DNA of 59,670 bases from assembly GCA_000209815.1 (NCBI GenBank), contig FP929036.1:59739-119408 (forward strand), given 5' to 3'. Below the pieces are notes generated by a model, which was not told the origin of the DNA, did not search any database, and saw nothing but the letters and a program-made list of their open reading frames with translations. The number at the start of each line of letters is the position of its first letter. Within the stretch, counting starts at the first letter, position 1. Below are positions 1 through 59,670 of this stretch, one piece after another. This DNA is from Butyrivibrio fibrisolvens 16/4 (lineage in GTDB: Bacteria > Bacillota > Clostridia > Lachnospirales > Lachnospiraceae). The position numbers and the translations under genes were made by a program.

Positions 1-546
1 AATTGCAAGATCTGCAGCCTTTGTTCCAAGAGTGCTATAAACAAAATTGTAAAGCTTGTTATAATTGTTCTCTCTCCTGCGGCGTCTTTCAGCATTTCTT
101 GCCCTTATTTCATCTATATCATCTGCAAATGGATTTTCAAACTCATCCCAATACCAATGACTTGGTACTGCAGGCGCATCAGAAATATATTCTAGTGGTA
201 TATTTACAATCTGTCCCATATTCCACCAAATATCATTACTATCTACTCGGCATATTTCTCCAGAATTTTCTGGTGCAATCAATGCCTGCATTTCAGTCAT
301 ATAATTGCCTAAATTCTTATATACATCATTCAATACATCTATTAATTCTGTATAATTTACAGAAATAGAATCATCAAATTCCGAATTTAGCTCATCAAAT
401 GATTCACCAACCTGAGCATTAATAACACTTACAAAAGTATTGGTTGAATTCTGCAAATTAGTCAATGCATCAACATATTTCTTAATGTCCCCGTGTATGC
501 TCTTCAGGTTATCATAGTTAATCTTTAAATCTCTATGCTGTCCCAT
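1..546 (-). CDS. T7SS-associated WXG/LXG-like protein, partial
   Basis: This reading frame opens at an ATG (546-544) preceded by a GGGAG ribosome binding site and runs off the window's left edge, so only 182 residues are visible. The first ~95 residues are helix-forming and rich in Asn/Asp, without cysteine-bearing or catalytic motifs, as in N-terminal targeting domains of type VII cargo. After this comes a W-rich stretch (WWNMG, HWYW) and a basic block RARNAERRRRR. It lies downstream of the WXG100/EssC operon on the same strand but beyond a terminator, so it probably has its own promoter in 547-628. Toxin or adaptor identity cannot be judged because the C-terminus is missing. Confidence 0.6.
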   Translation of the reverse strand, partial: MGQHRDLKINYDNLKSIHGDIKKYVDALTNLQNSTNTFVSVINAQVGESFDELNSEFDDSISVNYTELIDVLNDVYKNLGNYMTEMQALIAPENSGEICRVDSNDIWWNMGQIVNIPLEYISDAPAVPSHWYWDEFENPFADDIDEIRARNAERRRRRENNYNKLYNFVYSTLGTKAADLAI

Positions 547-628
547 ATTATTCTCCCGCCGATAATTATCCCATATCAATTACTCTTCATCACTGATTGC
601 AAAAAAACTTTATACATTATACTATCAA

Positions 629-664
629 AAAACACCATAAACCCCAGATAGAGCTATGGTGTTT
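629..664 (-). terminator. intrinsic terminator
   Basis: On the minus strand an AACACCATA / TATGGTGTT stem with a ~15-base loop is followed by a T run (TTTTTTG). It sits 13 bases after the stop of the 677-1333 gene and separates it from the truncated gene at the left edge. Confidence 0.7.
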
Positions 665-676
665 GTATATTTCCTA

Positions 677-1333
677 TTACATTGATATCCACAACCAGAA
701 AATTGTTATTAGAATTGAAAGAATTGACAAAACAATTGTTGCGATAGCCATCCCCTTCTTCTTTGTTTTAAGCCCCATAGATGCAAAGTAGAAATCAAGA
801 ATATAAATAATTACACCCAATCTAAGACCTATTAGTGAGATTAATAATCCCATAATAGAAAGGATGAAACCAACTACACAAAACTTTTCTTTCTTTGCCA
901 TATCCTGAGCTTCAAACTCCTGTGCAAAGCCTGAAACCTGGCTCTGTTCAGAAGCTGTCTGTGAAACAGAATCTGAAACTGAAGATTCACTTGCGCCCCC
1001 ATTCTCCTCTAACTGACTAATGCTATTGAATAGATTCTGTAATATATCCTTATAGCTATTACCTGCCATATTATTTACTGCACCAGAATCAAGCATAAAG
1101 AACTTCTTACCAATGCCAATTGTCCAAGCATCAACACTAATCTGCTGACCTTCAATCTTGTACTGAAAGCCTCGCTTTCCATAGAGTACTGGATCATTAA
1201 AATAATAGAAATCCTCGCCATATTTATTTGTCCAGCTAAATTTATTGGCCTGAAGCCAAGCCTTCACCAAGCTATCTACCTCACTTGGATTTGCGTTAAA
1301 CTGAAATGTATAATTTGTCTTGCCTTTATTCAT
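677..1333 (-). CDS. membrane protein with DUF4190-like C-terminus
   Basis: 218 residues with start AGGAGACATAAAATG. The first ~100 residues form a soluble domain (FSWTNKYGEDFYYF, GIGKKFFMLDSG), followed by a Ser/Gln-rich linker (~115-140). Two or three hydrophobic segments follow (~150-172, ~173-188, ~196-216), with the short basic loop LKTKKKGMAIA typical of DUF4190-type tails. It is the last gene before a clear terminator and lies downstream of the Esx operon on the same strand. Function is unknown. An accessory or immunity role in the type VII locus is possible from context only. Confidence 0.6.
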   Translation of the reverse strand: MNKGKTNYTFQFNANPSEVDSLVKAWLQANKFSWTNKYGEDFYYFNDPVLYGKRGFQYKIEGQQISVDAWTIGIGKKFFMLDSGAVNNMAGNSYKDILQNLFNSISQLEENGGASESSVSDSVSQTASEQSQVSGFAQEFEAQDMAKKEKFCVVGFILSIMGLLISLIGLRLGVIIYILDFYFASMGLKTKKKGMAIATIVLSILSILITIFWLWISM

Positions 1334-1348
1334 TTTATGTCTCCTAAA

Positions 1349-1647
1349 TTATGCAAATAATAATCTTACGATTGTAATTAGTAAAGCAGCTCCAGAAACA
1401 ACAAGAGATTTGATAGCCTTGCTCTTATATTCCTCCACCTTAAGTGCATTAACACACATATATACAACGTATACTAAAAGAATTGCGCTATAAGCTACAC
1501 CTACTAGTGCAGCGACTAAAGCAACAATAGAAAAATAAATGCAAGCTTCATATTTTTTTCCATAGCTGCATTACCATCTTTATCCATTGCCTTTACAATA
1601 TCCTGAGCTGTTGTCTTCTCATTTGTGTTCATATTCTCGTTATTCAT
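1349..1647 (-). CDS. small two-TM membrane protein (frameshifted)
   Basis: Start ATG at 1647 has AAGGAG nine bases upstream. The 5' part encodes a hydrophilic Asn/Glu/Lys-rich stretch (MNNENMNTNEKTTAQDIV). The frame breaks in a seven-base A run (T run at 1553-1559, plus strand). One more A restores a 99-residue protein continuing KKYEACIYFSIVALVAALVG, a second hydrophobic helix and the end VRLLFA. The product would be a cytoplasmic N-tail with two membrane helices. No family recognised. It overlaps no neighbour and lies between two other small membrane-protein genes. Confidence 0.5.
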
Positions 1648-1660
1648 TTCTTTATTCTCC

Positions 1661-1831
1661 TTATTTGTTTCTATTCTCATCTTGGTCATTTTTACCAAGT
1701 GATTTTCTAACGCTAATCAAGTAAATTAGCGGAATAATCATAATCAAAATAAAATAATTCTTGATGCAAAGTTCACATATTATACCGATGATAATACATA
1801 CGATTCCAATATCAATTAGCTTTTTTCTCAT
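1661..1831 (-). CDS. small membrane protein, 56 aa
   Basis: ATG at 1831 follows AAGGG ten bases upstream. The product starts MRKKLIDIGIVCIIIGII, has two hydrophobic helices (about residues 5-22 and 27-42) and a charged tail ending DQDENRNK. The stop lies 13 bases before the next gene's start, so translation is probably coupled. It is the first gene after the hairpin that follows the terminal WXG100 gene. No family recognised. Confidence 0.55.
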   Translation of the reverse strand: MRKKLIDIGIVCIIIGIICELCIKNYFILIMIIPLIYLISVRKSLGKNDQDENRNK

Positions 1832-1861
1832 AGCGTATTGCCCTTACTAAACCAAATAATT

Positions 1862-1884
1862 GCGAGAGGATTGAATCCTCTCGC
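1862..1884 (-). terminator. hairpin terminator/attenuator after the WXG100 gene
   Basis: A perfect 10-bp stem GCGAGAGGAT / ATCCTCTCGC with a 3-base loop lies 25 bases after the WXG100 stop. The sequence after it on the minus strand is only moderately T-rich (AATTATTTGG), so it may be a leaky terminator or an RNA-stabilising 3' end. Confidence 0.65.
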
Positions 1885-1909
1885 ATAAAGTGACTGACTA
1901 ATTTCAAAA

Positions 1910-2197
1910 TTAGTGACCAGCAAGCTGATTGTCGATATCGATGATAGTCTCCATACACTTGTTGATGTACTCCTTGAACTCTGTAACTGAGTTAGGGATT
2001 GTCTCCTTAAGAAGCTTCTCATAATCTGTGTGGTAAGTATCCATAGCGTTATCGTAAGCAAAACCTTCCCAATACTCACCGATGCTGTTCATTGTTGAGT
2101 CAATGTTGTTTGCTGCAGAGATAAGGTTCTCAATCTCTGTGTTGATTTTTGAGACGCATGACTCAATGCCTTCTCTTTGTACTCTAGTCTGTGACAT
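1910..2197 (-). CDS. WXG100 family protein (EsxA-like)
   Basis: 95 residues, the standard WXG100 length, starting 8 bases after an AAGGAGG-type site. The predicted helical hairpin has its central turn at YWEG (W43-E-G), which is the W-x-G signature; the C-terminal helix contains DTYHTDYEKLL. WXG100 proteins are small dimeric substrates and co-factors of EssC-type ATPases. It ends the large minus-strand operon and is followed immediately by a hairpin, which fits strong separate 3'-end formation for an abundant substrate. Family assignment is confident; equivalence to EsxA itself is inference. Confidence 0.85.
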   Translation of the reverse strand: MSQTRVQREGIESCVSKINTEIENLISAANNIDSTMNSIGEYWEGFAYDNAMDTYHTDYEKLLKETIPNSVTEFKEYINKCMETIIDIDNQLAGH

Positions 2198-2254
2198 ATT
2201 ATTATCCTCCTTATGTCAAAAAATAATTAATATATATGTAAGCCCTTTCGGGAT

Positions 2255-2565
2255 TTACACATCATAATCAGGAAACGATATGTTATTCGCTTCGTTCTCT
2301 ATTTTTGTATATTCAGTCTCCGCTGTAGATAATATCTCAGCTAATTTATCTAAAGTTACTATGTACTTATCTACATCACTAGTCCAATCTGTATTAACAT
2401 TTTCCATTGCTTTCTTGCCAGCGTCTGTGTTCCAGTCCTGCTCTAAGCCAGCAATTAACTCTAATGCTCTTTTCTTTGAAGTGCTCAATGTGTTCGAAGC
2501 TTTCTCTACTTCTTCCCGCATTTTTTTATCACTTCAACATCAAATTTCAGTTTATTTGGTTCCAT
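2255..2565 (-). CDS. WXG100-like protein (frameshifted)
   Basis: The ATG at 2565 has AGGAGATAATA just upstream, but the frame stops after 19 codons. Restoring one A in the seven-base run (plus strand 2521-2527) gives a 103-residue protein (MEPNKLKFDVEVIKKMREEV...). It is all-helical with DWNTDAGKKAMEN at the position of the WXG turn, so the motif is degenerate (W-N-T). The length, the position between the TPR gene (2 bases) and the WXG100 gene (57 bases), and the paired arrangement suggest the partner of a WXG100 heterodimer. Without the repair the gene would start at the internal ATG (2521) without a ribosome binding site. Confidence 0.7.
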
Positions 2566-2567
2566 TA

Positions 2568-3860
2568 TTATCTCCTAGATTGCAAAATTCGAATCCATAC
2601 TCTTAACTTTTTCTTTTCCTGCTCTGCAGATATCTCATCGCCCATTTCCTTATAAATATGATATTTAAAGGCATGTGAATCTGCTTTTTCTGGATTAAGA
2701 TTTTCAAGATAGTTTGCCATCTCTAAAGCTTTATCAAATTGCTTCAATTCAACATGAGCTAATAATCTAAAAATGTATCCCTCATAAAAAGATGGATCAT
2801 CTATTGTCATTCTTCTAGTACTAACAATTATATTTTCAAATTCCTTATGAGCTTCATCATTTCTATTTAGCTTACTTAATGCAGTAGCATGAAAAAATAG
2901 GGAAGAAGCCTTATATAAATTTATACATTCCATTTTCATCAATGTCCCCGAATAGTCTAGCAACTCCTCATATCTTTCTCTTTTAGCCAAAACATCGGTA
3001 AGTACAAATAAAACATCCTTATCATTTCCTAATTTTTCATTAGTCTCTTTCAATACAGTAATAGCCTCATCAACTTTCATATTTCTTAAAAATAATGTAG
3101 CTTCCTGCATAGCTGACTCTTTGAGTGACTTATCAAAAAGACCTTGCATTTTCATATATTTTATTTGATCTTCGGCCTCTTTATACAAATCTAATTCTAC
3201 TAAAACTCGTAATTTTAATGATGCTAAATTTGAATCAAGGGGAAATCTCTTGCAACCCTTTTCAATAATTTCACGAGCCTCTCGATTTCTGCCTTGCCCA
3301 ATATAAATCTGAGCTTTTAATGAGTATACTTCAAAAGCATCTGGTAACAATCTTTCCATTTCATCAAGACTAACCAATGCCAAATCGTATTTATTGTTTG
3401 CAAGATATATCCTAACTTTAAATAATCTAAGCTCTCCATCTAAAGGTGCAATATCTATAGCTTTATTGATATTTCTAATAGCCTGAATTTCATCATATTC
3501 GCCTAGAAAAATTGTTGCCATTAAAAAATACATATCAGGAGTCCTATAGCCACAAGCCTCAGCCTTATTGAAATACTCAATTGCCTTTACTTTATCCTCT
3601 TTAAGAACATATATACTTCCAATGGAAAATAAAGCTTCACCATTTTGAGGTTCCAGAATTAAAATCTTCTTAAAATTCTCAATGGCCTCATCATGTAAAC
3701 CCATATTGGCACAAGCATTACCTAAATGCGTATACAATATTAGTTCTTTCGGATTATCTATAACGATTTCTTTTAAGCGATTTCTAGCCTCCTCATATTT
3801 TTCTTCAGTCATTAAAGCTATACACTGACTGAGTCTATCTTTAAATTCCATTTCTTCCAT
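2568..3860 (-). CDS. TPR repeat protein in the T7SS operon
   Basis: 430 residues made almost entirely of tetratricopeptide repeats, for example LILYTHLGNACANMGLHDEA, ALFSIGSIYVLKEDKVKAIE and AFEVYSLKAQIYIGQGRNRE. No signal peptide or membrane helix, so it is cytoplasmic. It begins 2 bases after the stop of the upstream membrane-protein gene and ends 2 bases before the next WXG100-like start, indicating translational coupling. TPR proteins are protein-protein scaffolds; here it could be a chaperone/adaptor for Esx proteins or for the LXG-like cargo. No direct evidence separates these options. Confidence 0.75.
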   Translation of the reverse strand: MEEMEFKDRLSQCIALMTEEKYEEARNRLKEIVIDNPKELILYTHLGNACANMGLHDEAIENFKKILILEPQNGEALFSIGSIYVLKEDKVKAIEYFNKAEACGYRTPDMYFLMATIFLGEYDEIQAIRNINKAIDIAPLDGELRLFKVRIYLANNKYDLALVSLDEMERLLPDAFEVYSLKAQIYIGQGRNREAREIIEKGCKRFPLDSNLASLKLRVLVELDLYKEAEDQIKYMKMQGLFDKSLKESAMQEATLFLRNMKVDEAITVLKETNEKLGNDKDVLFVLTDVLAKRERYEELLDYSGTLMKMECINLYKASSLFFHATALSKLNRNDEAHKEFENIIVSTRRMTIDDPSFYEGYIFRLLAHVELKQFDKALEMANYLENLNPEKADSHAFKYHIYKEMGDEISAEQEKKKLRVWIRILQSRR

Positions 3861-3862
3861 AC

Positions 3863-4629
3863 TTAAACCTCAATTTCTTTACTCTTTATATCTTGAAGAA
3901 GATTTGCATAACAATTACTGAATTTAGCTGTGCATTGTTTTCCTTCCTCATTTGTAAATCTAAGAGTAAAAGATTTTTTCCCCTCTCTTTCTATCACAGG
4001 GTTATTTAAAATCAAAAAATTATATCTTTCATTCTGTGTTTCTATACTACATAAGCCATTATTAATTACATTATATCGTAGTAATTTATCTAACAGACTT
4101 CTATCTTCATCCGCAGGTACATAATACTGTCTTTTGCTCTGCGACAATTTGGTCAAAATATCATCCAGAGCTCTAACAAAACTTGCATCATCCTCTCGAC
4201 GATTTCTTACTTCCTTTTCATGCATATGAACATTTATAGCTGCATCGACATTTTGTCCCAAGGTAGCTGATGCCGCTCCTGAATCTACTGGAGCATAAAA
4301 AAAGTCTCTTCTTCACCTGCGCCTATATCACGTTTTGTATAGAGCAATTGAATTGCATACAATTTTCCATCACGTGCCACAAATGCCGTCGATTTGGACA
4401 TATTATGGTCTGCATTTAAATGTAAAAAATAAATTTGTGTAATAAAATAAATTAAAAAATCAAAACACACTATCGCTTTAATATTTGTAATTGAGAAATA
4501 CTTATATATAATTACGTCAATTAATATACTGATTATTATTGAAAGCAAAAATAATGCTATCCAAAATATTTTTATATGTTGCTCTATAAAATCATATTTT
4601 TTTCTTTTACTATAAACTACTTGGCTCAT
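3863..4629 (-). CDS. membrane protein of the T7SS operon (frameshifted)
   Basis: Two overlapping-frame pieces (4629-4285 and 4261-3863) join into one ~255-residue protein if a seven-base T run on the coding strand (plus-strand 4297-4303) has one more base; the join reads ETFFYAPVDSGAAS. The N-terminal third has two hydrophobic helices (about 20-42 and 48-70). The rest is hydrophilic and ends KSKEIEV. It lies 19 bases after the LXG-like gene and 2 bases before the TPR gene. The position directly downstream of a cargo candidate would suit an immunity or membrane adaptor protein; that is inference. No family recognised. Confidence 0.6.
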
Positions 4630-4648
4630 ACATTATCCCCTTAGCAAT

Positions 4649-6012
4649 CTAATAAAAATCGTTACCGTAAATACCTCGCTCAACTATTTTATTAAAATAA
4701 TAAAGTGGTTTAAGAGGCTTAACCATTCCTGTCAAAGTTGAAAGATTCTTAAATAATTTACGCTGTTGCGACTCATCATAATTATCACTGGTATTAACTT
4801 CATGCAATCCTTCAAATGCACCAAATGCCTTGATAAAGTTATTTGCTGTTTTATTAGTATTAAATACTCTTAATACACACTTTCCTAAATTGGTATCAGG
4901 AAGCTTGTATTTAGATAAATCAGATTTATCTAAAAATGATGTCCACGATCCTTTCTTAAGTTTTGTTAAACCATATTTTGATTCAAATCCCATTTCATGT
5001 AATAAGTTATTACAAACATTATCTGCCGAGAACTTATATCCTTCTGTAAACTTGCCTTTATTAACATATTTATCAACTGCATTAGGACCCTTATTATAAT
5101 CGTGAACAACTCCAAGATTCATAATGCTGCAAACAAGCGCTACATCATCTGAAACTTCTTTAGTTAAATCGATTCCATAACCAACATTTTTAGCTGTACC
5201 ATTCTCTTTTTCCCCTCCAAAATCATATTTATCTAAAACGTCACTTATTTTTGTTGAATCACTATAATATCTTGCTGCTCCATCCTTTCCTTCTATATCT
5301 AATTTTATTGCTTTGCCATTTGCACCAATGGTCGCCACAGTATTTCCTATGGTAATAATTGTACCTATTCCAGTAGCTATCAGACCTACAATTCCTATTA
5401 CTAATGGCAATGTCGCACCTCCAGTAACAGGTAATGCTACTATTGCTGCAATCAAACCTGCTATTGCTGCAACTGTTCCAATAACAGCTTTAGCAATTTT
5501 CAAAACATATTTTCCATTCCCATATTTAAACCAATCATATACTTTGCGAACAACAAGTTTTTTTACGTCTTGTAACTGACTATAAAGATTAGCTGCATAC
5601 TTAAATACTCTAAAAATAGCAAATTCATTTGGTATTTCTACGCAGAAGGTATTATAAATCCAATCTCCACATTTCTGTAGCCAATTTCTGTTTCCTATAA
5701 AATTATCAGCAAGAGTATCTATTATAGTTGCTACATTGGAATCTGTGTCTTTAGCAAATTGCTCAAAGTCGGAAACCGTAGTTGCAAAGGTATCGTATGA
5801 AGTTTTTATAGTATTCAAACTTTGAACTTTATTTTTGCTAGATTACCTGCTGTAGAAACATATGTGTTATCATTTGGAGCTGGTACCTTTCCTGAAGGTA
5901 TGGTTATATTATTACCTATCGCATCTATATAATCTTGTATATCCGTAGCTGTTCTTTTGGCACTGCTAATGACATCTTCAAGTACGTTGTATGTAATTGT
6001 TATTTGACTCAT
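4649..6012 (-). CDS. LXG-like large cargo candidate (frameshifted)
   Basis: The ATG at 6012 has GGAGGGAGAATAAT upstream. The first frame (65 codons) ends TAGNLAKIKFKV. Adding one A in the run at 5832-5836 continues it as NLAKNKVQSLNTIKTSYDT into the long downstream frame, giving ~454 residues. The first ~170 residues are helical like T7SS targeting domains. Next comes a Gly/Ala-rich hydrophobic stretch (about 175-245: TVAAIAGLIAAIVALPVTGG, LIATGIGTIITIG), as seen before toxin domains of LXG proteins. The C-terminal ~200 residues (DKYDFGGEKENG, GFESKYGLTKLKKGSW) match no family I recognise. Alternative: two genes with a TTG start at 5818. Confidence 0.6.
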
Positions 6013-6028
6013 ATTATTCTCCCTCCGC

Positions 6029-6457
6029 CTACACTCTGCGATTAGCAGCAGCTGCTGCCTCAGCCGCTCTTCTTGCTTCCTCAGCTTCTGCTGCCTCAGC
6101 TGCGGCAATTTGCGAATTTAAACTTTCTATTTCTGAATTCAATGTATCAATTCTACTCTGACAATGGAGGGATTCTGAATTCAAATTAGAATTTGCATTT
6201 GAAATTCTACTATCAGTATCAGTACTATCCTGCATGGTTCCTTCAATATCACTTATCAAACTAGTTGTTTGACCTTTTAAACCTGACTTGAAACTATCAT
6301 ATAAATATACTATTTCTCGATTTATAGTACCTGGAAAGCTATAAACAATACCATCTATATTACGCATAATATTATCTACAGCATTTTTTCTATTACTATA
6401 TTTATTTCTTAATTCTTCTTTTGAAGCCTTCTGTCTCTTTAACTCAGCAGAACCCAT
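6029..6457 (-). CDS. coiled-coil T7SS accessory protein (DUF5082/YwqH-like)
   Basis: 142 residues, helical throughout. It begins MGSAELKRQKASKEELRNKY, has a heptad-rich C-terminal half (IDTLNSEIESLNSQIAAAEA) and ends in an Ala/Glu/Arg tract. The size, organisation and place directly before an LXG-like gene resemble the small partner proteins (DUF5082, B. subtilis YwqH) that sit beside LXG toxins and help present them to the secretion ATPase. The family name is inferred from architecture and context, not alignment. It lies 15 bases after the WXG100 gene and 16 before the LXG-like gene. Confidence 0.6.
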   Translation of the reverse strand: MGSAELKRQKASKEELRNKYSNRKNAVDNIMRNIDGIVYSFPGTINREIVYLYDSFKSGLKGQTTSLISDIEGTMQDSTDTDSRISNANSNLNSESLHCQSRIDTLNSEIESLNSQIAAAEAAEAEEARRAAEAAAAANRRV

Positions 6458-6472
6458 TTTATACCTCCAAAA

Positions 6473-6805
6473 TTAATATCGATTTTGATCACCTTCTAAT
6501 GCTTTTGCCAACTCCATATCAGCACTTATGTATTGTGCTTCTGCTTCTAAAATTGTATCAGCTATTTTCTCCATATCATCATTAATATCCTTTAATCTTT
6601 GGACAATTACGCGATATTTTTTCATATTCATTTCTTCCCTTACCTAACCAAGTTGGAAGTAGCTTATCCTGCATTAAATCTAATTTGACTTTGAGTTCTG
6701 TCATCGTCTTATAAATTTTTTTCAATTCATTAGCAGTTTCCTCAAATCTACCTGTAAATAAATCAAAATCTTTCTGTGAAAGATGTGTTTTTCATCAATC
6801 GACAT
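6473..6805 (-). CDS. WXG100 protein next to essC (two frameshifts)
   Basis: The ATG at 6805 follows GGGAGAATAAG. Read literally the frame stops after 27 codons. One extra A at 6788-6792 and one fewer A at 6617-6622 give a clean 110-residue WXG100 protein: MSIDEKTHLSQKDFDLFTG, central LPTWLGKGRNEYEKY (W-L-G signature), and C-terminal helix ILEAEAQYISADMELA. The start is 2 bases from the essC stop, so the gene is coupled to the ATPase. Because it needs two corrections it may instead be a true pseudogene, but both lie in A runs like the other suspect sites. Confidence 0.65.
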
Positions 6806-6807
6806 TC

Positions 6808-9800
6808 TTATTCTCCCTCCGTCATCTTAATTCTCTGAATATCTGAGCCATTAAGCAAGTATGCATCTGTAACTTCGAGAGGCTTCATGCTTCTGATAGA
6901 GCCTGATGGAACATCGCAGAACTTAACTTCCTTAAGCTTAGTTGTAGTAATAAGTGCCTTCTTGTTTTCCTTTAATCTCTTCATGATTTCTGGTGCACCA
7001 TAAGGAACTGAAGCATCCTCCAAATCTGTAAATAAGAAGCATACTCCCATATTCTTAAACTGCTTTGTAATCTTGTTATAAGATTCAAGGATAGGCTTGT
7101 TAGAGCAAATGTAATCAATAGCATCTCTGTTGTTGATAACAACCACCTGTAATGGTGAGCTGCCTGTGATTTGCTCCTCCTGCATTAATGCATCGTAACG
7201 CGCCTGACAAATTGCCTCGAGCTTAGTAATGATTTCATCTAATGAGTTGTAATCTGGTGTATATTTTTCAACATAAACCTTATCGCTTAGATACTTTAAC
7301 TCTCTATTAATGTTATCAATTACATAAAGGTTAAAGTTATCATCAAAGATATATGATTCCATAACCGCAAGAATTGACTTAACCACATTTATGCGCTTAG
7401 CATTCTCATTTCCGATTATGCAAAGCTCATTAAATAATGCAAAATCAAGGTTAACAACATCAACATTTGCATAATCAAGAGCAACTGGATAGCTGTAGTG
7501 AGAACGCTTGATAGTGTAGTTGTTCTGGATATAGTCAATTGTTAATGTCTCAGGTATCTCTGGAATTCTACGAGCCTGTACACCTGGATACTGAGCATTA
7601 ATCTCAGCAATAAATTCCTTTACTGCATTAGATCTGTCAATTTCCTTCTCACCTTCAAATGCAAGATATGTCTGAACTTCATAATATGCCTTATCCTTCA
7701 CAAATAATGCACGACCTGCAACCTCCTTAGGCTGCATACGGCAACGCTCAAAGAGAGTGCTGTACTCAGATGTATCATTACACTGAAGAGCAATCTTTCC
7801 AGCAAAGTTTGACATATATTTGTAGCCAAGACCTGATGTAGCAGAATTGGCAAGAATCATATTAATACCGCAGGAAATACCTTCACGGATGAGGAATAAA
7901 AATTCTTCCTCAAATGAATCCATATATAATTCCTTGAAAGCAGCAAAGTTATCAAGGAATACGAATATTCTAGGAATATCAGTAAATCCGCCCTCCTCAT
8001 ATGCAGAGTAAGAGCTGATTCCCAACTTAAGGAATTCCTCTTTTCTATAAGCTATCTGTTCGATAAGGAGCTTGAATAGATTCTTAAGCTTCTCTTCTTC
8101 AGACGCTGTAACAACACCACCTACATAACACAAAGAATCGAAGTTCTTTAAGTACATTGCACCAAAGTCCATAATGTAGATATTGGCTTCCTTTGGTGTG
8201 TAAATGCTTGCAATCTGTCGAATAAGAACCTGAAGTAAATTGGTCTTTCCTGTAGAAGAAGAACCAATAATCATGTAGTTCTCATTTGCCAAGTTGATAC
8301 GTGCCTTACCTTGGAACTGTGAATCTGGATCATCATAAATACCAATTGATACACCAGATTCCTTATCTCCCTTCATATCATCCTCGATAAAGATATTATC
8401 TGATAATGGTGGAAGACAAATATTAGGTAAACGTTGAATATTGGCATTCTTGCAATACGTATTTACGTAATCAACAATTGCCTCAAGCTGTGTTCTTGAG
8501 CCATCTGTATTCTTCTTTTTCTTCTTTTCGAAGACTATCTTTCTTCTACCGCTGTAATCGACCTCCGCTATAGAATATGTGTGTTCACCTGTAGTGCTGT
8601 CCTTCTCTGAGGCTCCACTAAAACCAGACTGTAATAACTCAAACATTTCATTATTACCAACCTGCAAATATGCACGACCAGGCTCCTTAATTTCCGCAGC
8701 AAGAGGTGATTTCAATACCTCATTACTATCCTCTTTTGTTTGAACCTTCAAACAAAGCTTAAACTTTGAGTTTGACCAAATCTGTTCATTAACCTGACCT
8801 GCTGGCTTCTGAGTAGCAAGGATAAGGTGTACACCCAAGCTTCGTCCGATACGGGCTGCTGAAATAAGTTCCTTCATAAACTCTGGCTGATCAGCCTTCA
8901 ACTCGGCAAACTCATCAACGATTATAATGAGATGAGGAAGTGGGGTAGTAACCTGACCACTCTTGTAAAGCTTAATGTACTTATCAATATGATTTACCTT
9001 TGCTTCTCTAAAGAGTGTCTGTCTCTTAAGAAGCTCGGCCTTGATAGACTTCAGCGAACGATCAATTTCGCGACCGTCAATATTTGTAATTGCACCAATA
9101 AGATGTGGTAAATCCTGGAATTGATCCACCATTCCACCACCCTTAAAATCGATGATTACAAAGCTGACTTCGTAAGGATGGAACAATATAGCTGCTGATA
9201 AAATGTAAGTCTGAAGAATCTCTGACTTACCTGATCCTGTAGTACCTGCTACAAGACCATGTGGTCCATGAAACTTCTCATGTAAGTTTAAATCGATTAA
9301 ATCGTTCTTAGAATTTACGCCGATTGGGGCAGCCATTGTCTCCCAAACTCTTGAATTATTCCAATTGTTAAGCAAGTCAATATCATCTACTGAATAGATG
9401 TTTAAAAGTTCGAATAAGCTGATACTCTTTCTAAGTGAGCTTTCCAAGCTTATCTCTTCACAATAAACTGGCTCAAGCATGCTACACACATGAAGCATTA
9501 CTTCATCTGATATATTTGTATGTGTAAATTTAGTTGTATTCTCTCCGTTGTGAGCATCCACATAGATACCATTATTAGCATCTGTAAGCTCAATAACAGT
9601 ATCACAGTATAATGGAATCTCTTTTCTCTTTTCACCAAAGAAAATAAAGCATACCTTAAGATTCTTAGCATTCTCAATAAACTGTGATACAGGATGATTT
9701 CTAATACCCCAATCATCCATTACATAGATAACAAGGTATGGTAAATCCTCACAAGTCTTTCTTGCACTTCTATCTGTTAACTCTCTGTAAAGAGATTCGA

Positions 9801-11323
9801 ATACATTGTTACGAGATTCTGTATTATAAACAATATTTCTCATGCCGTTTGGCTCAGAAATATGTGGAATTTTCTTTGCCCAGATATATTTCTTAATCTC
9901 ATCAACAAGAAGATAAACCTTTACTTCTCCAAAATAGTGTCGGCTTATAGTATCAACCATAAGCACCTTAAGGAAGTCATTATTGGTCACCTTTGTACCA
10001 AGAATACCAACTGCACTACACTCTTTTAAATCTACTGTGATCGGACAGTCTGGAATCATTTCGTTCTCACGCTTGATTTCATCTGGAAGGACTGAAAGCT
10101 CATCTCCTGGCTCTAATGTTTCCTGTTTTTATAATCGATTTCGCGATTAGCCTTGATAGCACCTCTACCAAGATAAAGCTTTAAGAAATCATCATCTCCC
10201 GGCAAGCGATCAAAAAGGTTTATATTGAAATCATTAATTGATTCAATATCCTGATTTGTATCTCTATATGTGTTCTGAAGAATGCGACGTTCCTGAATTC
10301 TAGAATCAGCAATCTCCACCTTCTTCTTTTCGATGTAATCCTGATACTTAACTATTCTGTCTTCACAATCAGTCTTGTATTTTTCTTTGAAGAAAAATAA
10401 GTAACAACTGATGTGATAATACCCATAGACATAGAACATACACTAAAAAGTATGAAACTCTTATTTGAGCTGTTACTCATAAAACCTCTAACAACAACTG
10501 TAAGCGCCAGCATTCCTAATGCTGGCATTAAGGTCATTGCAAGATTCTGTGTTGGCTCAGTAGGCTTCTGAGGTGGAACCAACAAACCAATTGAATCTGT
10601 TGGAACCTCGTATTTAACACGAGTATTACGAGTGAACAATGGATAATTGTTCTTTGTCCTTTGGTCAACAAATTTAAGATTGTTTACCTTCACTCTATTT
10701 GAAGCTTCTGTCCAAATAGATTCATCCTTAAGATAAAACAAGAAATCTGAAATAGAAAAGAAATCTCTATTTTTTAGAACTTCAGCACCACTGGTCTTTA
10801 CTCCATTTTTATAAAAACCGTAAGTAGAAGACTTAACTCTAACAGCGTATCCATCGCTCTGCTTTACAAGCTCTATAGCATCTCCTGTAACGTACTCACT
10901 ATTGACAACAATGTTATTGTCTGCAGCACTACCAATCTTAATAACATTTGCACCAGCAATGCTAATTTCACGTTCAAAGCTACGGCTTGTACTGTCAAAA
11001 TCAACCATATACTCTAATGCAAAAACGTCATTACTAGATTCCTGATACTTAACAAAAAATGTATCGCCATGATTCAACGCTGCTGTGATAAGACGTCTTG
11101 TATCACCAGTAGTAAGGAATACCTTATCTGAACACATAACTGTCCAATCATCATTAGAATTAACAAAATCCAAGCGCACATCATCAAAGAACAAATCCTT
11201 GTCTAAACGAACATCACAATCCTGTGTTGTTCCAACCTTGAAAGAAATTGCATCTGAAGGTAACTCCACTTCTCTATATAGATTTTTATTTGAAATTATA
11301 ATCTTGTACTTGTTGTTCTTCAT
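6808..11323 (-). CDS. essC: EssC-type FHA-FtsK/SpoIIIE secretion ATPase (two frameshifts)
   Basis: Three open pieces form one ~1505-residue EssC after restoring one A at 10380-10384 (join YFSSKKKYKTDCEDR) and one at 10126-10130 (join DYKKQETLEPGDE). Order: two FHA-like domains (1-~230), two membrane helices (~270-315), a linker, then three FtsK-type ATPase modules. Module 1 has an intact Walker A GTTGSGKS (~694) and Walker B LIIIVDEFAEL. Module 2 has GSSSTGKT and a weak Walker B (VFLDNFAAF). Module 3 has a degenerate loop (IGNENAKR). This is the EssC/YukBA organisation of Firmicutes type VII systems, where the ATPase drives export of WXG100 and LXG proteins. It lies between esaB (15 bases) and a WXG100 gene (2 bases). 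Confidence 0.93.
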
Positions 11324-11338
11324 TTCTTATCTCATTCT

Positions 11339-11587
11339 TTAAAAATATATTATACTTCCATCATGAAGCCCATATTCACTTATAAGCTTATTGCCTCTAA
11401 GCAAAGCTATCGGATTTTCTGCCTTCAGATAGCATACCTTTGCATCTGAAGTATCTAATCCTAAATCGTAGGCCTGATTAAGACCAATAACCAGCTCTCT
11501 GGCTGTAATATTAAGCGGAACCTCAATATCAACAGTTTTATTCTGTTCAAGAATATTGAAGGTAATAATTATTTTTCTTCCATTCAA
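11339..11587 (-). CDS. esaB: EsaB/YukD ubiquitin-like T7SS protein
   Basis: 82 residues with the ubiquitin-like beta-grasp pattern of YukD/EsaB: strand (KIIITFNILEQNKTVDIEV), helix (TARELVIGLNQAYDLGL) and C-terminal strands ending LHDGSIIYF. EsaB is a small cytoplasmic regulator/component conserved in Firmicutes type VII loci. It sits between the MinD-like ATPase gene (5 bases upstream) and essC (15 bases downstream), the expected neighbourhood. There is no C-terminal Gly-Gly, so conjugation is not implied. Confidence 0.88.
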   Translation of the reverse strand: MNGRKIIITFNILEQNKTVDIEVPLNITARELVIGLNQAYDLGLDTSDAKVCYLKAENPIALLRGNKLISEYGLHDGSIIYF

Positions 11588-11592
11588 ATCAC

Positions 11593-12651
11593 CTACATAA
11601 CCAAAAATGATATCTTTTTAATATCACGATTCTTGGAGAAGATATTTGCCTCCAAATCAGTTCTATTTACAACATTTGCGATATACTCGCTAATATTGAA
11701 CTTCAATGTACCATTTGGAGTTACAAGCTCGTTGTACTCGGCAGTATTAAATCTATTACAAATGAATACATATTTATCCTGACTGATACCATTTACATTT
11801 GAAACAAAATTGTTTGTTGCATGAACACTACTATAAGACTGGTCTGTAACAACAATAACTTTGTCTGAAATATCTATAAGATTCATCTTCTCTTCGTCAA
11901 AGCAGCTGTCTGTATCAACTATAATAAAATCAAAATCTCCACTTTTCTTTGCAGAAAGAATGATTTTGTGATAGATAGAATACTGTATTCCCATAGAAAT
12001 CAAAGCAGCTTTAAATGCCGGCAGGTAAGCGAACCCTTGATGTCTTATTTCACTCTTTAAATCTATGTAGATATTCTCTGTTGGATTGAGAGCCTTGGCG
12101 TATATATCATATGTACTGATAGGCTCCTTGTTATCCATTAAATATTGGAAATTCTGCATCATAGCTGCATTGATATAAAGCACTCTCTGATAACCATCTG
12201 CGAGACTTGCTGCAAGGCCCATAGCTACCGTAGTCTTACCTACACCACCACTTGCCGATGTAACAACAATAATTTGTGTTTCCTTCTGCTCGACAGCTCC
12301 TTCTGCTAGCTCCTTTGCACATTTAGCAGTGATTTCTCTAAAGATTTCCACAATGCTTGTGTATTTATAAATCTTATTTATACTCAAATCCCCAGTTGAA
12401 CCATCATCCAACTGTTCTGACATAAGAAAAATATTCTTTATATCATGGCGCTTTAAAGAAGAATCGTACAAATCCTCTGATACTATGAGCACCTCCGCAT
12501 TTCTAGGAACAGCAAAATACTCTTCAAAATACAGCTTATCTGTAATGACTTCTATATCAATATTGTTAAAATAATCATTTATAAATTTGTATTGTAGCGG
12601 TGCAATATAATTAATATCTGTATCCGCAATTATTACCTTTGGATTAGCCAT
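11593..12651 (-). CDS. MinD/CpaE-like P-loop ATPase
   Basis: 352 residues. The N-terminal ~120 residues resemble a receiver-like domain as in CpaE proteins (VIIADTDINYIAPLQYKF, NAEVLIVSEDLYDS). It is followed by a deviant Walker A SASGGVGKTTVA (~131-142), the switch sequence LYINAAMMQNFQYL and FIIVDTDSCFDE. ParA/MinD relatives position secretion or pilus machines at the membrane. In this operon it probably places or regulates the EssC complex; that role is inferred from position. No C-terminal amphipathic helix of MinD type is obvious. Confidence 0.8.
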   Translation of the reverse strand: MANPKVIIADTDINYIAPLQYKFINDYFNNIDIEVITDKLYFEEYFAVPRNAEVLIVSEDLYDSSLKRHDIKNIFLMSEQLDDGSTGDLSINKIYKYTSIVEIFREITAKCAKELAEGAVEQKETQIIVVTSASGGVGKTTVAMGLAASLADGYQRVLYINAAMMQNFQYLMDNKEPISTYDIYAKALNPTENIYIDLKSEIRHQGFAYLPAFKAALISMGIQYSIYHKIILSAKKSGDFDFIIVDTDSCFDEEKMNLIDISDKVIVVTDQSYSSVHATNNFVSNVNGISQDKYVFICNRFNTAEYNELVTPNGTLKFNISEYIANVVNRTDLEANIFSKNRDIKKISFLVM

Positions 12652-12660
12652 ACTGCCCCC

Positions 12661-13599
12661 TTAATATACTTTAAATTCACTATTTGCCAAATGAATAGTG
12701 TCTCCGGACTTAATAGGAATCTGCTGTCCCATATCTACCCGATTTCCATTGACGAAGGTTCCATTTGCACTGCCTTCGTCCATAATAAAGAAATTACCAT
12801 TCTGTTTAACAATTCTACAGTGTCTTCGGCTGATTGCTCCATTATATTCGATAGCCTTATCTACAAGATCTGCTTTCTTACCAATGAGCACATCGTTTTC
12901 TGAAATACTTATCTCAAATGGATATGGGGCATCACAAGCTACAAGACGAATGCTTCCTGCGCCTGCCGATGTTGCAGCTTTAGAATTAACTTGATGTACT
13001 GGTGTTGATTCCATTCCTGCAGCAGCAAGCTCAGGTACAATGGCTCTACTCTTTTGATAGATTAAATCCAATGGAATATTTCTATCCTCCACATCGCCCA
13101 CCAGATTTTGAAGCTGTTCTGTTAATCCTCTAGATACACCATTTAATATTTCACAAATAATGTTTCTAACCTCTTCTTCAAAGTCTACAGGCATAGCAAA
13201 AAGCTTTTCTGTAATTGGCACATATACCAGACGAACTTGCTTTGTGTTTGCATCAACAAAAATTCTGTTCTTATCCAATACGATGCTCTGACAAGAAAGG
13301 AATCCATTGGCCTTTACCTTTGTGATACAAGAAAGTATTCCTGCCACAATAGCTATAGCAGTATCTGCTGTCAAACCTGCCATAAGACTCTCAACAGTCC
13401 TATAATCGTTGCCCAGATAACATAAATCTACCAAGCCATTTCTGGTTATCTTCATACACTTAACAAATACATCATTGCTCTGACTTTGAAGCACTTTATA
13501 ATCTGTATCAATAAACGAAGCTGAAGCACTTACTATATATTCAAAATTGTTTCCGCTTTCTATTTCTCTTACTATTCCCTGTTCTATTAAAGTATTCAT
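12661..13599 (-). CDS. DUF6382-like/FHA phosphothreonine-binding protein
   Basis: 312 residues without membrane segments. The first ~180 residues form a domain often fused to FHA modules in Clostridia (DUF6382-like; FVKCMKITRNGLVDLCYLGN, FLSCQSIVLDKNRIFVDANT). The last ~85 residues are a canonical FHA domain: VLIGKKADLVDKAI, SRRHCRIVKQNG and GSANGTFVNGNRV contain the conserved Gly, Ser/Arg/His and Asn-Gly residues that hold phosphothreonine. It lies between the ETTLL-repeat gene (15 bases) and the MinD-like gene (9 bases). It is the obvious cytoplasmic reader for threonines phosphorylated by the neighbouring kinase. Confidence 0.82.
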   Translation of the reverse strand: MNTLIEQGIVREIESGNNFEYIVSASASFIDTDYKVLQSQSNDVFVKCMKITRNGLVDLCYLGNDYRTVESLMAGLTADTAIAIVAGILSCITKVKANGFLSCQSIVLDKNRIFVDANTKQVRLVYVPITEKLFAMPVDFEEEVRNIICEILNGVSRGLTEQLQNLVGDVEDRNIPLDLIYQKSRAIVPELAAAGMESTPVHQVNSKAATSAGAGSIRLVACDAPYPFEISISENDVLIGKKADLVDKAIEYNGAISRRHCRIVKQNGNFFIMDEGSANGTFVNGNRVDMGQQIPIKSGDTIHLANSEFKVY

Positions 13600-13614
13600 T
13601 ATATTTCCTTAAGA

Positions 13615-14148
13615 TTAAATCTGCTGATTACTTCCTGTTATCTTAATGTCATCTTCCATCTGGAAAATGTCACTCACATCAGATAAAAGTGTTGTCTCAT
13701 CACTAGGAGTGAGAAGTGTTGTTTCATCGCTAGGTGAAAGAAGTGTTGTCTCGTCATTACCTGAAAGAAGTGTAGTTTCATCACTACCACTTAAAAGTGT
13801 AGTCTCCTCTCCACCACCTAAAACAGTTGTAGCATCTGTATCTCCTAGAAGAGTAGTTGCGTCATCATCTAACAATGTGGTTGCATCGTTTTCTATCTTT
13901 TTGGTTAGTGTTCCTGATGCGCCCCATGTAAGTGTAGCTTTCTTCTTATCTCTGCCAGCTGATTCTTTACTAAGCTCTTTATTTATTCCCATTCCAGTAA
14001 GAACTCTAAACGAGTGTGGAATCTTTAAAACTATAAATAAAACAACCGATGTGATAAATAACAAAATAGCTACTACTAAGAGAACGATTGCTATGTTTTG
14101 ATAGAGCTGTGTTTGCTCTGTAATTATTTCTACATTTTGTAAATCCAT
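13615..14148 (-). CDS. membrane protein with eight (E/A)TT(L/V)L repeats
   Basis: 177 residues: a short N-terminus, one membrane helix (18-42), a basic linker (43-85), then eight copies of D/E-(E/A)-T-T-(L/V)-L. The first threonines are at 90, 98, 107, 116, 125, 134, 143 and 152, an almost exact 9-residue period. FHA domains bind pThr with a preference for Leu/Ile/Val/Asp at +3, and each first Thr has Leu at +3. Acidic residues before Thr fit PknB-type kinase sites. With kinase and FHA genes on either side, the tail is most simply a multisite phospho-docking platform at the membrane. This function is inference; no family is recognised. Confidence 0.8.
   Translation of the reverse strand: MDLQNVEIITEQTQLYQNIAIVLLVVAILLFITSVVLFIVLKIPHSFRVLTGMGINKELSKESAGRDKKKATLTWGASGTLTKKIENDATTLLDDDATTLLGDTDATTVLGGGEETTLLSGSDETTLLSGNDETTLLSPSDETTLLTPSDETTLLSDVSDIFQMEDDIKITGSNQQI
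13681..13884 (-). repeat. 27-bp tandem repeats encoding ETTLL units
   Basis: Eight degenerate in-frame units (27 bp, the first interval 24 bp) encode the (E/A)TT(L/V)L array. The last five units are nearly identical at the protein level and read ETTLL; the first three read ATTLL, ATTLL and ATTVL. Such direct repeats could change copy number by slippage. Confidence 0.85.
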
Positions 14149-14157
14149 AAAACTACC

Positions 14158-15837
14158 TTACTCTAACATTGAAATTGCCTGCTTTGCCTTTTCTATGTTT
14201 GTGGCAAGCTCCTTTTCCAATTCTATTACTCGCTCTGATTTATCAGGAGCGCTGTCAATATCTTCCTTAACGTGCTTTTCAATATTCATAAGCTGAAGCT
14301 GCATATCCGATGTAGATACACCAGCTTTTTTAAACTGATTTGCACTCATACATATCTGTGATGCCATTTCCTTGTAAATAGCAAGGGCAGTATTTGCATT
14401 ATCAGATTCTGTGATGTTTCCCTTACAAAGAGTAACCAAATCGTCCCAGTAATTCTTGTATGTAACCTGACTATCACCAGTCTTATCAACAGCACCAAGG
14501 TTTACATAATAATCTGCAATAGCACCCAGACGTTTTGCACGCTCCATCTGGTTGTCATTGAGATTGCCTTCTGCTGCCTTCTTAAACCAATATGCCGACT
14601 GCTGCTTATTACCTTCGCCCTCGTAGCTATAGTAATATGCAAGACCAAGTCTGTATGCGAAAAGGCTATAGCTATCCTGATTCTGCGCTAAGATTTGCTC
14701 GTAGGTATTCTTACCGCTTGTTCTAATAAGAATCTCACGAAGCTCCGCTGCCTCATCTTCAGAGAAGTTTTCATCTGCAAGATAAACATTATCAATAAGA
14801 TTAATGTATGAATCCACCTGGGATGGATATACTGCGATAGAGCTAATAAGTGCTTCTTTCGAATCAGCTTCTGTAACACCACGGCTGGCATCTTCAAGAA
14901 GCTTATCGTGATTTACCTGCTGCACATACTTTGCATAATTGTAGCTTGCGAATGAACCGATTCCTGATGCTACTGTGAGGAATGCTGTAGTGAAGAACAC
15001 TCCAAGCTTAAGCTTTTGCTTACGACGATATGTCTCATCAAGCTCATCATAATGCTCAAGCGCAAAAAGAACTTCTTTGCAACTCTGATAACGCTTTTCA
15101 GGATCAAGCTGTGTACACTTCGAAATAATCTGTTCTAATCCTTTAGAAAGCGCCTGATTCCAATAACGAATGTTTCTAATTTCGTAAGGAGGCTCACTAG
15201 GATTCTTGCCTGTAACAAGATGATACATAGTAGTACCAAGACAATATATATCTGTTCTGGCATCTGTCTGGCCATGTCCACCAAACTGCTCTGGTGCAGC
15301 ATAGCCTCTTGTTCCAAGACAGGTTGTATCCTCAAGATTTTCCTCTTTGTACTGACGTGCTGTACCAAAGTCAATAAGGACGATTGTGCCGTCAGGCTTA
15401 AGCATAATGTTTCCTGGCTTTAAATCTCTGTAAATGATTGGTGGATTTTGTGAATGTAAATATCCAAGAACGTCACAAAGCTGTTTTGCCCATTCAATAA
15501 CATATTCCTGTGGCTGAGGACCATACTCATTTACAGCTTTGCTAAGTGTATTACCTTCCACATAATCCATAACAATGAGGATTGAATCCTCATAATCAAT
15601 GATGTCTACGATACTAGGAAGGTTTGGATGGGAGAGATTCTTAAGCATCTCTGTCTCTGTCTTGATGCTGGCCATATTAATCTCTGATGCAGCTGCTGCA
15701 TCTTTACGAATCTCCTTAATGGCCCACTGTTTATTAGCTCTTTCGTTCATAGCCAAATAAACAATACTCATTCCACCCTGACCAATTTTATTTAAAATTT
15801 TGTATTTATTATCTATTACTGAACCAATTTCTAACAT
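14158..15837 (-). CDS. PknB-like Ser/Thr protein kinase, transmembrane
   Basis: 559 residues. The kinase domain (about 12-270) has every key motif: glycine loop GQGGMS (20-25), Lys41 in WAIKEI, YRDLKPGN (Asp138 catalytic, Asn143), DFG (156-158), activation-loop TTC (171-173) and APE (181-183). It is an RD kinase, so activation-loop phosphorylation is likely. A membrane helix (~283-307, LGVFFTTAFLTVASGIGSFA) is followed by a ~250-residue external region with Sel1/TPR-like helices (AYWFKKAAEGNLN) instead of PASTA repeats. It lies 12 bases from the phosphatase and 9 from the ETTLL gene. It probably phosphorylates the ETTLL sites and FHA proteins of this operon. Confidence 0.92.
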   Translation of the reverse strand: MLEIGSVIDNKYKILNKIGQGGMSIVYLAMNERANKQWAIKEIRKDAAAASEINMASIKTETEMLKNLSHPNLPSIVDIIDYEDSILIVMDYVEGNTLSKAVNEYGPQPQEYVIEWAKQLCDVLGYLHSQNPPIIYRDLKPGNIMLKPDGTIVLIDFGTARQYKEENLEDTTCLGTRGYAAPEQFGGHGQTDARTDIYCLGTTMYHLVTGKNPSEPPYEIRNIRYWNQALSKGLEQIISKCTQLDPEKRYQSCKEVLFALEHYDELDETYRRKQKLKLGVFFTTAFLTVASGIGSFASYNYAKYVQQVNHDKLLEDASRGVTEADSKEALISSIAVYPSQVDSYINLIDNVYLADENFSEDEAAELREILIRTSGKNTYEQILAQNQDSYSLFAYRLGLAYYYSYEGEGNKQQSAYWFKKAAEGNLNDNQMERAKRLGAIADYYVNLGAVDKTGDSQVTYKNYWDDLVTLCKGNITESDNANTALAIYKEMASQICMSANQFKKAGVSTSDMQLQLMNIEKHVKEDIDSAPDKSERVIELEKELATNIEKAKQAISMLE

Positions 15838-15849
15838 AAAACTCTATTC

Positions 15850-16641
15850 TTACACTGAGACAATCAGACCTGATATATTGTCTGTCTCTCCTCTTCTAAT
15901 AACCAACTCGGCTAATTTGTTAATTCCGTTTCTTTGTGGAGCAATATCCATTATTTCTTTTGCTTCCAGCTTTCTCCAAAGTCCATCTGAGCAAAGAAGG
16001 AAATGCTGGTTCTTTTCTATTGTGCCTGTGAAAAACTCTGGAATAACTGTTTCTGATGCACCTATACATTGCAACAGCATGCTCTTTTTATCACTGGCAT
16101 TTGCTTCCTGCGCAGACATTCTTCCAAGTTCTAACTGCTGCTGTACATAGCTATGATCGTGTGATATCTGCTCCATCTGTCTTTTAGTAAACTTGTATGC
16201 TCTAGAATCTCCCACGTTCATGGTCAAATACTTATCGCCAATAATGATGATAGCCACCACTGTAGTACCAAGGCGCATCCCTTTGGATACGCCATAGTCT
16301 TTGATTCTATCATTCATTTCCTGTACAAGTTTCTTCCACTGACCTTCTACCCTCGAAAGAAGAAGGACTGCTGGATGCTCATTCTGTTTACCATTTAATG
16401 GCTCCGTTGCATTGGGATCTGAGAAAAGATATGGCAGCTCTTGTCTGAACCAACTATCCATTCTGTTAACAAAAGCAGAACTAGCTACTTCTCCACAAGA
16501 TAATCCGCCCATTCCATCACAGAGGATACCCATGCATATATTTCCAACTCCGTTAACCTTGGCCTGTTTAATAACTAGGGCATCTTGATTAACATTTTTC
16601 CTAACACCTTTATCCGAATAGGCATCTACTTTAAAACTCAT
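15850..16641 (-). CDS. PP2C-type Ser/Thr phosphatase
   Basis: 263 residues, the usual size of bacterial PPM/PP2C phosphatases. Metal and catalytic motifs are in order: NQDALV, CDGMGG, LGTTVVA, NVGDSRAY, SHDHSYVQ, LLCSDGLW and TDNISGLIV, so it should be active with Mn/Mg. No signal peptide or membrane helix. It precedes the kinase gene by 12 bases and follows the pseudoprotease-FHA gene by 10. Kinase-phosphatase gene pairs act on the same substrates, so this enzyme should reset phosphothreonine marks in the locus. Confidence 0.92.
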   Translation of the reverse strand: MSFKVDAYSDKGVRKNVNQDALVIKQAKVNGVGNICMGILCDGMGGLSCGEVASSAFVNRMDSWFRQELPYLFSDPNATEPLNGKQNEHPAVLLLSRVEGQWKKLVQEMNDRIKDYGVSKGMRLGTTVVAIIIIGDKYLTMNVGDSRAYKFTKRQMEQISHDHSYVQQQLELGRMSAQEANASDKKSMLLQCIGASETVIPEFFTGTIEKNQHFLLCSDGLWRKLEAKEIMDIAPQRNGINKLAELVIRRGETDNISGLIVSV

Positions 16642-16651
16642 AATCTACTTC

Positions 16652-18253
16652 CTAGGCCTGAAACTCAAACTCTTCATTTGAAAACTTAATGCAGTCTCCA
16701 TCATTTAAAAGAACTGAACGCTCGCTCTCAATCTTTGTTCCATTGATGAAAGTACCATTTGTAGAATTGCAGTCCTGAATATATGTACCATTTCTACCGC
16801 TTGTAATCTTTGCATGCTTTCTACTAATAGAGCTGTTCTTTTCGATGCAATAGTCTGAGTGTAAGGCATCCTTACCAATAATAAAATCTGATTTGTTAAG
16901 AGAAATTCGCTCTGATGTTCTCTTTCTAACAAGTGTTCCTAAATTCTGAGGAGCATTAAGCTCTCCGCTAAGTAATGTTGTCTCGCCATCCTCAGATGCT
17001 GGTGCTGCACTTAAAATAGTTGTCTCATCGCTAAATGAAGTCTGCTGCATTGGCTGCACCCTCTGTGGCTGTGCCATTGACATCACATTGCTACGCTGTG
17101 GTGTAGCACTTCTTGTAACCTGAACTGGGTTATTAGGAATATCATCAAAATCAAATACCGGTCCATTGTAAGTCTTTGACTGCTTAATCTTTTTCTCCTG
17201 CTTAACTGCCTTTGGCTTATCAGCCTTTGGAGCATCACTTCTGTCTTTGTTTACAAAGTAAAGGATAAGACCTGCAACACTACATACTACAACGAATACC
17301 GCTACAAGACTTAAAACGATAATCATAGTCTCTGAAATGCCCTTTTTAGGCTTTGCAACTGGTTCTGGAACAGTTGGCTCTGCCTCAGTCTCTTCAGTAG
17401 CATCCTCTTCAACTGCCTCCTGTGACTTTGGTGAGCTATTAGCCTGTGAATATGACACACCAAGACCATCTAAAATCTTTGCAATCTTTGTTGAATCTAA
17501 AGCAAGGCTGTTTTCACCATCCTGCTTTGGAAGATTCATACCAATAACATATCCGTTTTCATCAACAAGTGGACCACCATAATTGTTATAATCTGTGGCT
17601 GCATCACTTTCGACTACCTGAACCCCATCAACTGTTGTAAGGGATTTAATCTGACCAGCTGCTGACTGAATCTGCTGATCTGAATAATATTTTGTATCAG
17701 AATTGTAATAAACTAATTCTGGATAACCTAACGCATATACGGAATCACCTGCTGCATAAGGAAGATTATTCACGTCATACTGTTTATTCGTTAATAACTT
17801 AAGTGGTGTTCTTGTGTAGATTGGCTGTGGCAACTGAAGCACTACCATATCTAACTCGCTGCTTGATGTAAGAACTGATGCATTTAAAACTACATCGCTT
17901 TCAATTACAACCTCTGTAGCAATTGTGAGATTGATTGTAGAATCTTCACCATCTGCAGTTACTCCATAATACTCACACGCATCACTTAATGTCTCTTTAC
18001 TAGGCTCTACAATATGCTTGCTTGTAATAACATATTCTGTACCTTCTGGATCACCGATTAGAAAACCAGTACCTCCAATAACAACGCTCTTTTCAGAATT
18101 ATCATCTACGATAACTGTGTTAACCTGTACTACGCCCTGCTTTGCAACATCAGCTCCTGAGCCATTTGTGTCTGCAGCCTCCACTGATGCTACTGGTGTC
18201 AGTACGATTCCCAAGGCAATCGCAAATGAACATACTTTTTTTAATGCTTTCAT
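16652..18253 (-). CDS. transmembrane trypsin-like pseudoprotease with cytoplasmic FHA domain
   Basis: 533 residues: signal sequence (1-27), external trypsin/HtrA-like domain (~35-265), Glu/Pro-rich spacer, membrane helix (309-334), basic linker and C-terminal FHA domain (~450-530; FIIGKDALHSDYCI, SRKHAKI, NSTNGTFING). His80 (TSKH) and Asp135 (ELDMVVL) of the triad remain, but the catalytic serine is replaced by Tyr225 in NNYGGPLV, so proteolysis is not expected. The linker carries two kinase/FHA-type motifs, DETTIL (~409) and GETTLL (~423). The topology suggests a receptor that senses an external peptide and reports through pThr/FHA contacts. It is the first gene of the operon. Confidence 0.85.
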   Translation of the reverse strand: MKALKKVCSFAIALGIVLTPVASVEAADTNGSGADVAKQGVVQVNTVIVDDNSEKSVVIGGTGFLIGDPEGTEYVITSKHIVEPSKETLSDACEYYGVTADGEDSTINLTIATEVVIESDVVLNASVLTSSSELDMVVLQLPQPIYTRTPLKLLTNKQYDVNNLPYAAGDSVYALGYPELVYYNSDTKYYSDQQIQSAAGQIKSLTTVDGVQVVESDAATDYNNYGGPLVDENGYVIGMNLPKQDGENSLALDSTKIAKILDGLGVSYSQANSSPKSQEAVEEDATEETEAEPTVPEPVAKPKKGISETMIIVLSLVAVFVVVCSVAGLILYFVNKDRSDAPKADKPKAVKQEKKIKQSKTYNGPVFDFDDIPNNPVQVTRSATPQRSNVMSMAQPQRVQPMQQTSFSDETTILSAAPASEDGETTLLSGELNAPQNLGTLVRKRTSERISLNKSDFIIGKDALHSDYCIEKNSSISRKHAKITSGRNGTYIQDCNSTNGTFINGTKIESERSVLLNDGDCIKFSNEEFEFQA

Positions 18254-18301
18254 CTTACTCTCCTATTCCCTATTTATAAAAATGATTTAATAATCTCAGC
18301 T

Positions 18302-18374
18302 AATAACTGAATCCTCAGTTATTGGATCAGATCATTAAAAATTGTCACCATTCACAGTCTAAAAAGACTGTGAA
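18302..18374 (-). terminator. two tandem hairpins between surface-protein gene and T7SS operon
   Basis: A perfect 10-bp stem TTCACAGTCT / AGACTGTGAA (18351-18374) is followed on the minus strand by TGGTGACAATTTTT. A second perfect 9-bp stem, AATAACTGA / TCAGTTATT, lies at 18302-18323. The first probably ends the surface-protein transcript. The second is in the leader region of the T7SS operon, whose promoter should lie between 18254 and 18350; I see no convincing -35/-10 pair there. Confidence 0.6.
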
Positions 18375-18394
18375 CAGCAACATAATTATTTAAC

Positions 18395-21300
18395 TTATTT
18401 CTGCTTCTTCTTTAATGCAAATGCACCGAGGCCAGCTACTACTGCGATTGCTACAAGAATTCCGATAATACCGAAAGTCTTTGAAGCATTCTTCATTGCA
18501 GCGCCTACTGGCGTATTTTCATCAAGCTTTGAAGTAGGTGTGAGGTCGTCCTCAAGTAATAACTCCTCAGCCTTAACAGATACAAGAAGATTGTTGTAAG
18601 CAAGCTTTGTTACATTACCAACAACATCTGAACACTCAATTGTTACCTTCTGGTAATCATCCTTTGAAGGAACTGTAAGTACAACTGTACCACCGTTTGC
18701 ATTGAGCTCATCTGCTGTGTAGCTAGCAAGCTTCTCATCATTTAAGTAAACCTTCATATCTGTAACACCGATTGTGTCTGCAGCATTGATTGAGAAGTCG
18801 TGGCTCTCCTCTTCGTAGATACCACCATCCTCAAGTCCTGATACGATAACACTAGGTGCTGTCTGATCAAGAAGGAACTCAACCTCTGTATCCTTAGACT
18901 GGTTACTCTGCTTGTTTGTAGCCTTATCCTCAGAGTAAACAGTAACTGAGTAAATACCATCCTTGTTGAAGTTTGACTTATCTACGTTGTAGCTGATTGA
19001 GTGCCATCCGTTAGATGTTGTTTTATCATTTGTTGTAAATGATGCGCCTTCTCTAAGTTCCTTAACATCACCATCGTGAGCTACTGAAACTTCCTTCTTT
19101 GTAAGGCTATCAACGTTAATCTCTGTGATTACAACATCGTGTGGCTTTGTTACATAGTAACCATCAACCATAGCCTTTGTACCTTCGCTAAGAACGAATA
19201 CAGAACCAAATCTGTTAAGTGAGTACTTAACTGTCTTTTCAACTACGTTACCAGCAAGGTCTGTAAGCTTAACTGATAATGTGTAAAGGTCATCATTGTC
19301 CTTCTCACGAGCCATATCAGCAATAGCGTATGTAAATACTTCTGTGCCGTTTGTCTTTGTTATGCTAGGAGTAACCTTTCCTCTGTTTGAACCTACAAGA
19401 GAAATCTCTGTAGATGCATCTGTAAGGTTTGTATCCTTTGAAACGATAACTGGAGCAACCTTACCATTGTTAGCTGACATATCAGTAACTCCATTGATTT
19501 CAAGTTCTGGAGCAGTTAAGTCGATAACAAAATCCTCTGATACATACTTCTCAGATAAGTTACCAGCCTTATCCTCTACTACAATGTTGAAACCATAACG
19601 TCCATCAGTATCAAATGTGATATGTGTCACATTCTTGTTTCCTGACTTAGAGTAAGACTGAAGATTTGGAACAAGGTTCTGCTCAGAAGAGTTCTTTGCA
19701 ACCTTTACATACTCAGCTTCTGAAGAGAAGTTCTTCTCTGTAAATGTAATTTCAGCCTTACGAGCAGCCTTAAAGTAGTTGCCGTTTAATGCACTGTTGT
19801 TATCAAACTTAACATCGATAACTGGAATAGTCTTATCAATTTCAAAGGCATTCTCTGTGTCATTAATCTTTGTGCAGTTACCTGCCATATCAAAGATTTC
19901 ACCAACTAATTTGTGCTCACTCTCTTTCTTAACAGTAAGATCGATTGTGCCTGCGCCATTAGTATCCTTAGCTAAGTTTGCCTTTTCTCCAGACTCAGCA
20001 TCAGAAGTCTTTCCTAATACTGTAGTGATGTATGAATCAGCGCTAAGGTATAAATCGTTAATCTTTACTGAAACCTGTACATCGTTCTTGTAGAAACGAC
20101 CAGTCCTTCCAGTAGGATCAGAATATGTAATCTTTTCAACTGTTGGAGCAGTTTTATCGATTATAAATTCTTTATCTGTGTCGTTAATATCTGTGCAGTT
20201 TCCTGCCATATCGTAAATCTTACCAGTTAATACGTGCTTGCCTTCTGCTTCTGCAACGTAGTTAATTGTAGCTGAATTGTCCTCTACCTTTGATAAGTTT
20301 ACCTGCTTCTCTAATGACTTGCCGTCTAATTTAGTACCAATGTAAGTATCTGTGCTAAGGTTTCTATCTGAAACAAGTACTGAAATATCTACATTGTTCT
20401 TGTAGTATCTTCCAGTTTTGCTAGTAGGCTTTGAGTATGTAATCTTATCAAGCTTTGGAGCTGTCTTATCGATTACGAACTCTGAGCTATAGTTCATATC
20501 CTGACCATCAGCAAATTCTATCTCGTTTCCAGCCTTATCTTTTAACTTAAGGTCTTTGATTTCACCAATTGAATAGATACCATCATCAGCAAATACAACT
20601 GAACCAACATACTTGCCATTTGAGCCAGTCATTTCATTAACTTTAGTTACTTTGCCTTCTTTAGTATGTACCTTAATGTAATCCATCTTTGCTTCGTTTG
20701 TATCGATATTTCTATCTTTTAATACAAATGTAGCAATTCTGTCTTCCTTGTAGTACTTCTCATTCTTAGGCTTAACATCATTAAATGTAATCTCTAATTT
20801 TGGAGCTATCTTATCGATTACAAACTCTTTGCAGTAGTCCTTGTCAGTATCATCTGTAAATACAAACGCATTACCAGCGTAATCTGTATAGCAAATATCT
20901 CCAATTGAGTAAATACCATCTTCGTTGAAATCGATAGAACCTGTGTAGCTGCCATTTGAACCAGTCATTTCGTTAATGGTAGCGCTACCTTCACAAGAAT
21001 TAATAACTACATTATTCTTAATGCTAGAATCAATGTTTTTGTCCACTAATACAAAAGTAGCTTTTCTATCTTTCTTATAGTACTTCTCATTCTCAAACTT
21101 ATTATTGTCAAATGTAAGCTTGAGTTTAGGTGCAACATTATCAATCTTTGTTGTAACTACAGGCTGCTTGAATTCCTTACCCTTAACCTCGAATCTGAAT
21201 TCATATCTATGCTCACTCTCGTCAGTATCAGATAATTCTAATTCATATTCATAATTATTTTCATAATATGGAAAAACAATATCACCAAAGAAAATGGTAG

Positions 21301-22753
21301 GAATACGGATAGACTTATCTACGCATTCTGATTTAACTACCTTTACCTTTGTAGCAGTGTTTCCAGCCTCATCTAACTCCCATAAAACAGGATTAGAAAT
21401 CTTTTCTGTAGTAACACCCTTGTAAGAAACAAATAAGTTCTTCTCATTATGAAGATGCTTTGAATACCAAGTACCTTCCTTATAAGTAGAACCATCTCCA
21501 CTTACAATTGATTTGCTAAGCTTGCTAACCTGCTTTGCTGGATCACAATAATCTAAAAAGTAATCAAGCTTATGTGTAGCTGGCTTCACATTTTTATCAA
21601 ATTTGCTTTCAGCAGCGATATACGAAATATAAAATGGTTCGTTATCGGTATTAACATCTTCAGAGCGCAGCTGATATCTAGCAACACCCTTATCATAAGA
21701 AATTAACCTACAATTAATAGTTTTAACCTTGTTGCTATAATAATCAGTGTATGCTGCATAAGCATTTACGTAATGTTTAAAGTCATCTTCTGAAACTTTG
21801 TTTAACACTTCACAAGCAACATCGAACTCTATAACAATTTTCTCATCAAAATATGTATAGTTTTCTTTTACGTTTTCTGCCTTTGCTTCTGGAGTTACTG
21901 TTACATTTGAGATAACTACATCATGAGATCTCTCGTCTTTGATGTTTGTACATCCATTTTTAATTTCTCCGGAGGTTGCCTTTGAGCAATGATAATAGTT
22001 TGGATTACCTTCCTCGCTCTTCCAAACACAATCCTCCTCGTGCTGGCGTTCTCTTTCACACTCAGAACATTTTTCGTATACCCTATGTTTTGTTGTAGAT
22101 ATGCTTTCATATCTCTCTGTTTCAAATGAACAATCCTTAGATACTTCATTAAGCCTTCTTTTACATACCTTACATTCGTTGTATGTAACGTGCTTATTAT
22201 CAGCAATCTGCTCAACGTGTTTTACACCATCTGATGTACACTCTTCAGGATCACCTGCAGGAACAAGTTCACCACAGTCTCTGCATTTATGGTAAAGAAC
22301 ATGCTTGTTTGATTCCGCAGAATCTGCACGATAAATCTTTCTTGTACCAAGGTTTTCATGCTTGCAAGGAGGTTCACCTGAAGGAGTTGGAGTAGGTGTA
22401 ACTGTAGGTGTAGGTGTTTCAATCTTACTCTCAGTAAGGATTGAAGCCATATCTAACTCTTCTGACTCAACATCAGTATCTTCAGTTGTGTCTAATGTAA
22501 GCTTAACAGTTCTCTTAGCTGCATCAGCATCTGAAGCTTCTGTTGACTCTTCAGCAGCACCTGTAGTAGCTGTTGAAACAGTTTCATCAGCGCTTGACTT
22601 AGCTGTTTCTGTAGCAGTTGTATCTGCAGGCTCTTCTGCTTTTGTAGTATCGGCATATACAGAAGTGTTAGTAAATAACAATGCACAAAGCATTGTTAAC
22701 GCCACCAGCCGTCTTAATGTGGCGATTTTATTGTGCCTCTTCAAATCAATCAT
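18395..22753 (-). CDS. large surface protein with CxxC modules and Ig-like repeats
   Basis: 1452 residues starting after GAGAAAGGGAA. A signal peptide (1-~35) is followed by a Thr/Ala/Glu-rich stalk and a TPTPTVTPTPTP linker (~115-130). Then come four Cys-pair modules (~133-260: CRDCGE, CKVCKR, CSECER and CKHEN...) with regularly placed His. The rest is repeated Ig-like domains marked by DK(T/I)AP and MAGN/KAGN sequences. A C-terminal helix (FGIIGILVAIAVVAGLGAFA) with KKKQK anchors it in the membrane. There is no LPxTG. It is probably an adhesin or matrix-binding protein. It is separated from the T7SS operon by a terminator, so export is likely by Sec. Confidence 0.8.
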   Translation of the reverse strand: MIDLKRHNKIATLRRLVALTMLCALLFTNTSVYADTTKAEEPADTTATETAKSSADETVSTATTGAAEESTEASDADAAKRTVKLTLDTTEDTDVESEELDMASILTESKIETPTPTVTPTPTPSGEPPCKHENLGTRKIYRADSAESNKHVLYHKCRDCGELVPAGDPEECTSDGVKHVEQIADNKHVTYNECKVCKRRLNEVSKDCSFETERYESISTTKHRVYEKCSECERERQHEEDCVWKSEEGNPNYYHCSKATSGEIKNGCTNIKDERSHDVVISNVTVTPEAKAENVKENYTYFDEKIVIEFDVACEVLNKVSEDDFKHYVNAYAAYTDYYSNKVKTINCRLISYDKGVARYQLRSEDVNTDNEPFYISYIAAESKFDKNVKPATHKLDYFLDYCDPAKQVSKLSKSIVSGDGSTYKEGTWYSKHLHNEKNLFVSYKGVTTEKISNPVLWELDEAGNTATKVKVVKSECVDKSIRIPTIFFGDIVFPYYENNYEYELELSDTDESEHRYEFRFEVKGKEFKQPVVTTKIDNVAPKLKLTFDNNKFENEKYYKKDRKATFVLVDKNIDSSIKNNVVINSCEGSATINEMTGSNGSYTGSIDFNEDGIYSIGDICYTDYAGNAFVFTDDTDKDYCKEFVIDKIAPKLEITFNDVKPKNEKYYKEDRIATFVLKDRNIDTNEAKMDYIKVHTKEGKVTKVNEMTGSNGKYVGSVVFADDGIYSIGEIKDLKLKDKAGNEIEFADGQDMNYSSEFVIDKTAPKLDKITYSKPTSKTGRYYKNNVDISVLVSDRNLSTDTYIGTKLDGKSLEKQVNLSKVEDNSATINYVAEAEGKHVLTGKIYDMAGNCTDINDTDKEFIIDKTAPTVEKITYSDPTGRTGRFYKNDVQVSVKINDLYLSADSYITTVLGKTSDAESGEKANLAKDTNGAGTIDLTVKKESEHKLVGEIFDMAGNCTKINDTENAFEIDKTIPVIDVKFDNNSALNGNYFKAARKAEITFTEKNFSSEAEYVKVAKNSSEQNLVPNLQSYSKSGNKNVTHITFDTDGRYGFNIVVEDKAGNLSEKYVSEDFVIDLTAPELEINGVTDMSANNGKVAPVIVSKDTNLTDASTEISLVGSNRGKVTPSITKTNGTEVFTYAIADMAREKDNDDLYTLSVKLTDLAGNVVEKTVKYSLNRFGSVFVLSEGTKAMVDGYYVTKPHDVVITEINVDSLTKKEVSVAHDGDVKELREGASFTTNDKTTSNGWHSISYNVDKSNFNKDGIYSVTVYSEDKATNKQSNQSKDTEVEFLLDQTAPSVIVSGLEDGGIYEEESHDFSINAADTIGVTDMKVYLNDEKLASYTADELNANGGTVVLTVPSKDDYQKVTIECSDVVGNVTKLAYNNLLVSVKAEELLLEDDLTPTSKLDENTPVGAAMKNASKTFGIIGILVAIAVVAGLGAFALKKKQK

Positions 22754-22852
22754 TTCCCTTTCTCAATATTTATGATAAACCCCCAAAAAACACTATTTCA
22801 CAAGTCTCTCACAAGTTGCACATACATTTTTCACAGATTTATCACAAAGTAT

Positions 22853-22881
22853 AATTTAGCATTTCTACCCATTAGGGTCAA
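22853..22881 (-). promoter_or_regulatory. promoter of the surface-protein gene
   Basis: On the minus strand TTGACC (-35, 22876-22881) and TAAATT (-10, 22853-22858) are separated by exactly 17 bases, with TGC before the -10 as an extended element. About 100 bases of leader follow before the ATG at 22753. Confidence 0.6.
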
Positions 22882-22921
22882 TGTTGTTTATTGCCAAAAA
22901 ACGTCATTTGTTGCCACGAAA

Positions 22922-22949
22922 AAAGAGATGCCAAAACTGGCATCTCTTT
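22922..22949 (-). terminator. intrinsic terminator of nrdD
   Basis: Perfect 12-bp stem AAAGAGATGCCA / TGGCATCTCTTT with a 4-base loop, followed on the minus strand by a T run, 23 bases after the nrdD stop. Confidence 0.9.
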
Positions 22950-22971
22950 AGCACTTTCTTCTTATTATATA

Positions 22972-25359
22972 CTAGTTTTCATCCACGTATTTTTGAATGT
23001 TGCTAGCATTAGCATAACGCTTAACATCATCACCATTTACAACAACAAGTGTTGGTGCCTGCATAACGCCATACTTCTTAGTAAGGTCCTGCTGCTCCTC
23101 TGCATCTACAAGGATGTATTCCTCATCCTCAAGAATCTCTTTTGCACGAGCACAGTTTGGACAAGTCTTTGTAGTGAAAAGGTACTTAACACCTGTAGCT
23201 GGCTCCTCTGAAACTATTTCAAGATTAACCTCTGGCCTCTCTTTTTCTACGCGCTGCTTGTACTGCTCCCCTGCACGTCGGCATACAGAACCTGCAATGT
23301 CGTAAAGCTTACGATTCTTGAACTCCTGGGTCTTACCTTCGTTCCAGTTCTGAACTGGTCGATAGTATCCAGTGATACGACTATATACCTCTGCAGTCTT
23401 TCCACAGTGAGGACAAGTATAATGCTCACCAGCGATATATCCATGTTCCTTACATACTGAGTATGTAGGAGACAATGTATAGTAAGGTAATCTGTAATTC
23501 TCTGCAATCTTGCGAACAAGATTTGCAGCTGACTCCCAAGTTGGAAGCTTCTCGCCAATGAAGGCATGGAATACAGTACCTGATGTGTAAAGTGTCTGAA
23601 GCTCGTCCTGAACCTCAAGAGCATCAAAGATATCTGATGTATACTCTACTGGCATATGTGAGCTGTTTGTATAGAATGGTGTATCCCCTTCTTTACCAGC
23701 TGTGATGATATCTGGGAACTGCTCTCTATCATGCTTTGCAAAACGATATGTAGTAGACTCTGCTGGAGTAGCCTCAAGGTTATATAAATCTCCATACATC
23801 TCCTGATAATCAGAAAGACGCTCACGCATGTGATTGAGCACATCCTTTGCGAAAGCCTGTGTCTTTTCGCTAGTCATATCTGCACGAAGCCAGTTAGCAT
23901 TAAGACCTACTTCGTTCATACCAATAAGACCGATTGTAGAGAAGTGGTTGTCAAATGTTCCAAGATATCTCTTAGTGTATGGATATAATCCCTCATCAAG
24001 AAGCTTTGTGATTACACCACGCTTAATCTTAAGTGAACGAGCACTGATGTCCATAAGCTTATCAAGACGTGCATAGAATTCCGCCTCGTCCTTTGACTGA
24101 TAAGCGATACGAGGAAGGTTGATTGTAACAACACCTACAGAACCTGTGCTCTCGCCTGAACCGAAGAATCCACCTGACTTCTTGCGAAGCTCACGAAGAT
24201 CAAGACGGAGACGGCAGCACATAGAACGAACATCGCTAGGCTCCATATCTGAATTAATATAATTGCTAAAGTATGGTGTACCATATTTTGCAGTCATCTC
24301 GAAAAGGAGACGATTGTTCTCTGTATCTGACCAATCAAAATCACGTGTAATAGAATATGTAGGAATAGGATACTGGAATCCACGTCCGTTAGCATCGCCC
24401 TCGATCATAATCTCCAGGAATGCCTTGTTTACCATATCCATTTCCTTCTTGCAGTCCTTATATTTGAAGTCCTGCTCCTTGCCACCAACGATAGCAGGAA
24501 GCTCTGCAAGGTCATTAGGTACTGTCCAATCCAATGTGATGTTTGAGAATGGAGCCTGTGTGCCCCAACGTGAAGGTGTATTAACACCATATATAAATGC
24601 CTCAAGGCACTTCTTAACTTCTTCGTATGAAAGATTGTCTGCCTTAACAAATGGTGCAAGGTATGTATCAAATGAAGAGAATGCCTGAGCGCCTGCCCAC
24701 TCATTCTGCATAATACCAAGGAAGTTAACCATCTGATTGCAAAGTACTGAAAGGTGCTTTGCAGGTGCAGATGTAATCTTTCCTGTGATACCGCCAAGGC
24801 CCTCCTGAATAAGCTGCTTTAATGACCATCCTGCACAGTAGCCTGTAAGCATAGAAAGATCGTGGATGTGGATATCAGCACTACGGTGAGCATTAGCAAT
24901 TTCCTCATCATAAATCTCCGAAAGCCAGTAATTAGCAGTGATAGCGCCAGAATTAGAAAGAATGAGACCACCTACAGAATATGTAACTGTGGAATTCTCC
25001 TTTACACGCCAGTCTTCTACCTTTACATAGCTGTCCACAACGTTCTTGTAATCAAGAACTGTAGACTTCATGTTGCGCATCTTTTCGCGCTGCTTTCTAT
25101 ATAAAATATATGCCTTTGCAACGTCAGTATATCCAGTCTGTTCCAAAACGTTTTCAACAGAATCCTGGATATCCTCAACAGAAATTTTGCCTGATTTTAT
25201 CTTGCTCTGGAAATCAGCCGAAACACGAAGTGACAATAAGCCAATAATATCGTCATTGTATTCCTTTCCAGTAGCCTCAAAAGCCTTGGCAATGGCATCA
25301 TTAATCTTACCTAAATTAAATTCTGCAATTTCCCCATCTCTTTTTACAACTTCAAACAA
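22972..25359 (-). CDS. nrdD: anaerobic ribonucleoside-triphosphate reductase with C-terminal glutaredoxin-like domain
   Basis: 795 residues. An ATP-cone (1-~95, FEVVKRDGEIAEFN) is followed by the class III reductase core (GYCAGWSLKQL, FSSFDTYLAPF). The C-terminus has CPHC (metal site) and the glycyl-radical sequence RITGYYRPV, followed by NWNEGKTQEF. The last ~80 residues are a fused glutaredoxin/thioredoxin-like domain with the redox motif TCPNC and MQAPTLVV. The enzyme makes deoxynucleotides without oxygen and needs the activase NrdG, which is not in this window. The frame starts at TTG 25359 after an in-frame stop; the upstream site is weak, so the exact start is uncertain. Confidence 0.95.
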   Translation of the reverse strand: MFEVVKRDGEIAEFNLGKINDAIAKAFEATGKEYNDDIIGLLSLRVSADFQSKIKSGKISVEDIQDSVENVLEQTGYTDVAKAYILYRKQREKMRNMKSTVLDYKNVVDSYVKVEDWRVKENSTVTYSVGGLILSNSGAITANYWLSEIYDEEIANAHRSADIHIHDLSMLTGYCAGWSLKQLIQEGLGGITGKITSAPAKHLSVLCNQMVNFLGIMQNEWAGAQAFSSFDTYLAPFVKADNLSYEEVKKCLEAFIYGVNTPSRWGTQAPFSNITLDWTVPNDLAELPAIVGGKEQDFKYKDCKKEMDMVNKAFLEIMIEGDANGRGFQYPIPTYSITRDFDWSDTENNRLLFEMTAKYGTPYFSNYINSDMEPSDVRSMCCRLRLDLRELRKKSGGFFGSGESTGSVGVVTINLPRIAYQSKDEAEFYARLDKLMDISARSLKIKRGVITKLLDEGLYPYTKRYLGTFDNHFSTIGLIGMNEVGLNANWLRADMTSEKTQAFAKDVLNHMRERLSDYQEMYGDLYNLEATPAESTTYRFAKHDREQFPDIITAGKEGDTPFYTNSSHMPVEYTSDIFDALEVQDELQTLYTSGTVFHAFIGEKLPTWESAANLVRKIAENYRLPYYTLSPTYSVCKEHGYIAGEHYTCPHCGKTAEVYSRITGYYRPVQNWNEGKTQEFKNRKLYDIAGSVCRRAGEQYKQRVEKERPEVNLEIVSEEPATGVKYLFTTKTCPNCARAKEILEDEEYILVDAEEQQDLTKKYGVMQAPTLVVVNGDDVKRYANASNIQKYVDEN

Positions 25360-25474
25360 TTCTTCTCACCAATATTCCTTTCTCAATTCTCTTCCCCAAA
25401 AGGACTCCCCTTACGAACCTGTAGATGTCCTGACTAAAGCGTTCTTCTAAGGTTTATATCTTGACTATATGTTA

Positions 25475-25521
25475 GCAAAATATATGGTATGGGGTCAATG
25501 TCTAATCACTATATATTGTGC
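25475..25521 (-). promoter_or_regulatory. pair of NrdR boxes upstream of nrdD
   Basis: The sequence tcaCtAtATaTtGtgc (25506-25521) fits the NrdR consensus acaCwAtATaTwGtgt almost perfectly, and gcaaaatatatggtat (25475-25490) is a second, weaker copy. The starts are 31 bases apart (three helical turns), the usual NrdR arrangement. A minus-strand TTGACC...TAACAT promoter (18-base spacer) overlaps the weaker box. The ~300-base gap before the next gene holds nothing else apart from the terminator at 25617. Confidence 0.8.
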
Positions 25522-25616
25522 TTTTCGTCATTATTACCTAAAATCGATTTTGAGTTTTGCATATTTTCTAAGTAGAATCAAGTTTCAACACACACAATAT
25601 TTGGTATTTAAACACA

Positions 25617-25650
25617 AAAAGACACACCACATATAGTAGTGCGTCTTTTC
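25617..25650 (-). terminator. terminator of the TPR lipoprotein gene
   Basis: On the minus strand AAAGACGCAC...GTGTGTCTTT forms a stem with one G-T pair and an AT-rich loop, followed by TTGTGTTT, just after the stop at 25657. Confidence 0.6.
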
Positions 25651-25656
25651 AGAAAA

Positions 25657-26609
25657 TTATCTGGTTTGCAAGAATACTAACTCCTTTGATGCCTCTTCAT
25701 CTGATGGGTACGACTCAAGATATTGTGCCAAAACATCCTTCGCTTCGTCAAAGCGATATAGCTTTTCAAGGGCTGCAACCTTCCCCTTCATAAGCTGAGG
25801 CATATTGCCGATGGATTCAAGTTTCAACCCAGCCTCATAATAGTTAAGAGCGCTCTCGAAATTGCCACTGGAAAGCTCAATATCACCTAAGGTTCCTAAA
25901 GCATCACTGGTTACATCTTCGGATGAAGCATAATCCTCCAGTAAATCCTGAGCGGAAACATAATCGCCTCCATCCTGATAAATACGTGCTAAATACAGCT
26001 TCGCTTCCACCACATCTTTTTCAATGGCCTCCTTAAGAAGCTTCTCCGCATCCTCAGTCTGACCAAGTAAATAATATACTCTTCCTTTGTAGTACTTAGC
26101 CTCTGGAGATTTGTCTGAAACATCCAGTGCATTATTAAGATATACCAATCCCTGATCCTTATATCCTAATGAATTAAGATTTTCATATATTTGTATATAT
26201 AATAGGTAGTTCTTCTCGTCTATGGCAACCGCAGCATCATAATCCTTAATAGCCTTACCTATCTCTCCCTCACTGGCATAAATGCTACCCCTCAGGAAAT
26301 ATGGCTTGTAGTTTTTTCGTCATATTTAATAAGGTAAGTATAGGTATTGGCCGCATCTTCAAACTGACCATTTTTAAACTGAGCTGCGCCTTTATAATAA
26401 TCAATATCCAGTTCCAAGTCTGTAACTTTTCCAATGGAACACCCTAAGGCATCATCAAACAAACCTATAGCATCCTCGTATCTGCCCTCATCCATGGCAG
26501 CGATTCCCTGATCCCTCAGTTCGATTTCTTTTTGGTTATATTTACTGCAGGCCGTAAAGCTGGCAGCCGCAGATACTATCAATGCTAATATTAGCAGTCT
26601 TTTCTTCAT
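25657..26609 (-). CDS. TPR-repeat lipoprotein (frameshifted)
   Basis: The signal peptide MKKRLLILALIVSAAASFTA ends in a lipobox (FTAC; Cys21). The first frame stops after 105 codons. One A added at 26312-26317 continues it as KYDEKNYKPYFLRGSIYAS into the downstream frame, giving ~317 residues of tandem TPRs (AAMDEGRYEDAIGLFDDAL, AKYYKGRVYYLLGQTEDAEK, YYEAGLKLESIG). It is an extracellular membrane-anchored TPR protein, probably for envelope assembly contacts; no specific partner is visible. It stands alone between nrdD and hicB. Confidence 0.75.
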
Positions 26610-26673
26610 AAACTCTCTTCTCTCTTTTAAAATCTTTATTTTACTTTAAAGCATATGAAGGTAAAATACTATA

Positions 26674-27009
26674 CTAAATATGCATTAAATTCAGTTCATC
26701 CTCCAAACATTTAATTAAAAAAGCATTTAGAGAAATCCCGAGTACTTTAGCCCCTACAACAGCCCTTTGATGCAACTGTGGATAAATTCTAACATTAAAT
26801 TTTCCTGAATAGGGCCTTTCTAGTTCTACACCATCCTGTTCACACCATTCAATATAATCATCTACTGATAATCTAAATTCCTCTTCTAATTCTGATACTG
26901 ATGAGCCCTGAAATGTTATTACCGCCCTAGTATTTATTACTTCTCCAGTAAAAATATGCTGTTCATCATCAAACTCAACTTTTCCTATATAACCTTTATA
27001 ATTCATCAT
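26674..27009 (-). CDS. hicB: HicB family antitoxin
   Basis: 111 residues. The N-terminal HicB-type fold (YKGYIGKVEFDDEQHIFTGE, ITFQGSSVSELEEEFRLSVD) is followed by a C-terminal ribbon-helix-helix-like DNA-binding segment (KFNVRIYPQLHQRAVVGAKV). HicB neutralises the HicA mRNA-targeting toxin and represses its own operon. The ATG overlaps the hicA stop (ATGA), so the two are translationally coupled with the toxin gene first, the usual HicAB order. Confidence 0.9.
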   Translation of the reverse strand: MMNYKGYIGKVEFDDEQHIFTGEVINTRAVITFQGSSVSELEEEFRLSVDDYIEWCEQDGVELERPYSGKFNVRIYPQLHQRAVVGAKVLGISLNAFLIKCLEDELNLMHI

Positions 27010-27259
27010 ATTATCACCCCTGCATTCTCTAAAAATCTTCTTACAGATTTAACTGCACCTTTATCTGTTGTATTTTCAGGATGAGGTCTGTGAAATACAG
27101 CTCTCTCCCCATTTAGTTCAACTCTCACTCTAGACCCATTACCTTCAGAAACTCTTGCTCCTAGAGATAAAAATAGGTGTTCTATATCAGTCCATTTAAT
27201 ATCTGATTTCACTGGGTCAGTGAATATTTCATTTAATTTTTTCTATCTTTGTTATTCAT
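27006..27259 (-). CDS. hicA: HicA family toxin (frameshifted 5' end)
   Basis: Double-stranded-RNA-binding-like HicA of the long type. The literal frame starts at a GTG (27212). One A added at 27237-27242 connects the upstream ATG (27259) and yields the standard N-terminus MNNKDRKKLNEIFTDPVKSD for 84 residues. Core motifs are GARVSEGNGSRVRVELNGER and VFHRPHPENTTDKGAVKSVR. In many HicA proteins a His follows Gly-Ser in the active loop; here it is GSR, as in the HRPHP subtype. If the frameshift were real the toxin would lack its first helix. Confidence 0.85.
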
Positions 27260-27316
27260 ATGGTACCACCTTTTAGTACTATTATCAAATTATTCTATCC
27301 TTCACTACATATATGC

Positions 27317-27322
27317 TATAAT
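27317..27322 (+). promoter_or_regulatory. extended -10 promoter of the CNNM gene
   Basis: TATAAT at 27317-27322 is preceded by TGC (extended -10). No good -35 lies 17 bases upstream. An AAGGAGG site at 27349-27355 follows, ten bases before the TTG start. Confidence 0.55.
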
Positions 27323-27365
27323 GTGGTTAAATTTTATTGCGTATGTGTAAGGAGGAATAATACAT

Positions 27366-28636
27366 TTGGATGTTCACTTGTTAATTAAGTTTATAATTCT
27401 ATTATTATTGCTTATTTTATCTGGATTCTTTTCATCAGCTGAAACCGCTTTAACTACTGTTAATAAAATCAAAATCAAAACCTTGGCAGATGAAAACAAT
27501 AAAAAGCAAAAAGAGTTTTAAATGTTATCAACCGTCCTAAGAAGATGCTATCAGCAATTCTTATTGGTAATAATATAGTCAACTTATCTGCATCTTCATT
27601 AGCAACCACTCTTGCCATCGATATTTTCGGCAGTTATGGTGCAGGTATCGCCACGGGAATACTTACTTTACTGATATTGATATTTGGAGAGATTACTCCA
27701 AAGTCTCTTGCTACACTTAATTCCACTAAGCTTAGCCTTAGATATGCACCTATGATTGATGCACTCATGTGGGTTCTCACTCCTGTGATTGCCATAATCA
27801 ATTTCCTTGCAGGACTCTTCATTAGGATGTTTGGTATCGACCCTGATTTCAAGGATGAAACCATCACCGAAGAAGAAATCCGTACAATGGTTGATGTAAG
27901 CCATGAAAGCGGTGCCATCGAGCAGGATGAACGCACTATGATACATAAGGTTTTTGATTTTTCCGATGCCTGCGCCAAGGAAGTAATGATTCCTAGAATC
28001 GATATGACCATGATTGATGCAGACATTAGCTATGATGAACTGATTGCCGTTTTCAAAGAAGATATGTACACTCGAATCCCCGTTTGCGAGCCTGACACAG
28101 ACAAGGTACTGGGTATTGTAAATATGAAGGATTTCCTCGGAATCATTCCTACAGAAAACTTCTCAGTAAGGGATTATCTCAGAGATACATACTTCACCTA
28201 TGAAATGAAAAATGTATCTGACCTCTTTGATGAAATGCGTGAGGAATCAGCATCACTGTCCATAGTTCTAGATGAGTATGGTGAGCTCTCAGGTATGATT
28301 ACACTAGAGGACCTTTTAGAAGAAATCGTCGGCGAGATTCGCGATGAGTACGATGAGGATGAGGAAGACCCACTGGTTAGACTAAGCGATCGAGAATACC
28401 AGGTTTTAGGTTCTATGAATCTTGAGGATTTATGTCAACTTATCCCTCTAGGCTTTACCAGTGATGACTACGACACCATCGGAGGCTACATTGTAGGTGC
28501 CTTCGACCATTTTCCAAATGTTGGAGAAACTTACGTATCTGAGGATGGAACGATTATCCGGGTACTAGCCGTAGAAAAGAAACGTATAACAAAACTTCGC
28601 ATTAAGCTACCGGCCCCAACCACTCAGACACAATAA
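27366..28636 (+). CDS. CNNM/CBS/CorC-HlyC family membrane protein (frameshifted)
   Basis: TTG start ten bases after AAGGAGG. The 5' frame (LLLLILSGFFSSAETALTTV) stops at 51 codons. One A added at 27508-27512 joins it as NNKKQKRVLNVINRPKKMLS to the long frame, giving ~423 residues. Order: DUF21/CNNM membrane domain (~1-190, including ILIGNNIVNLSASSLATTLA), two CBS domains (~210-330, MIPRIDMTMIDADISYDEL and VSDLFDEMREESASLSIVLD) and a CorC_HlyC C-terminal domain (~340-423). Family members take part in Mg2+ or other cation efflux; the hemolysin name is historical. The C-terminus overlaps the convergent gene by 35 bases. Confidence 0.88.
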
Positions 28637-29372
28637 TAAATATATTGATTATAAGGCCCAGACCTCCCACTAATTGGTACAGATTATGTATCCATTTGAC
28701 AGGTCGGGTCTTTTTTTCTTGGCCATTTACCCTTGCAAGTTTTCTGTCACGTTTTTTCTTATCCACAACATAGCCTTCATTGGTCAGAATAATAAACATA
28801 ATAACGCCCACTGTATTTGCAATAGCAAATATCACCAAGCTTAAATCAGTCTGAACATAACTATATAACACTAAATCCAATAATATAAAGACAATTACTT
28901 CTAAAAATGCCTTAATGTTACTTCTATTCTGTACTTTTCGATTGTGGATAACTTTTTCATCCCATTCTTCTACAAGGTTATTAAAATACTTAATTATGTC
29001 TTCCGGAATCTCACATAATTGGTTTTTCCCTCTCCTCCTTTCTCTTTCCAAAACAAATTTATGAATAACATTCATTGGTTCACATCCTATTTCTTGATAT
29101 ATAAGCTCAAGTCCTTGAGAAGATGGCATTCTCATAGCTCTTATTAATGTTTTTCTTAGCCTTCTTTCTCTGATAAATGTGCAGTGAAGCTCCCTAATAA
29201 TATTCCCTGAATTCACGCCTCTTCCCGCCAAAAATATAAACTGCCTTAAATATTTCATCTGTATGCTGTAGAGTTTATTTGCTTTAATACTCTTAAAAAG
29301 CCCAGAAATAATCGCAATAAAACACACTGTGCCCCAAAGCACAAGACATAAAATAATAGTATTAAATTTCAT
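28602..29372 (-). CDS. membrane protein of unknown function
   Basis: I start the gene at ATG 29372 (CAGGAGAAAAATG), giving ~256 residues. A longer in-frame reading to 29483 would cover the ppiB terminator at 29430 and is unlikely. One N-terminal helix (TIILCLVLWGTVCFIAIISG) is followed by a basic cytoplasmic region (RERRLRKTLIRAM, LERERRRGKNQ) and two to three C-terminal helices (AFLEVIVFILLDLVLYSYV, IFAIANTVGVIMFIIL, GLGLIINIFIIV). No family recognised. It overlaps the end of the CNNM gene on the opposite strand and carries two TTATCCACA words in coding sequence. Confidence 0.6.
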   Translation of the reverse strand: MKFNTIILCLVLWGTVCFIAIISGLFKSIKANKLYSIQMKYLRQFIFLAGRGVNSGNIIRELHCTFIRERRLRKTLIRAMRMPSSQGLELIYQEIGCEPMNVIHKFVLERERRRGKNQLCEIPEDIIKYFNNLVEEWDEKVIHNRKVQNRSNIKAFLEVIVFILLDLVLYSYVQTDLSLVIFAIANTVGVIMFIILTNEGYVVDKKKRDRKLARVNGQEKKTRPVKWIHNLYQLVGGLGLIINIFIIVSEWLGPVA

Positions 29373-29429
29373 TTTTCTCCTGTGATAAGTTGTCGAAATG
29401 ACTATAGATAATATGAATAAAACGAAAAA

Positions 29430-29454
29430 AACGACACGCTTAAAGCGTGTCGTT
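29430..29454 (-). terminator. intrinsic terminator of mrp-ppiB
   Basis: AACGACACGC / GCGTGTCGTT, a perfect 10-bp stem with a 5-base loop, followed on the minus strand by TTTTTCGTTTT. It lies 36 bases after the cyclophilin stop. Confidence 0.92.
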
Positions 29455-29489
29455 ATAATAACAAAATTATCCGTAAAAATCAAGATAAT

Positions 29490-30011
29490 TTATAATGTCT
29501 TTGGTTCTGGATAGTCAACACCAAAAGTATCAACTGTAACCTTCTTCATCTTCTGCTCCTTTGTTGGACGATCAGACCAATCTGTAGGAACCTCAGCGAT
29601 TTTATTAACGATATCCATACCCTCAATAATCTTACCGAATGCTGCATAATCGCCATCAAGATGCGGACTGTTCTTATGCATAATAAAGAACTGGCTTCCT
29701 GCTGAATCTGGGAACATTGTACGTGCCATCGAAAGAACACCTGGCTCATGCTTAAGGTCGTTCTTAAAGCCGTTGCTTGTAAACTCACCCTTGATAGAAT
29801 ATCCTGGGCCGCCCATTCCTGTGCCGTCTGGATCTCCACCCTGAAGCATAAAGCCATTGATTACACGGTGAAAAATAACACCGTCATAAAAATTATGATT
29901 GATAAGGCTAATAAAGTTGTTAACTGTGTTTGGAGCGATTTCAGGATAAAGCTCAGCCTTCATGATATCGCCATTTTCCATTTCGATTGTAACTACTGGA
30001 TTCTGTGCCAT
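29490..30011 (-). CDS. ppiB: cyclophilin-type peptidyl-prolyl cis-trans isomerase
   Basis: 173 residues, the normal size of a single-domain cytoplasmic cyclophilin. Active-site motifs are IFHRVINGFMLQGGDPDGTG, GSQFFIMHKNSPHLDG and AAFGKIIEGMDIV. The catalytic Arg is in FHRV and the Gln in MLQGG. No signal peptide. The ATG overlaps the mrp stop by one base (TAATG), so both are made from one message ending at the hairpin at 29430. Confidence 0.95.
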   Translation of the reverse strand: MAQNPVVTIEMENGDIMKAELYPEIAPNTVNNFISLINHNFYDGVIFHRVINGFMLQGGDPDGTGMGGPGYSIKGEFTSNGFKNDLKHEPGVLSMARTMFPDSAGSQFFIMHKNSPHLDGDYAAFGKIIEGMDIVNKIAEVPTDWSDRPTKEQKMKKVTVDTFGVDYPEPKTL

Positions 30012-30886
30012 TATAACTCTCCTTTAATATTTTCTAATACGGATTTAGCATCAGCTAAATATGTATTCTCTACATCGAAGATGCGACCAGCATCAGCTGC
30101 TGTAGCAAAGCTACGATCCATAGGCATCTTTCCAAGTACTGGAATATTAAGGCCTGCAGCGACCTCGTCAATGTGGCTCTCGCCATAAATCTCGATCTTC
30201 TTGCCGCAATCAGGGCATTTAATATAAGAATAGTTTTCAACAAGACCAAGCACTGGAATGTGCATCATATCAGCCATGTTGTATGCCTTCTTAACAATCA
30301 TCTGTACAAGCTCCTGTGGGCTTGAAACAATGACAATACCATCCACTGGAAGTGACTGGAAACATGTAAGAGGAACATCACCTGTTCCTGGAGGCATATC
30401 TACAAAGAGATAATCAATATCACCCCAGGCAACATCTGTCCAGAACTGCTTTACAACACCTGCAATAACAGGACCTCTCCAAACTACTGGAGACTCCTCA
30501 TCATCAAGAATAAGGTTGATAGACATAATCTTGGTGCCATCCTCGGCAACCTCTGGAAGCATAACGCCCTCTGCATTAGCTGCTGCTGGACCATGTACGC
30601 CAAACATCTTTGGAATAGATGGACCTGTAATATCTGCATCAAGAATACCTACCTTATAACCTGCACGAGCCATAACTCCTGCAAGTGAAGAAGTAACAAG
30701 TGACTTACCAACGCCACCCTTTCCGGATACTACTCCGATAACATGCTTTATATTAGAATTCTCATTTGGTGCCTCAAGAAATGCTGTATTTCTAACTCCT
30801 GCTTCTTTAGCTGCAGCAGATGGACATCCTTCACAGGAACCACGTGAACAACTGCTTGCCGAAGCGCATGAACTATTTTCTGCCAT
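30011..30886 (-). CDS. mrp: Mrp/NBP35-type Fe-S carrier ATPase
   Basis: 291 residues. A Cys-rich N-terminus (SSCSRGSCEGCPS), as in NBP35-type proteins, precedes the P-loop domain with deviant Walker A GKGGVGKS (~54-61), LDADITGPSIPKMFG and FVDMPPGTGDVPLT. A CPDC motif (~223) is the conserved cluster-bridging CxxC of the Mrp/ApbC dimer. The family holds and transfers 4Fe-4S clusters. It starts after TAGGAGG and is coupled to the cyclophilin gene. Confidence 0.93.
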   Translation of the reverse strand: MAENSSCASASSCSRGSCEGCPSAAAKEAGVRNTAFLEAPNENSNIKHVIGVVSGKGGVGKSLVTSSLAGVMARAGYKVGILDADITGPSIPKMFGVHGPAAANAEGVMLPEVAEDGTKIMSINLILDDEESPVVWRGPVIAGVVKQFWTDVAWGDIDYLFVDMPPGTGDVPLTCFQSLPVDGIVIVSSPQELVQMIVKKAYNMADMMHIPVLGLVENYSYIKCPDCGKKIEIYGESHIDEVAAGLNIPVLGKMPMDRSFATAADAGRIFDVENTYLADAKSVLENIKGEL

Positions 30887-31010
30887 TACTAGACCTCCTA
30901 AAATATTACTGCTGATTAGTATAGCACAAACAATCCTTGTTGTGCAGTTGTATTATGGGGTTATAATAGGTTTAGAGGTAGTTGCACCTTGCATCAACTT
31001 AGCAACATAC

Positions 31011-31212
31011 TTATCAACATTTTCCACAATTATGTTTTTATGGTTGAGGATAACTTCAAAACATCATCCGAACTGTGTTAATTATCCACATAGATACATC
31101 CATCCAGCCCTCTAAAATACTGGATTTCCGCTTACTTTTTACCCAAGTGAGTCTAATTTCAACGAACAAACTTTTCCCACAAAGTTATCCACATTCGTTA
31201 AATTTATCCACT
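31011..31212. promoter_or_regulatory. DnaA-box cluster in the mrp-thrE intergenic gap
   Basis: The 390-base gap (30887-31276) contains two perfect TTATCCACA boxes (31082-31090, 31185-31193) and TTTTCCACA (31020-31028). One-mismatch copies are TTATCAACA (31011-31019), TTATCCACT (31204-31212) and the inverted TGAGGATAA (31045-31053). An AT-rich stretch with an 8-base A run follows. No dnaA, dnaN or other replication gene is in the window. It is a DnaA-binding region on sequence grounds; its role (titration, regulation of the neighbour, origin) is undetermined. Confidence 0.65.
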
Positions 31213-31276
31213 AGAGTTGAAAAAAAATAGTTTTAATACATAATCATTCTGTAGAAAAATATACTATGGAGACATT

Positions 31277-32050
31277 ATGACAGATACTAAAAAAATATTA
31301 TCCTTTGCAGTAGAGTTAGGAGATATTCTTCTAAGAAATGGAGCAGAGGTTTACAGAGTCGAGGACAGTGTTCTCGCTATTTTAAATTCATACGATATCA
31401 CAGATTGCGATGTGTACGTACTTAGCAACGGTATATTTGCCAGTGCCGATGAGGTAACTGAACACGCCAGTTCTATGATTAGACACGTTCCTATGTACCC
31501 TATGCACTTAGCTAGAATCGCAGCACTGAACAGTCTATGCCGTGATGTATGCGCAAAAAACATTACAATAGAAGATGCCTGGATTAAATTAGCCGAATAC
31601 AAAAAACTCCCAGGCTATAATCTTCCAGTTATGATTCTGGCCACAGGAATTGGTTGTGGAGGATTTGCTTATCTTTTTGGCGGAACAGCCTTAGACGGAG
31701 TTATTGCTACAATAGTAGGATGTATTCTTAGAATATTCCTGTATTTTGAATCAGGAATGGGAAATTCCAAAACAGTTACAAACGTGCTAGGAAGTATGGT
31801 TATCACCATTTTAGCATTGGCTTTTGCTTTCACAGGCCTTCCTATTCACTACGACAAGATTATCATCGGTGGAATAATGCCATTAGTACCAGGTATTCCT
31901 TTAACAAACAGCATTCGAGATTTTATTAATAGTGATTACCTTTCTGGTTCTATTCGACTCATCGATGCATTGCTTACAGCCTTTTGTATCGCTGTAGGCG
32001 TTGGTATAGTAATTACCGTAGTTAGTCTGTTTGGAGGTTCTTTTATCTAA
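31277..32050 (+). CDS. ThrE-type threonine/serine exporter, large subunit (DUF1212)
   Basis: 257 residues. The N-terminal cytoplasmic region LRNGAEVYRVEDSVLAIL is the hallmark of the DUF1212/ThrE N-terminal family, followed by five hydrophobic helices (~118-257), including IGGIMPLVPGIPLTNSIRDF, the conserved PLVPG motif. Split ThrE systems consist of this ten-helix-equivalent half plus a small ThrE_2 half, here encoded by the next gene (stop and start overlap as TAATG). The substrate is inferred from family (Thr/Ser or small metabolites). The DnaA-box region lies directly upstream. Confidence 0.88.
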   Translation: MTDTKKILSFAVELGDILLRNGAEVYRVEDSVLAILNSYDITDCDVYVLSNGIFASADEVTEHASSMIRHVPMYPMHLARIAALNSLCRDVCAKNITIEDAWIKLAEYKKLPGYNLPVMILATGIGCGGFAYLFGGTALDGVIATIVGCILRIFLYFESGMGNSKTVTNVLGSMVITILALAFAFTGLPIHYDKIIIGGIMPLVPGIPLTNSIRDFINSDYLSGSIRLIDALLTAFCIAVGVGIVITVVSLFGGSFI

Positions 32051-32505
32051 TGTTAGTTAATTATATTATCGAATTTATAGTAAGTATGGTTGCCACAATA
32101 GCCTTTGCGATAGTTTTCTCCGCCCCAAGGTCAGAGCTTCTATACTGTGGCTTATCCGGAGCTATTGGATGGATTTTTTATTCCTTAATAAATACCATTC
32201 TTTTAGCACCTACATTTGGAAATGTTATAGGTTCTTTTGCTCTCACATTCTTTTCAAGAGCATTGGCCTCAAAAAGAAAGAATCCTGTCACCGTATACCT
32301 TATTTCAGGAATTTTCCCTTTAGTACCCGGTGCAGGAATCTATTACACTTCATATTATTTAATTATGAACGATATGGTCTCATTCAGTCAGGCTGGTCTT
32401 TCCACAATAAAGACTGCTGGAGCCATCGTAATGGGAATCATTCTTGGAATGGCATTCCCACAAAGCTTCTTTAATACAGCTTTTGCACCTTCCGGTCGTA
32501 AGTAA
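32050..32505 (+). CDS. ThrE_2-type exporter small subunit (DUF3815)
   Basis: 151 residues with four to five hydrophobic helices and the conserved PRSELLYCGLSGAIGW and GIFPLVPGAGIYYTSYY sequences of the small half of split ThrE exporters. It overlaps the upstream partner by one base. Its 3' end overlaps the convergent GH2 gene by 35 bases, and no terminator is visible between them. Confidence 0.88.
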   Translation: MLVNYIIEFIVSMVATIAFAIVFSAPRSELLYCGLSGAIGWIFYSLINTILLAPTFGNVIGSFALTFFSRALASKRKNPVTVYLISGIFPLVPGAGIYYTSYYLIMNDMVSFSQAGLSTIKTAGAIVMGIILGMAFPQSFFNTAFAPSGRK

Positions 32506-34225
32506 TGAGGCCATTGACCTCCTCTTCTACATCGGTAGCCTGAGTAAATACAGCACCCGCAAGTCCCTCAGCTTCGAGGGACTTTATTTTGTCCATCAAC
32601 GCATTATATGCATCCTGTAAGTCCTTTTGATGGCTGTATTTCTTATATCCATATACAGAATCTCTGATAACGTGATTGCCCACTTTAAGGGAGAATCCAC
32701 CATATTCCGAAACAACATAAGGACGCTCTGTCAACTTCACCTTTAATTCCTCAAAATAGACGTGCTCAGAGAAAACATCCCCACAATCCTCATGGAACCA
32801 GCCGGAAGCCGAGTCAATAGGTCTTGTATCATCAAACTTTAGAGCAAATTTCAGGCAATCCTGAGCATCAAACTGGCCCCAGCCCTCATTAAACAGACAC
32901 CACTGACCAAGCGAAGGAACACTTCTAAGCTGCTCCATCATTTCTTTGCATTCCTTATGCCAAACTTCCTTTGATTTATCTGTATTTCGGCCTGTAAATC
33001 TAAGGAAAAGGCGATTCTTATCTCTTGTATTTCCAAATGGACGAACCACCGTAGGAACGTGGCAAATCATATTCATATCGTATTTTGTTCCACCATTGAC
33101 AATGTCCTGCCAAACAATCATTCCAAGCCTGTCACAATGGAAATACCAACGCATAGGCTCTAATTTACAGTGCTTGCGAATCATATTAAAACCCAGGCTC
33201 TTTATGAACTCTATATCATAAATCATGGCATCATCACTAGGAGGTGTCATAAGACTTTCCGGATAGTATCCCTGATCCAAAACTCCATTCATAAAGGTAG
33301 GCACGTGATTTAAAGTAAGGCGCAAAATACCCTTTTCATCTTTTTCTACACCAAAATGACGCATTGCAAAATAGGTAGTGAAGCTATCCTTACCATAGTC
33401 CACGTTTATAAAATATAGCTGCGGGTCATCTGGAGTCCAAAGCTTGTATTCTCCTAGCTTTACAACAACATTTAGCTTATCGTCATTAATCTTTTCTACG
33501 CTATAATCTTTTATTAAATCTGGATTAGATGATTGGATTCTAACCTGTCCCTTCATTTCAGAGACCTTCATTTCAAGTGTAACCCTGTCATTATCTATAT
33601 CAGGGATAATGAATAATCTGCTGACATAGGCCTCTGGGACCCATTCCATCCATACTGTCTGCCATATTCCACTTTGGGCACTGTACCACATACCATAAGG
33701 ATCCAGACTTTGCTTTCCTCTAGCATATCCTACCCTGTCAGTATAGTCTCTAACCTTCACTTTAAGCTCGTTATCCCCTTCTATAACGTAGTCTGTAATA
33801 TCGAAGGTAAATGATGTATATCCGCCCTCGTGAATGCCAATATGCACACCATTTAACGAAACCTGAGCCACCTGATCCACTGCTCCAAAATGAAGCAGCA
33901 GATGCTTTGATTTTTTAATTTTATCAATGGAAAAAATTTTGGTATATTCTAATGTTTCCTCTGGAAGGAGGATATGACGTTCTGTTCCAGAAAGCTTTGT
34001 CTCAGGTGAAAATGGCACTTCTATAGGACCGGAGCAGGCCACCTTTCCCTTGCCATCAATAATACGATAATCACATGTGCCATTTAGATTTATATAGGAC
34101 TTTCGCTGAAGCTGAGGTCGTGGATATTCCTGTAAACCTGTATACTTAAAATCTGTGCAAAGCTCGTGTCTTACACCATTTTTGTCAGGCTTTGCTATTG
34201 CAGAAAGCATTTCCTTCCAATACAT
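32471..34225 (-). CDS. glycoside hydrolase family 2 protein
   Basis: 584 residues, cytoplasmic (no signal peptide), start after AGGAGGGG. Order: sugar-binding jelly roll (~35-185, VAQVSLNGVHIGIHEGGYTS), Ig-like domain (~190-285), TIM barrel (~290-584). The acid/base Glu is in FNEGWGQF and the probable nucleophile Glu in VVSEYGGF, both typical for GH2. It is shorter than LacZ-type enzymes and lacks C-terminal extra domains, closer to beta-glucuronidase/mannosidase-like GH2 members. The exact substrate cannot be told from sequence alone. Confidence 0.88.
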   Translation of the reverse strand: MYWKEMLSAIAKPDKNGVRHELCTDFKYTGLQEYPRPQLQRKSYINLNGTCDYRIIDGKGKVACSGPIEVPFSPETKLSGTERHILLPEETLEYTKIFSIDKIKKSKHLLLHFGAVDQVAQVSLNGVHIGIHEGGYTSFTFDITDYVIEGDNELKVKVRDYTDRVGYARGKQSLDPYGMWYSAQSGIWQTVWMEWVPEAYVSRLFIIPDIDNDRVTLEMKVSEMKGQVRIQSSNPDLIKDYSVEKINDDKLNVVVKLGEYKLWTPDDPQLYFINVDYGKDSFTTYFAMRHFGVEKDEKGILRLTLNHVPTFMNGVLDQGYYPESLMTPPSDDAMIYDIEFIKSLGFNMIRKHCKLEPMRWYFHCDRLGMIVWQDIVNGGTKYDMNMICHVPTVVRPFGNTRDKNRLFLRFTGRNTDKSKEVWHKECKEMMEQLRSVPSLGQWCLFNEGWGQFDAQDCLKFALKFDDTRPIDSASGWFHEDCGDVFSEHVYFEELKVKLTERPYVVSEYGGFSLKVGNHVIRDSVYGYKKYSHQKDLQDAYNALMDKIKSLEAEGLAGAVFTQATDVEEEVNGLITYDRKVQKLY

Positions 34226-34242
34226 ATGTCCCCTCCTGATCC

Positions 34243-34261
34243 GCCTGTTACACTAACAGGC
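34243..34261 (-). terminator. short hairpin upstream of the GH2 gene
   Basis: Perfect 8-bp stem GCCTGTTA / TAACAGGC with a 3-base loop lies 15 bases after the MATE stop and directly upstream of the GH2 ribosome binding site. There is no T run, so it may be an RNA-processing or attenuation structure rather than a strong terminator. Confidence 0.4.
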
Positions 34262-34276
34262 TCATCTTAGTAAATA

Positions 34277-35641
34277 CTATATCCTTATCTCTGAGTTCTT
34301 CTTTTGTACCCACTTACGATAGATAATTGTAAGGCAGATGCTGTGAACGCTGAGTGTCAACAGCCAGCTGCCTGGATATGAGAAGAACAAAACATTCTGA
34401 GTATGATGAATCTGAAAATATGTGGCTATCCAAATTAATCGGGTGGCGCAAGCGCCAAGTAAAGATACAATCATAGGAAGTGTAGAATTCCCCAATCCTC
34501 TAAGGCCTCCAGTTAGTGTATCCATGATTCCACAAAGGAAATATGGGCAACAAACCCAGAACAAACGAAGCGTGCCGGCTGCTATGGCATCTGCACTGTC
34601 TGTATAAACCCCTAAAAGTGAATCAGAGAAGCCATATGCCAGGTTACCCATAATTAATCCAACTACGGTAACTATACCTAAACTTTCGAATATAACCTTT
34701 CTAACTCTCTTCTCATCTCCAGCACCATAATTTTGGCCTACGAAGGTAACAGTAGTCTGAGAAACTGAGTTCATAGAAATATATACAAATCCTTCGATGC
34801 TAGCCGCTGCTGATGAACCAGCAATTACAGCTGTTCCAAAGGAATTTATAGCCGACTGAATTACAACATTAGATAAAGAAAATACAGTTCCCTGAATTCC
34901 GGCAGGTAGCCCAATTCTTATAATACGATTTAATATCCTCTTATCTATCCTAACCCTTGAAAATTCAAGCTTTAAGGCATCTTCCTGCTTCTTGAAAAAG
35001 CCTACAAGCATAAAACAGGATATATAATTAGATGTAACTGTAGCAATGGCAACGCCTGCTACGCCTAGATTCAGGACAATTACTAAAAATAGATTTAATA
35101 TTACATTAACCACTCCTGCAATAGTAAGGAATACAAGGGGATGGGTTGTATCACCTGCTGCTCTAAGTATTGCAGCTAAGAAATTGTAAAGCATAATAGC
35201 TGGCATAGCCAGAAAATATAGACGAACATATAATACCGCCAAATCTATAACATCCTCTGGGGAACCCATAATCTCCAGTATAGGCTTAGCCAAAAATAAA
35301 CCTATAAATATTAGGAGAACACCGCAAATTAGTGAGAATGCAGTACTAGTATGTACTGTCTTTTTAACATCAGAATGATTTCCAGCTCCATAAAACTGTG
35401 CTGCACATACATTGGCACCAACAGACATACCAATGAATAAATTTGTCATAAGATTAATAAGTGAATTAGTAGAACCAACTGCTGCTAAGCTAGCTTCTCC
35501 TGCGAAACGGCCCACAACAATTACATCAGCTGCATTAAAAAGAAGCTGCAATACACCTGACAAGATAATAGGAATAGTAAAGATTATTAATTTGCCCAAG
35601 AGCGGGCCATGTGTCATATCGATTTTATTCGTTGCTTTCAT
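34277..35641 (-). CDS. MATE family efflux transporter
   Basis: 454 residues with twelve predicted membrane helices in two homologous halves. MATE-typical sequences include GPLLGKLIIFTIPIILSGVL, ADVIVVGRFAGEASLAAVGS and the C-half counterpart SSAAASIEGFVYISMNSVSQ. It should be a Na+/H+-coupled exporter of cationic drugs or metabolites; substrate unknown. No ribosome binding site is evident before ATG 35641, and TAAAAT lies close upstream, so the message may be leaderless or the true start may be the later Met9. Confidence 0.9.
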   Translation of the reverse strand: MKATNKIDMTHGPLLGKLIIFTIPIILSGVLQLLFNAADVIVVGRFAGEASLAAVGSTNSLINLMTNLFIGMSVGANVCAAQFYGAGNHSDVKKTVHTSTAFSLICGVLLIFIGLFLAKPILEIMGSPEDVIDLAVLYVRLYFLAMPAIMLYNFLAAILRAAGDTTHPLVFLTIAGVVNVILNLFLVIVLNLGVAGVAIATVTSNYISCFMLVGFFKKQEDALKLEFSRVRIDKRILNRIIRIGLPAGIQGTVFSLSNVVIQSAINSFGTAVIAGSSAAASIEGFVYISMNSVSQTTVTFVGQNYGAGDEKRVRKVIFESLGIVTVVGLIMGNLAYGFSDSLLGVYTDSADAIAAGTLRLFWVCCPYFLCGIMDTLTGGLRGLGNSTLPMIVSLLGACATRLIWIATYFQIHHTQNVLFFSYPGSWLLTLSVHSICLTIIYRKWVQKKNSEIRI

Positions 35642-35664
35642 AAATAGATTTTACCAAATTACTA

Positions 35665-35689
35665 AAGGCGAGTCCATTGGACCCGCCTT
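35665..35689 (-). terminator. hairpin between etfA and the MATE gene
   Basis: AAGGCG-AGTCC / GGAC-CCGCCTT forms an 11-bp stem with one mismatch and a 3-base loop, followed on the minus strand by TTAGTAATTTGG. It probably ends the butyrate operon. Confidence 0.55.
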
Positions 35690-35760
35690 CAAAAAAATTA
35701 AAGAAAGAAATTATAGGAAAAATCTAATCTTATTTAAGAATAGATATTGCCTCATAAGGA

Positions 35761-36807
35761 TTAGTTCTGAGCTGCGAGCTCAGCCTTGATAGCCTCTGTA
35801 AGAGCTGGAACGATCTTGTTAAGATCTCCAACGATACCGTAATCAGCTACATCAAAGATAGGAGCTGTCTCATCTTTGTTGATTGCGATGATGATATCAG
35901 ACTCTTCCATACCTGCTGTATGCTGGATAGCACCAGAGATACCGATTGCAAAGTATACGTTAGGACGAACAGTCTTACCTGTCTGACCTACCTGAAGATC
36001 CTTTGGCTTCCAGCCTGAATCTACAACTGCACGTGAGCATGATACTGTACCACCAAGAACCTCAGCAAGATCCTCAAGCATCTTGAAGTTCTCTGCAGAA
36101 CCAACACCACGACCACCAGAAACGAGGATCTTAGCATCCATGATATCTACTGTAGAAGTTGCATTCTTAACGATGTTAAGAATCTCTACGAAACGATTGT
36201 TCTTTGTAAGCTCTGGCTTGAAGTCGATAACCTCAGCCTTGCGGCCTGGCTGCTTCTCAAGCTTCTGCATAACACCTGGACGAACTGTAGCCATCTGTGG
36301 ACGGTTGTCTGGGCATGCGATTGTAGCGATTGTGTTTCCACCGAATGCAGGACGAGTCATAAGAAGCTGATTGTGCTTCTGCTCCTGACCCTCCTTAGCT
36401 ACAAGTGGGAAATCACCAATCTCAAGTGATGTACAGTCAGCTGTAAGACCTGTCTTAACACGAGCTGAAACTGTAGGACCAAGATCACGACCGATAGCTG
36501 TTGCACCAACGAGCATGATTTCTGGCTTGTACTCATTAATATAAGCTGTAAGAGCCTGAGCATATGGCTCTGTACGATATGTCTCAAGTTCCTCATTGTC
36601 GATAAGAACTACCTTATCAGCACCGTACTCGCCAAGCTTATCTGCAAGATCTGCGATATTGTGACCAAGTACTACTGCTGTTACGTCTGTTCCTAAATCT
36701 GCTGCAAGCTCATGTGCCTTGCCGATAAGTTCGAAGGCAATTGAGCTAAGTTTGTTATCAACCTGCTGAGCGAATATAGCTACGCCCTTGTATTCTTCTA
36801 ATGACAT
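35761..36807 (-). CDS. etfA: electron transfer flavoprotein alpha subunit
   Basis: 348 residues. The N-terminal ETF nucleotide-binding-like domain is followed by the C-terminal FAD domain with the family signature QVGQTGKTVRPNVYFAIGIS and GAIQHTAGMEESDIIIAIN. With EtfB and Bcd it forms the complex that reduces crotonyl-CoA to butyryl-CoA and, in anaerobes, can bifurcate electrons to ferredoxin. Last gene of the operon, 19 bases after etfB. Confidence 0.96.
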   Translation of the reverse strand: MSLEEYKGVAIFAQQVDNKLSSIAFELIGKAHELAADLGTDVTAVVLGHNIADLADKLGEYGADKVVLIDNEELETYRTEPYAQALTAYINEYKPEIMLVGATAIGRDLGPTVSARVKTGLTADCTSLEIGDFPLVAKEGQEQKHNQLLMTRPAFGGNTIATIACPDNRPQMATVRPGVMQKLEKQPGRKAEVIDFKPELTKNNRFVEILNIVKNATSTVDIMDAKILVSGGRGVGSAENFKMLEDLAEVLGGTVSCSRAVVDSGWKPKDLQVGQTGKTVRPNVYFAIGISGAIQHTAGMEESDIIIAINKDETAPIFDVADYGIVGDLNKIVPALTEAIKAELAAQN

Positions 36808-36826
36808 TATATTTGCCTCCTATTTA

Positions 36827-37609
36827 TTAAATTACATGCTTTTCTTTAAGCTTGCCAACGATATATTCTACTGACTCCTTAGGGTCAAGAGCAACCTTTT
36901 CGCCTGCTCCCTTACGAACCTTATCAGAAGCCTTAGCGATCTTTGTTGGAGAACCAGCAAGACCGATGTTTGCATCATCAAGATCTGTAAGATCATCACG
37001 TCCCCAAACTGTTACTTCCTTGTCATATGCATCAAAGATGCCGCCTGGAGTCATGTAACGTGGCTCATTTAACTCAGAAAGTGCAGTAATAAGGCAAGGC
37101 ATCTGAGCCTTAACTTCGTGATATCTATCCTCGTACTGACGCTTAACGATAACGCTGTTACCCTCTACCTTGATATCTTCAGCATAAGAAATTACTGGGA
37201 GTGCAAGATGCTCAGCGATCTGTGGACCAACCTGAGCTGTATCGCCATCGATAGCCTGACGACCTGTGATAATAAGATCATAATCAAGCTTCTTAACTGC
37301 AGCTGCAACTGTTGAAGATGTAGCCCATGTATCAGCACCACCAAGGCGTCTATCTGTAACAAGAACTGCCTCGTCAGCACCCATAGCAAGTGCTTCGCGG
37401 AGCATATCATCAGCCTTTGGAAGTCCCATTGTAAGAACTGTAACCTTTGCACCTGTCTCATCCTTGATTCTAAGAGCAGCCTCAAGACCTGCCTTATCAT
37501 CTGGGTTCATAATTGCGAGCATTGATGCTCTATCAAGAGTTCCATCTGGGTTGAACTTTACGCCGCCCTTTGTGTCAGGAACCTGTTTAATACATACTAC
37601 GATATTCAT
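36827..37609 (-). CDS. etfB: electron transfer flavoprotein beta subunit
   Basis: 260 residues beginning MNIVVCIKQVPDT, the classic EtfB start, after AAAGGAGATTAAATAC. GRQAIDGDTAQVGPQIAEHL and CLITALSELNEPRYMTPGGI are the conserved nucleotide-binding and signature regions. It partners EtfA and Bcd. It lies 39 bases after bcd. Confidence 0.96.
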   Translation of the reverse strand: MNIVVCIKQVPDTKGGVKFNPDGTLDRASMLAIMNPDDKAGLEAALRIKDETGAKVTVLTMGLPKADDMLREALAMGADEAVLVTDRRLGGADTWATSSTVAAAVKKLDYDLIITGRQAIDGDTAQVGPQIAEHLALPVISYAEDIKVEGNSVIVKRQYEDRYHEVKAQMPCLITALSELNEPRYMTPGGIFDAYDKEVTVWGRDDLTDLDDANIGLAGSPTKIAKASDKVRKGAGEKVALDPKESVEYIVGKLKEKHVI

Positions 37610-37648
37610 GTATTTAATCTCCTTTTATTCACACGATAATAAACAATC

Positions 37649-38818
37649 TTACTTAAGCATAGCGCCAGAGATAACAAGTCTCTGAACCTCAGATGTACCT
37701 TCGTAGATTTCTGTGATCTTAGCATCACGCATCATACGCTCAACATCGTACTCTCTTGTGTAACCGTAACCACCGTGAAGCTGTACAGCCTTTGTAGTAA
37801 CAGCCATAGCTGCCTCAGCTGCAAAAAGCTTAGCCTCAGCTGCCTCGATAGAGTAGCTTGTCTTGTGATCTTCCATGTACTGATCCTTTGTGCAAGCAGC
37901 CTTGTAAACAAGGTACTTAGCAGCATCCATACGAGCCTTCATATCAGCAAGCTGGAATGCTGTGTTCTGGAATGCAGCGATTGGACGACCGAACTGCTTT
38001 CTTTCCTTTACGAAATCGATTGTTGCATCGATTGAGCCCTCGCCAATACCAAGAGCCTGAGCAGCGATACCAATACGTCCACCATCAAGTGTGTGCATAG
38101 CAATACCAAAGCCCTTTCCTCTAGGTCCAAGGATGTTCTCCTTTGGAATACGGCAATCCTGGAAGATAAGCTCGTATGTAGAAGAAGCACGAATACCCAT
38201 CTTCTTCTCCTTTGTACCGAATGTAAATCCTGGTGTTCCCTTCTCAACGATGAATGCAGAGAACTTCTTAGACTTACGTCCCTTAGCATCCTCAACGATA
38301 TCTGTTACAGCGAAGATGATGTAGATATCAGCTTCCTTACCGTTTGTGATGAAGCACTTAGAACCGTTAAGTACCCAAGAATCTCCATCTTCCTCAGCTC
38401 TACACTGAGCACCCTGTGCATCTGTACCAGCACCTGGCTCTGTAAGTGCGAAAGCACCAAGCTTCTTACCACTTGCAAGTGGAACTAAGAACTTCTGCTT
38501 CTGCTCTTCTGTACCATATGTAAGAATAGGATCGCAGCAAAGTGATGTATGTGCTGAAACGATAACACCTGTTGTACCGCAAACCTTTGAAAGCTCCTCT
38601 ACGCACATGATATATGTAAGAACATCACATCCCTGTCCGCCGTACTCCTTTGGAATTGGAATACCCATGAAACCGTACTTCATCATCTTCTCAACGTTTT
38701 CACGTGGGAACTGCTCTGTCTCATCAATTTCCTGAGCCATTGGCTTAACTTCATTCAAAGCGAACTCTCTGAATAACTGTCTAGCCATCTCATGCTTCTT
38801 ATCTAATGTAAAATCCAT
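37649..38818 (-). CDS. bcd: butyryl-CoA dehydrogenase
   Basis: 389 residues, full-length acyl-CoA dehydrogenase. FAD/substrate motifs FALTEPGAGTDAQG and WVLNGSKCFITNG are present, and the catalytic Glu lies in IYEGTSEVQRLVI near the C-terminus, as in short-chain enzymes. It reduces crotonyl-CoA to butyryl-CoA with EtfAB. It starts after AAAGGAG and is separated from hbd by 114 bases that carry two stem-loops. Confidence 0.96.
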   Translation of the reverse strand: MDFTLDKKHEMARQLFREFALNEVKPMAQEIDETEQFPRENVEKMMKYGFMGIPIPKEYGGQGCDVLTYIMCVEELSKVCGTTGVIVSAHTSLCCDPILTYGTEEQKQKFLVPLASGKKLGAFALTEPGAGTDAQGAQCRAEEDGDSWVLNGSKCFITNGKEADIYIIFAVTDIVEDAKGRKSKKFSAFIVEKGTPGFTFGTKEKKMGIRASSTYELIFQDCRIPKENILGPRGKGFGIAMHTLDGGRIGIAAQALGIGEGSIDATIDFVKERKQFGRPIAAFQNTAFQLADMKARMDAAKYLVYKAACTKDQYMEDHKTSYSIEAAEAKLFAAEAAMAVTTKAVQLHGGYGYTREYDVERMMRDAKITEIYEGTSEVQRLVISGAMLK

Positions 38819-38857
38819 GATTTTTCTCCTTTAAAAATATTTCTCCCTAGCGGGAAG

Positions 38858-38930
38858 ACGCACACATTTATGATTTGCTTCGCAAATAGGTGTGCGTCGT
38901 GGCAGTACATTTGCTACGCAAAAATACTGC
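38858..38930 (-). repeat. two related stem-loops between hbd and bcd
   Basis: Hairpin A (38858-38897) pairs ACGCACAC with GTGTGCGT and ATTTGC with GCAAAT at the tip. Hairpin B (38902-38930) pairs GCAGTA with TACTGC and TTTGC with GCAAA. Both share the tip TTTGC-TNC-GCAAA. There is no T run, so RNA processing or differential stability is more likely than termination. Confidence 0.6.
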
Positions 38931-38932
38931 AT

Positions 38933-39805
38933 TTACTGTGCATCTACTGCTGTCTTAGTACGATCTGCGTTGTATACGTAGAATCCCTTACCAGACTTAA
39001 CACCAAGGTTACCACCACGAACCATCTTACGAAGAAGTGGGCAAGCACGATACTTGCTGTCACCTGTCTCGTTGTAAAGAACGTCCATGATTGCAAGGCA
39101 GATATCAAGACCGATGAAATCGCCGAGCTCAAGTGGTCCCATTGGGTGGTTAGCACCAAGCTTCATAGCTGCATCGATACCAGCGATATCAGAAACACCT
39201 TCCATCTTGATGAAAGCAGCTTCGTTGATCATAGGGATAAGGATACGGTTTACTACGAAACCAGCAGCCTCGTTAACCTGTACAGGAGTCTTTCCGATTT
39301 CCTCAGAAATCTTCTTGATGCACTCAACTGTCTCAGCAGGTGTGTTAACACCAGCGATAACCTCAACAAGTTTCATTCTGTCAGCTGGGTTGAAGAAGTG
39401 CATACCGATCATTGGACGGTTAAGACCATTTCCGATCTCTGTGATTGAAAGTGAAGATGTGTTTGAAGCGAATACACACTCAGGCTTAGCAATCTCATCA
39501 AGCTCCTTGAATGTTGTCTTCTTAACTTCCATGTTCTCGAAAGCAGCCTCAACGATAAGGTCACAATCCTTGCAAAGGTCTTCCTTAAGACCTGGAGTGA
39601 TCTTAGCGAGGATAGCATCTACTGCTGCCTGCTCCATCTTTCCTTTTTCAACAAGTCTTGCATAACCCTTAGCAATCTTGTCCTTTCCGCCTTCAGCCCA
39701 TTCCTGCTTAATATCGCAAAGAGCTACTTCATAACCATCAACCTGAGCAAATGCCTTAGCAATGCCCTGACCCATTGTACCTGCGCCAATTACGCCTACT
39801 TTCAT
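38933..39805 (-). CDS. hbd: 3-hydroxybutyryl-CoA dehydrogenase
   Basis: 290 residues. N-terminal NAD(P)-binding fold with GAGTMGQGIAKAF; HFFNPADRMKLVEVI carries the catalytic His; the C-terminal helical domain has GFVVNRILIPMINEAAF and MGPLELGDFIGLDI. It converts acetoacetyl-CoA to 3-hydroxybutyryl-CoA. It starts after AGGAGGATAAGAAA, 16 bases after thl. The crotonase step that should follow has no gene in this operon. Confidence 0.96.
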   Translation of the reverse strand: MKVGVIGAGTMGQGIAKAFAQVDGYEVALCDIKQEWAEGGKDKIAKGYARLVEKGKMEQAAVDAILAKITPGLKEDLCKDCDLIVEAAFENMEVKKTTFKELDEIAKPECVFASNTSSLSITEIGNGLNRPMIGMHFFNPADRMKLVEVIAGVNTPAETVECIKKISEEIGKTPVQVNEAAGFVVNRILIPMINEAAFIKMEGVSDIAGIDAAMKLGANHPMGPLELGDFIGLDICLAIMDVLYNETGDSKYRACPLLRKMVRGGNLGVKSGKGFYVYNADRTKTAVDAQ

Positions 39806-39821
39806 TTTCTTATCCTCCTAA

Positions 39822-41023
39822 TTAACCTTCATACTTTTCTACGATAGTTGCGCAACCCATACCGCCACCGATGCAAAGAGTAGCAAGACCCTTCTTGTAC
39901 TCTGGGTTGTGGATCATATCGTAAATAAGTGTTACAAGAATACGAGCACCTGAAGCTCCTACTGGGTGACCAAGTGCGATAGCACCACCGTTTGGATTGA
40001 GCTTGTTAAGGTCGAAGCCAAGCTCCTTACCTACTGCTACTGACTGTGCAGCAAATGCTTCGTTTGCTTCGTAAACATCAAGATCATCAATTGTAAGACC
40101 AGCCTTAGCAAGAGCCTTCTTTGTTGCAGGAACTGGACCAACACCCATGATTTCTGGAGCGCATCCGCCAAGAGCACCAGCTACGAAAGTAACAAGTGGC
40201 TTAACACCAAGTTCCTTAGCCTTCTCCTCAGACATAACTACGAGTGCAGCTGCACCATCGTTGATACCTGAAGCATTACCAGCTGTAACAACACCGTTTG
40301 GATAAAGAGCCTTAAGCTTAGCAAGACCTTCCATTGTTGTACCAGGTCTTGGGCCTTCATCTGTATCGAAAAGAACTGTTTCCTTCTTCTTCTTGATTTC
40401 TACAGGAACGATTTCATCCTTGAATGCACCAGATTCGATAGCCTTGCAAGCCTTGTTCTGTGAGTTAACAGCAAACTCATCAAGCTCTTCTCTTGTAAGC
40501 TTCCACTGCTCAGCTACGTTATCAGCTGTCTTGATCATGTGGTAGTCATTGTATGCATCCCAAAGAGCATCCTTAACCATTGTATCTACTAAAGCACCCT
40601 GGCTGTTTGATGGCCAAGTCATTCTGTAACCAAAACGTCCATTTGGAAGTGCGAATGGAGCGAGTGACATGTTCTCCATACCACCTGCTACTACTACATC
40701 AGCATCACCTGCAAGGATCATCTGTGCAGCCTGGTTAACACAGTTAAGACCAGAACCACAAACAACGTTTGTTGTAACTGCTGTTGTCTCGTTAGGAAGA
40801 CCAGCCTTGATAGCTGCCTGACGAGCAACGTTCTGTCCTAAACCTGCCTGGATAACGCATCCCATATATACGTGCTCTACGTCCTCTGGCTTGATACCAG
40901 CTCTCTTAACTGCTTCCTTAATTACGATAGCACCTAAGTCTACTGCTGGAGTGTTGCTAAGTGATCCGCCCATTGTACCAATGGCTGTTCTACATGCGCT
41001 AGCAATAACTACTTTTTTCCCAT
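39822..41023 (-). CDS. thl: acetyl-CoA acetyltransferase (thiolase), 5' frameshift
   Basis: The literal ATG (41023, after AAGGAGAAAGAAAAC) runs into a stop at codon 5. One A added at 41013-41018 gives [20 protein letters not shown] and a 400-residue thiolase. The active-site Cys lies in [15 protein letters not shown]; the second-domain motifs are [17 protein letters not shown] and CIGGGMGCA. It condenses two acetyl-CoA, the first step of butyrate synthesis. First gene of the operon, with promoter and a Rex-like operator upstream. The frameshift in this essential pathway gene is a strong argument for consensus error. Confidence 0.95.
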
Positions 41024-41143
41024 GTTTTCTTTCTCCTTTTTAAGAATACTTATTTTTTCCGGCTGATTAAGAACCATTATTTTTCTTCCAGAAGTTAATC
41101 CCTACACAGATTAGACACATTGCACAAATCGGTGCTTTCCAAA

Positions 41144-41161
41144 CTGTTAATTTTTTAACGA
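41144..41161 (-). promoter_or_regulatory. Rex-like operator upstream of thl
   Basis: CTGTTAATTTTTTAACGA matches the Rex consensus TTGTTAANNNNTTAACAA at all but two of its 14 specified positions and is nearly palindromic. It lies between the promoter and the thl start. Rex senses NADH/NAD+ and is known to control butyrate genes in Clostridia. The rest of the 480-base gap (41024-41503) contains the promoter below and a weak GGGGCTG/CAGCCC hairpin (41444-41473) after the surface-protein gene. Confidence 0.7.
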
Positions 41162-41204
41162 ACCCGGACAAAAAAATAAACCTCAAACTGCCGCCGATGT
41201 GAAA

Positions 41205-41233
41205 ATGGTAGCATATCTAAGGTTTAATTTCAA
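41205..41233 (-). promoter_or_regulatory. promoter of the butyrate operon
   Basis: Minus strand TTGAAA (-35, 41228-41233), 17-base spacer, TACCAT (-10, 41205-41210) with TGC directly upstream as an extended -10. The Rex-like site lies ~45 bases downstream of the -10, where a bound repressor would act as a roadblock. Confidence 0.55.
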
Positions 41234-41503
41234 TTAAAATTTTTGTCATTAAAAGACATACTAATAAGATTTCTGAATATTTCTTTTACATTTGCGCAAT
41301 TCTCAAACTCCGCTTGTTAAAAAATTATCAAGAAATCCACATTTTTCGTCCAAAAGGAAACTATGTGCATTTTTCTCAGTTTCCAAATTGTGTCTAATCC
41401 CGTGAAAATTATACTTAAATTCTTTATTTAAAAATTTAGATTTGGGGCTGAAAATGCTATCTATCTCCAGCCCTATTTCTATATTCACTTCTATATTATA
41501 ACA

Positions 41504-44500
41504 CTAGAAAGACTCTCTAGACTTCTTTATAAACATTACAACTAATGCAGCTATAGCAAGAAGAATCATCCAATACTGATTTCCAAACTCCCAGATAAGC
41601 GCTGCTGCGGTAAGGTAATGAATATTTTCTACAGTATCTTCGATTGAAATAATCTGCTGCTCTGCTACTACAGGTGTCTGGTCAAACATAAGTGCATATG
41701 TTGAGAACTGACCTGTTGAGATTGTAATTGTGTTAGGGTCATCATCAAGATCCTCAAGCAATGTGCTTACGCCTTCGTGAGCTCTCATAATATAGTATGT
41801 TTCAGCAAGACCTCTGTACTCCTCAGGAATAACGATAACGATTTCAAACTGCTCTGTCTCAGTAATCTGATTCCAGTCGCTATCATCTACACGCATGTAC
41901 ATACTAATATCGATATAATTTCCCATTGTAAGATTTGGAAGATTCTCAGCGTATTCTCCAGCACCATCTTCGATAACCTTCTTATCTACTTCTGATACAG
42001 TTTCATTTTCAAGAGGAATAGCCTCAACCTTAATCTCTACAATACTTCCTGATGCCACCAGACCGTACTGTTCCTTAGTAAGTATAGACTTAGCTACGCT
42101 CTTAGCATCTGCAAGACCTGCATTTGTCTTAACATTATCAGAAAGCTCCATAGTAACGATGACTGCACCTTCACCCATAACAAGTGCTACTGGCACATCA
42201 TTTACAGGAATCTTATCCTCGTCAACAGCATCATCCTTCTTGCCTGATGTAGAATCAGCATCTGCCATATTTCCTGTATATAAAGCTTTTGGTGCATCAG
42301 CAAATAATGAGGCTACCTGTACAATTTCGCCACCCTTTGATTCAAGCTTTTCAATTAACTTAGTCTTAGTTTCTTCTGAAAGCTTTTCAAAAACCTTTTC
42401 CTTATCAACGATATTCTTTTCTTTCAGAAGCTGCTCCTGCTCTTCAGCAGTTAATGTGACAGCGGAATCCTTAGCATTTGCCTTTTCATTAGCTTTAGAC
42501 TTATTCTCAGCCACACTATCTTCTATCTCAGTATCATCCTGAGTTTCTTCTACCTCTTCTTCTATTACAGGAACATAGTATCTTGTTTCAGACTGAGTTG
42601 AAACAACTGGCTCTGGAGCTGTTTTTAAAGGAATACTAATTACATATTCTTTAAAGTTATCACTGACAACTGTAAGCTTCAAATTTCCATTTAAAGCATA
42701 TTTGCCTGAAGGGATGCTGTAATTAAGGACACCATTAGTAAGGTCGTTTACAGTAATATAATCAACCATCTGGCCTTCTAATTCAAATGAAACAATCTGA
42801 GCGCTATTTTCCATATATGCGCTTAAATCAAGGGCTCCATCTACCTTAGCCTTGTTAGGAATAGTAATTGGAGTAGGAATTTCAATATCTTCTATTTCCT
42901 TCTTATCAATAGTAATGTCATAGCTACCCTGTCTAGTTGTCTTACCTGGACGTGATGCCTGATAATAGATAGTATAATCGCCAGCATTTGTGATCTCTGG
43001 CATTTCCTCTGTAAATTCACCATTAGGGTCAAGCGAATACTTGATTGTTACATCTTCCTGAGGTGTTGTCATAGATACGTCAACAGGGTCTCCTGTATAT
43101 TCGCTAGTCTTCACCTGTGGCTCTTCAATCTGGATTGCTGGTGGAAGTGTAATAGGAATAGAAACCTCGTTATCTCTATAGATTGGGTTTTCAACCTTAA
43201 TAACGATATTTCCTGTTTTTCCTCATCACTTTCACGCTGATCATATGTCAGCACATTATCAACTATACGAACGTTGTAGATATAGTCTCTGATGTCGCCA
43301 GTTACTCTATTAACTGTTGCTGTATCACCATCATCAATATATCCTGATAAATCTACAGAAGGATTCTCTGAATCTACATCAGTCTTGATTCCAGGGATTT
43401 CTATTGGCTTCTCACGGTCTATCTTATTGATAATTACCTGATAGCTTCCGTATGTGCTTCTAAAGCCTGGCTTTGTTGCCTTGTAATAAACAGTGTAAAT
43501 ACCAGGCATTGTAAATGTTGGAACTTCGCTTGTGTATTCACTATTTACATTTGTACTATATGTAATCTCAACTTCATCCATATCTGTAAGTGCAAGATAT
43601 GTCTGAGCATTACCATTGTAATCAGCTGTTGTATTCTCTGGGGCATCGATATCTACTGTACCGATTGTTTTAACTGCTACACCAGTTGTTGGATTAGATG
43701 CTGGTGTATTCTGTGTTGCAGGAATTCTAGCCTTAATAGTATAATCTGATTCCTTTGTTAATCCATTAAATTCAACTGTTCCGTTTGTATTTGGAGAAAT
43801 CCAATCTGATTTAGGATTTCCATCCTTATCGTATATACGATATTCCTGAGCCATTCTTACTGTATCACCAACAGAAATGTTAAGTGTAACGCTATCTGTA
43901 GATGATACAACTGCATCCTTACCAACCTCTGATGGCTTTGTAGCATCGGTCAGATCTGCTGTACCAGTAGTATCTGCTTCACGTGCAATTGGTCGACCTG
44001 CTATAGCTATATTTGCAGAAAGATTTACGTTATTAACAACTGCTGTAAGATTAAGAGTCTTTCCCACAAAATCGTAATTAACATTATTGTTGTCCTTGCC
44101 AATGAAGCTAATGGTACCATTTGAATCTGCTGTCTTAACGTATGTTGTATTATCACCATTAACTCTGATTGTATAAGCTGTTCCTGGTGTTAAATCTTCA
44201 ATACGCTCATCTCTGTAATTAATATTACTTTCAACAGCGCCTGTAGATGCAACGTCACCTACTGAGAACTGGAATGAAACCTGTCCGCCATCAGGAACAT
44301 TAGACCATGACATACTCATACCAGAATCGGTATTATTACAAGCCAGCTTTACCGAATTATATGTTTGACCATCAGTAACTATCGAATCAGATCCTTCAGC
44401 AAATTTATAATGCATTCTAGATGAATAGCTACCAATCCAGAATTTCAGACCTCTTTTTGTAATAGGTGTAATAACGAAAGCTGGATCATCATCATTGGAG

Positions 44501-46665
44501 TTATCAGCAGAATATGCACCAATCATTGATACCTGTTTAAGCGTTTTATCAGAATTAAGAGTTGCTTCTAATGCAGCATAATCCGCATAATGACCACTTG
44601 TATCGCCATTTCCAAGCATTGTATCACAGGAGAATGATATTGCTTTTTGTTCCTCGCCTAAATCAATTGTAAATATTACTGCATAGTCATCTTCATCACT
44701 AAATGATACGATTATGTCATCAATATCATGTGGCTCTCCATAATAATTATATGCAACAGGGGTTGGAGTTGCCTCATTTGATGTATTGATAGCCCATCCT
44801 GCGCCTGCATAAGTTGTCTGTAACATATATGTAGTTCCATTCTTCACATATAAACCTGTTACATCAAAACGGTTGTCATTTATGCTGTACGCCATGGTAC
44901 CATTTGTTAAATACCAAGAATTATAACCCATAGGACATGTCCATGTCCTTCCATCATCTCCTGGCTTTACAAACTGAACAGCCTTACTTTCAGCGCCATT
45001 TACCTTACATCTGTACCATGTACCAGATGTAGGTGTAAATGAATAATCCTGTGAAGTTGCGCCAGCAATATCTGTCCAGCTAGTCTTGTTTGTGCTAGAC
45101 TGCCACTGATATTTTGCGCCCTGGTTTGTAACTCTAATAGAAAGTGTAGGTGTATCACCCATATTCTTTCCATAAGGATATCCGTCATTTTCAAATGTTA
45201 CAGTACCACCTGTGATAGCTACTGTGTATACAGAAAATCCTGTTGTCTCTGCTGTTACAGTGTCTGCTACAGATGTAGAATCAAGCTTCTCAGCTTCAAA
45301 GCTTCCATCCACCTGCTCATCCATATGATAAACTTCTGTATTTAACTCATCGTTTGCAGCCTCTTCTAAGGCAAATGATACTGTTACCTTGCCCTTAGAA
45401 TTGTCTGGCTGAATCTCTAAACCTTCCTCATTTAAAATAGAAATATCAAAAGAATATGCCTCAACGATTGGAGCATCTTCCTTTTCTTCAACAGCTTCTT
45501 CTGCAGCCTCAGCCTGATCAGCTGATGCACGCTTAACTGAAAGTGTAGCTCCCTCAGGGAACACACCCTTATCTGCATTTACAGTAATTACGATTCCATC
45601 TACTGTTGCTGTTGCATCAAATGCTACTTCCTCAATTTCCTTTTCAACAATAATAACTGTAATTGTAGGAAGGGCTGTAGCCAATTCATATTCTGTATTA
45701 ATAGATGCCTTATAAATATATGTAGCTCCTGCTACAGATGAATCAAAACTATCTGATGTGCTGTTTTCTGTATCTAAGCTCCACTGAACATCATTAAGTG
45801 TGATTTCTGTTGTTGTCTTCACATATTCTTTCTTAAATACTGTTTTAACTTCTGAATCTTCTTGAATAGGTTCCTGATTTACTACAAGCTCCTCTGCATT
45901 AGCTATTATAGCTGGGAATAAAGCATCAACGATTACATTAATAATAGAAGCAGTGTCATCTGTTTCTTCTACCACTGGCTCTACTGATGCAGGAGCTGAC
46001 TCAACTGGAGCAGACTCTACAGGGGCTGTTTCAACCGGTGTAGCCTCTGCTGCTGGAGCTTCTTCTATTATGGAAGGAACTTGCTCTTTATTAGAAACTA
46101 CTTCCTCTGATGTAGGCTCTACAACTTCTTCTGTAGGTATTTCGTCATTATTTTCAATAACTGGTTCTACTGCTTCCTGTGCTTCATCAGAAGTCTGCTG
46201 TTCTTCAACCTGAGGTTCTTCATTTGTTACCTCTTTCTCTGGCTCCTGAACATCTACATCTTCCATTGTAATATCATAAGGCTCATTAGTATCTTCTACT
46301 ACCTCTACTAGCACTTCTTCATATGTATCTATATTAGCTTTTAGTGTGGATGGGAATATAATAGAATTCTCAGCATCTCCAACTGAAAGATGCTGTACTG
46401 CAATGTTATCATCAAGATTGATTTTGGAAATAGTACTCTTTTCGCTTATTTCATTAGCATAAGATACGAACTCACATATTCTTGTAGTAAATACCATACT
46501 AAGTACAACAAGTACCGATAATACACGTTTAAAAAAGCTCAGAGGTCGTACTCGGAAATTTCCCGATTTTGCCCTCTGAGCTTTCTTTCTAATCATCAAT
46601 ATATTCTTTTCTTCGCTTCCGTATGTATCACGGAATCCCATTATAAACTTATTAATACCACCCAT
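41504..46665 (-). CDS. giant surface protein with Ig-like domains (frameshifted)
   Basis: Two long frames (46674-43111 and 43114-41504) join into one ~1720-residue protein when one A is added at 43216-43220 (join SDEEKTGNIVIKVENPIY). I place the start at ATG 46665, ten bases after AAGGAG. A long N-terminal signal (hydrophobic core VLSVLVVLSMVF, ~45-70) precedes a Glu/Pro/Val/Thr-rich stalk (~130-260, with repeated PVESAPVE), several Ig/beta-sandwich modules (YQWQSSTNKTSWTDIAGATS; IYTVYYKATKPG repeated as DYTIYYQASRPG) and a C-terminal helix (WMILLAIAALVVMFI) with KKSRESF. Probably an adhesin. No LPxTG. Confidence 0.75.
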
Positions 46666-46825
46666 AATCCCCACACTCCTTTAAACCATCAAAATAAACT
46701 ACGCTATATGCCCCTAGGCATAGTTTAACTATAGCAAATTTATCATAAGAATATGGATAGATTGTGGTATAAATGTGAATTATATATGAACTCGCTTTTT
46801 GTTTTATAACGTTCTTTTATAACTT

Positions 46826-47542
46826 TTATAATACAATAGCTGTCTCAAGTGCAAGCTTCATCATCTCTGTGAATGACTTCTGGCGATCCTCAGCTGGAAT
46901 CTCCTCTGAAGTAACAAATGAATCAGAGATTGTAAGCATACATGTAGCGTTCTTTCCAAGCATGTTTGCGTTGTTGAAAAGAGCAAAGCTTTCCATCTCT
47001 ACGCAATCACACTGACAACGCTCCTTAACAGCCTTCCAGCCGCCCATCTCAGGTGCTGTATAGAACTGATCTGCAGAATGTACCTTTGCAAGCTTAGCAT
47101 CGATACCAAGCTCCTTAGCCTTTGCGATAGCGATATCGTTAATCTTCTTGCTAGGGTAAAGAGTCTTCTCCTCAACGCCATTTGTGTACTTAGCAAATGT
47201 GCTCTCTGAGAAAGCGCTTTCAGAAATAACTACATCAAGAACATTGAGCTTGTCTGTGTAGCTACCTGCTGAACCAATTCTGATAATATTTTCTACATCA
47301 TAGAAAGCAAAAAGCTCGTATGAATAGATTCCGATTGAAGGCATACCCATTCCGCTGGCCATAACAGATACTGGCACCCCCTTGTATGTTCCAGTAAAAC
47401 CAAGGCAGTTACGAACTGTGTTTACGCACTTTACATTCTCTAAAAAATTGTCTGCTACAAACTTAGCACGAAGTGGATCACCAGGCATAAGTACTGTCTT
47501 AGCGAAATCCCCTTTATTTGCTTCATTATGTGCTGTTGCCAT
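46826..47542 (-). CDS. deoD: purine-nucleoside phosphorylase, DeoD type
   Basis: 238 residues, the usual size of hexameric bacterial PNP. Motifs: VLMPGDPLRAKFVADNF (phosphate site), MGMPSIGIYSYELF, RIGSAGSYTDKL, and CVEMESFALFNNA with the ribose-binding Met-Glu; the catalytic Asp is in TISDSFVT. It cleaves purine (deoxy)nucleosides for salvage. Start after AAGGAGG. Flanked by gaps on both sides, so probably monocistronic. Confidence 0.96.
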   Translation of the reverse strand: MATAHNEANKGDFAKTVLMPGDPLRAKFVADNFLENVKCVNTVRNCLGFTGTYKGVPVSVMASGMGMPSIGIYSYELFAFYDVENIIRIGSAGSYTDKLNVLDVVISESAFSESTFAKYTNGVEEKTLYPSKKINDIAIAKAKELGIDAKLAKVHSADQFYTAPEMGGWKAVKERCQCDCVEMESFALFNNANMLGKNATCMLTISDSFVTSEEIPAEDRQKSFTEMMKLALETAIVL

Positions 47543-47587
47543 ATAAACGACCTCCTTATTAAATAATTAATTTATACTTTAATTTCA

Positions 47588-47610
47588 AAGCTAGACTTCT
47601 ATTCTAGCTT
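47588..47610 (-). terminator. weak hairpin after the SleB-like gene
   Basis: AAGCTAGA / TCTAGCTT, an 8-bp stem with a 7-base loop, followed on the minus strand by TTGAAATTAAAG. It lies ~75 bases after the stop at 47687 and before deoD. Confidence 0.4.
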
Positions 47611-47686
47611 ATTTACTTACCCTTTTCAACGCAACATCTACTTGTAATTATAGAAGTAATGGGCATTGATTGTCACTCCCTCAGTT

Positions 47687-48874
47687 CTATCCAAAAAATC
47701 CTTCCTGTCCCGCTGCCACCTGCTTGTCGTGAAGGTTTTGAGCATAGGATACAGTGAAGAAAAACAGCGCATCAGTATTAGTATTTCCGGCAATGGCATC
47801 TGCTGCTGCCTTCTGGCAACCACTGTTAGGACCATTTGCAAGAATCATTGCCACACGACCAGATGTAACTGGCGCAAACTGTCCTGGTGAATAAATTACA
47901 CCGGCAACTGTATTAGGGAATTTGGAACTAGCTACACGATTCATAACAACTGAACCTACTGCCAATCGTCCTGCCGTCCCTTGATTATCAGCCTCTGCCT
48001 GAATAAGTGCTGCCAAAAGTAAGGTCTCTTCATCAGTAGTGCTATACCCACCAGAATATCCACCGTGCTCACCTGCAAGCTTCTGAGCCAATGCAAGCTG
48101 GGCATCCTGATACTGTTTCTGGATACGTTTTTCGTATTCTTCAGCCTCTTTTTGCTGCTTTTCAAGCTCTTCTATTGCAGCCTGAGTATTTGCTATCTGA
48201 CTATTAGTTGTGTTTAAAGCAGATGTGGTAGAGCCTACCAAAGCACCAAGCTGTCCTTTCTTGAATTCCAGAGATTCCTGATAGGCACTAAGCTGCTTGT
48301 TCTTTTCTTCCACCTCAGCCTTCTTTTGTTCCAAAGCCATCTGAGTAGCCTCGAATTTTTTAACAGCTCTTTGGTCATAAGCAGTTATCTGAGCCATATA
48401 CTCTAATCGCTGCAGAAACTCTGCCATAGAACCACTTTCCATAAAATTCACCAGAGTGTTTGTAGTTCTATTCTCGTACATATATTTTATACGAAGTTTC
48501 ATTGCATTTTTTTGAACATCCAGTGAATTTTGAATTTCTTCCAACTCGCCATTCAAAGTCTCTATATCTGCCTGAACCAAAGCGATGTTTTCCTCAGTTT
48601 CAGAAATTTCTACTGTAACGGAAGAAATCTGATTATTAAGGCTGTTAATCTGGCCCGACAAACTATCCGCCTGCCCCTGAAGCTGGTTTTTAACATCCTG
48701 AGTCTGCTTCTTTTTATTTTTAATGTCATCAACTTTTTGAGTGGCATTCTTTGATTCCTCTTTTAGCCTATCCACCTCCGACTGAGAGGCCTGAACAGTG
48801 CTACTAAAGCAGAGGAATATGCTAGCTACAACTGCAATAAAAGCCACAAATTTTTTCTTATAACATACCCCCAT
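47687..48874 (-). CDS. secreted coiled-coil protein with SleB-type cell-wall hydrolase domain
   Basis: 395 residues. A signal peptide (1-~30, cleavage near VQASQ) is followed by a long coiled coil (~32-260, PcsB/CwlO-like: LQGQADSLSGQINSLNNQIS) and a C-terminal hydrolase_2/SleB domain (~275-395) with ALIQAEADNQG (catalytic Glu), VVMNRVASSKFPNTVAGVIY and PGQFAPV. The coiled coil probably couples it to a membrane regulator such as FtsEX. In non-sporulating contexts such enzymes act in growth or division. Unusually it follows ilvN by only 6 bases. Confidence 0.85.
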   Translation of the reverse strand: MGVCYKKKFVAFIAVVASIFLCFSSTVQASQSEVDRLKEESKNATQKVDDIKNKKKQTQDVKNQLQGQADSLSGQINSLNNQISSVTVEISETEENIALVQADIETLNGELEEIQNSLDVQKNAMKLRIKYMYENRTTNTLVNFMESGSMAEFLQRLEYMAQITAYDQRAVKKFEATQMALEQKKAEVEEKNKQLSAYQESLEFKKGQLGALVGSTTSALNTTNSQIANTQAAIEELEKQQKEAEEYEKRIQKQYQDAQLALAQKLAGEHGGYSGGYSTTDEETLLLAALIQAEADNQGTAGRLAVGSVVMNRVASSKFPNTVAGVIYSPGQFAPVTSGRVAMILANGPNSGCQKAAADAIAGNTNTDALFFFTVSYAQNLHDKQVAAGQEGFFG

Positions 48875-48880
48875 ATCTTC

Positions 48881-49396
48881 CTACCTGTTAGATCTGCTGA
48901 TAGCCTCCACAGCAACAGCGCCGCCTCGCACAATCTGCACTTTCTTAAATCGTGATTTAAGAAGAGATATCAGCTCATTATTTTTATTTTCTGTAAGAGT
49001 ACATTCGAATAAAACCGAATCTCCTCCAATATCGCAAATCTTTACACTACCGCCGCGAGCAAAAACCTCGGCAATTTGAAATGCTTCTGTCTTTCCTGTA
49101 ACGTCAAGCCCCGAAACTGTAGCATAAAGAATTTCCTTCATATGAATAGGAATAGTGGTAAGATCGATTACTTTTATAACCTCCACCATAGCATTCAGCT
49201 GCTTTTTAATCTGCTCAAATGTCACATCATCAGCCATAACAGAAATAGTCATTCTGGAAACATCTTCTCTTTCTGTAGTGCCAACTGTCAAAGTCTGTAA
49301 ATTGTATGACTTAGCTGAAAACAGCCCCGACACCTTTGCAAGTACACCTACCTGATTTTCAACATATAAAGCTATCCATCTATTTTTCATCTTCAT
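48881..49396 (-). CDS. ilvN: acetolactate synthase small subunit
   Basis: 171 residues. An N-terminal ACT domain (WIALYVENQVGVLAKVSGLF, SYNLQTLTVGTTEREDVSRM) and a C-terminal regulatory half (FARGGSVKICDIGGDSVLFE). It activates and gives valine feedback to IlvB. It begins 5 bases after the ilvB stop, the usual ilvBN arrangement. Confidence 0.94.
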   Translation of the reverse strand: MKMKNRWIALYVENQVGVLAKVSGLFSAKSYNLQTLTVGTTEREDVSRMTISVMADDVTFEQIKKQLNAMVEVIKVIDLTTIPIHMKEILYATVSGLDVTGKTEAFQIAEVFARGGSVKICDIGGDSVLFECTLTENKNNELISLLKSRFKKVQIVRGGAVAVEAISRSNR

Positions 49397-49401
49397 GACA
49401 T

Positions 49402-51093
49402 TTACCTCAAAATCATCTCGCTAAGTGGAGTTCCACTTTTTACCATAGGAAGAACCAAATCATCTGGTGAAACAATAAAATCTATTACTATAGGACCGCC
49501 CTTGTGAGACTTTGCCTTTTTAAGTGCAGGAATCACGTCAGCAGAATCTGTTACCCTGATTCCTGGGCAACTGTAGCCCTCAGCCCACTTAAGGAAATCT
49601 GGATAATAGCTTCCATCTTTTGCAGCTAAATCTGTAATCTCATATCGTTTTCCGTAGAACAGCTGCTGCATCTGACGAACCATACCTAAGTTTGAATTAT
49701 TAAATATACATATAATAACTGGAATATTTTCCGTCATTGCAGTAGCCATCTCCTGCATATTCATCTGAAAGCCACCGTCGCCTGTTATAAGTACAACAGG
49801 CTTTTTAGGATTACCTATGGCAGCACCTATAGCAGCTGGGAAACCAAATCCCATTGTTCCAAGGCCTCCTGAGGTAATAAACTCCTGGCCCTTATTTAGC
49901 TTTATGAACTGAGATGCCCACATCTGATGTTGACCAACATCCGTAACAATATTAGCTGTAGGGAAAACCTCGTTTATAGCTTCGCAGATTGTCTGAGGAC
50001 ATACGCCAACCTTTGGTTTTGGCATAGCAAGAGGATGCTCCTTCTCCCAGGCCTTTAGCTCGCAAAGCCATTTTTTCGTATCCATAGGCTCTGCATATTC
50101 CACTAGTCGTTCCAAAGCTATTTTTGCATCTGCTGTGACTGGTACATCTACTACAACGTTTCTTGAAATAGATGCTGAGGCTATATCAACATGAACAATC
50201 TGAGCCTTTGGTGCGAACTCATCAAGCTCACCTGTAATTCTGTCATTAAATCTGGTACCAATTGAAAAAAGCACATCGCATTCTGTAACAGCCTTATTAG
50301 CGGCATATCTTCCGTGCATACCGCAATTGCCAATATAAAGTGGACAATCATCAGGCATAACACCTTTTCCCATTACAGTGGTGGTAACTGGAATATTCAT
50401 CTTTGTGGCAAATTCCAAAAGCTCGCTTTCTGCTCCTGAAATACGCACACCGCCACCTGCTAAAATAAGTGGTCTCTTTGCATTTTTCAAAAGCCTATAT
50501 GCCTTTTTCAACTGGCCAATATGAACGTTTTCATTTGGGTGATAGCCCCTGATATCAACGTGACCAGGATAATCTGGAGAACCAGATGCGACCTGAATAT
50601 CCTTTGGAATATCAATGAGAACTGGGCCCGGCTTTCCGGTAGAGGCAACCTGGAATCCCATTTTGATAAGACGTCCCATATCCTCGCGATTACGAACAGT
50701 AACTCCGAATTTAGTGATGGAGCGAGTCATTCCAACAATATCAACCTCCTGGAATGCATCATTTCCAATAAGGTGAAGTGGAACCTGACCAGTGAAAACC
50801 ACCATAGGAATACTATCATAATAAGCATCTGCAATACCGGTGATAGTGTTGGTAGCGCCTGGGCCAGAAGTGACTAGCACGACAGCAGTTTTACCTGTTG
50901 CACGGGCATACCCCTCCGCCTCGTGAACAAGAGCCTGCTCGTGACGACCTAATACCACACGAATGCCATCGGTCTTGTATAGCTCGTCTACGATATCTGT
51001 AATCATTCCGCCAGGGTAGGCAAAAATAGTATCAACGCCCTCCTCTTTAAGCGCCTTAACAAACAACTTTCTTCCTGTAATGTTTAATGCCAT
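49402..51093 (-). CDS. ilvB: acetolactate synthase large subunit
   Basis: 563 residues, full-length ThDP enzyme. RHEQALVHEAEGYARATGKT contains the ThDP-activating Glu; GDGGFQMNMQEMATA...NN is the ThDP/Mg motif; the central FAD domain is present (YIGNCGMHGRYAANKAV). It makes acetolactate for Val/Leu synthesis or 2-aceto-2-hydroxybutyrate for Ile. It lies 49 bases after folA. I saw no T-box or leader peptide in that gap. Confidence 0.96.
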   Translation of the reverse strand: MALNITGRKLFVKALKEEGVDTIFAYPGGMITDIVDELYKTDGIRVVLGRHEQALVHEAEGYARATGKTAVVLVTSGPGATNTITGIADAYYDSIPMVVFTGQVPLHLIGNDAFQEVDIVGMTRSITKFGVTVRNREDMGRLIKMGFQVASTGKPGPVLIDIPKDIQVASGSPDYPGHVDIRGYHPNENVHIGQLKKAYRLLKNAKRPLILAGGGVRISGAESELLEFATKMNIPVTTTVMGKGVMPDDCPLYIGNCGMHGRYAANKAVTECDVLFSIGTRFNDRITGELDEFAPKAQIVHVDIASASISRNVVVDVPVTADAKIALERLVEYAEPMDTKKWLCELKAWEKEHPLAMPKPKVGVCPQTICEAINEVFPTANIVTDVGQHQMWASQFIKLNKGQEFITSGGLGTMGFGFPAAIGAAIGNPKKPVVLITGDGGFQMNMQEMATAMTENIPVIICIFNNSNLGMVRQMQQLFYGKRYEITDLAAKDGSYYPDFLKWAEGYSCPGIRVTDSADVIPALKKAKSHKGGPIVIDFIVSPDDLVLPMVKSGTPLSEMILR

Positions 51094-51142
51094 TTTTATG
51101 TCCTCACTAAATGCTAGTTACCAGTTGATGTTACCAAAATAT

Positions 51143-51629
51143 CTATTTTACGTAAGTTCTGAAATAAAACTCTATATCATAATATGTCTGTTCTTCTGAT
51201 TCTTCTGCAAGCTTCCACTCTGGCTTTTCATCCAGATTTGGGAAGTATGTATCTGCATCATAAGAATAATCTACATAAGTAACGAAAGCCCTGCTGCAAT
51301 CATCAAGAAGCATTCTATAAATGCTTTCGCCTCCGATGACATAAATATCATCTGAATTATATTTTGCAAGCTCCTTATCAAGCTCTTCCTTTGAATGAAC
51401 AACAATAGCATCCTTAACGAGATACTTTGGGTCTCTTGTAAGAACTATATTTACTCGGTTTTTAAGTGGCTTTCCATTTGGGAAGCTCTCTAATGTCTTG
51501 CGTCCCATAACTACTACCTTTCCAGTGGTAGTCTCACGGAAAAACTTCATATCATCTGGGATGCTCACCAGCAGTTTATTATCTTTGCCGATTGCCCAGT
51601 TTCTATCCACTGCTACAATTAAATTCATA
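51143..51629 (-). CDS. folA: dihydrofolate reductase
   Basis: The true start is ATG 51629 (TAGGAGAATATATG), giving ~161 residues; a longer in-frame reading would run into the hairpin. MNLIVAVDRNWAIGKDNKLL and SIPDDMKFFRETTTGKVVVM give the substrate Asp (IPDDM), while RKTLESFP and YVIGGESIYRMLL form the NADPH and active-site regions. It regenerates tetrahydrofolate after thymidylate synthase, encoded just upstream. Confidence 0.95.
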
Positions 51630-51644
51630 TATTCTCCTAATCCG

Positions 51645-51726
51645 CAAGTTACACTCTCAATCCTAGGTGTCACTCCGTCGCGAGATTGGCTCCTTGAGTA
51701 ACACCTAGAGATTGATAGTTACTTGC
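51645..51726 (-). repeat. long imperfect inverted repeat between thyA and folA
   Basis: Arms of about 31 bases (51645-51675 and 51696-51726) share GCAAGT, CAATC, AGGTGT and ACTC blocks with a few mismatches, around a 20-base loop. It begins 11 bases after the thyA stop and fills almost all of the gap up to the folA ribosome binding site. There is no T run. It would fold into a large stem-loop in the shared mRNA. Confidence 0.7.
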
Positions 51727-51737
51727 TCATCTAATAA

Positions 51738-52589
51738 TTAAACTGCAATAGGTATATTACGGATTTGCTCGCCGGCCTCATATCCCTCTACGATGAGGTC
51801 GTCTGTGGTGAAGTCGTAAAAATTCTTTACCTCTGGATTCAGGCGAACCTTTGGTGCTGGAAGCTCTGGTCTTTCCAGTAATTCCTTTATAGCATCCACA
51901 TGTCTGTCGTAGATATGTGCATCTGCGATTACGTGAATCAGCTGACCTGGAATCATATCATTTACCTGTGCAACCATCATAAGAAGAATTGCATACTGGC
52001 AAACATTCCAGTTATTAGCTGCAAGGATATCCTGAGAGCGCTGATTTAATACCATATTAAGCACAAGCTTGTCAGAATTCTTGTCCTTAGTAACATTATA
52101 TGTAGCTGAGTAGCAGCAAGGATCAAGATGACCTGTTGCCAAATCGTGGAACTGATAGAGATTTGTCATGATACGACGTGAGTAAGGAGTTTCCTTAAGC
52201 TGCTTAAGGACATAATCCATCTGGTCAATCATTTCTCCCTTAAACTCAAATTTTTCTCCAACAACGTAGCCATATGCTGTTCCGATAGAGCCGTTCTCAT
52301 CAGCCCATTCATCCCATACGTGTGGCTTTAAATCGTGGATGTTGTTTGACTTTCTCTGGTAAATCCAAAGTACCTCATCCATGCAGGATTTTAATGCTGT
52401 CTTTCTAAGAGTAAGAGCTGGGAACTCCTCTCTTAAATCGTATTTATTAACAACACCAAACTGCTTGATAGTGTAGGCCTTTTCTCCTGTGTCCTGCCAG
52501 GTAGGGCGTACAATCTCATCCTTGGTATCTGTACCATTTTCCAAAATATCACGGCACATAGCCTTAAAAATAACATCAGCTTTGCTCAT
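51738..52589 (-). CDS. thyA: thymidylate synthase (ThyA)
   Basis: Start ATG 52589 after AAAGGAGAGAATTA (MSKADVIFKAMCRDIL), ~283 residues. Active-site Cys in HLDPCCYSATYNV, phosphate-binding RRIMTNLYQ, folate/dUMP region RSQDILAANNWNVCQYAIL and C-terminal IRNIPIAV. Compared with the common LPPCH/HQRS...PFN forms, the PCCYS and NNWNVCQYA variants mark a Bacillus-phage/Firmicutes-type ThyA branch. It converts dUMP to dTMP, producing dihydrofolate for FolA. Confidence 0.95.
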   Translation of the reverse strand: MSKADVIFKAMCRDILENGTDTKDEIVRPTWQDTGEKAYTIKQFGVVNKYDLREEFPALTLRKTALKSCMDEVLWIYQRKSNNIHDLKPHVWDEWADENGSIGTAYGYVVGEKFEFKGEMIDQMDYVLKQLKETPYSRRIMTNLYQFHDLATGHLDPCCYSATYNVTKDKNSDKLVLNMVLNQRSQDILAANNWNVCQYAILLMMVAQVNDMIPGQLIHVIADAHIYDRHVDAIKELLERPELPAPKVRLNPEVKNFYDFTTDDLIVEGYEAGEQIRNIPIAV

Positions 52590-52776
52590 TAATTCTCTCC
52601 TTTTAACCATCTGGCTAGACTTTACCTAGCATAATTAAACTAATAAAAGTTTATCACAATGGATTACGTTTTAATAGGATTTTTCCTTGAAAATTCAAAT
52701 CTCTTGCGCTAGTATATTTTATAGTTATGTTAGGTCTTCCATTGGAAAATATAAGGCCTAGCCTATAGGAGAAGAA

Positions 52777-53021
52777 ATGAGTCAACAGAAAGTAGATCAG
52801 AAAAAATTAGACAAAAAGAATCGTAGATCCACTCTTAAAAAAAGAAGATTGAGGAAGTATTAAGCCTCGTTGTAGTAGCTATCATCGGACTTGCTATCAT
52901 TGTATGGGTGGGATTTTCCGTATATACAAAGGTCCAGCAGTCAGCTGCAGAAAATGCAACATACGAGTACTATGACATCGATACAGCTGCTATCCAGGAT
53001 TATCTTTCAACTTTAGACTAA
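52777..53021 (+). CDS. small single-pass membrane protein (frameshifted)
   Basis: ATG 52777 follows ATAGGAGAAGAA. The literal frame stops after 28 codons. One A added at 52837-52843 gives 81 residues: a very basic N-terminus (QKKLDKKNRRSTLKKKK), one membrane helix (LSLVVVAIIGLAIIVWVGFS) and an acidic C-terminus (YEYYDIDTAAIQDYLSTLD). The tail-out topology resembles small membrane proteins near trigger-factor or SRP-type factors, but no family is assigned. It is followed by a bidirectional terminator. Confidence 0.6.
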
Positions 53022-53042
53022 TTTTATAAACGCATTAAAAAA

Positions 53043-53065
53043 GCGGGTACCGTGATGGTATCCGC
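53043..53065. terminator. bidirectional terminator
   Basis: GCGGGTACC / GGTATCCGC stem with a 5-base loop; the plus side continues TAAATTTTT and the minus side TTTTTTAAT. It lies between the convergent genes ending at 53021 and 53079. Confidence 0.85.
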
Positions 53066-53078
53066 TAAATTTTTATAT

Positions 53079-53237
53079 TTATTTATTAAATGTATTTGGT
53101 GTCAAATAAACGCCCCAGTTAGCACTCTGCTCATGCATCTGATCTTCCTTCTGTTGGATGCGCTGGCAAATGCCTTCAATCAACTCTTTATTAATCCCTT
53201 CAGCCTTAAGGTCCTGGAATATACTAAAATCAAACAT
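53079..53237 (-). CDS. small soluble protein, 52 aa
   Basis: ATG 53237 follows AAGGAGGGAACTGTG. The product begins MFDFSIFQDLKAEGINKELI, is helical and charged in the middle (RIQQKEDQMHEQ) and ends YLTPNTFNK. It has no signal or membrane segment. Good ribosome binding site, codon use and a shared terminator support a real gene; no family recognised. Confidence 0.55.
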   Translation of the reverse strand: MFDFSIFQDLKAEGINKELIEGICQRIQQKEDQMHEQSANWGVYLTPNTFNK

Positions 53238-53421
53238 CACAGTTCCCTCCTTACAAAAAGTATAAAAAGAATTTGTTTTGCTTTTCTAAAATCAATTATA
53301 ACACCCAAGCCTGTTAAAGTGTGAAGAAACTGTGATTTAACTGTGAAATTTAAGACACTAATAAACATTTGTCCGTGCGTGGCGGACGTCCAATTATATC
53401 TTACTAGGATTTAGCATCCCT

Positions 53422-53781
53422 TTATAATTCTACTAATTCATATTCAAGGCTTCCCACCCCAAGCTTTGCAGCTACATCAACGGTATGCTCTCCATTTCGT
53501 GATGTAACCCTCTCAAGGAAATGCTCTCTTCCAACATCCTGTTGACTAGCTTTATCATATTTACCTGCAGAATGAATCTTTACTTTTCCTGCACATGATG
53601 CACATCCTATAGAAAGCTGTTTTAATGCGCCCCCAAAGCCGCCCATAGGATGACCTTTAAAATGAGAAAGCACAAGCATTGAATCATAATTCAAGAAATT
53701 CTTGCCCATAATATCGGTTTTGAGATGTGTACCATTTTTAATAGGTATTTCGATATCTGGCCCTTTGGCGCCATGTAATTC
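53422..53781 (-). pseudogene. remnant of a DUF362-type Fe-S center protein
   Basis: The frame contains the family's core MLVLSHFKGHPMGGFGGALK and LSIGCASCAGKVKIHSAG, then jumps to an end-like segment (FLERVTSRNGEHTVDVAAKL, SLEYELVEL). The usual ferredoxin-like CxxC clusters between these parts and the N-terminal third are missing, so an internal deletion and a 5' truncation are likely. Homologous sequence (PDIEIPIKNGTHLKTDIMGK) continues upstream of ATG 53709 to about 53781 with no start. The full family is ~370 residues. Confidence 0.65.
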
Positions 53782-53854
53782 CCCCCTACTTTTATTACAT
53801 ATAAAACTGTTAATATATATTATAAAATATTAGGAAGATGTTGGCATATATTTT

Positions 53855-54490
53855 TTAGAGCATAATTCCTCTAGCATTATATGTTCCAGATTTCATAGCC
53901 AATGCCTTGTTAATAATGGAATCCATAGCGCTTGCACTATTAAGGATAGATTTATAATACTCCGATTCCTTATTAAAAATTTTCTGTACATCCTCTGGCT
54001 TGGCAACTTTTAATTTTTCCTGATCAACATAAAGCTTTCCATCTGCACTCAGTGAGAATCCTATACTATTTAAAGCCTCTGTCTTTTCCTTGAAGGCCTC
54101 AATAAGATCTGTTTTAAAGCTATTTTTTAAGGAGCCACCGCAATTATCCAGAGCTGAAATCGCACTATTGTAAGCAGCTACATAATTATTTATATTTTTG
54201 ATTAGCGTGCTATTATCATATTCTTTTCCTTGTTCAGCTTTATATAGCTCATCTTTGCCGAGCTTAATAAGCGCATCCTCCAAATTATTTGCAGATGTCT
54301 CAACTGACTTATATTTGTTATTACCTTTTGCAGAATGAATACCAAAGGCCTCCATCTTTTGCTGATATTCCAATTCATTCTTTTCTATCAGCTGATTAAT
54401 AAGTGGATTTCCCGTTTTGTTTTTGTTGAGCATTGATAAAAGACCTTGATTAGACTGATAATACTCATAAGAATTATTAATTGAACTCAT
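53855..54490 (-). CDS. FliD C-terminal-like protein
   Basis: Start ATG 54490 after GGAGGGGAAA, ~211 residues. The C-terminal half resembles the end of the flagellar cap FliD: INNYVAAYNSAISAL, LNSIGFSLSADGKLYVDQEK and PEDVQKIFN. The large N-terminal and middle domains of FliD (usually >450 residues) are absent, and the first ~80 residues are different. No other flagellar gene is in the window. It may be a paralogous cap/filament-associated protein or a truncated derivative. Confidence 0.55.
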   Translation of the reverse strand: MSSINNSYEYYQSNQGLLSMLNKNKTGNPLINQLIEKNELEYQQKMEAFGIHSAKGNNKYKSVETSANNLEDALIKLGKDELYKAEQGKEYDNSTLIKNINNYVAAYNSAISALDNCGGSLKNSFKTDLIEAFKEKTEALNSIGFSLSADGKLYVDQEKLKVAKPEDVQKIFNKESEYYKSILNSASAMDSIINKALAMKSGTYNARGIML

Positions 54491-54526
54491 TTTCCCCTCC
54501 ATCATACACATCGAAAAAATAAAAAA

Positions 54527-54560
54527 CGCCTATTCCAACTTCATTCCGTTGAAATAAGCG
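54527..54560 (-). terminator. terminator with no upstream gene
   Basis: On the minus strand a 13-bp stem (CGCTTATTTCAAC / GTTGGAATAGGCG, two G-T pairs) is followed by TTTTTTATTTTTTC. No minus-strand gene is visible between 54,561 and 54,766, so it ends a decayed gene, an unseen small RNA, or attenuates the FliD-like gene's leader. Confidence 0.6.
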
Positions 54561-54895
54561 CCTTCTTGGCCTCTATAAACATTTACACTTTTATATCGAT
54601 ATTAATCGCCATATTATTAATGGACATTTCATACAAATATGTGATAAAACTTTTGGGGATTTAAGTCATCATCAATTATCCCCGTCTCGCGCTCGAATAT
54701 TGGGCGTGTTCACAAACACTAGTAAAAAGGAGGTTTGCAGGACTGTCATTTTTACTTGTATCCGATTTGTACCCCCTTTTTACTATTAAAAATAATGATA
54801 ATAAAACAAAGATTCATTGTAAAAAACAGCTATTTTCGTATAATAATTATTGGAGAAAAATACCGCTAGTAATGATATCTGGAGATAATGTGAAA
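54561..54895. other. gap without a recognised gene
   Basis: About 335 bases between divergent transcription units. It holds only a 14-codon minus-strand tail (MSINNMAINIDIKV) just before the terminator and scattered short frames. Promoters for both flanking genes should be here; none is convincing. Confidence 0.4.
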
Positions 54896-56217
54896 ATGGG
54901 AAGTAAAAATAAAGGGGCCAAAAAAGGCAAGCATAAAAATAAGAACTCGAAAAATACTATGGAAAAAGATTTCCTTGATACTATTGAAGAAGTTGGTAGC
55001 GAAAGCGAGAATGACTGTACTAGATTTTTGGGTGGTTTCGTCAAACGCAGAAGAAAAAATAGTGAAGATACCATTGTTTTTAAAAGGCTGATAATGATTG
55101 CGTTTATAGTTTTAATTATATTTTTATTAAATCTTCTTTTTAATAACACTGACACATCTAAGCAACAAATTGTAAATAATAATCCTTCTCAGGATGTTGA
55201 AATAAATATAAACAATGGCAGTTCTGTTGATTCAGTCGAAGATTCAGTCGCACGAAAAGTTCTTTCAGAGGACGAAAAAGAATAGACAATCCTGATGATG
55301 TTCCCGAACAATTGTCTGATGAAAATGCTCGTCTAACGAATATGGATGATGATTATCCTGGATGGGAGGTCTGTCCAACATCAGAATTAGTACCGTACGA
55401 TCAATTGTTTACTGGTGAGCCAGAAATATGGGTGGACAATTGTCAACAAGCGTTTAAAGCAGAAATCTTAGATAGGCAGCATGATGTTAAGTTAAAGGAT
55501 AAAATGCCTGTTGAATACGCAGAAAATGTAATATCTGCCAATGAGATTTATGACACTTTAAATTCTAAACAATCCGCAGAAGAAAAAGACAATGTTTGTG
55601 TTGAAGCATCAGATGAAAGAACTGACGCTCGTGAACTTTATAGAAACGAGTCTAACGAAGCAATAATTGGAAATTATTTTGCCAAACGAAGCAAAATTGC
55701 ATTTGAAAACGAGCCTGATGAAGCGTATAAATTTTATATGCAAGCTATAGATTTATATTATGATGCATATGCTGTTTCAAGTTTAAAACAGACATATAAA
55801 AATAAAACTATCCTTTATGCAGGAACTTGCTATTTTAATATCGGTCAAAGCGAAAATCTTCCAATAGACGTTAGAGAACAAGCTTATATGTTTTCTATTG
55901 CATTAACCAATGAATACCGAACGAAATCAAAAGAAGACACTATAGCACTTAACCATACTATTGGAACTGCATATATGAAATTATGTGAACTATCTGATGA
56001 TGACTCGGTCAAGTATTATTTTAATCGTAAAGCTGAAGCAGAGTTTGAAAAAGATTTTGCTAATGCTGGTTGTGGTAAGAAAGCCAAAAAAGCTGCTGCT
56101 GAAGAATTGGTTTATGTTGAGCAGTATTGTTATGACCACATAGATTCAAGCGTATATATCAACGAAACAAGGAATTCCGTTTCTAAGAAACACAAAAAAT
56201 ATTTGAAAATGCTTTAG
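54896..56217 (+). CDS. membrane-anchored protein of unknown function (frameshifted)
   Basis: Start near 54890-54896 (GTG or ATG after GGAG). The upstream frame ends ...EDEKE; one A added at 55275-55279 continues it as SEDEKRIDNPDDVPEQLSDE into the long frame, ~440 residues in total. A very basic N-terminus (GSKNKGAKKGKHKNKNSK), one membrane helix (~75-95, LIMIAFIVLIIFLLNLLF), an acidic spacer and a C-terminal helical region with TPR-like units (AYKFYMQAIDLYYDAYAVS, ALNHTIGTAYMKLCELS). No family recognised. Base composition is AT-richer than the metabolic genes, which suits an acquired region. Confidence 0.6.
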
Positions 56218-56223
56218 CACATT

Positions 56224-56253
56224 AAATCCATCCATTTTTATGGGTGGATTTTT
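56224..56253 (+). terminator. intrinsic terminator
   Basis: AATCCATCC / GGGTGGATT stem with an AT loop followed by TTTTC, directly after the stop at 56217. Confidence 0.8.
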
Positions 56254-56413
56254 CTAAAATATAGAAAATGGGAATTAAGCAAAATCATCGTTAAAAATGT
56301 ACTCATAAAAGTACTAGGAAACTTGGAATGTTCGATTGTAAAAACAGAACATTTGTGCTAGATTTATCTATGCGGTTTATCCGCATTGAAAGTACCCACG
56401 ACGAGGTGGAAAT

Positions 56414-56470
56414 CTCCCGAACCATTCTATAAGGTGCTCCATGTATTTGGATGTCACTATGGAAGGGAGG
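56414..56470 (+). promoter_or_regulatory. anti-Shine-Dalgarno pairing in the toxin leader
   Basis: CTCCC at 56414-56418 is complementary to GGGAG (56465-56469) of the toxin's ribosome binding site. Such long-range sequestration is typical for type I toxin mRNAs, which need processing or refolding before translation. A separate ATGCGG/CCGCAT hairpin lies upstream, near 56370-56386. Confidence 0.5.
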
Positions 56471-56478
56471 TGGCGCAT

Positions 56479-56601
56479 ATGTCGGACTATGAAATGTTGA
56501 TGATTATGCTAACAGTGTTAGCATTACTTTTTACAGCTTGTGGTTTCCTACTTGCGTTGCTTAGCTTTCTCGATAAGAGAAACAACAAGCGAAAAAAATA
56601 A
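56479..56601 (+). CDS. holin-like type I toxin
   Basis: 40 residues from ATG 56479, eight bases after GGGAGG; the longer frame starting at 56386 has no ribosome binding site. MSDYEMLMIMLTVLALLFTA, then CGFLLALLSFLDKR and NNKRKK: one membrane helix and a basic tail, the pattern of the putative holin-like toxin family (TxpA/BsrG-type, Hol_Tox). Such peptides depolarise or disturb the membrane and are held off by an antisense RNA overlapping the 3' end. Hairpins after the stop could terminate both RNAs. Confidence 0.75.
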   Translation: MSDYEMLMIMLTVLALLFTACGFLLALLSFLDKRNNKRKK

Positions 56602-56604
56602 TGC

Positions 56605-56692
56605 CTCTCTCGTCTGCGAAACGAAAGAGGCGGCTCTCACTGAGAGCTAATTAAGTCTTATTCGGGAGCATCCACTTTGGAGTGGGTGCTTT
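56605..56692. terminator. hairpin series after the toxin (possible antisense-RNA locus)
   Basis: Three stem-loops in a row: GCCTCT...AGAGGC (56605-56634), GCTCTC/GAGAGC (56635-56650) and AGCATCCACT/AGTGGGTGCT followed by TTCTTT (~56667-56692). The last is a terminator for the toxin message. The region is where type I antitoxin RNAs overlap their toxins. Confidence 0.5.
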
Positions 56693-56745
56693 CTTTATCT
56701 ATAATATAACATCATTATCATTGCGATTCAATGAATTTTTGAATC

Positions 56746-56945
56746 TTACACTTCTCTAAATAAGTCATCATAATTAACAGATAAAGCATTTTTAATTTTT
56801 CCAAAGTATCAAATTTAATGGAAGAAGTCTCATTATTGTATATTTTATTAAAGTTTTGATAGCTCATTGGTTCCATACGTTTGTAAAGCCAGTACTTCGT
56901 ATGTTCTTGTTCTTCTAATATCTCATCAATTCTAAGTTGGAGCAT
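56746..56945 (-). CDS. small Cro/CI-type helix-turn-helix regulator (frameshifted)
   Basis: Read literally the frame ends in a nonsense tail. One A added at 56789-56793 gives the standard end LEKLKNALSVNYDDLFREV and a 66-residue protein. LQLRIDEILEEQEHTKYWLY, MSYQNFNKIYNNETSSIKFD are helix 1 and the recognition region of the HTH_26/YozG group. It probably binds a nearby operator; the target is unknown. It is convergent with the toxin gene. Confidence 0.75.
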
Positions 56946-57105
56946 CTACTATTCCCCCCTATCATAGAATTGATTATAGAATTTCTCTAATTCACAGATA
57001 ATTCATTTATAGATTATATAATCTATACATCAGATATCAGCTTTATCATTGAGGCACAACAGATATGCAGTATAAATGCATGGTGATATTCAGGAGGATT
57101 TAAGA

Positions 57106-57192
57106 ATGTTTTGCTTTGAGTTTAACCAAATCTTACATGATAAAAATATAGCCAAGGGCAATCTTAATAAAATAAAAATACGTATAAATTGA
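57106..57192 (+). CDS. possible short leader ORF, 28 aa
   Basis: ATG 57106 follows a strong AGGAGG with eight bases spacing (MFCFEFNQILHDKNIAKGNL...). It ends just before the lipoprotein gene. It may be a leader peptide or the real start region of the next gene separated by an error; I cannot decide. Confidence 0.25.
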   Translation: MFCFEFNQILHDKNIAKGNLNKIKIRIN

Positions 57193-57202
57193 CTTCTATA
57201 CG

Positions 57203-58245
57203 GTGTTTTTTTCGCTTTGTCTCATAGTTTTAATGACTTTTTGCTCATGCGGTAGCAGTTCAGCATCTGACAATTCGTATATTGATGTTATAAAAAATGG
57301 ATACTTAGGGGAGTTCGATGATGTTACCGTTGATGAAATGCTTACAAACTATTTGTCTGTTTTCTATGATAGCCTCACATGGGATGTTGGAACGACAAAT
57401 GATAACAAAGTAATAGTACAACTACACGCCTCTGCTGTTGATAAGGAACTTAAATTTGATGATACTGATATACAATTTACATTTTTAGATAATGATGTGT
57501 TTCAAGTTAGTGGTTTAAAAGATGGAACATTATTGACAGAAGATACAAAAGCATCCGATGTCGCCTATTTTATGGATGCAGTTTATTTGAACTACTATAT
57601 GAAAAAGATAAATCCTGATGAAAATGCTTATTCTGAACGACTTAATAGTATAAATGCTACATCATGTCTATATGGAGCAAGCGCAAGTTACGATGGTGAT
57701 AGAAAAAATTATATGAACTATTTGAAGATAAGCCGATGGATATGACTGCATTTGGACTAATTAATTATTATCTTGGTCTAAATCCTGAAGGCACAAGTCT
57801 TCAAGCAGAAGACACCCAAGAAGAAGCAATTGCAGACAATAACGATATCATGGTTGATGCAGTTGAAGACAGTGAGAATGGCTATGAAAATACTGAAACT
57901 GTTTCAGACGTTGTATCCACTTTAAGCAATATCTCAGGTGCTTTTACAGGAGGCTGGGGAAATGAAATACACGTAGAAGCATATACTGATAAAAAGTATG
58001 TTCTATATAGCGGTGACCCAATTGGATATCTTTCTGTATATGGATATGATGAAGGTTATCTTTATAATGCCGAAGATTTTAGTGGCTATGATTTAGGAAA
58101 AGGATATTACATTTGTGAAGGTACCGAAGAAACTATAATTATGGAAGTATCAGATAATGGTGATGGCGGTTATTATGTTGCGATATATCATGATGATGAC
58201 GAAATGCATATGATAGATGACTTTGTATGCTATCCATTTTCATGA
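57203..58245 (+). CDS. lipoprotein of unknown function (frameshifted)
   Basis: A hydrophobic start with a cysteine lipobox (LIVLMTFCSCGSSSAS) and then a secreted region. The first frame ends NYLKISRWI; one A added at 57703-57708 gives RKKLYELFEDKPMDMTAFGL and continues to 58245, ~347 residues. The mid-region is acidic (EEAIADNNDIMVDAVEDSEN); the C-terminal part is beta-rich (YVLYSGDPIGYLSVYGYDEG). The start is uncertain: GTG 57203, or TTG 57189 if the T run at 57206-57212 has one more base, which would add a positively charged MTSIRCFF signal. No family recognised. Confidence 0.6.
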
Positions 58246-58306
58246 TAACCGTAATGGCACTTGTATCTAATTTTTATATTTAATAGTTCTATAGGAGGGG
58301 CGTAAT

Positions 58307-58827
58307 ATGAGTAAAAACAAAAATATTATTCTTGAATCATCAGCACCATTAGATGATGGTGGACGCAAGTACAATTTAATCTATCCAATATGTGGTGTAG
58401 GATTAGGTATTGTTTTTCTAGTTATGTCTGGAGCAGGACTTGCCGGATTAGTTTTCGGATTGCTTCTTGGATTGGCTATTGGCTGGTTAATAAAAATAAA
58501 ATATGCGACATAGCAGATAAGAAATTCCGTCAGTATACATTTAAGATTGATAATAAAAAAGCATATCCTGATTTAATCACAGCTTTGATACCAGCATTAA
58601 CACCATTGGGAATGACTATAGAAACTGGTACAGATGGTAGTCCAATCGTTACTTATCAAGGTTTAATTTACGATGTAACATATAATGACGATGATACCTT
58701 CAGTATATGGTGGAGAAAGAATGTGGCAAGGGCACTTTTCACAGTTAATAGCATTGGCGAATATAGAAAGATATCTGTCGCCATGGGAATAATCGGATAC
58801 AACATTCAGCAAATATGTAAGCAATAG
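58307..58827 (+). CDS. membrane protein of unknown function (frameshifted)
   Basis: Start after AGGAGGGGCGTAAT. Two hydrophobic helices (~25-62: IYPICGVGLGIVFLVMSGAG, LAGLVFGLLLGLAIGWLI). One A added near 58498-58501 continues the frame as KIKICDIADKKFRQYTFKID, giving ~173 residues with a soluble C-terminal domain (AYPDLITALIPALTPLGMTI, FSIWWRKNVARALFTV). No family recognised. It lies between the lipoprotein gene and another membrane-protein gene on the same strand. Confidence 0.6.
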
Positions 58828-58842
58828 TTATAAGGAGGCTAT

Positions 58843-59213
58843 ATGGGAACTCTATATTTAATTGTATGGGTGTTATGGATTGTAGCAATTGAGTATCTCT
58901 ATCACAAGGTATTTACGGTATATTATTTCAGCTTAGGAGAAGGTCTAAAAAAGAAATCGTAACATCATGTTTCTTAGGAATTTTAATGACTTGCCTAACG
59001 TTTTATTTATGGTGGCTCACAGCGATTATTGTTATCCTCGTAGGAATAATAAATATGAGCAAAACTCGGAATAAAATGCATATTATAATTGCTGTAGTCA
59101 TTGCAATTGTTGTGGCAATTTTAGGTTTAATGGTTAGAACATCAAGCACCGAAGAAGAAGCAAATTATAGTTTTGAACAAGTTATACAAGAAAACATTTC
59201 TGAAACAATTTAA
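58843..59213 (+). CDS. three-helix membrane protein (frameshifted)
   Basis: ATG 58843 follows AAGGAGGCTAT. The literal frame stops after 39 codons; one A added at 58947-58952 continues it as GEGLKKEIVTSCFLGILMTC to 59213, ~123 residues. Helices: LYLIVWVLWIVAIEYLYH, LMTCLTFYLWWLTAIIVILVG and HIIIAVVIAIVVAILGLMV. The tail is acidic (STEEEANYSFEQVIQENISE). It is 16 bases after the preceding gene, so probably in its operon. No family recognised. Confidence 0.6.
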
Positions 59214-59243
59214 TTCCAGAAAAATAGATTAAGAAAAAGAACA

Positions 59244-59268
59244 GAGACTCCCCACGTTGGGGAGTCTC
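59244..59268. terminator. bidirectional terminator
   Basis: Perfect GAGACTCCCCA / TGGGGAGTCTC stem with a 3-base loop. Plus side followed by CTATTTT, minus side by TGTTCTTTTTC. It lies between the plus gene ending at 59213 and the minus fragment ending at 59269. Confidence 0.85.
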
Positions 59269-59397
59269 CTATTTTCGTCTTCTCTTTCTGGCATTAGGTT
59301 CAAAAAGTGGTGATTGACTAAGATTCTTGCCTAGAGCTTCCTCGTTGATTATGCCTTCAGCATGTATTCCTTTACAAGGCGGCACCACTTGTATCAA
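59269..59397 (-). pseudogene. C-terminal fragment of an unidentified protein
   Basis: A minus-strand frame of ~42 codons ends with a basic tail (FEPNARKRRRK) exactly one base before the hairpin, which has a T run on that side. It contains GIINEEALGKNLSQSP. The frame closes upstream and overlaps the integrase remnant, so it is probably a leftover 3' end of a mobile-element gene. Identity unknown. Confidence 0.3.
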
Positions 59398-59627
59398 ACA
59401 CTATCAATCATCATTTGATGAGGATATGCGAACGAGCCGATGTGCCTTACATATCTAGCCACAAGATAAGATTCTGGTCGGTAACTAACATGTATGCTAA
59501 TGGAATGCAACAAGCTGACATTCAGCGTATGGCGGGACATTCTGATCCAGCAACTACAGACCACTATAAGAGAGTATCACGCCTTGGTGATATCGACACT
59601 AATAGTTGGAATGAGATGTTTGGGTAG
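59349..59627 (+). pseudogene. truncated tyrosine recombinase (integrase C-terminus)
   Basis: The frame is open from 59349 after a stop and encodes only the C-terminal catalytic end: SSHKIRFWSVTNMYANG (the HxxR box), MAGHSDPATTDHY (GH...HxY with the nucleophile Tyr) and a short tail to EMFG. The N-terminal SAM-like and core-binding domains are absent. No att repeats were recognised. It marks the accessory region and probably came from a conjugative element or prophage. Confidence 0.75.
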
Positions 59628-59633
59628 GCAAAA

Positions 59634-59670
59634 ATGAGTAAAAAAATAAGGGCTATAAGCCCAGAACAAC
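59634..59670 (+). CDS. possible 5' end of a gene, cut by window edge
   Basis: ATG 59634, seven bases after the integrase stop, begins MSKKIRAISPEQ and runs off the window. There is no good ribosome binding site (GGGTAGGCAAAA). Too short to identify. Confidence 0.25.
   Translation, partial: MSKKIRAISPEQ

Follow-up and report, generated by a model that had tools for sequence, protein, structure and literature searches.

The window, i.e., the whole stretch of 59,670 nucleotides of Butyrivibrio fibrisolvens 16/4 analyzed here, carries a type VII secretion system (T7SS) locus of 15 genes, all on the minus strand (positions 1910–18253). According to open reading frames and searches against Pfam and NCBIfam, its products comprise WXG100-like proteins, an LXG-like candidate substrate, EssC (C), EsaB (B), a TadZ-like ATPase (V), and the proteins J, K, D, F, and P. 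We read this locus as a clostridial T7SS operon (J-V-B-C type) to which an F-D-K cassette for phospho-signalling, P, and the surface protein I are attached. Together with the proposed working given below, the topology, binding, phosphorylation, and export steps of which we infer, this reading is given a probability slightly below one half (about 0.48). It builds on the observed gene set, order, and conservation, the FHA signatures in J and P, the motif repeat, and the predicted kinase fold. A preceding sequence-only reading had described this minus-strand run, and all genes it named were found there; its claim of a complete phospho set within a T7SS operon likewise held, genes for a writer, an eraser, a reader, and a candidate acceptor all being present.

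Secretion core and candidate cargo

1910..2197, minus strand: WXG100-like protein A (95 aa), last gene of the operon; Pfam WXG100 E 0.0024, score 18.5, below the cut-off of 27.3
2255..2521, minus strand: WXG100-like protein A2 (88 aa); Pfam WXG100 E 0.00017, score 22.2, below the cut-off of 27.3
2568..3860, minus strand: TPR protein (430 aa); Pfam TPR_19 E 9.5e-22
3863..4261, minus strand: X1 (132 aa), without Pfam match; similar ORF further down the genome in L069
4285..4629, minus strand: X2, hydrophobic (114 aa), without Pfam match; similar ORF in L069
4649..5818, minus strand: LXG-like candidate substrate, C-terminal piece (389 aa) in its own frame; resembles ORFs beside EssC in relatives
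5815..6003, minus strand: LXG-like candidate substrate, N-terminal piece in a different frame; frame break seen directly
6029..6457, minus strand: hp, Lap-like helical-hairpin partner (142 aa); weak LXG/YwqH-like matches; recurs after EssC
6808..10059, minus strand: EssC (TsxC), ATPase piece, third frame; NCBIfam TIGR03928 1007 bits, cut-off 778
10113..10439, minus strand: EssC, middle piece, second frame; matches residues 314–403 of the L087 EssC
10352..11323, minus strand: EssC, N-terminal piece in the first frame, comprising the membrane part and a degenerate FHA region; matches residues 1–315 of the L087 EssC
11339..11587, minus strand: EsaB/YukD (TsxB); Pfam YukD 35.6 bits, cut-off 27

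Both an EssC-type ATPase (TIGR03928), though spread over three frames, and EsaB/YukD, by which a T7SS is recognized, were present. Since the EssC of a relative matches the three pieces end to end, the gene contains two frame breaks; its N-terminal piece revealed a single stretch matching Pfam FHA (25.3 bits, cut-off 20.7). A search of the whole genome for EssB/YukC found none (PF10140, best E 0.28). Three WXG100-type proteins had been proposed, of which A and A2 stand as WXG100 matches below the cut-off, while the third, hp, showed only the weak LXG/YwqH-like matches. Small proteins resembling A also adjoin EssC in relatives, and TPR neighbours recur at 33 of 97 EssC loci. A2 additionally gave an HTH_19 match below cut-off. 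X1 is perhaps an accessory or immunity protein, which is a guess, and a Pfam search with the C-terminal LXG-like piece (4649–5818) yielded no domain above cut-off.

With EssC and the LXG-like gene both interrupted by frame breaks in the assembly, this strain may no longer possess a working system. The locus would then be a decayed, non-functional T7SS of which the cassette alone is still used, an explanation compatible with the other readings, as these refer to relatives with an intact system. Besides the breaks in EssC (three frames) and in the LXG-like gene (two frames), splits affect the second EssC and the second kinase of the genome as well as the DUF6382-FHA gene in its Tad locus. However, several unrelated genes are split alike, the three break regions in the window hold short A or T runs of five, as expected from assembly indels, EsaB, V, J, K, D, F, and P each occupy a single frame, and intact copies of EssC are found in L087 as well as in one more genome of the genus. 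Altogether, we regard decay as quite unlikely.

Organization of the operon

1861..1885, minus strand: terminator-like hairpin of 11 pairs, just 3' of gene A
18343..18382, minus strand: terminator-like hairpin of 18 pairs, between I and P
18395..22753, minus strand: I, Ig-like surface protein (1452 aa) with a C-terminal membrane helix at 1423 (TsxI-like), upstream unit; Pfam Big_3_3 E 2e-11

Gaps among B, V, J, K, D, F, and P amount to 5–15 bp. As the hairpin scan overall returned 9 sites compared to 7.3 in shuffles, weight was put only on the two hairpins listed, based on their stem length and place. Their position at both ends, together with the tight gaps, makes 1910–18253 a plausible transcription unit, judged from the sequence. 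In Pseudobutyrivibrio sp. 49 (L087), the nearest named relative, whose D is 93% identical to that of the window, the genes follow one another as they do here (I>P>F>D>J>V>B>C>a>hp>LXG>TPR>a>a, with K located between D and J); the arrangement is thus more than chance. Gene I belongs with the set, though it lies beyond a terminator-like hairpin.

Kinase, phosphatase, and candidate acceptors

11593..12651, minus strand: V, TadZ/MinD-like ATPase (TsfV-like); Pfam AAA_31 E 5e-14
12661..13599, minus strand: J, DUF6382 pseudokinase-like domain and FHA (TseJ/TsjJ-like); both above Pfam cut-offs
13615..14148, minus strand: K, one membrane helix, eight T-x-[VL]-L motifs in the tail (TseK-like, could equally be TseH); N-terminal profile and tail statistics
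14158..15837, minus strand: D, Hanks-type Ser/Thr kinase with long helix and helical C-terminal domain (TsxD-like); Pfam Pkinase E 7e-51
15850..16641, minus strand: F, PP2C/PPM phosphatase (TsxF-like); Pfam PP2C_2 E 6.5e-11; NCBIfam Stp1-type E 3e-48, below its cut-off
16652..18253, minus strand: P, beginning with a hydrophobic segment, followed by a trypsin-like pseudoprotease, a membrane helix, a linker containing ETT[IL]L twice, and FHA; Pfam

DUF6382, FHA (in J and P), Pkinase, PP2C, and Trypsin_2 all passed the Pfam cut-offs. By sequence, D has the catalytic Lys, (H/Y)RD, and DFG of an active Hanks kinase: K41, Y136, D138, N143, and D156-F157-G158 were nearly invariant in an 11-row alignment, HRD reading YRD. 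Its structure model (pLDDT 82.3) matched Stk1/PknB best; the 50 matches listed were kinases, and a comparison of D with EssB gave no clear kinship. The C-terminal part is helical in the model, shows a weak Sel1 match (E 0.0014), and probably lies outside the cell, whereas the tail of K is probably cytoplasmic. The proposed membrane pseudoprotease was confirmed in P, where a Tyr occupies the Ser position of the His-Asp-Ser triad in the trypsin-like domain. This Ser is missing in 17 of 18 aligned P-type proteins, window P included; among P proteins from further cassette loci, 8/11 kept H-D-S.

Tails of K carry a repeated [DE]-T-x-V/L-L, with up to eleven copies in one tail. As a family signature, the strict [DE]TT[LVIM][LVI] was rejected: beyond the window, no ORF with at least two copies occurred in 36 loci (L037–L072), and the wider T-x-[VILA]-[LM] was used for that reason. 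This wider form was settled on only after inspection of tails, and seeds for the K profile were picked by place and polar tails; a P-linker set and a 34-tail set served as held-out checks. In 14 tails found via the N-terminal part of K, 52 motifs compared with 5.0 ± 2.1 in shuffles (L098 and L131 not being outstanding), while in the second set 33/34 tails had the motif (123 versus 8.8 ± 2.9; none in L211), although L204, L205, and L212 duplicate tails already known from L043, L142, and L055, and L154–L159 (six tails) had been inspected before. Held-out P linkers contained it in 12 of 13 cases (16 versus 1.6 ± 1.2). No excess was detected in short J proteins like that of the window (4/43 linkers; 4 versus 5.8) or in the stretch after the kinase domain (15 versus 11.3); the bare motif, not the acidic form, was in excess in V (76 versus 38) and mildly in F (24 versus 16). 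The motif of K tails and P linkers resembles the activation loop of D, whose form DT..LG[TS] was present in 56/58 K-linked kinases as opposed to 4/35 other kinases in EssC loci. The ETTLL tail is thus supported as a repeated and conserved candidate phospho-acceptor, with motif counts far above shuffles, and the repeated acceptor-like motif in K tails is apparently new.

The kinase might alternatively control transcription instead of machine assembly, as IreK does with the Enterococcus T7SSb; IreK-dependent T7SS expression is taken up in the discussion of PMC11217815. Yet, among the operon proteins no transcription-factor family scored above cut-off, the HTH_19 match of A2 aside, and the candidate acceptor arrays sit on membrane-anchored proteins beside FHA proteins. 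Transcriptional control therefore appears very unlikely to us.

Candidate FHA readers, the DUF6382 domain, and V

The FHA signature S-[RKN]-x-H was found in 60 of 68 J and all 17 P proteins but in just 5 of 97 EssC N-termini, and the window EssC N-terminal piece lacks it. The EssC FHA domains, which the sequence-only reading had taken as phosphothreonine contacts, were consequently rejected as phospho-readers and probably do not bind phosphothreonine, so that the kinase-gated secretion which that reading hypothesized needs correcting on this point. Binding by J and P is not assured either, since the usual FHA arginine (IGR) is mostly replaced by Lys (45/68 J, 13/17 P proteins). The FHA domain of J matches GarA and OdhI, and no membrane helix was predicted in J.

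For DUF6382, a protein-kinase fold lacking the conserved catalytic residues was predicted. Profile comparison with active kinases of the D type gave nothing and that with EssB was weak, though in register (hhalign E 0.015, probability 3%); EssB was absent from the 50 structure matches listed, most of which were FHA domains. From these models, DUF6382 is a candidate for an EssB-like protein, and its predicted kinase-like fold is apparently new. As a T7SS marker the domain was rejected, being present in 145 of 150 Lachnospiraceae genomes. Around its best 30 matches, 141 scanned ORFs included 30 DUF6382 along with many prepilin-peptidase and TadE genes (17 Peptidase_A24, 14 TadE). The DUF6382-FHA gene in the Tad locus of this genome is split, as mentioned above. 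Regarding V, described earlier as MinD-like, the ATPase is present (AAA_31) and its assignment can be refined: it groups with TadZ-like ATPases of Tad loci, its family HMM matching those of L070, L199, and L200. That of L199 bears TadZ-like_ARD, to which V itself gave no Pfam match.

Distribution of the F-D-K cassette

Of 46 F-D-K loci, 11 were near EssC, i.e., within 15 kb (four with EssC in the fetched stretch, seven relabelled because EssC lies at most 15 kb away on the same contig), 11 beside Tad genes, and 24 in neither context, some of the latter ending at a contig end. The kinase was the labelled neighbour of K in all 46, F was present in 45, and I-like genes in 38. In turn, 97 EssC loci (unique EssC of at least 1300 aa, the broken window EssC left out) contained B in 77, V in 60, J in 55, a kinase in 40, F in 27, and K in 11 cases, with no K lacking a kinase. 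On the kinase tree the genomic context changes repeatedly, the placement of the long-branched L098 being unsure. F-D-K is therefore not bound to T7SS, its reuse beside Tad pili is apparently new, and the earlier wording of a circuit "fused" to the T7SS was too strong.

Across 150 Lachnospiraceae genomes the cassette is associated with YukD (12/29 versus 18/121; odds ratio 4.0, p = 0.003), this genome counting among the 12, the 29 presupposing that all 150 lay within the K-search set, and YukD missing some genomes with EssC (G002, G012, G148). In the early K search 12 genomes matched, seven of which were counted (E under 1e-13, own genome included); left out were G170, with a match in part of a 676 aa protein, and four others at E 2.6e-4 to 8.8e-4. 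EssC was not found in 19 of 42 cassette genomes checked (16/36 at E ≤ 1e-30, covering 36 of 60 K genomes; 3/6 with only FtsK-like matches), a share that leans high because G722, G808, and G095, where EssC had been seen beside K, were left out. The separation of cassette and essC that was to speak against the sequence-only reading was thus partly observed, the YukD association notwithstanding.

These data could also mean that F-D-K-I works as a signalling device of the envelope in its own right and just happens to lie near EssC, with outputs concerning I, the cell wall, or Tad pili rather than secretion. The many loci beside Tad or in neither context, the cassette genomes without EssC match, the repeated context switches, and the hairpin separating I from the operon favour this. 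Against it stand the YukD association and the shared operon of D, F, K, and P with J-V-B-C, tightly spaced and ordered alike in L087, and we consider such a device rather unlikely. More broadly, we tentatively propose, at not quite even odds, that F-D-K is a portable clostridial phospho-scaffold, which FHA adaptors would connect to T7SS or to Tad pili depending on the lineage, with DUF6382 as a hitherto unrecognised pseudokinase that would link adaptor and machine in place of EssB.

Comparison with known systems

Clostridial Tad pilus loci share the J-like DUF6382-FHA protein, the TadZ-like V, and, at 11 of the 46 cassette loci, F-D-K, and harbor a pilus ATPase and prepilin peptidase where the T7SS has EssC and WXG100. 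In Actinobacteria, GarA, OdhI, and FhaA with PknB/PknG likewise use FHA readers and TT-containing acceptor motifs; in those systems metabolism or wall synthesis is controlled through one or two sites, while the window has a repeated array on a membrane-anchored tail. With T7SSb (Bacillus subtilis Yuk, Staphylococcus Ess) the window shares EssC and EsaB homologues, and the pseudokinase-to-FHA contact of T7SSb serves as the model for J and EssC, but instead of EssB/YukC, not found in this genome, an active-looking kinase is present.

In 2024, Garrett, Higginson and Palmer (PMC11217815) published T7SS loci (T7SSe/f/j) that include genes for kinases, phosphatases, and FHA proteins, so that the general idea of phospho-control is already in print; K repeats or a DUF6382 kinase fold are not described in the sections consulted. 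T7SSj and T7SSe share with the window EssC with N-terminal FHA, EsaB, WXG100-like proteins, D, F, J, K (single helix, unstructured cytoplasmic tail), and I (large, Ig-like). The T7SSj roster includes K but not H, and its D bears a TPR-like outer domain; the window has counterparts of its A, B, C, D, F, I, and J, the D here being helical at its C-terminus with the weak Sel1 match, in addition to one tail protein, either K or H, whereas T7SSe has two (H, K). The EssC phosphothreonine signature called conserved in T7SSe/T7SSj is lacking in the window, which adds V and the pseudotrypsin-FHA protein P. T7SSf shares A, B, C, F, J, and V, and its EssC FHA motif is only partly conserved, similar to the window's; it possesses no kinase and a J with two membrane helices, unlike the window with its kinase and a J with none predicted. 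The window locus can be described as T7SSj-like parts plus a T7SSf-type TadZ-like ATPase, with P added.

Proposed working and significance

In the preferred reading of a T7SS operon with attached cassette, D would use its helical C-terminal domain to sense contact or the state of the envelope, and would phosphorylate the repeated [DE]-T-x-V/L-L on the cytoplasmic tail of K and the linker of P, where the FHA domains of J and P would bind. The kinase-like domain of J would hold EssC via its degenerate FHA domains, phosphate not being needed, as YukC/EssB does with YukB/EssC; according to PMC9600267, which also notes the lack of a typical Hanks kinase in E. coli, the YukC pseudokinase binds the YukB FHA domains apparently without phosphorylation. 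Phosphorylation would thereby gather EssC at a K-P-I membrane patch, V would help to place it, and phosphatase F would reset the assembly.

The 2024 survey did not settle what kinases, phosphatases, and FHA proteins do in the new T7SS types, nor whether it matters that some T7SS have Tad genes as neighbours. Our results name a concrete candidate acceptor motif, sort plausible from implausible FHA readers, propose DUF6382 as a replacement for EssB, and show one cassette beside both T7SS and Tad machines.

Operon layout and frame breaks

The sequence-only reading had described a set of secretion and phospho-signalling genes on the minus strand, and this observation was confirmed as a run of 15 genes from 18253 to 1910. 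In order of transcription, they encode a pseudotrypsin-FHA protein (P), a PP2C/PPM phosphatase (F), a Hanks kinase (D), a membrane helix with an ETTLL tail (K), a DUF6382-FHA protein (J), a TadZ-like ATPase (V), EsaB/YukD (B), EssC (C), a Lap-like protein (hp), an LXG-like protein, X2, X1, a TPR protein, and the WXG100-like proteins A2 and A, with intergenic gaps of 5–15 bp from P to C and a terminator-like hairpin 3' of A. The window covers bases 59739–119408 of a genome assembled as one contig (3,164,379 bases).

1-579: window part of a 537 aa LXG/WXG-like gene (L069:13708-15318), which lies downstream of the operon and is followed by small genes of unknown function
1910-18253, minus strand: operon of 15 genes
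14158-15837, minus strand: Hanks kinase D
18395-22753: Ig-like gene I, upstream of the operon, with a second hairpin in between

Further ORFs resembling X1 and X2 were seen at L069:5302-6039, close to a stretch reading N; they may serve LXG-like proteins as accessory or immunity genes.

The nearest named relative was the locus of Pseudobutyrivibrio sp. 49 (L087), with identical gene order. Identities to the window were 73% for F, 71% for P, 66% for V, about 62% for K, 59% for J, 55% for EsaB, about 50% and 35% for the ATPase and FHA parts of EssC, and 29% for the TPR protein. Kinase D is 93% identical, next to about 50–73% for the neighbouring cassette (F-D-K) and T7SS genes, as if it were under special constraint or had recently been exchanged.

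EssC of the window is spread over three reading frames and the LXG-like gene over two. Since the single-frame EssC of L087 (1509 aa) covers the three pieces end to end, there are two breaks with no block missing. These may be real mutations or assembly indels, and frame-broken genes were analysed as they stand, unmended. Elsewhere in the genome, kinase, FHA, and TPR genes accompany a second EssC-like gene (3,117,000–3,136,000; this EssC and the kinase are each frame-split), and a Tad pilus locus (2,660,000–2,679,000) combines a T2SSE-type ATPase and TadE with relatives of V (TadZ-like ATPase) and J (DUF6382-FHA gene broken over two frames).

Relation to published type VII systems

EssC and EsaB scored above curated cut-offs, while a search of the whole genome for EssB resulted in no hit. 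Types T7SSc–T7SSj were described by Garrett, Higginson and Palmer 2024 (PMC11217815), who put forward phospho-control as a possibility for such systems. In the portions of this survey considered, T7SSe and T7SSj comprise D, F, J, K, and I, and T7SSf comprises V without a kinase. The window locus carries a T7SSj-like gene set with V and P added, and it has V in common with T7SSf, which lacks the kinase found here. The name K is provisional, because the survey gives matching descriptions of TseH and TseK. The locus is a member of the published kind, with a combination of components not listed in the survey text as far as considered.

Context of the kinase cassette

From 32 YukD loci of Lachnospiraceae and 80 named loci taken from EssC, 97 unique EssC of at least 1300 aa were obtained, leaving out the broken EssC of the window. 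Their companions were B (77), V (60), J (55), a D-type kinase (40), F (27), I (26), P (15), and K (11), though many stretches end at contig ends; K never occurred without a kinase. In the 35 named loci with 8 kb on either side, the counts were 33 for B, 27 for V, 25 for J, 18 for the kinase, 11 for F, and 7 for K. J-V-B-C is the commonest core of EssC loci; the additions to it vary and comprise kinase, phosphatase, K, P, and I.

Seen from K, the kinase was its labelled neighbour in all 46 fetched loci, accompanied by F in 45 and I in 38. EssC was found inside the fetched stretch or no more than 15 kb away in 11 loci, another 11 had Tad genes, and the remaining 24 had neither. The interpretation from the sequence alone is partly supported: kinase, phosphatase, and FHA genes do co-occur with EssC, but a fusion of phospho-circuit and secretion locus overstates the link, since the cassette is not bound to the T7SS. 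In L165 and L169 with their upstream stretches L199 and L200, TadZ-like, T2SSE-type (TadA), and T2SSF-type genes are followed by PilD-J-F-D-K-I on the same strand. No EssC was found at E ≤ 1e-30 in 16 of 36 K genomes, and 3 of 6 further ones gave FtsK-like matches only. Genomes G175 and G330 carry F-D-K-I on one contig and EssC, J, and P (in G175 also V) on another. YukD was present in 12/29 K-bearing and 18/121 other genomes (150 Lachnospiraceae, p = 0.003); together with the many cassettes without EssC, this association marks the cassette as linked to, not part of, type VII secretion. A kinase tree of 58 rows required 9 context changes for EssC and 7 for Tad (shuffled means 18.2 and 10.3), with starred branches forcing at least 8 and 7, respectively. 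The context has switched repeatedly, although the shuffles call for more switches still.

Another genome of the genus (G626; L232, L233) harbours two F-D-K cassettes, each with P and a single-frame EssC nearby.

Among the 18 P-type proteins of EssC loci, 17 have lost the catalytic Ser, including that of the window. His-Asp-Ser is intact in 8/11 P proteins of further cassette loci, several of them near more distant EssC, so that the pseudoprotease state looks derived in this lineage.

A repeated threonine motif

A profile built from the membrane helix and juxtamembrane part of K (N-terminal) found 14 K proteins in EssC loci. Their tails contained 52 T-x-[VILA]-[LM] motifs, whereas 2000 shuffles averaged 5.0 ± 2.1 and never exceeded 14. 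Of the 52, 37 have an acidic residue at position -2 and 30 have Glu at -1. Profile searches revealed a clear K in 7 of 291 genomes of the class, own genome included, and K in 60 of 397 Lachnospiraceae genomes; among 34 tails from these searches, 33 carried the motif, 123 times in total (8.8 ± 2.9, maximum 21, 1000 shuffles). Between the window and L087, TT[LV]L cores are kept, while repeat number and spacers vary. The same motif occurs in P linkers preceding the FHA domain (15/17; held-out 12/13, 16 motifs vs. 1.6 in shuffles) and in 8/17 held-out linkers of long J proteins (16 vs. 2.1); short J proteins showed no excess over shuffles. In control families, the acidic form (Asp/Glu in front) was not clearly enriched; the least favourable was EsaB, with 70 of 1000 shuffles as high. 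The activation loop reads DT..LG[TS] in 56/58 K-linked kinases vs. 4/35 other kinases in EssC loci, so the K motif resembles the kinase's own loop, although part of this shared pattern reflects common descent.

Within their C-terminal 30 residues, many K proteins end in a similar hydrophobic peptide, e.g., V-x-I-H-T-D/E-E-x-I, a loose pattern of which fits 33/60 ORFs (repeats of loci counted); it is a possible second docking site. In Clostridium sp. KNHs214, the kinase has beside it a K-like tail protein (L081:5337-5867) that repeats T-x-[VL]-L nine times and was not matched by the N-terminal profile.

Comparison with the literature

In the literature searched, mostly without subscription papers, DUF6382 and T7SSe/f/j were met only in PMC11217815, and ETTLL and ETTVL were absent as whole words. 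A combined search from 2024 on gave PMC11217815 alone. Among the matches listed (10 of 15) that combined three of Tad pilus, FHA, protein kinase, and Clostridia, Tad pilus occurred in PMC11217815 only. TadZ and FHA domain appeared together only there and in a bifidobacteria gut-model study, and multivalent FHA contacts with secretion led to a single paper, on human TIFA. The pseudokinase paper PMC12599244 covers EssB; a word search of its text did not find DUF6382.

The system is already described in outline in PMC11217815. As far as our searches show, four points are new: the candidate acceptor array, the pseudokinase predicted for DUF6382, the combination of components, and the fact that Tad loci share the cassette. 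Gating of secretion by phosphorylation is a proposed mechanism for how such a locus may work.
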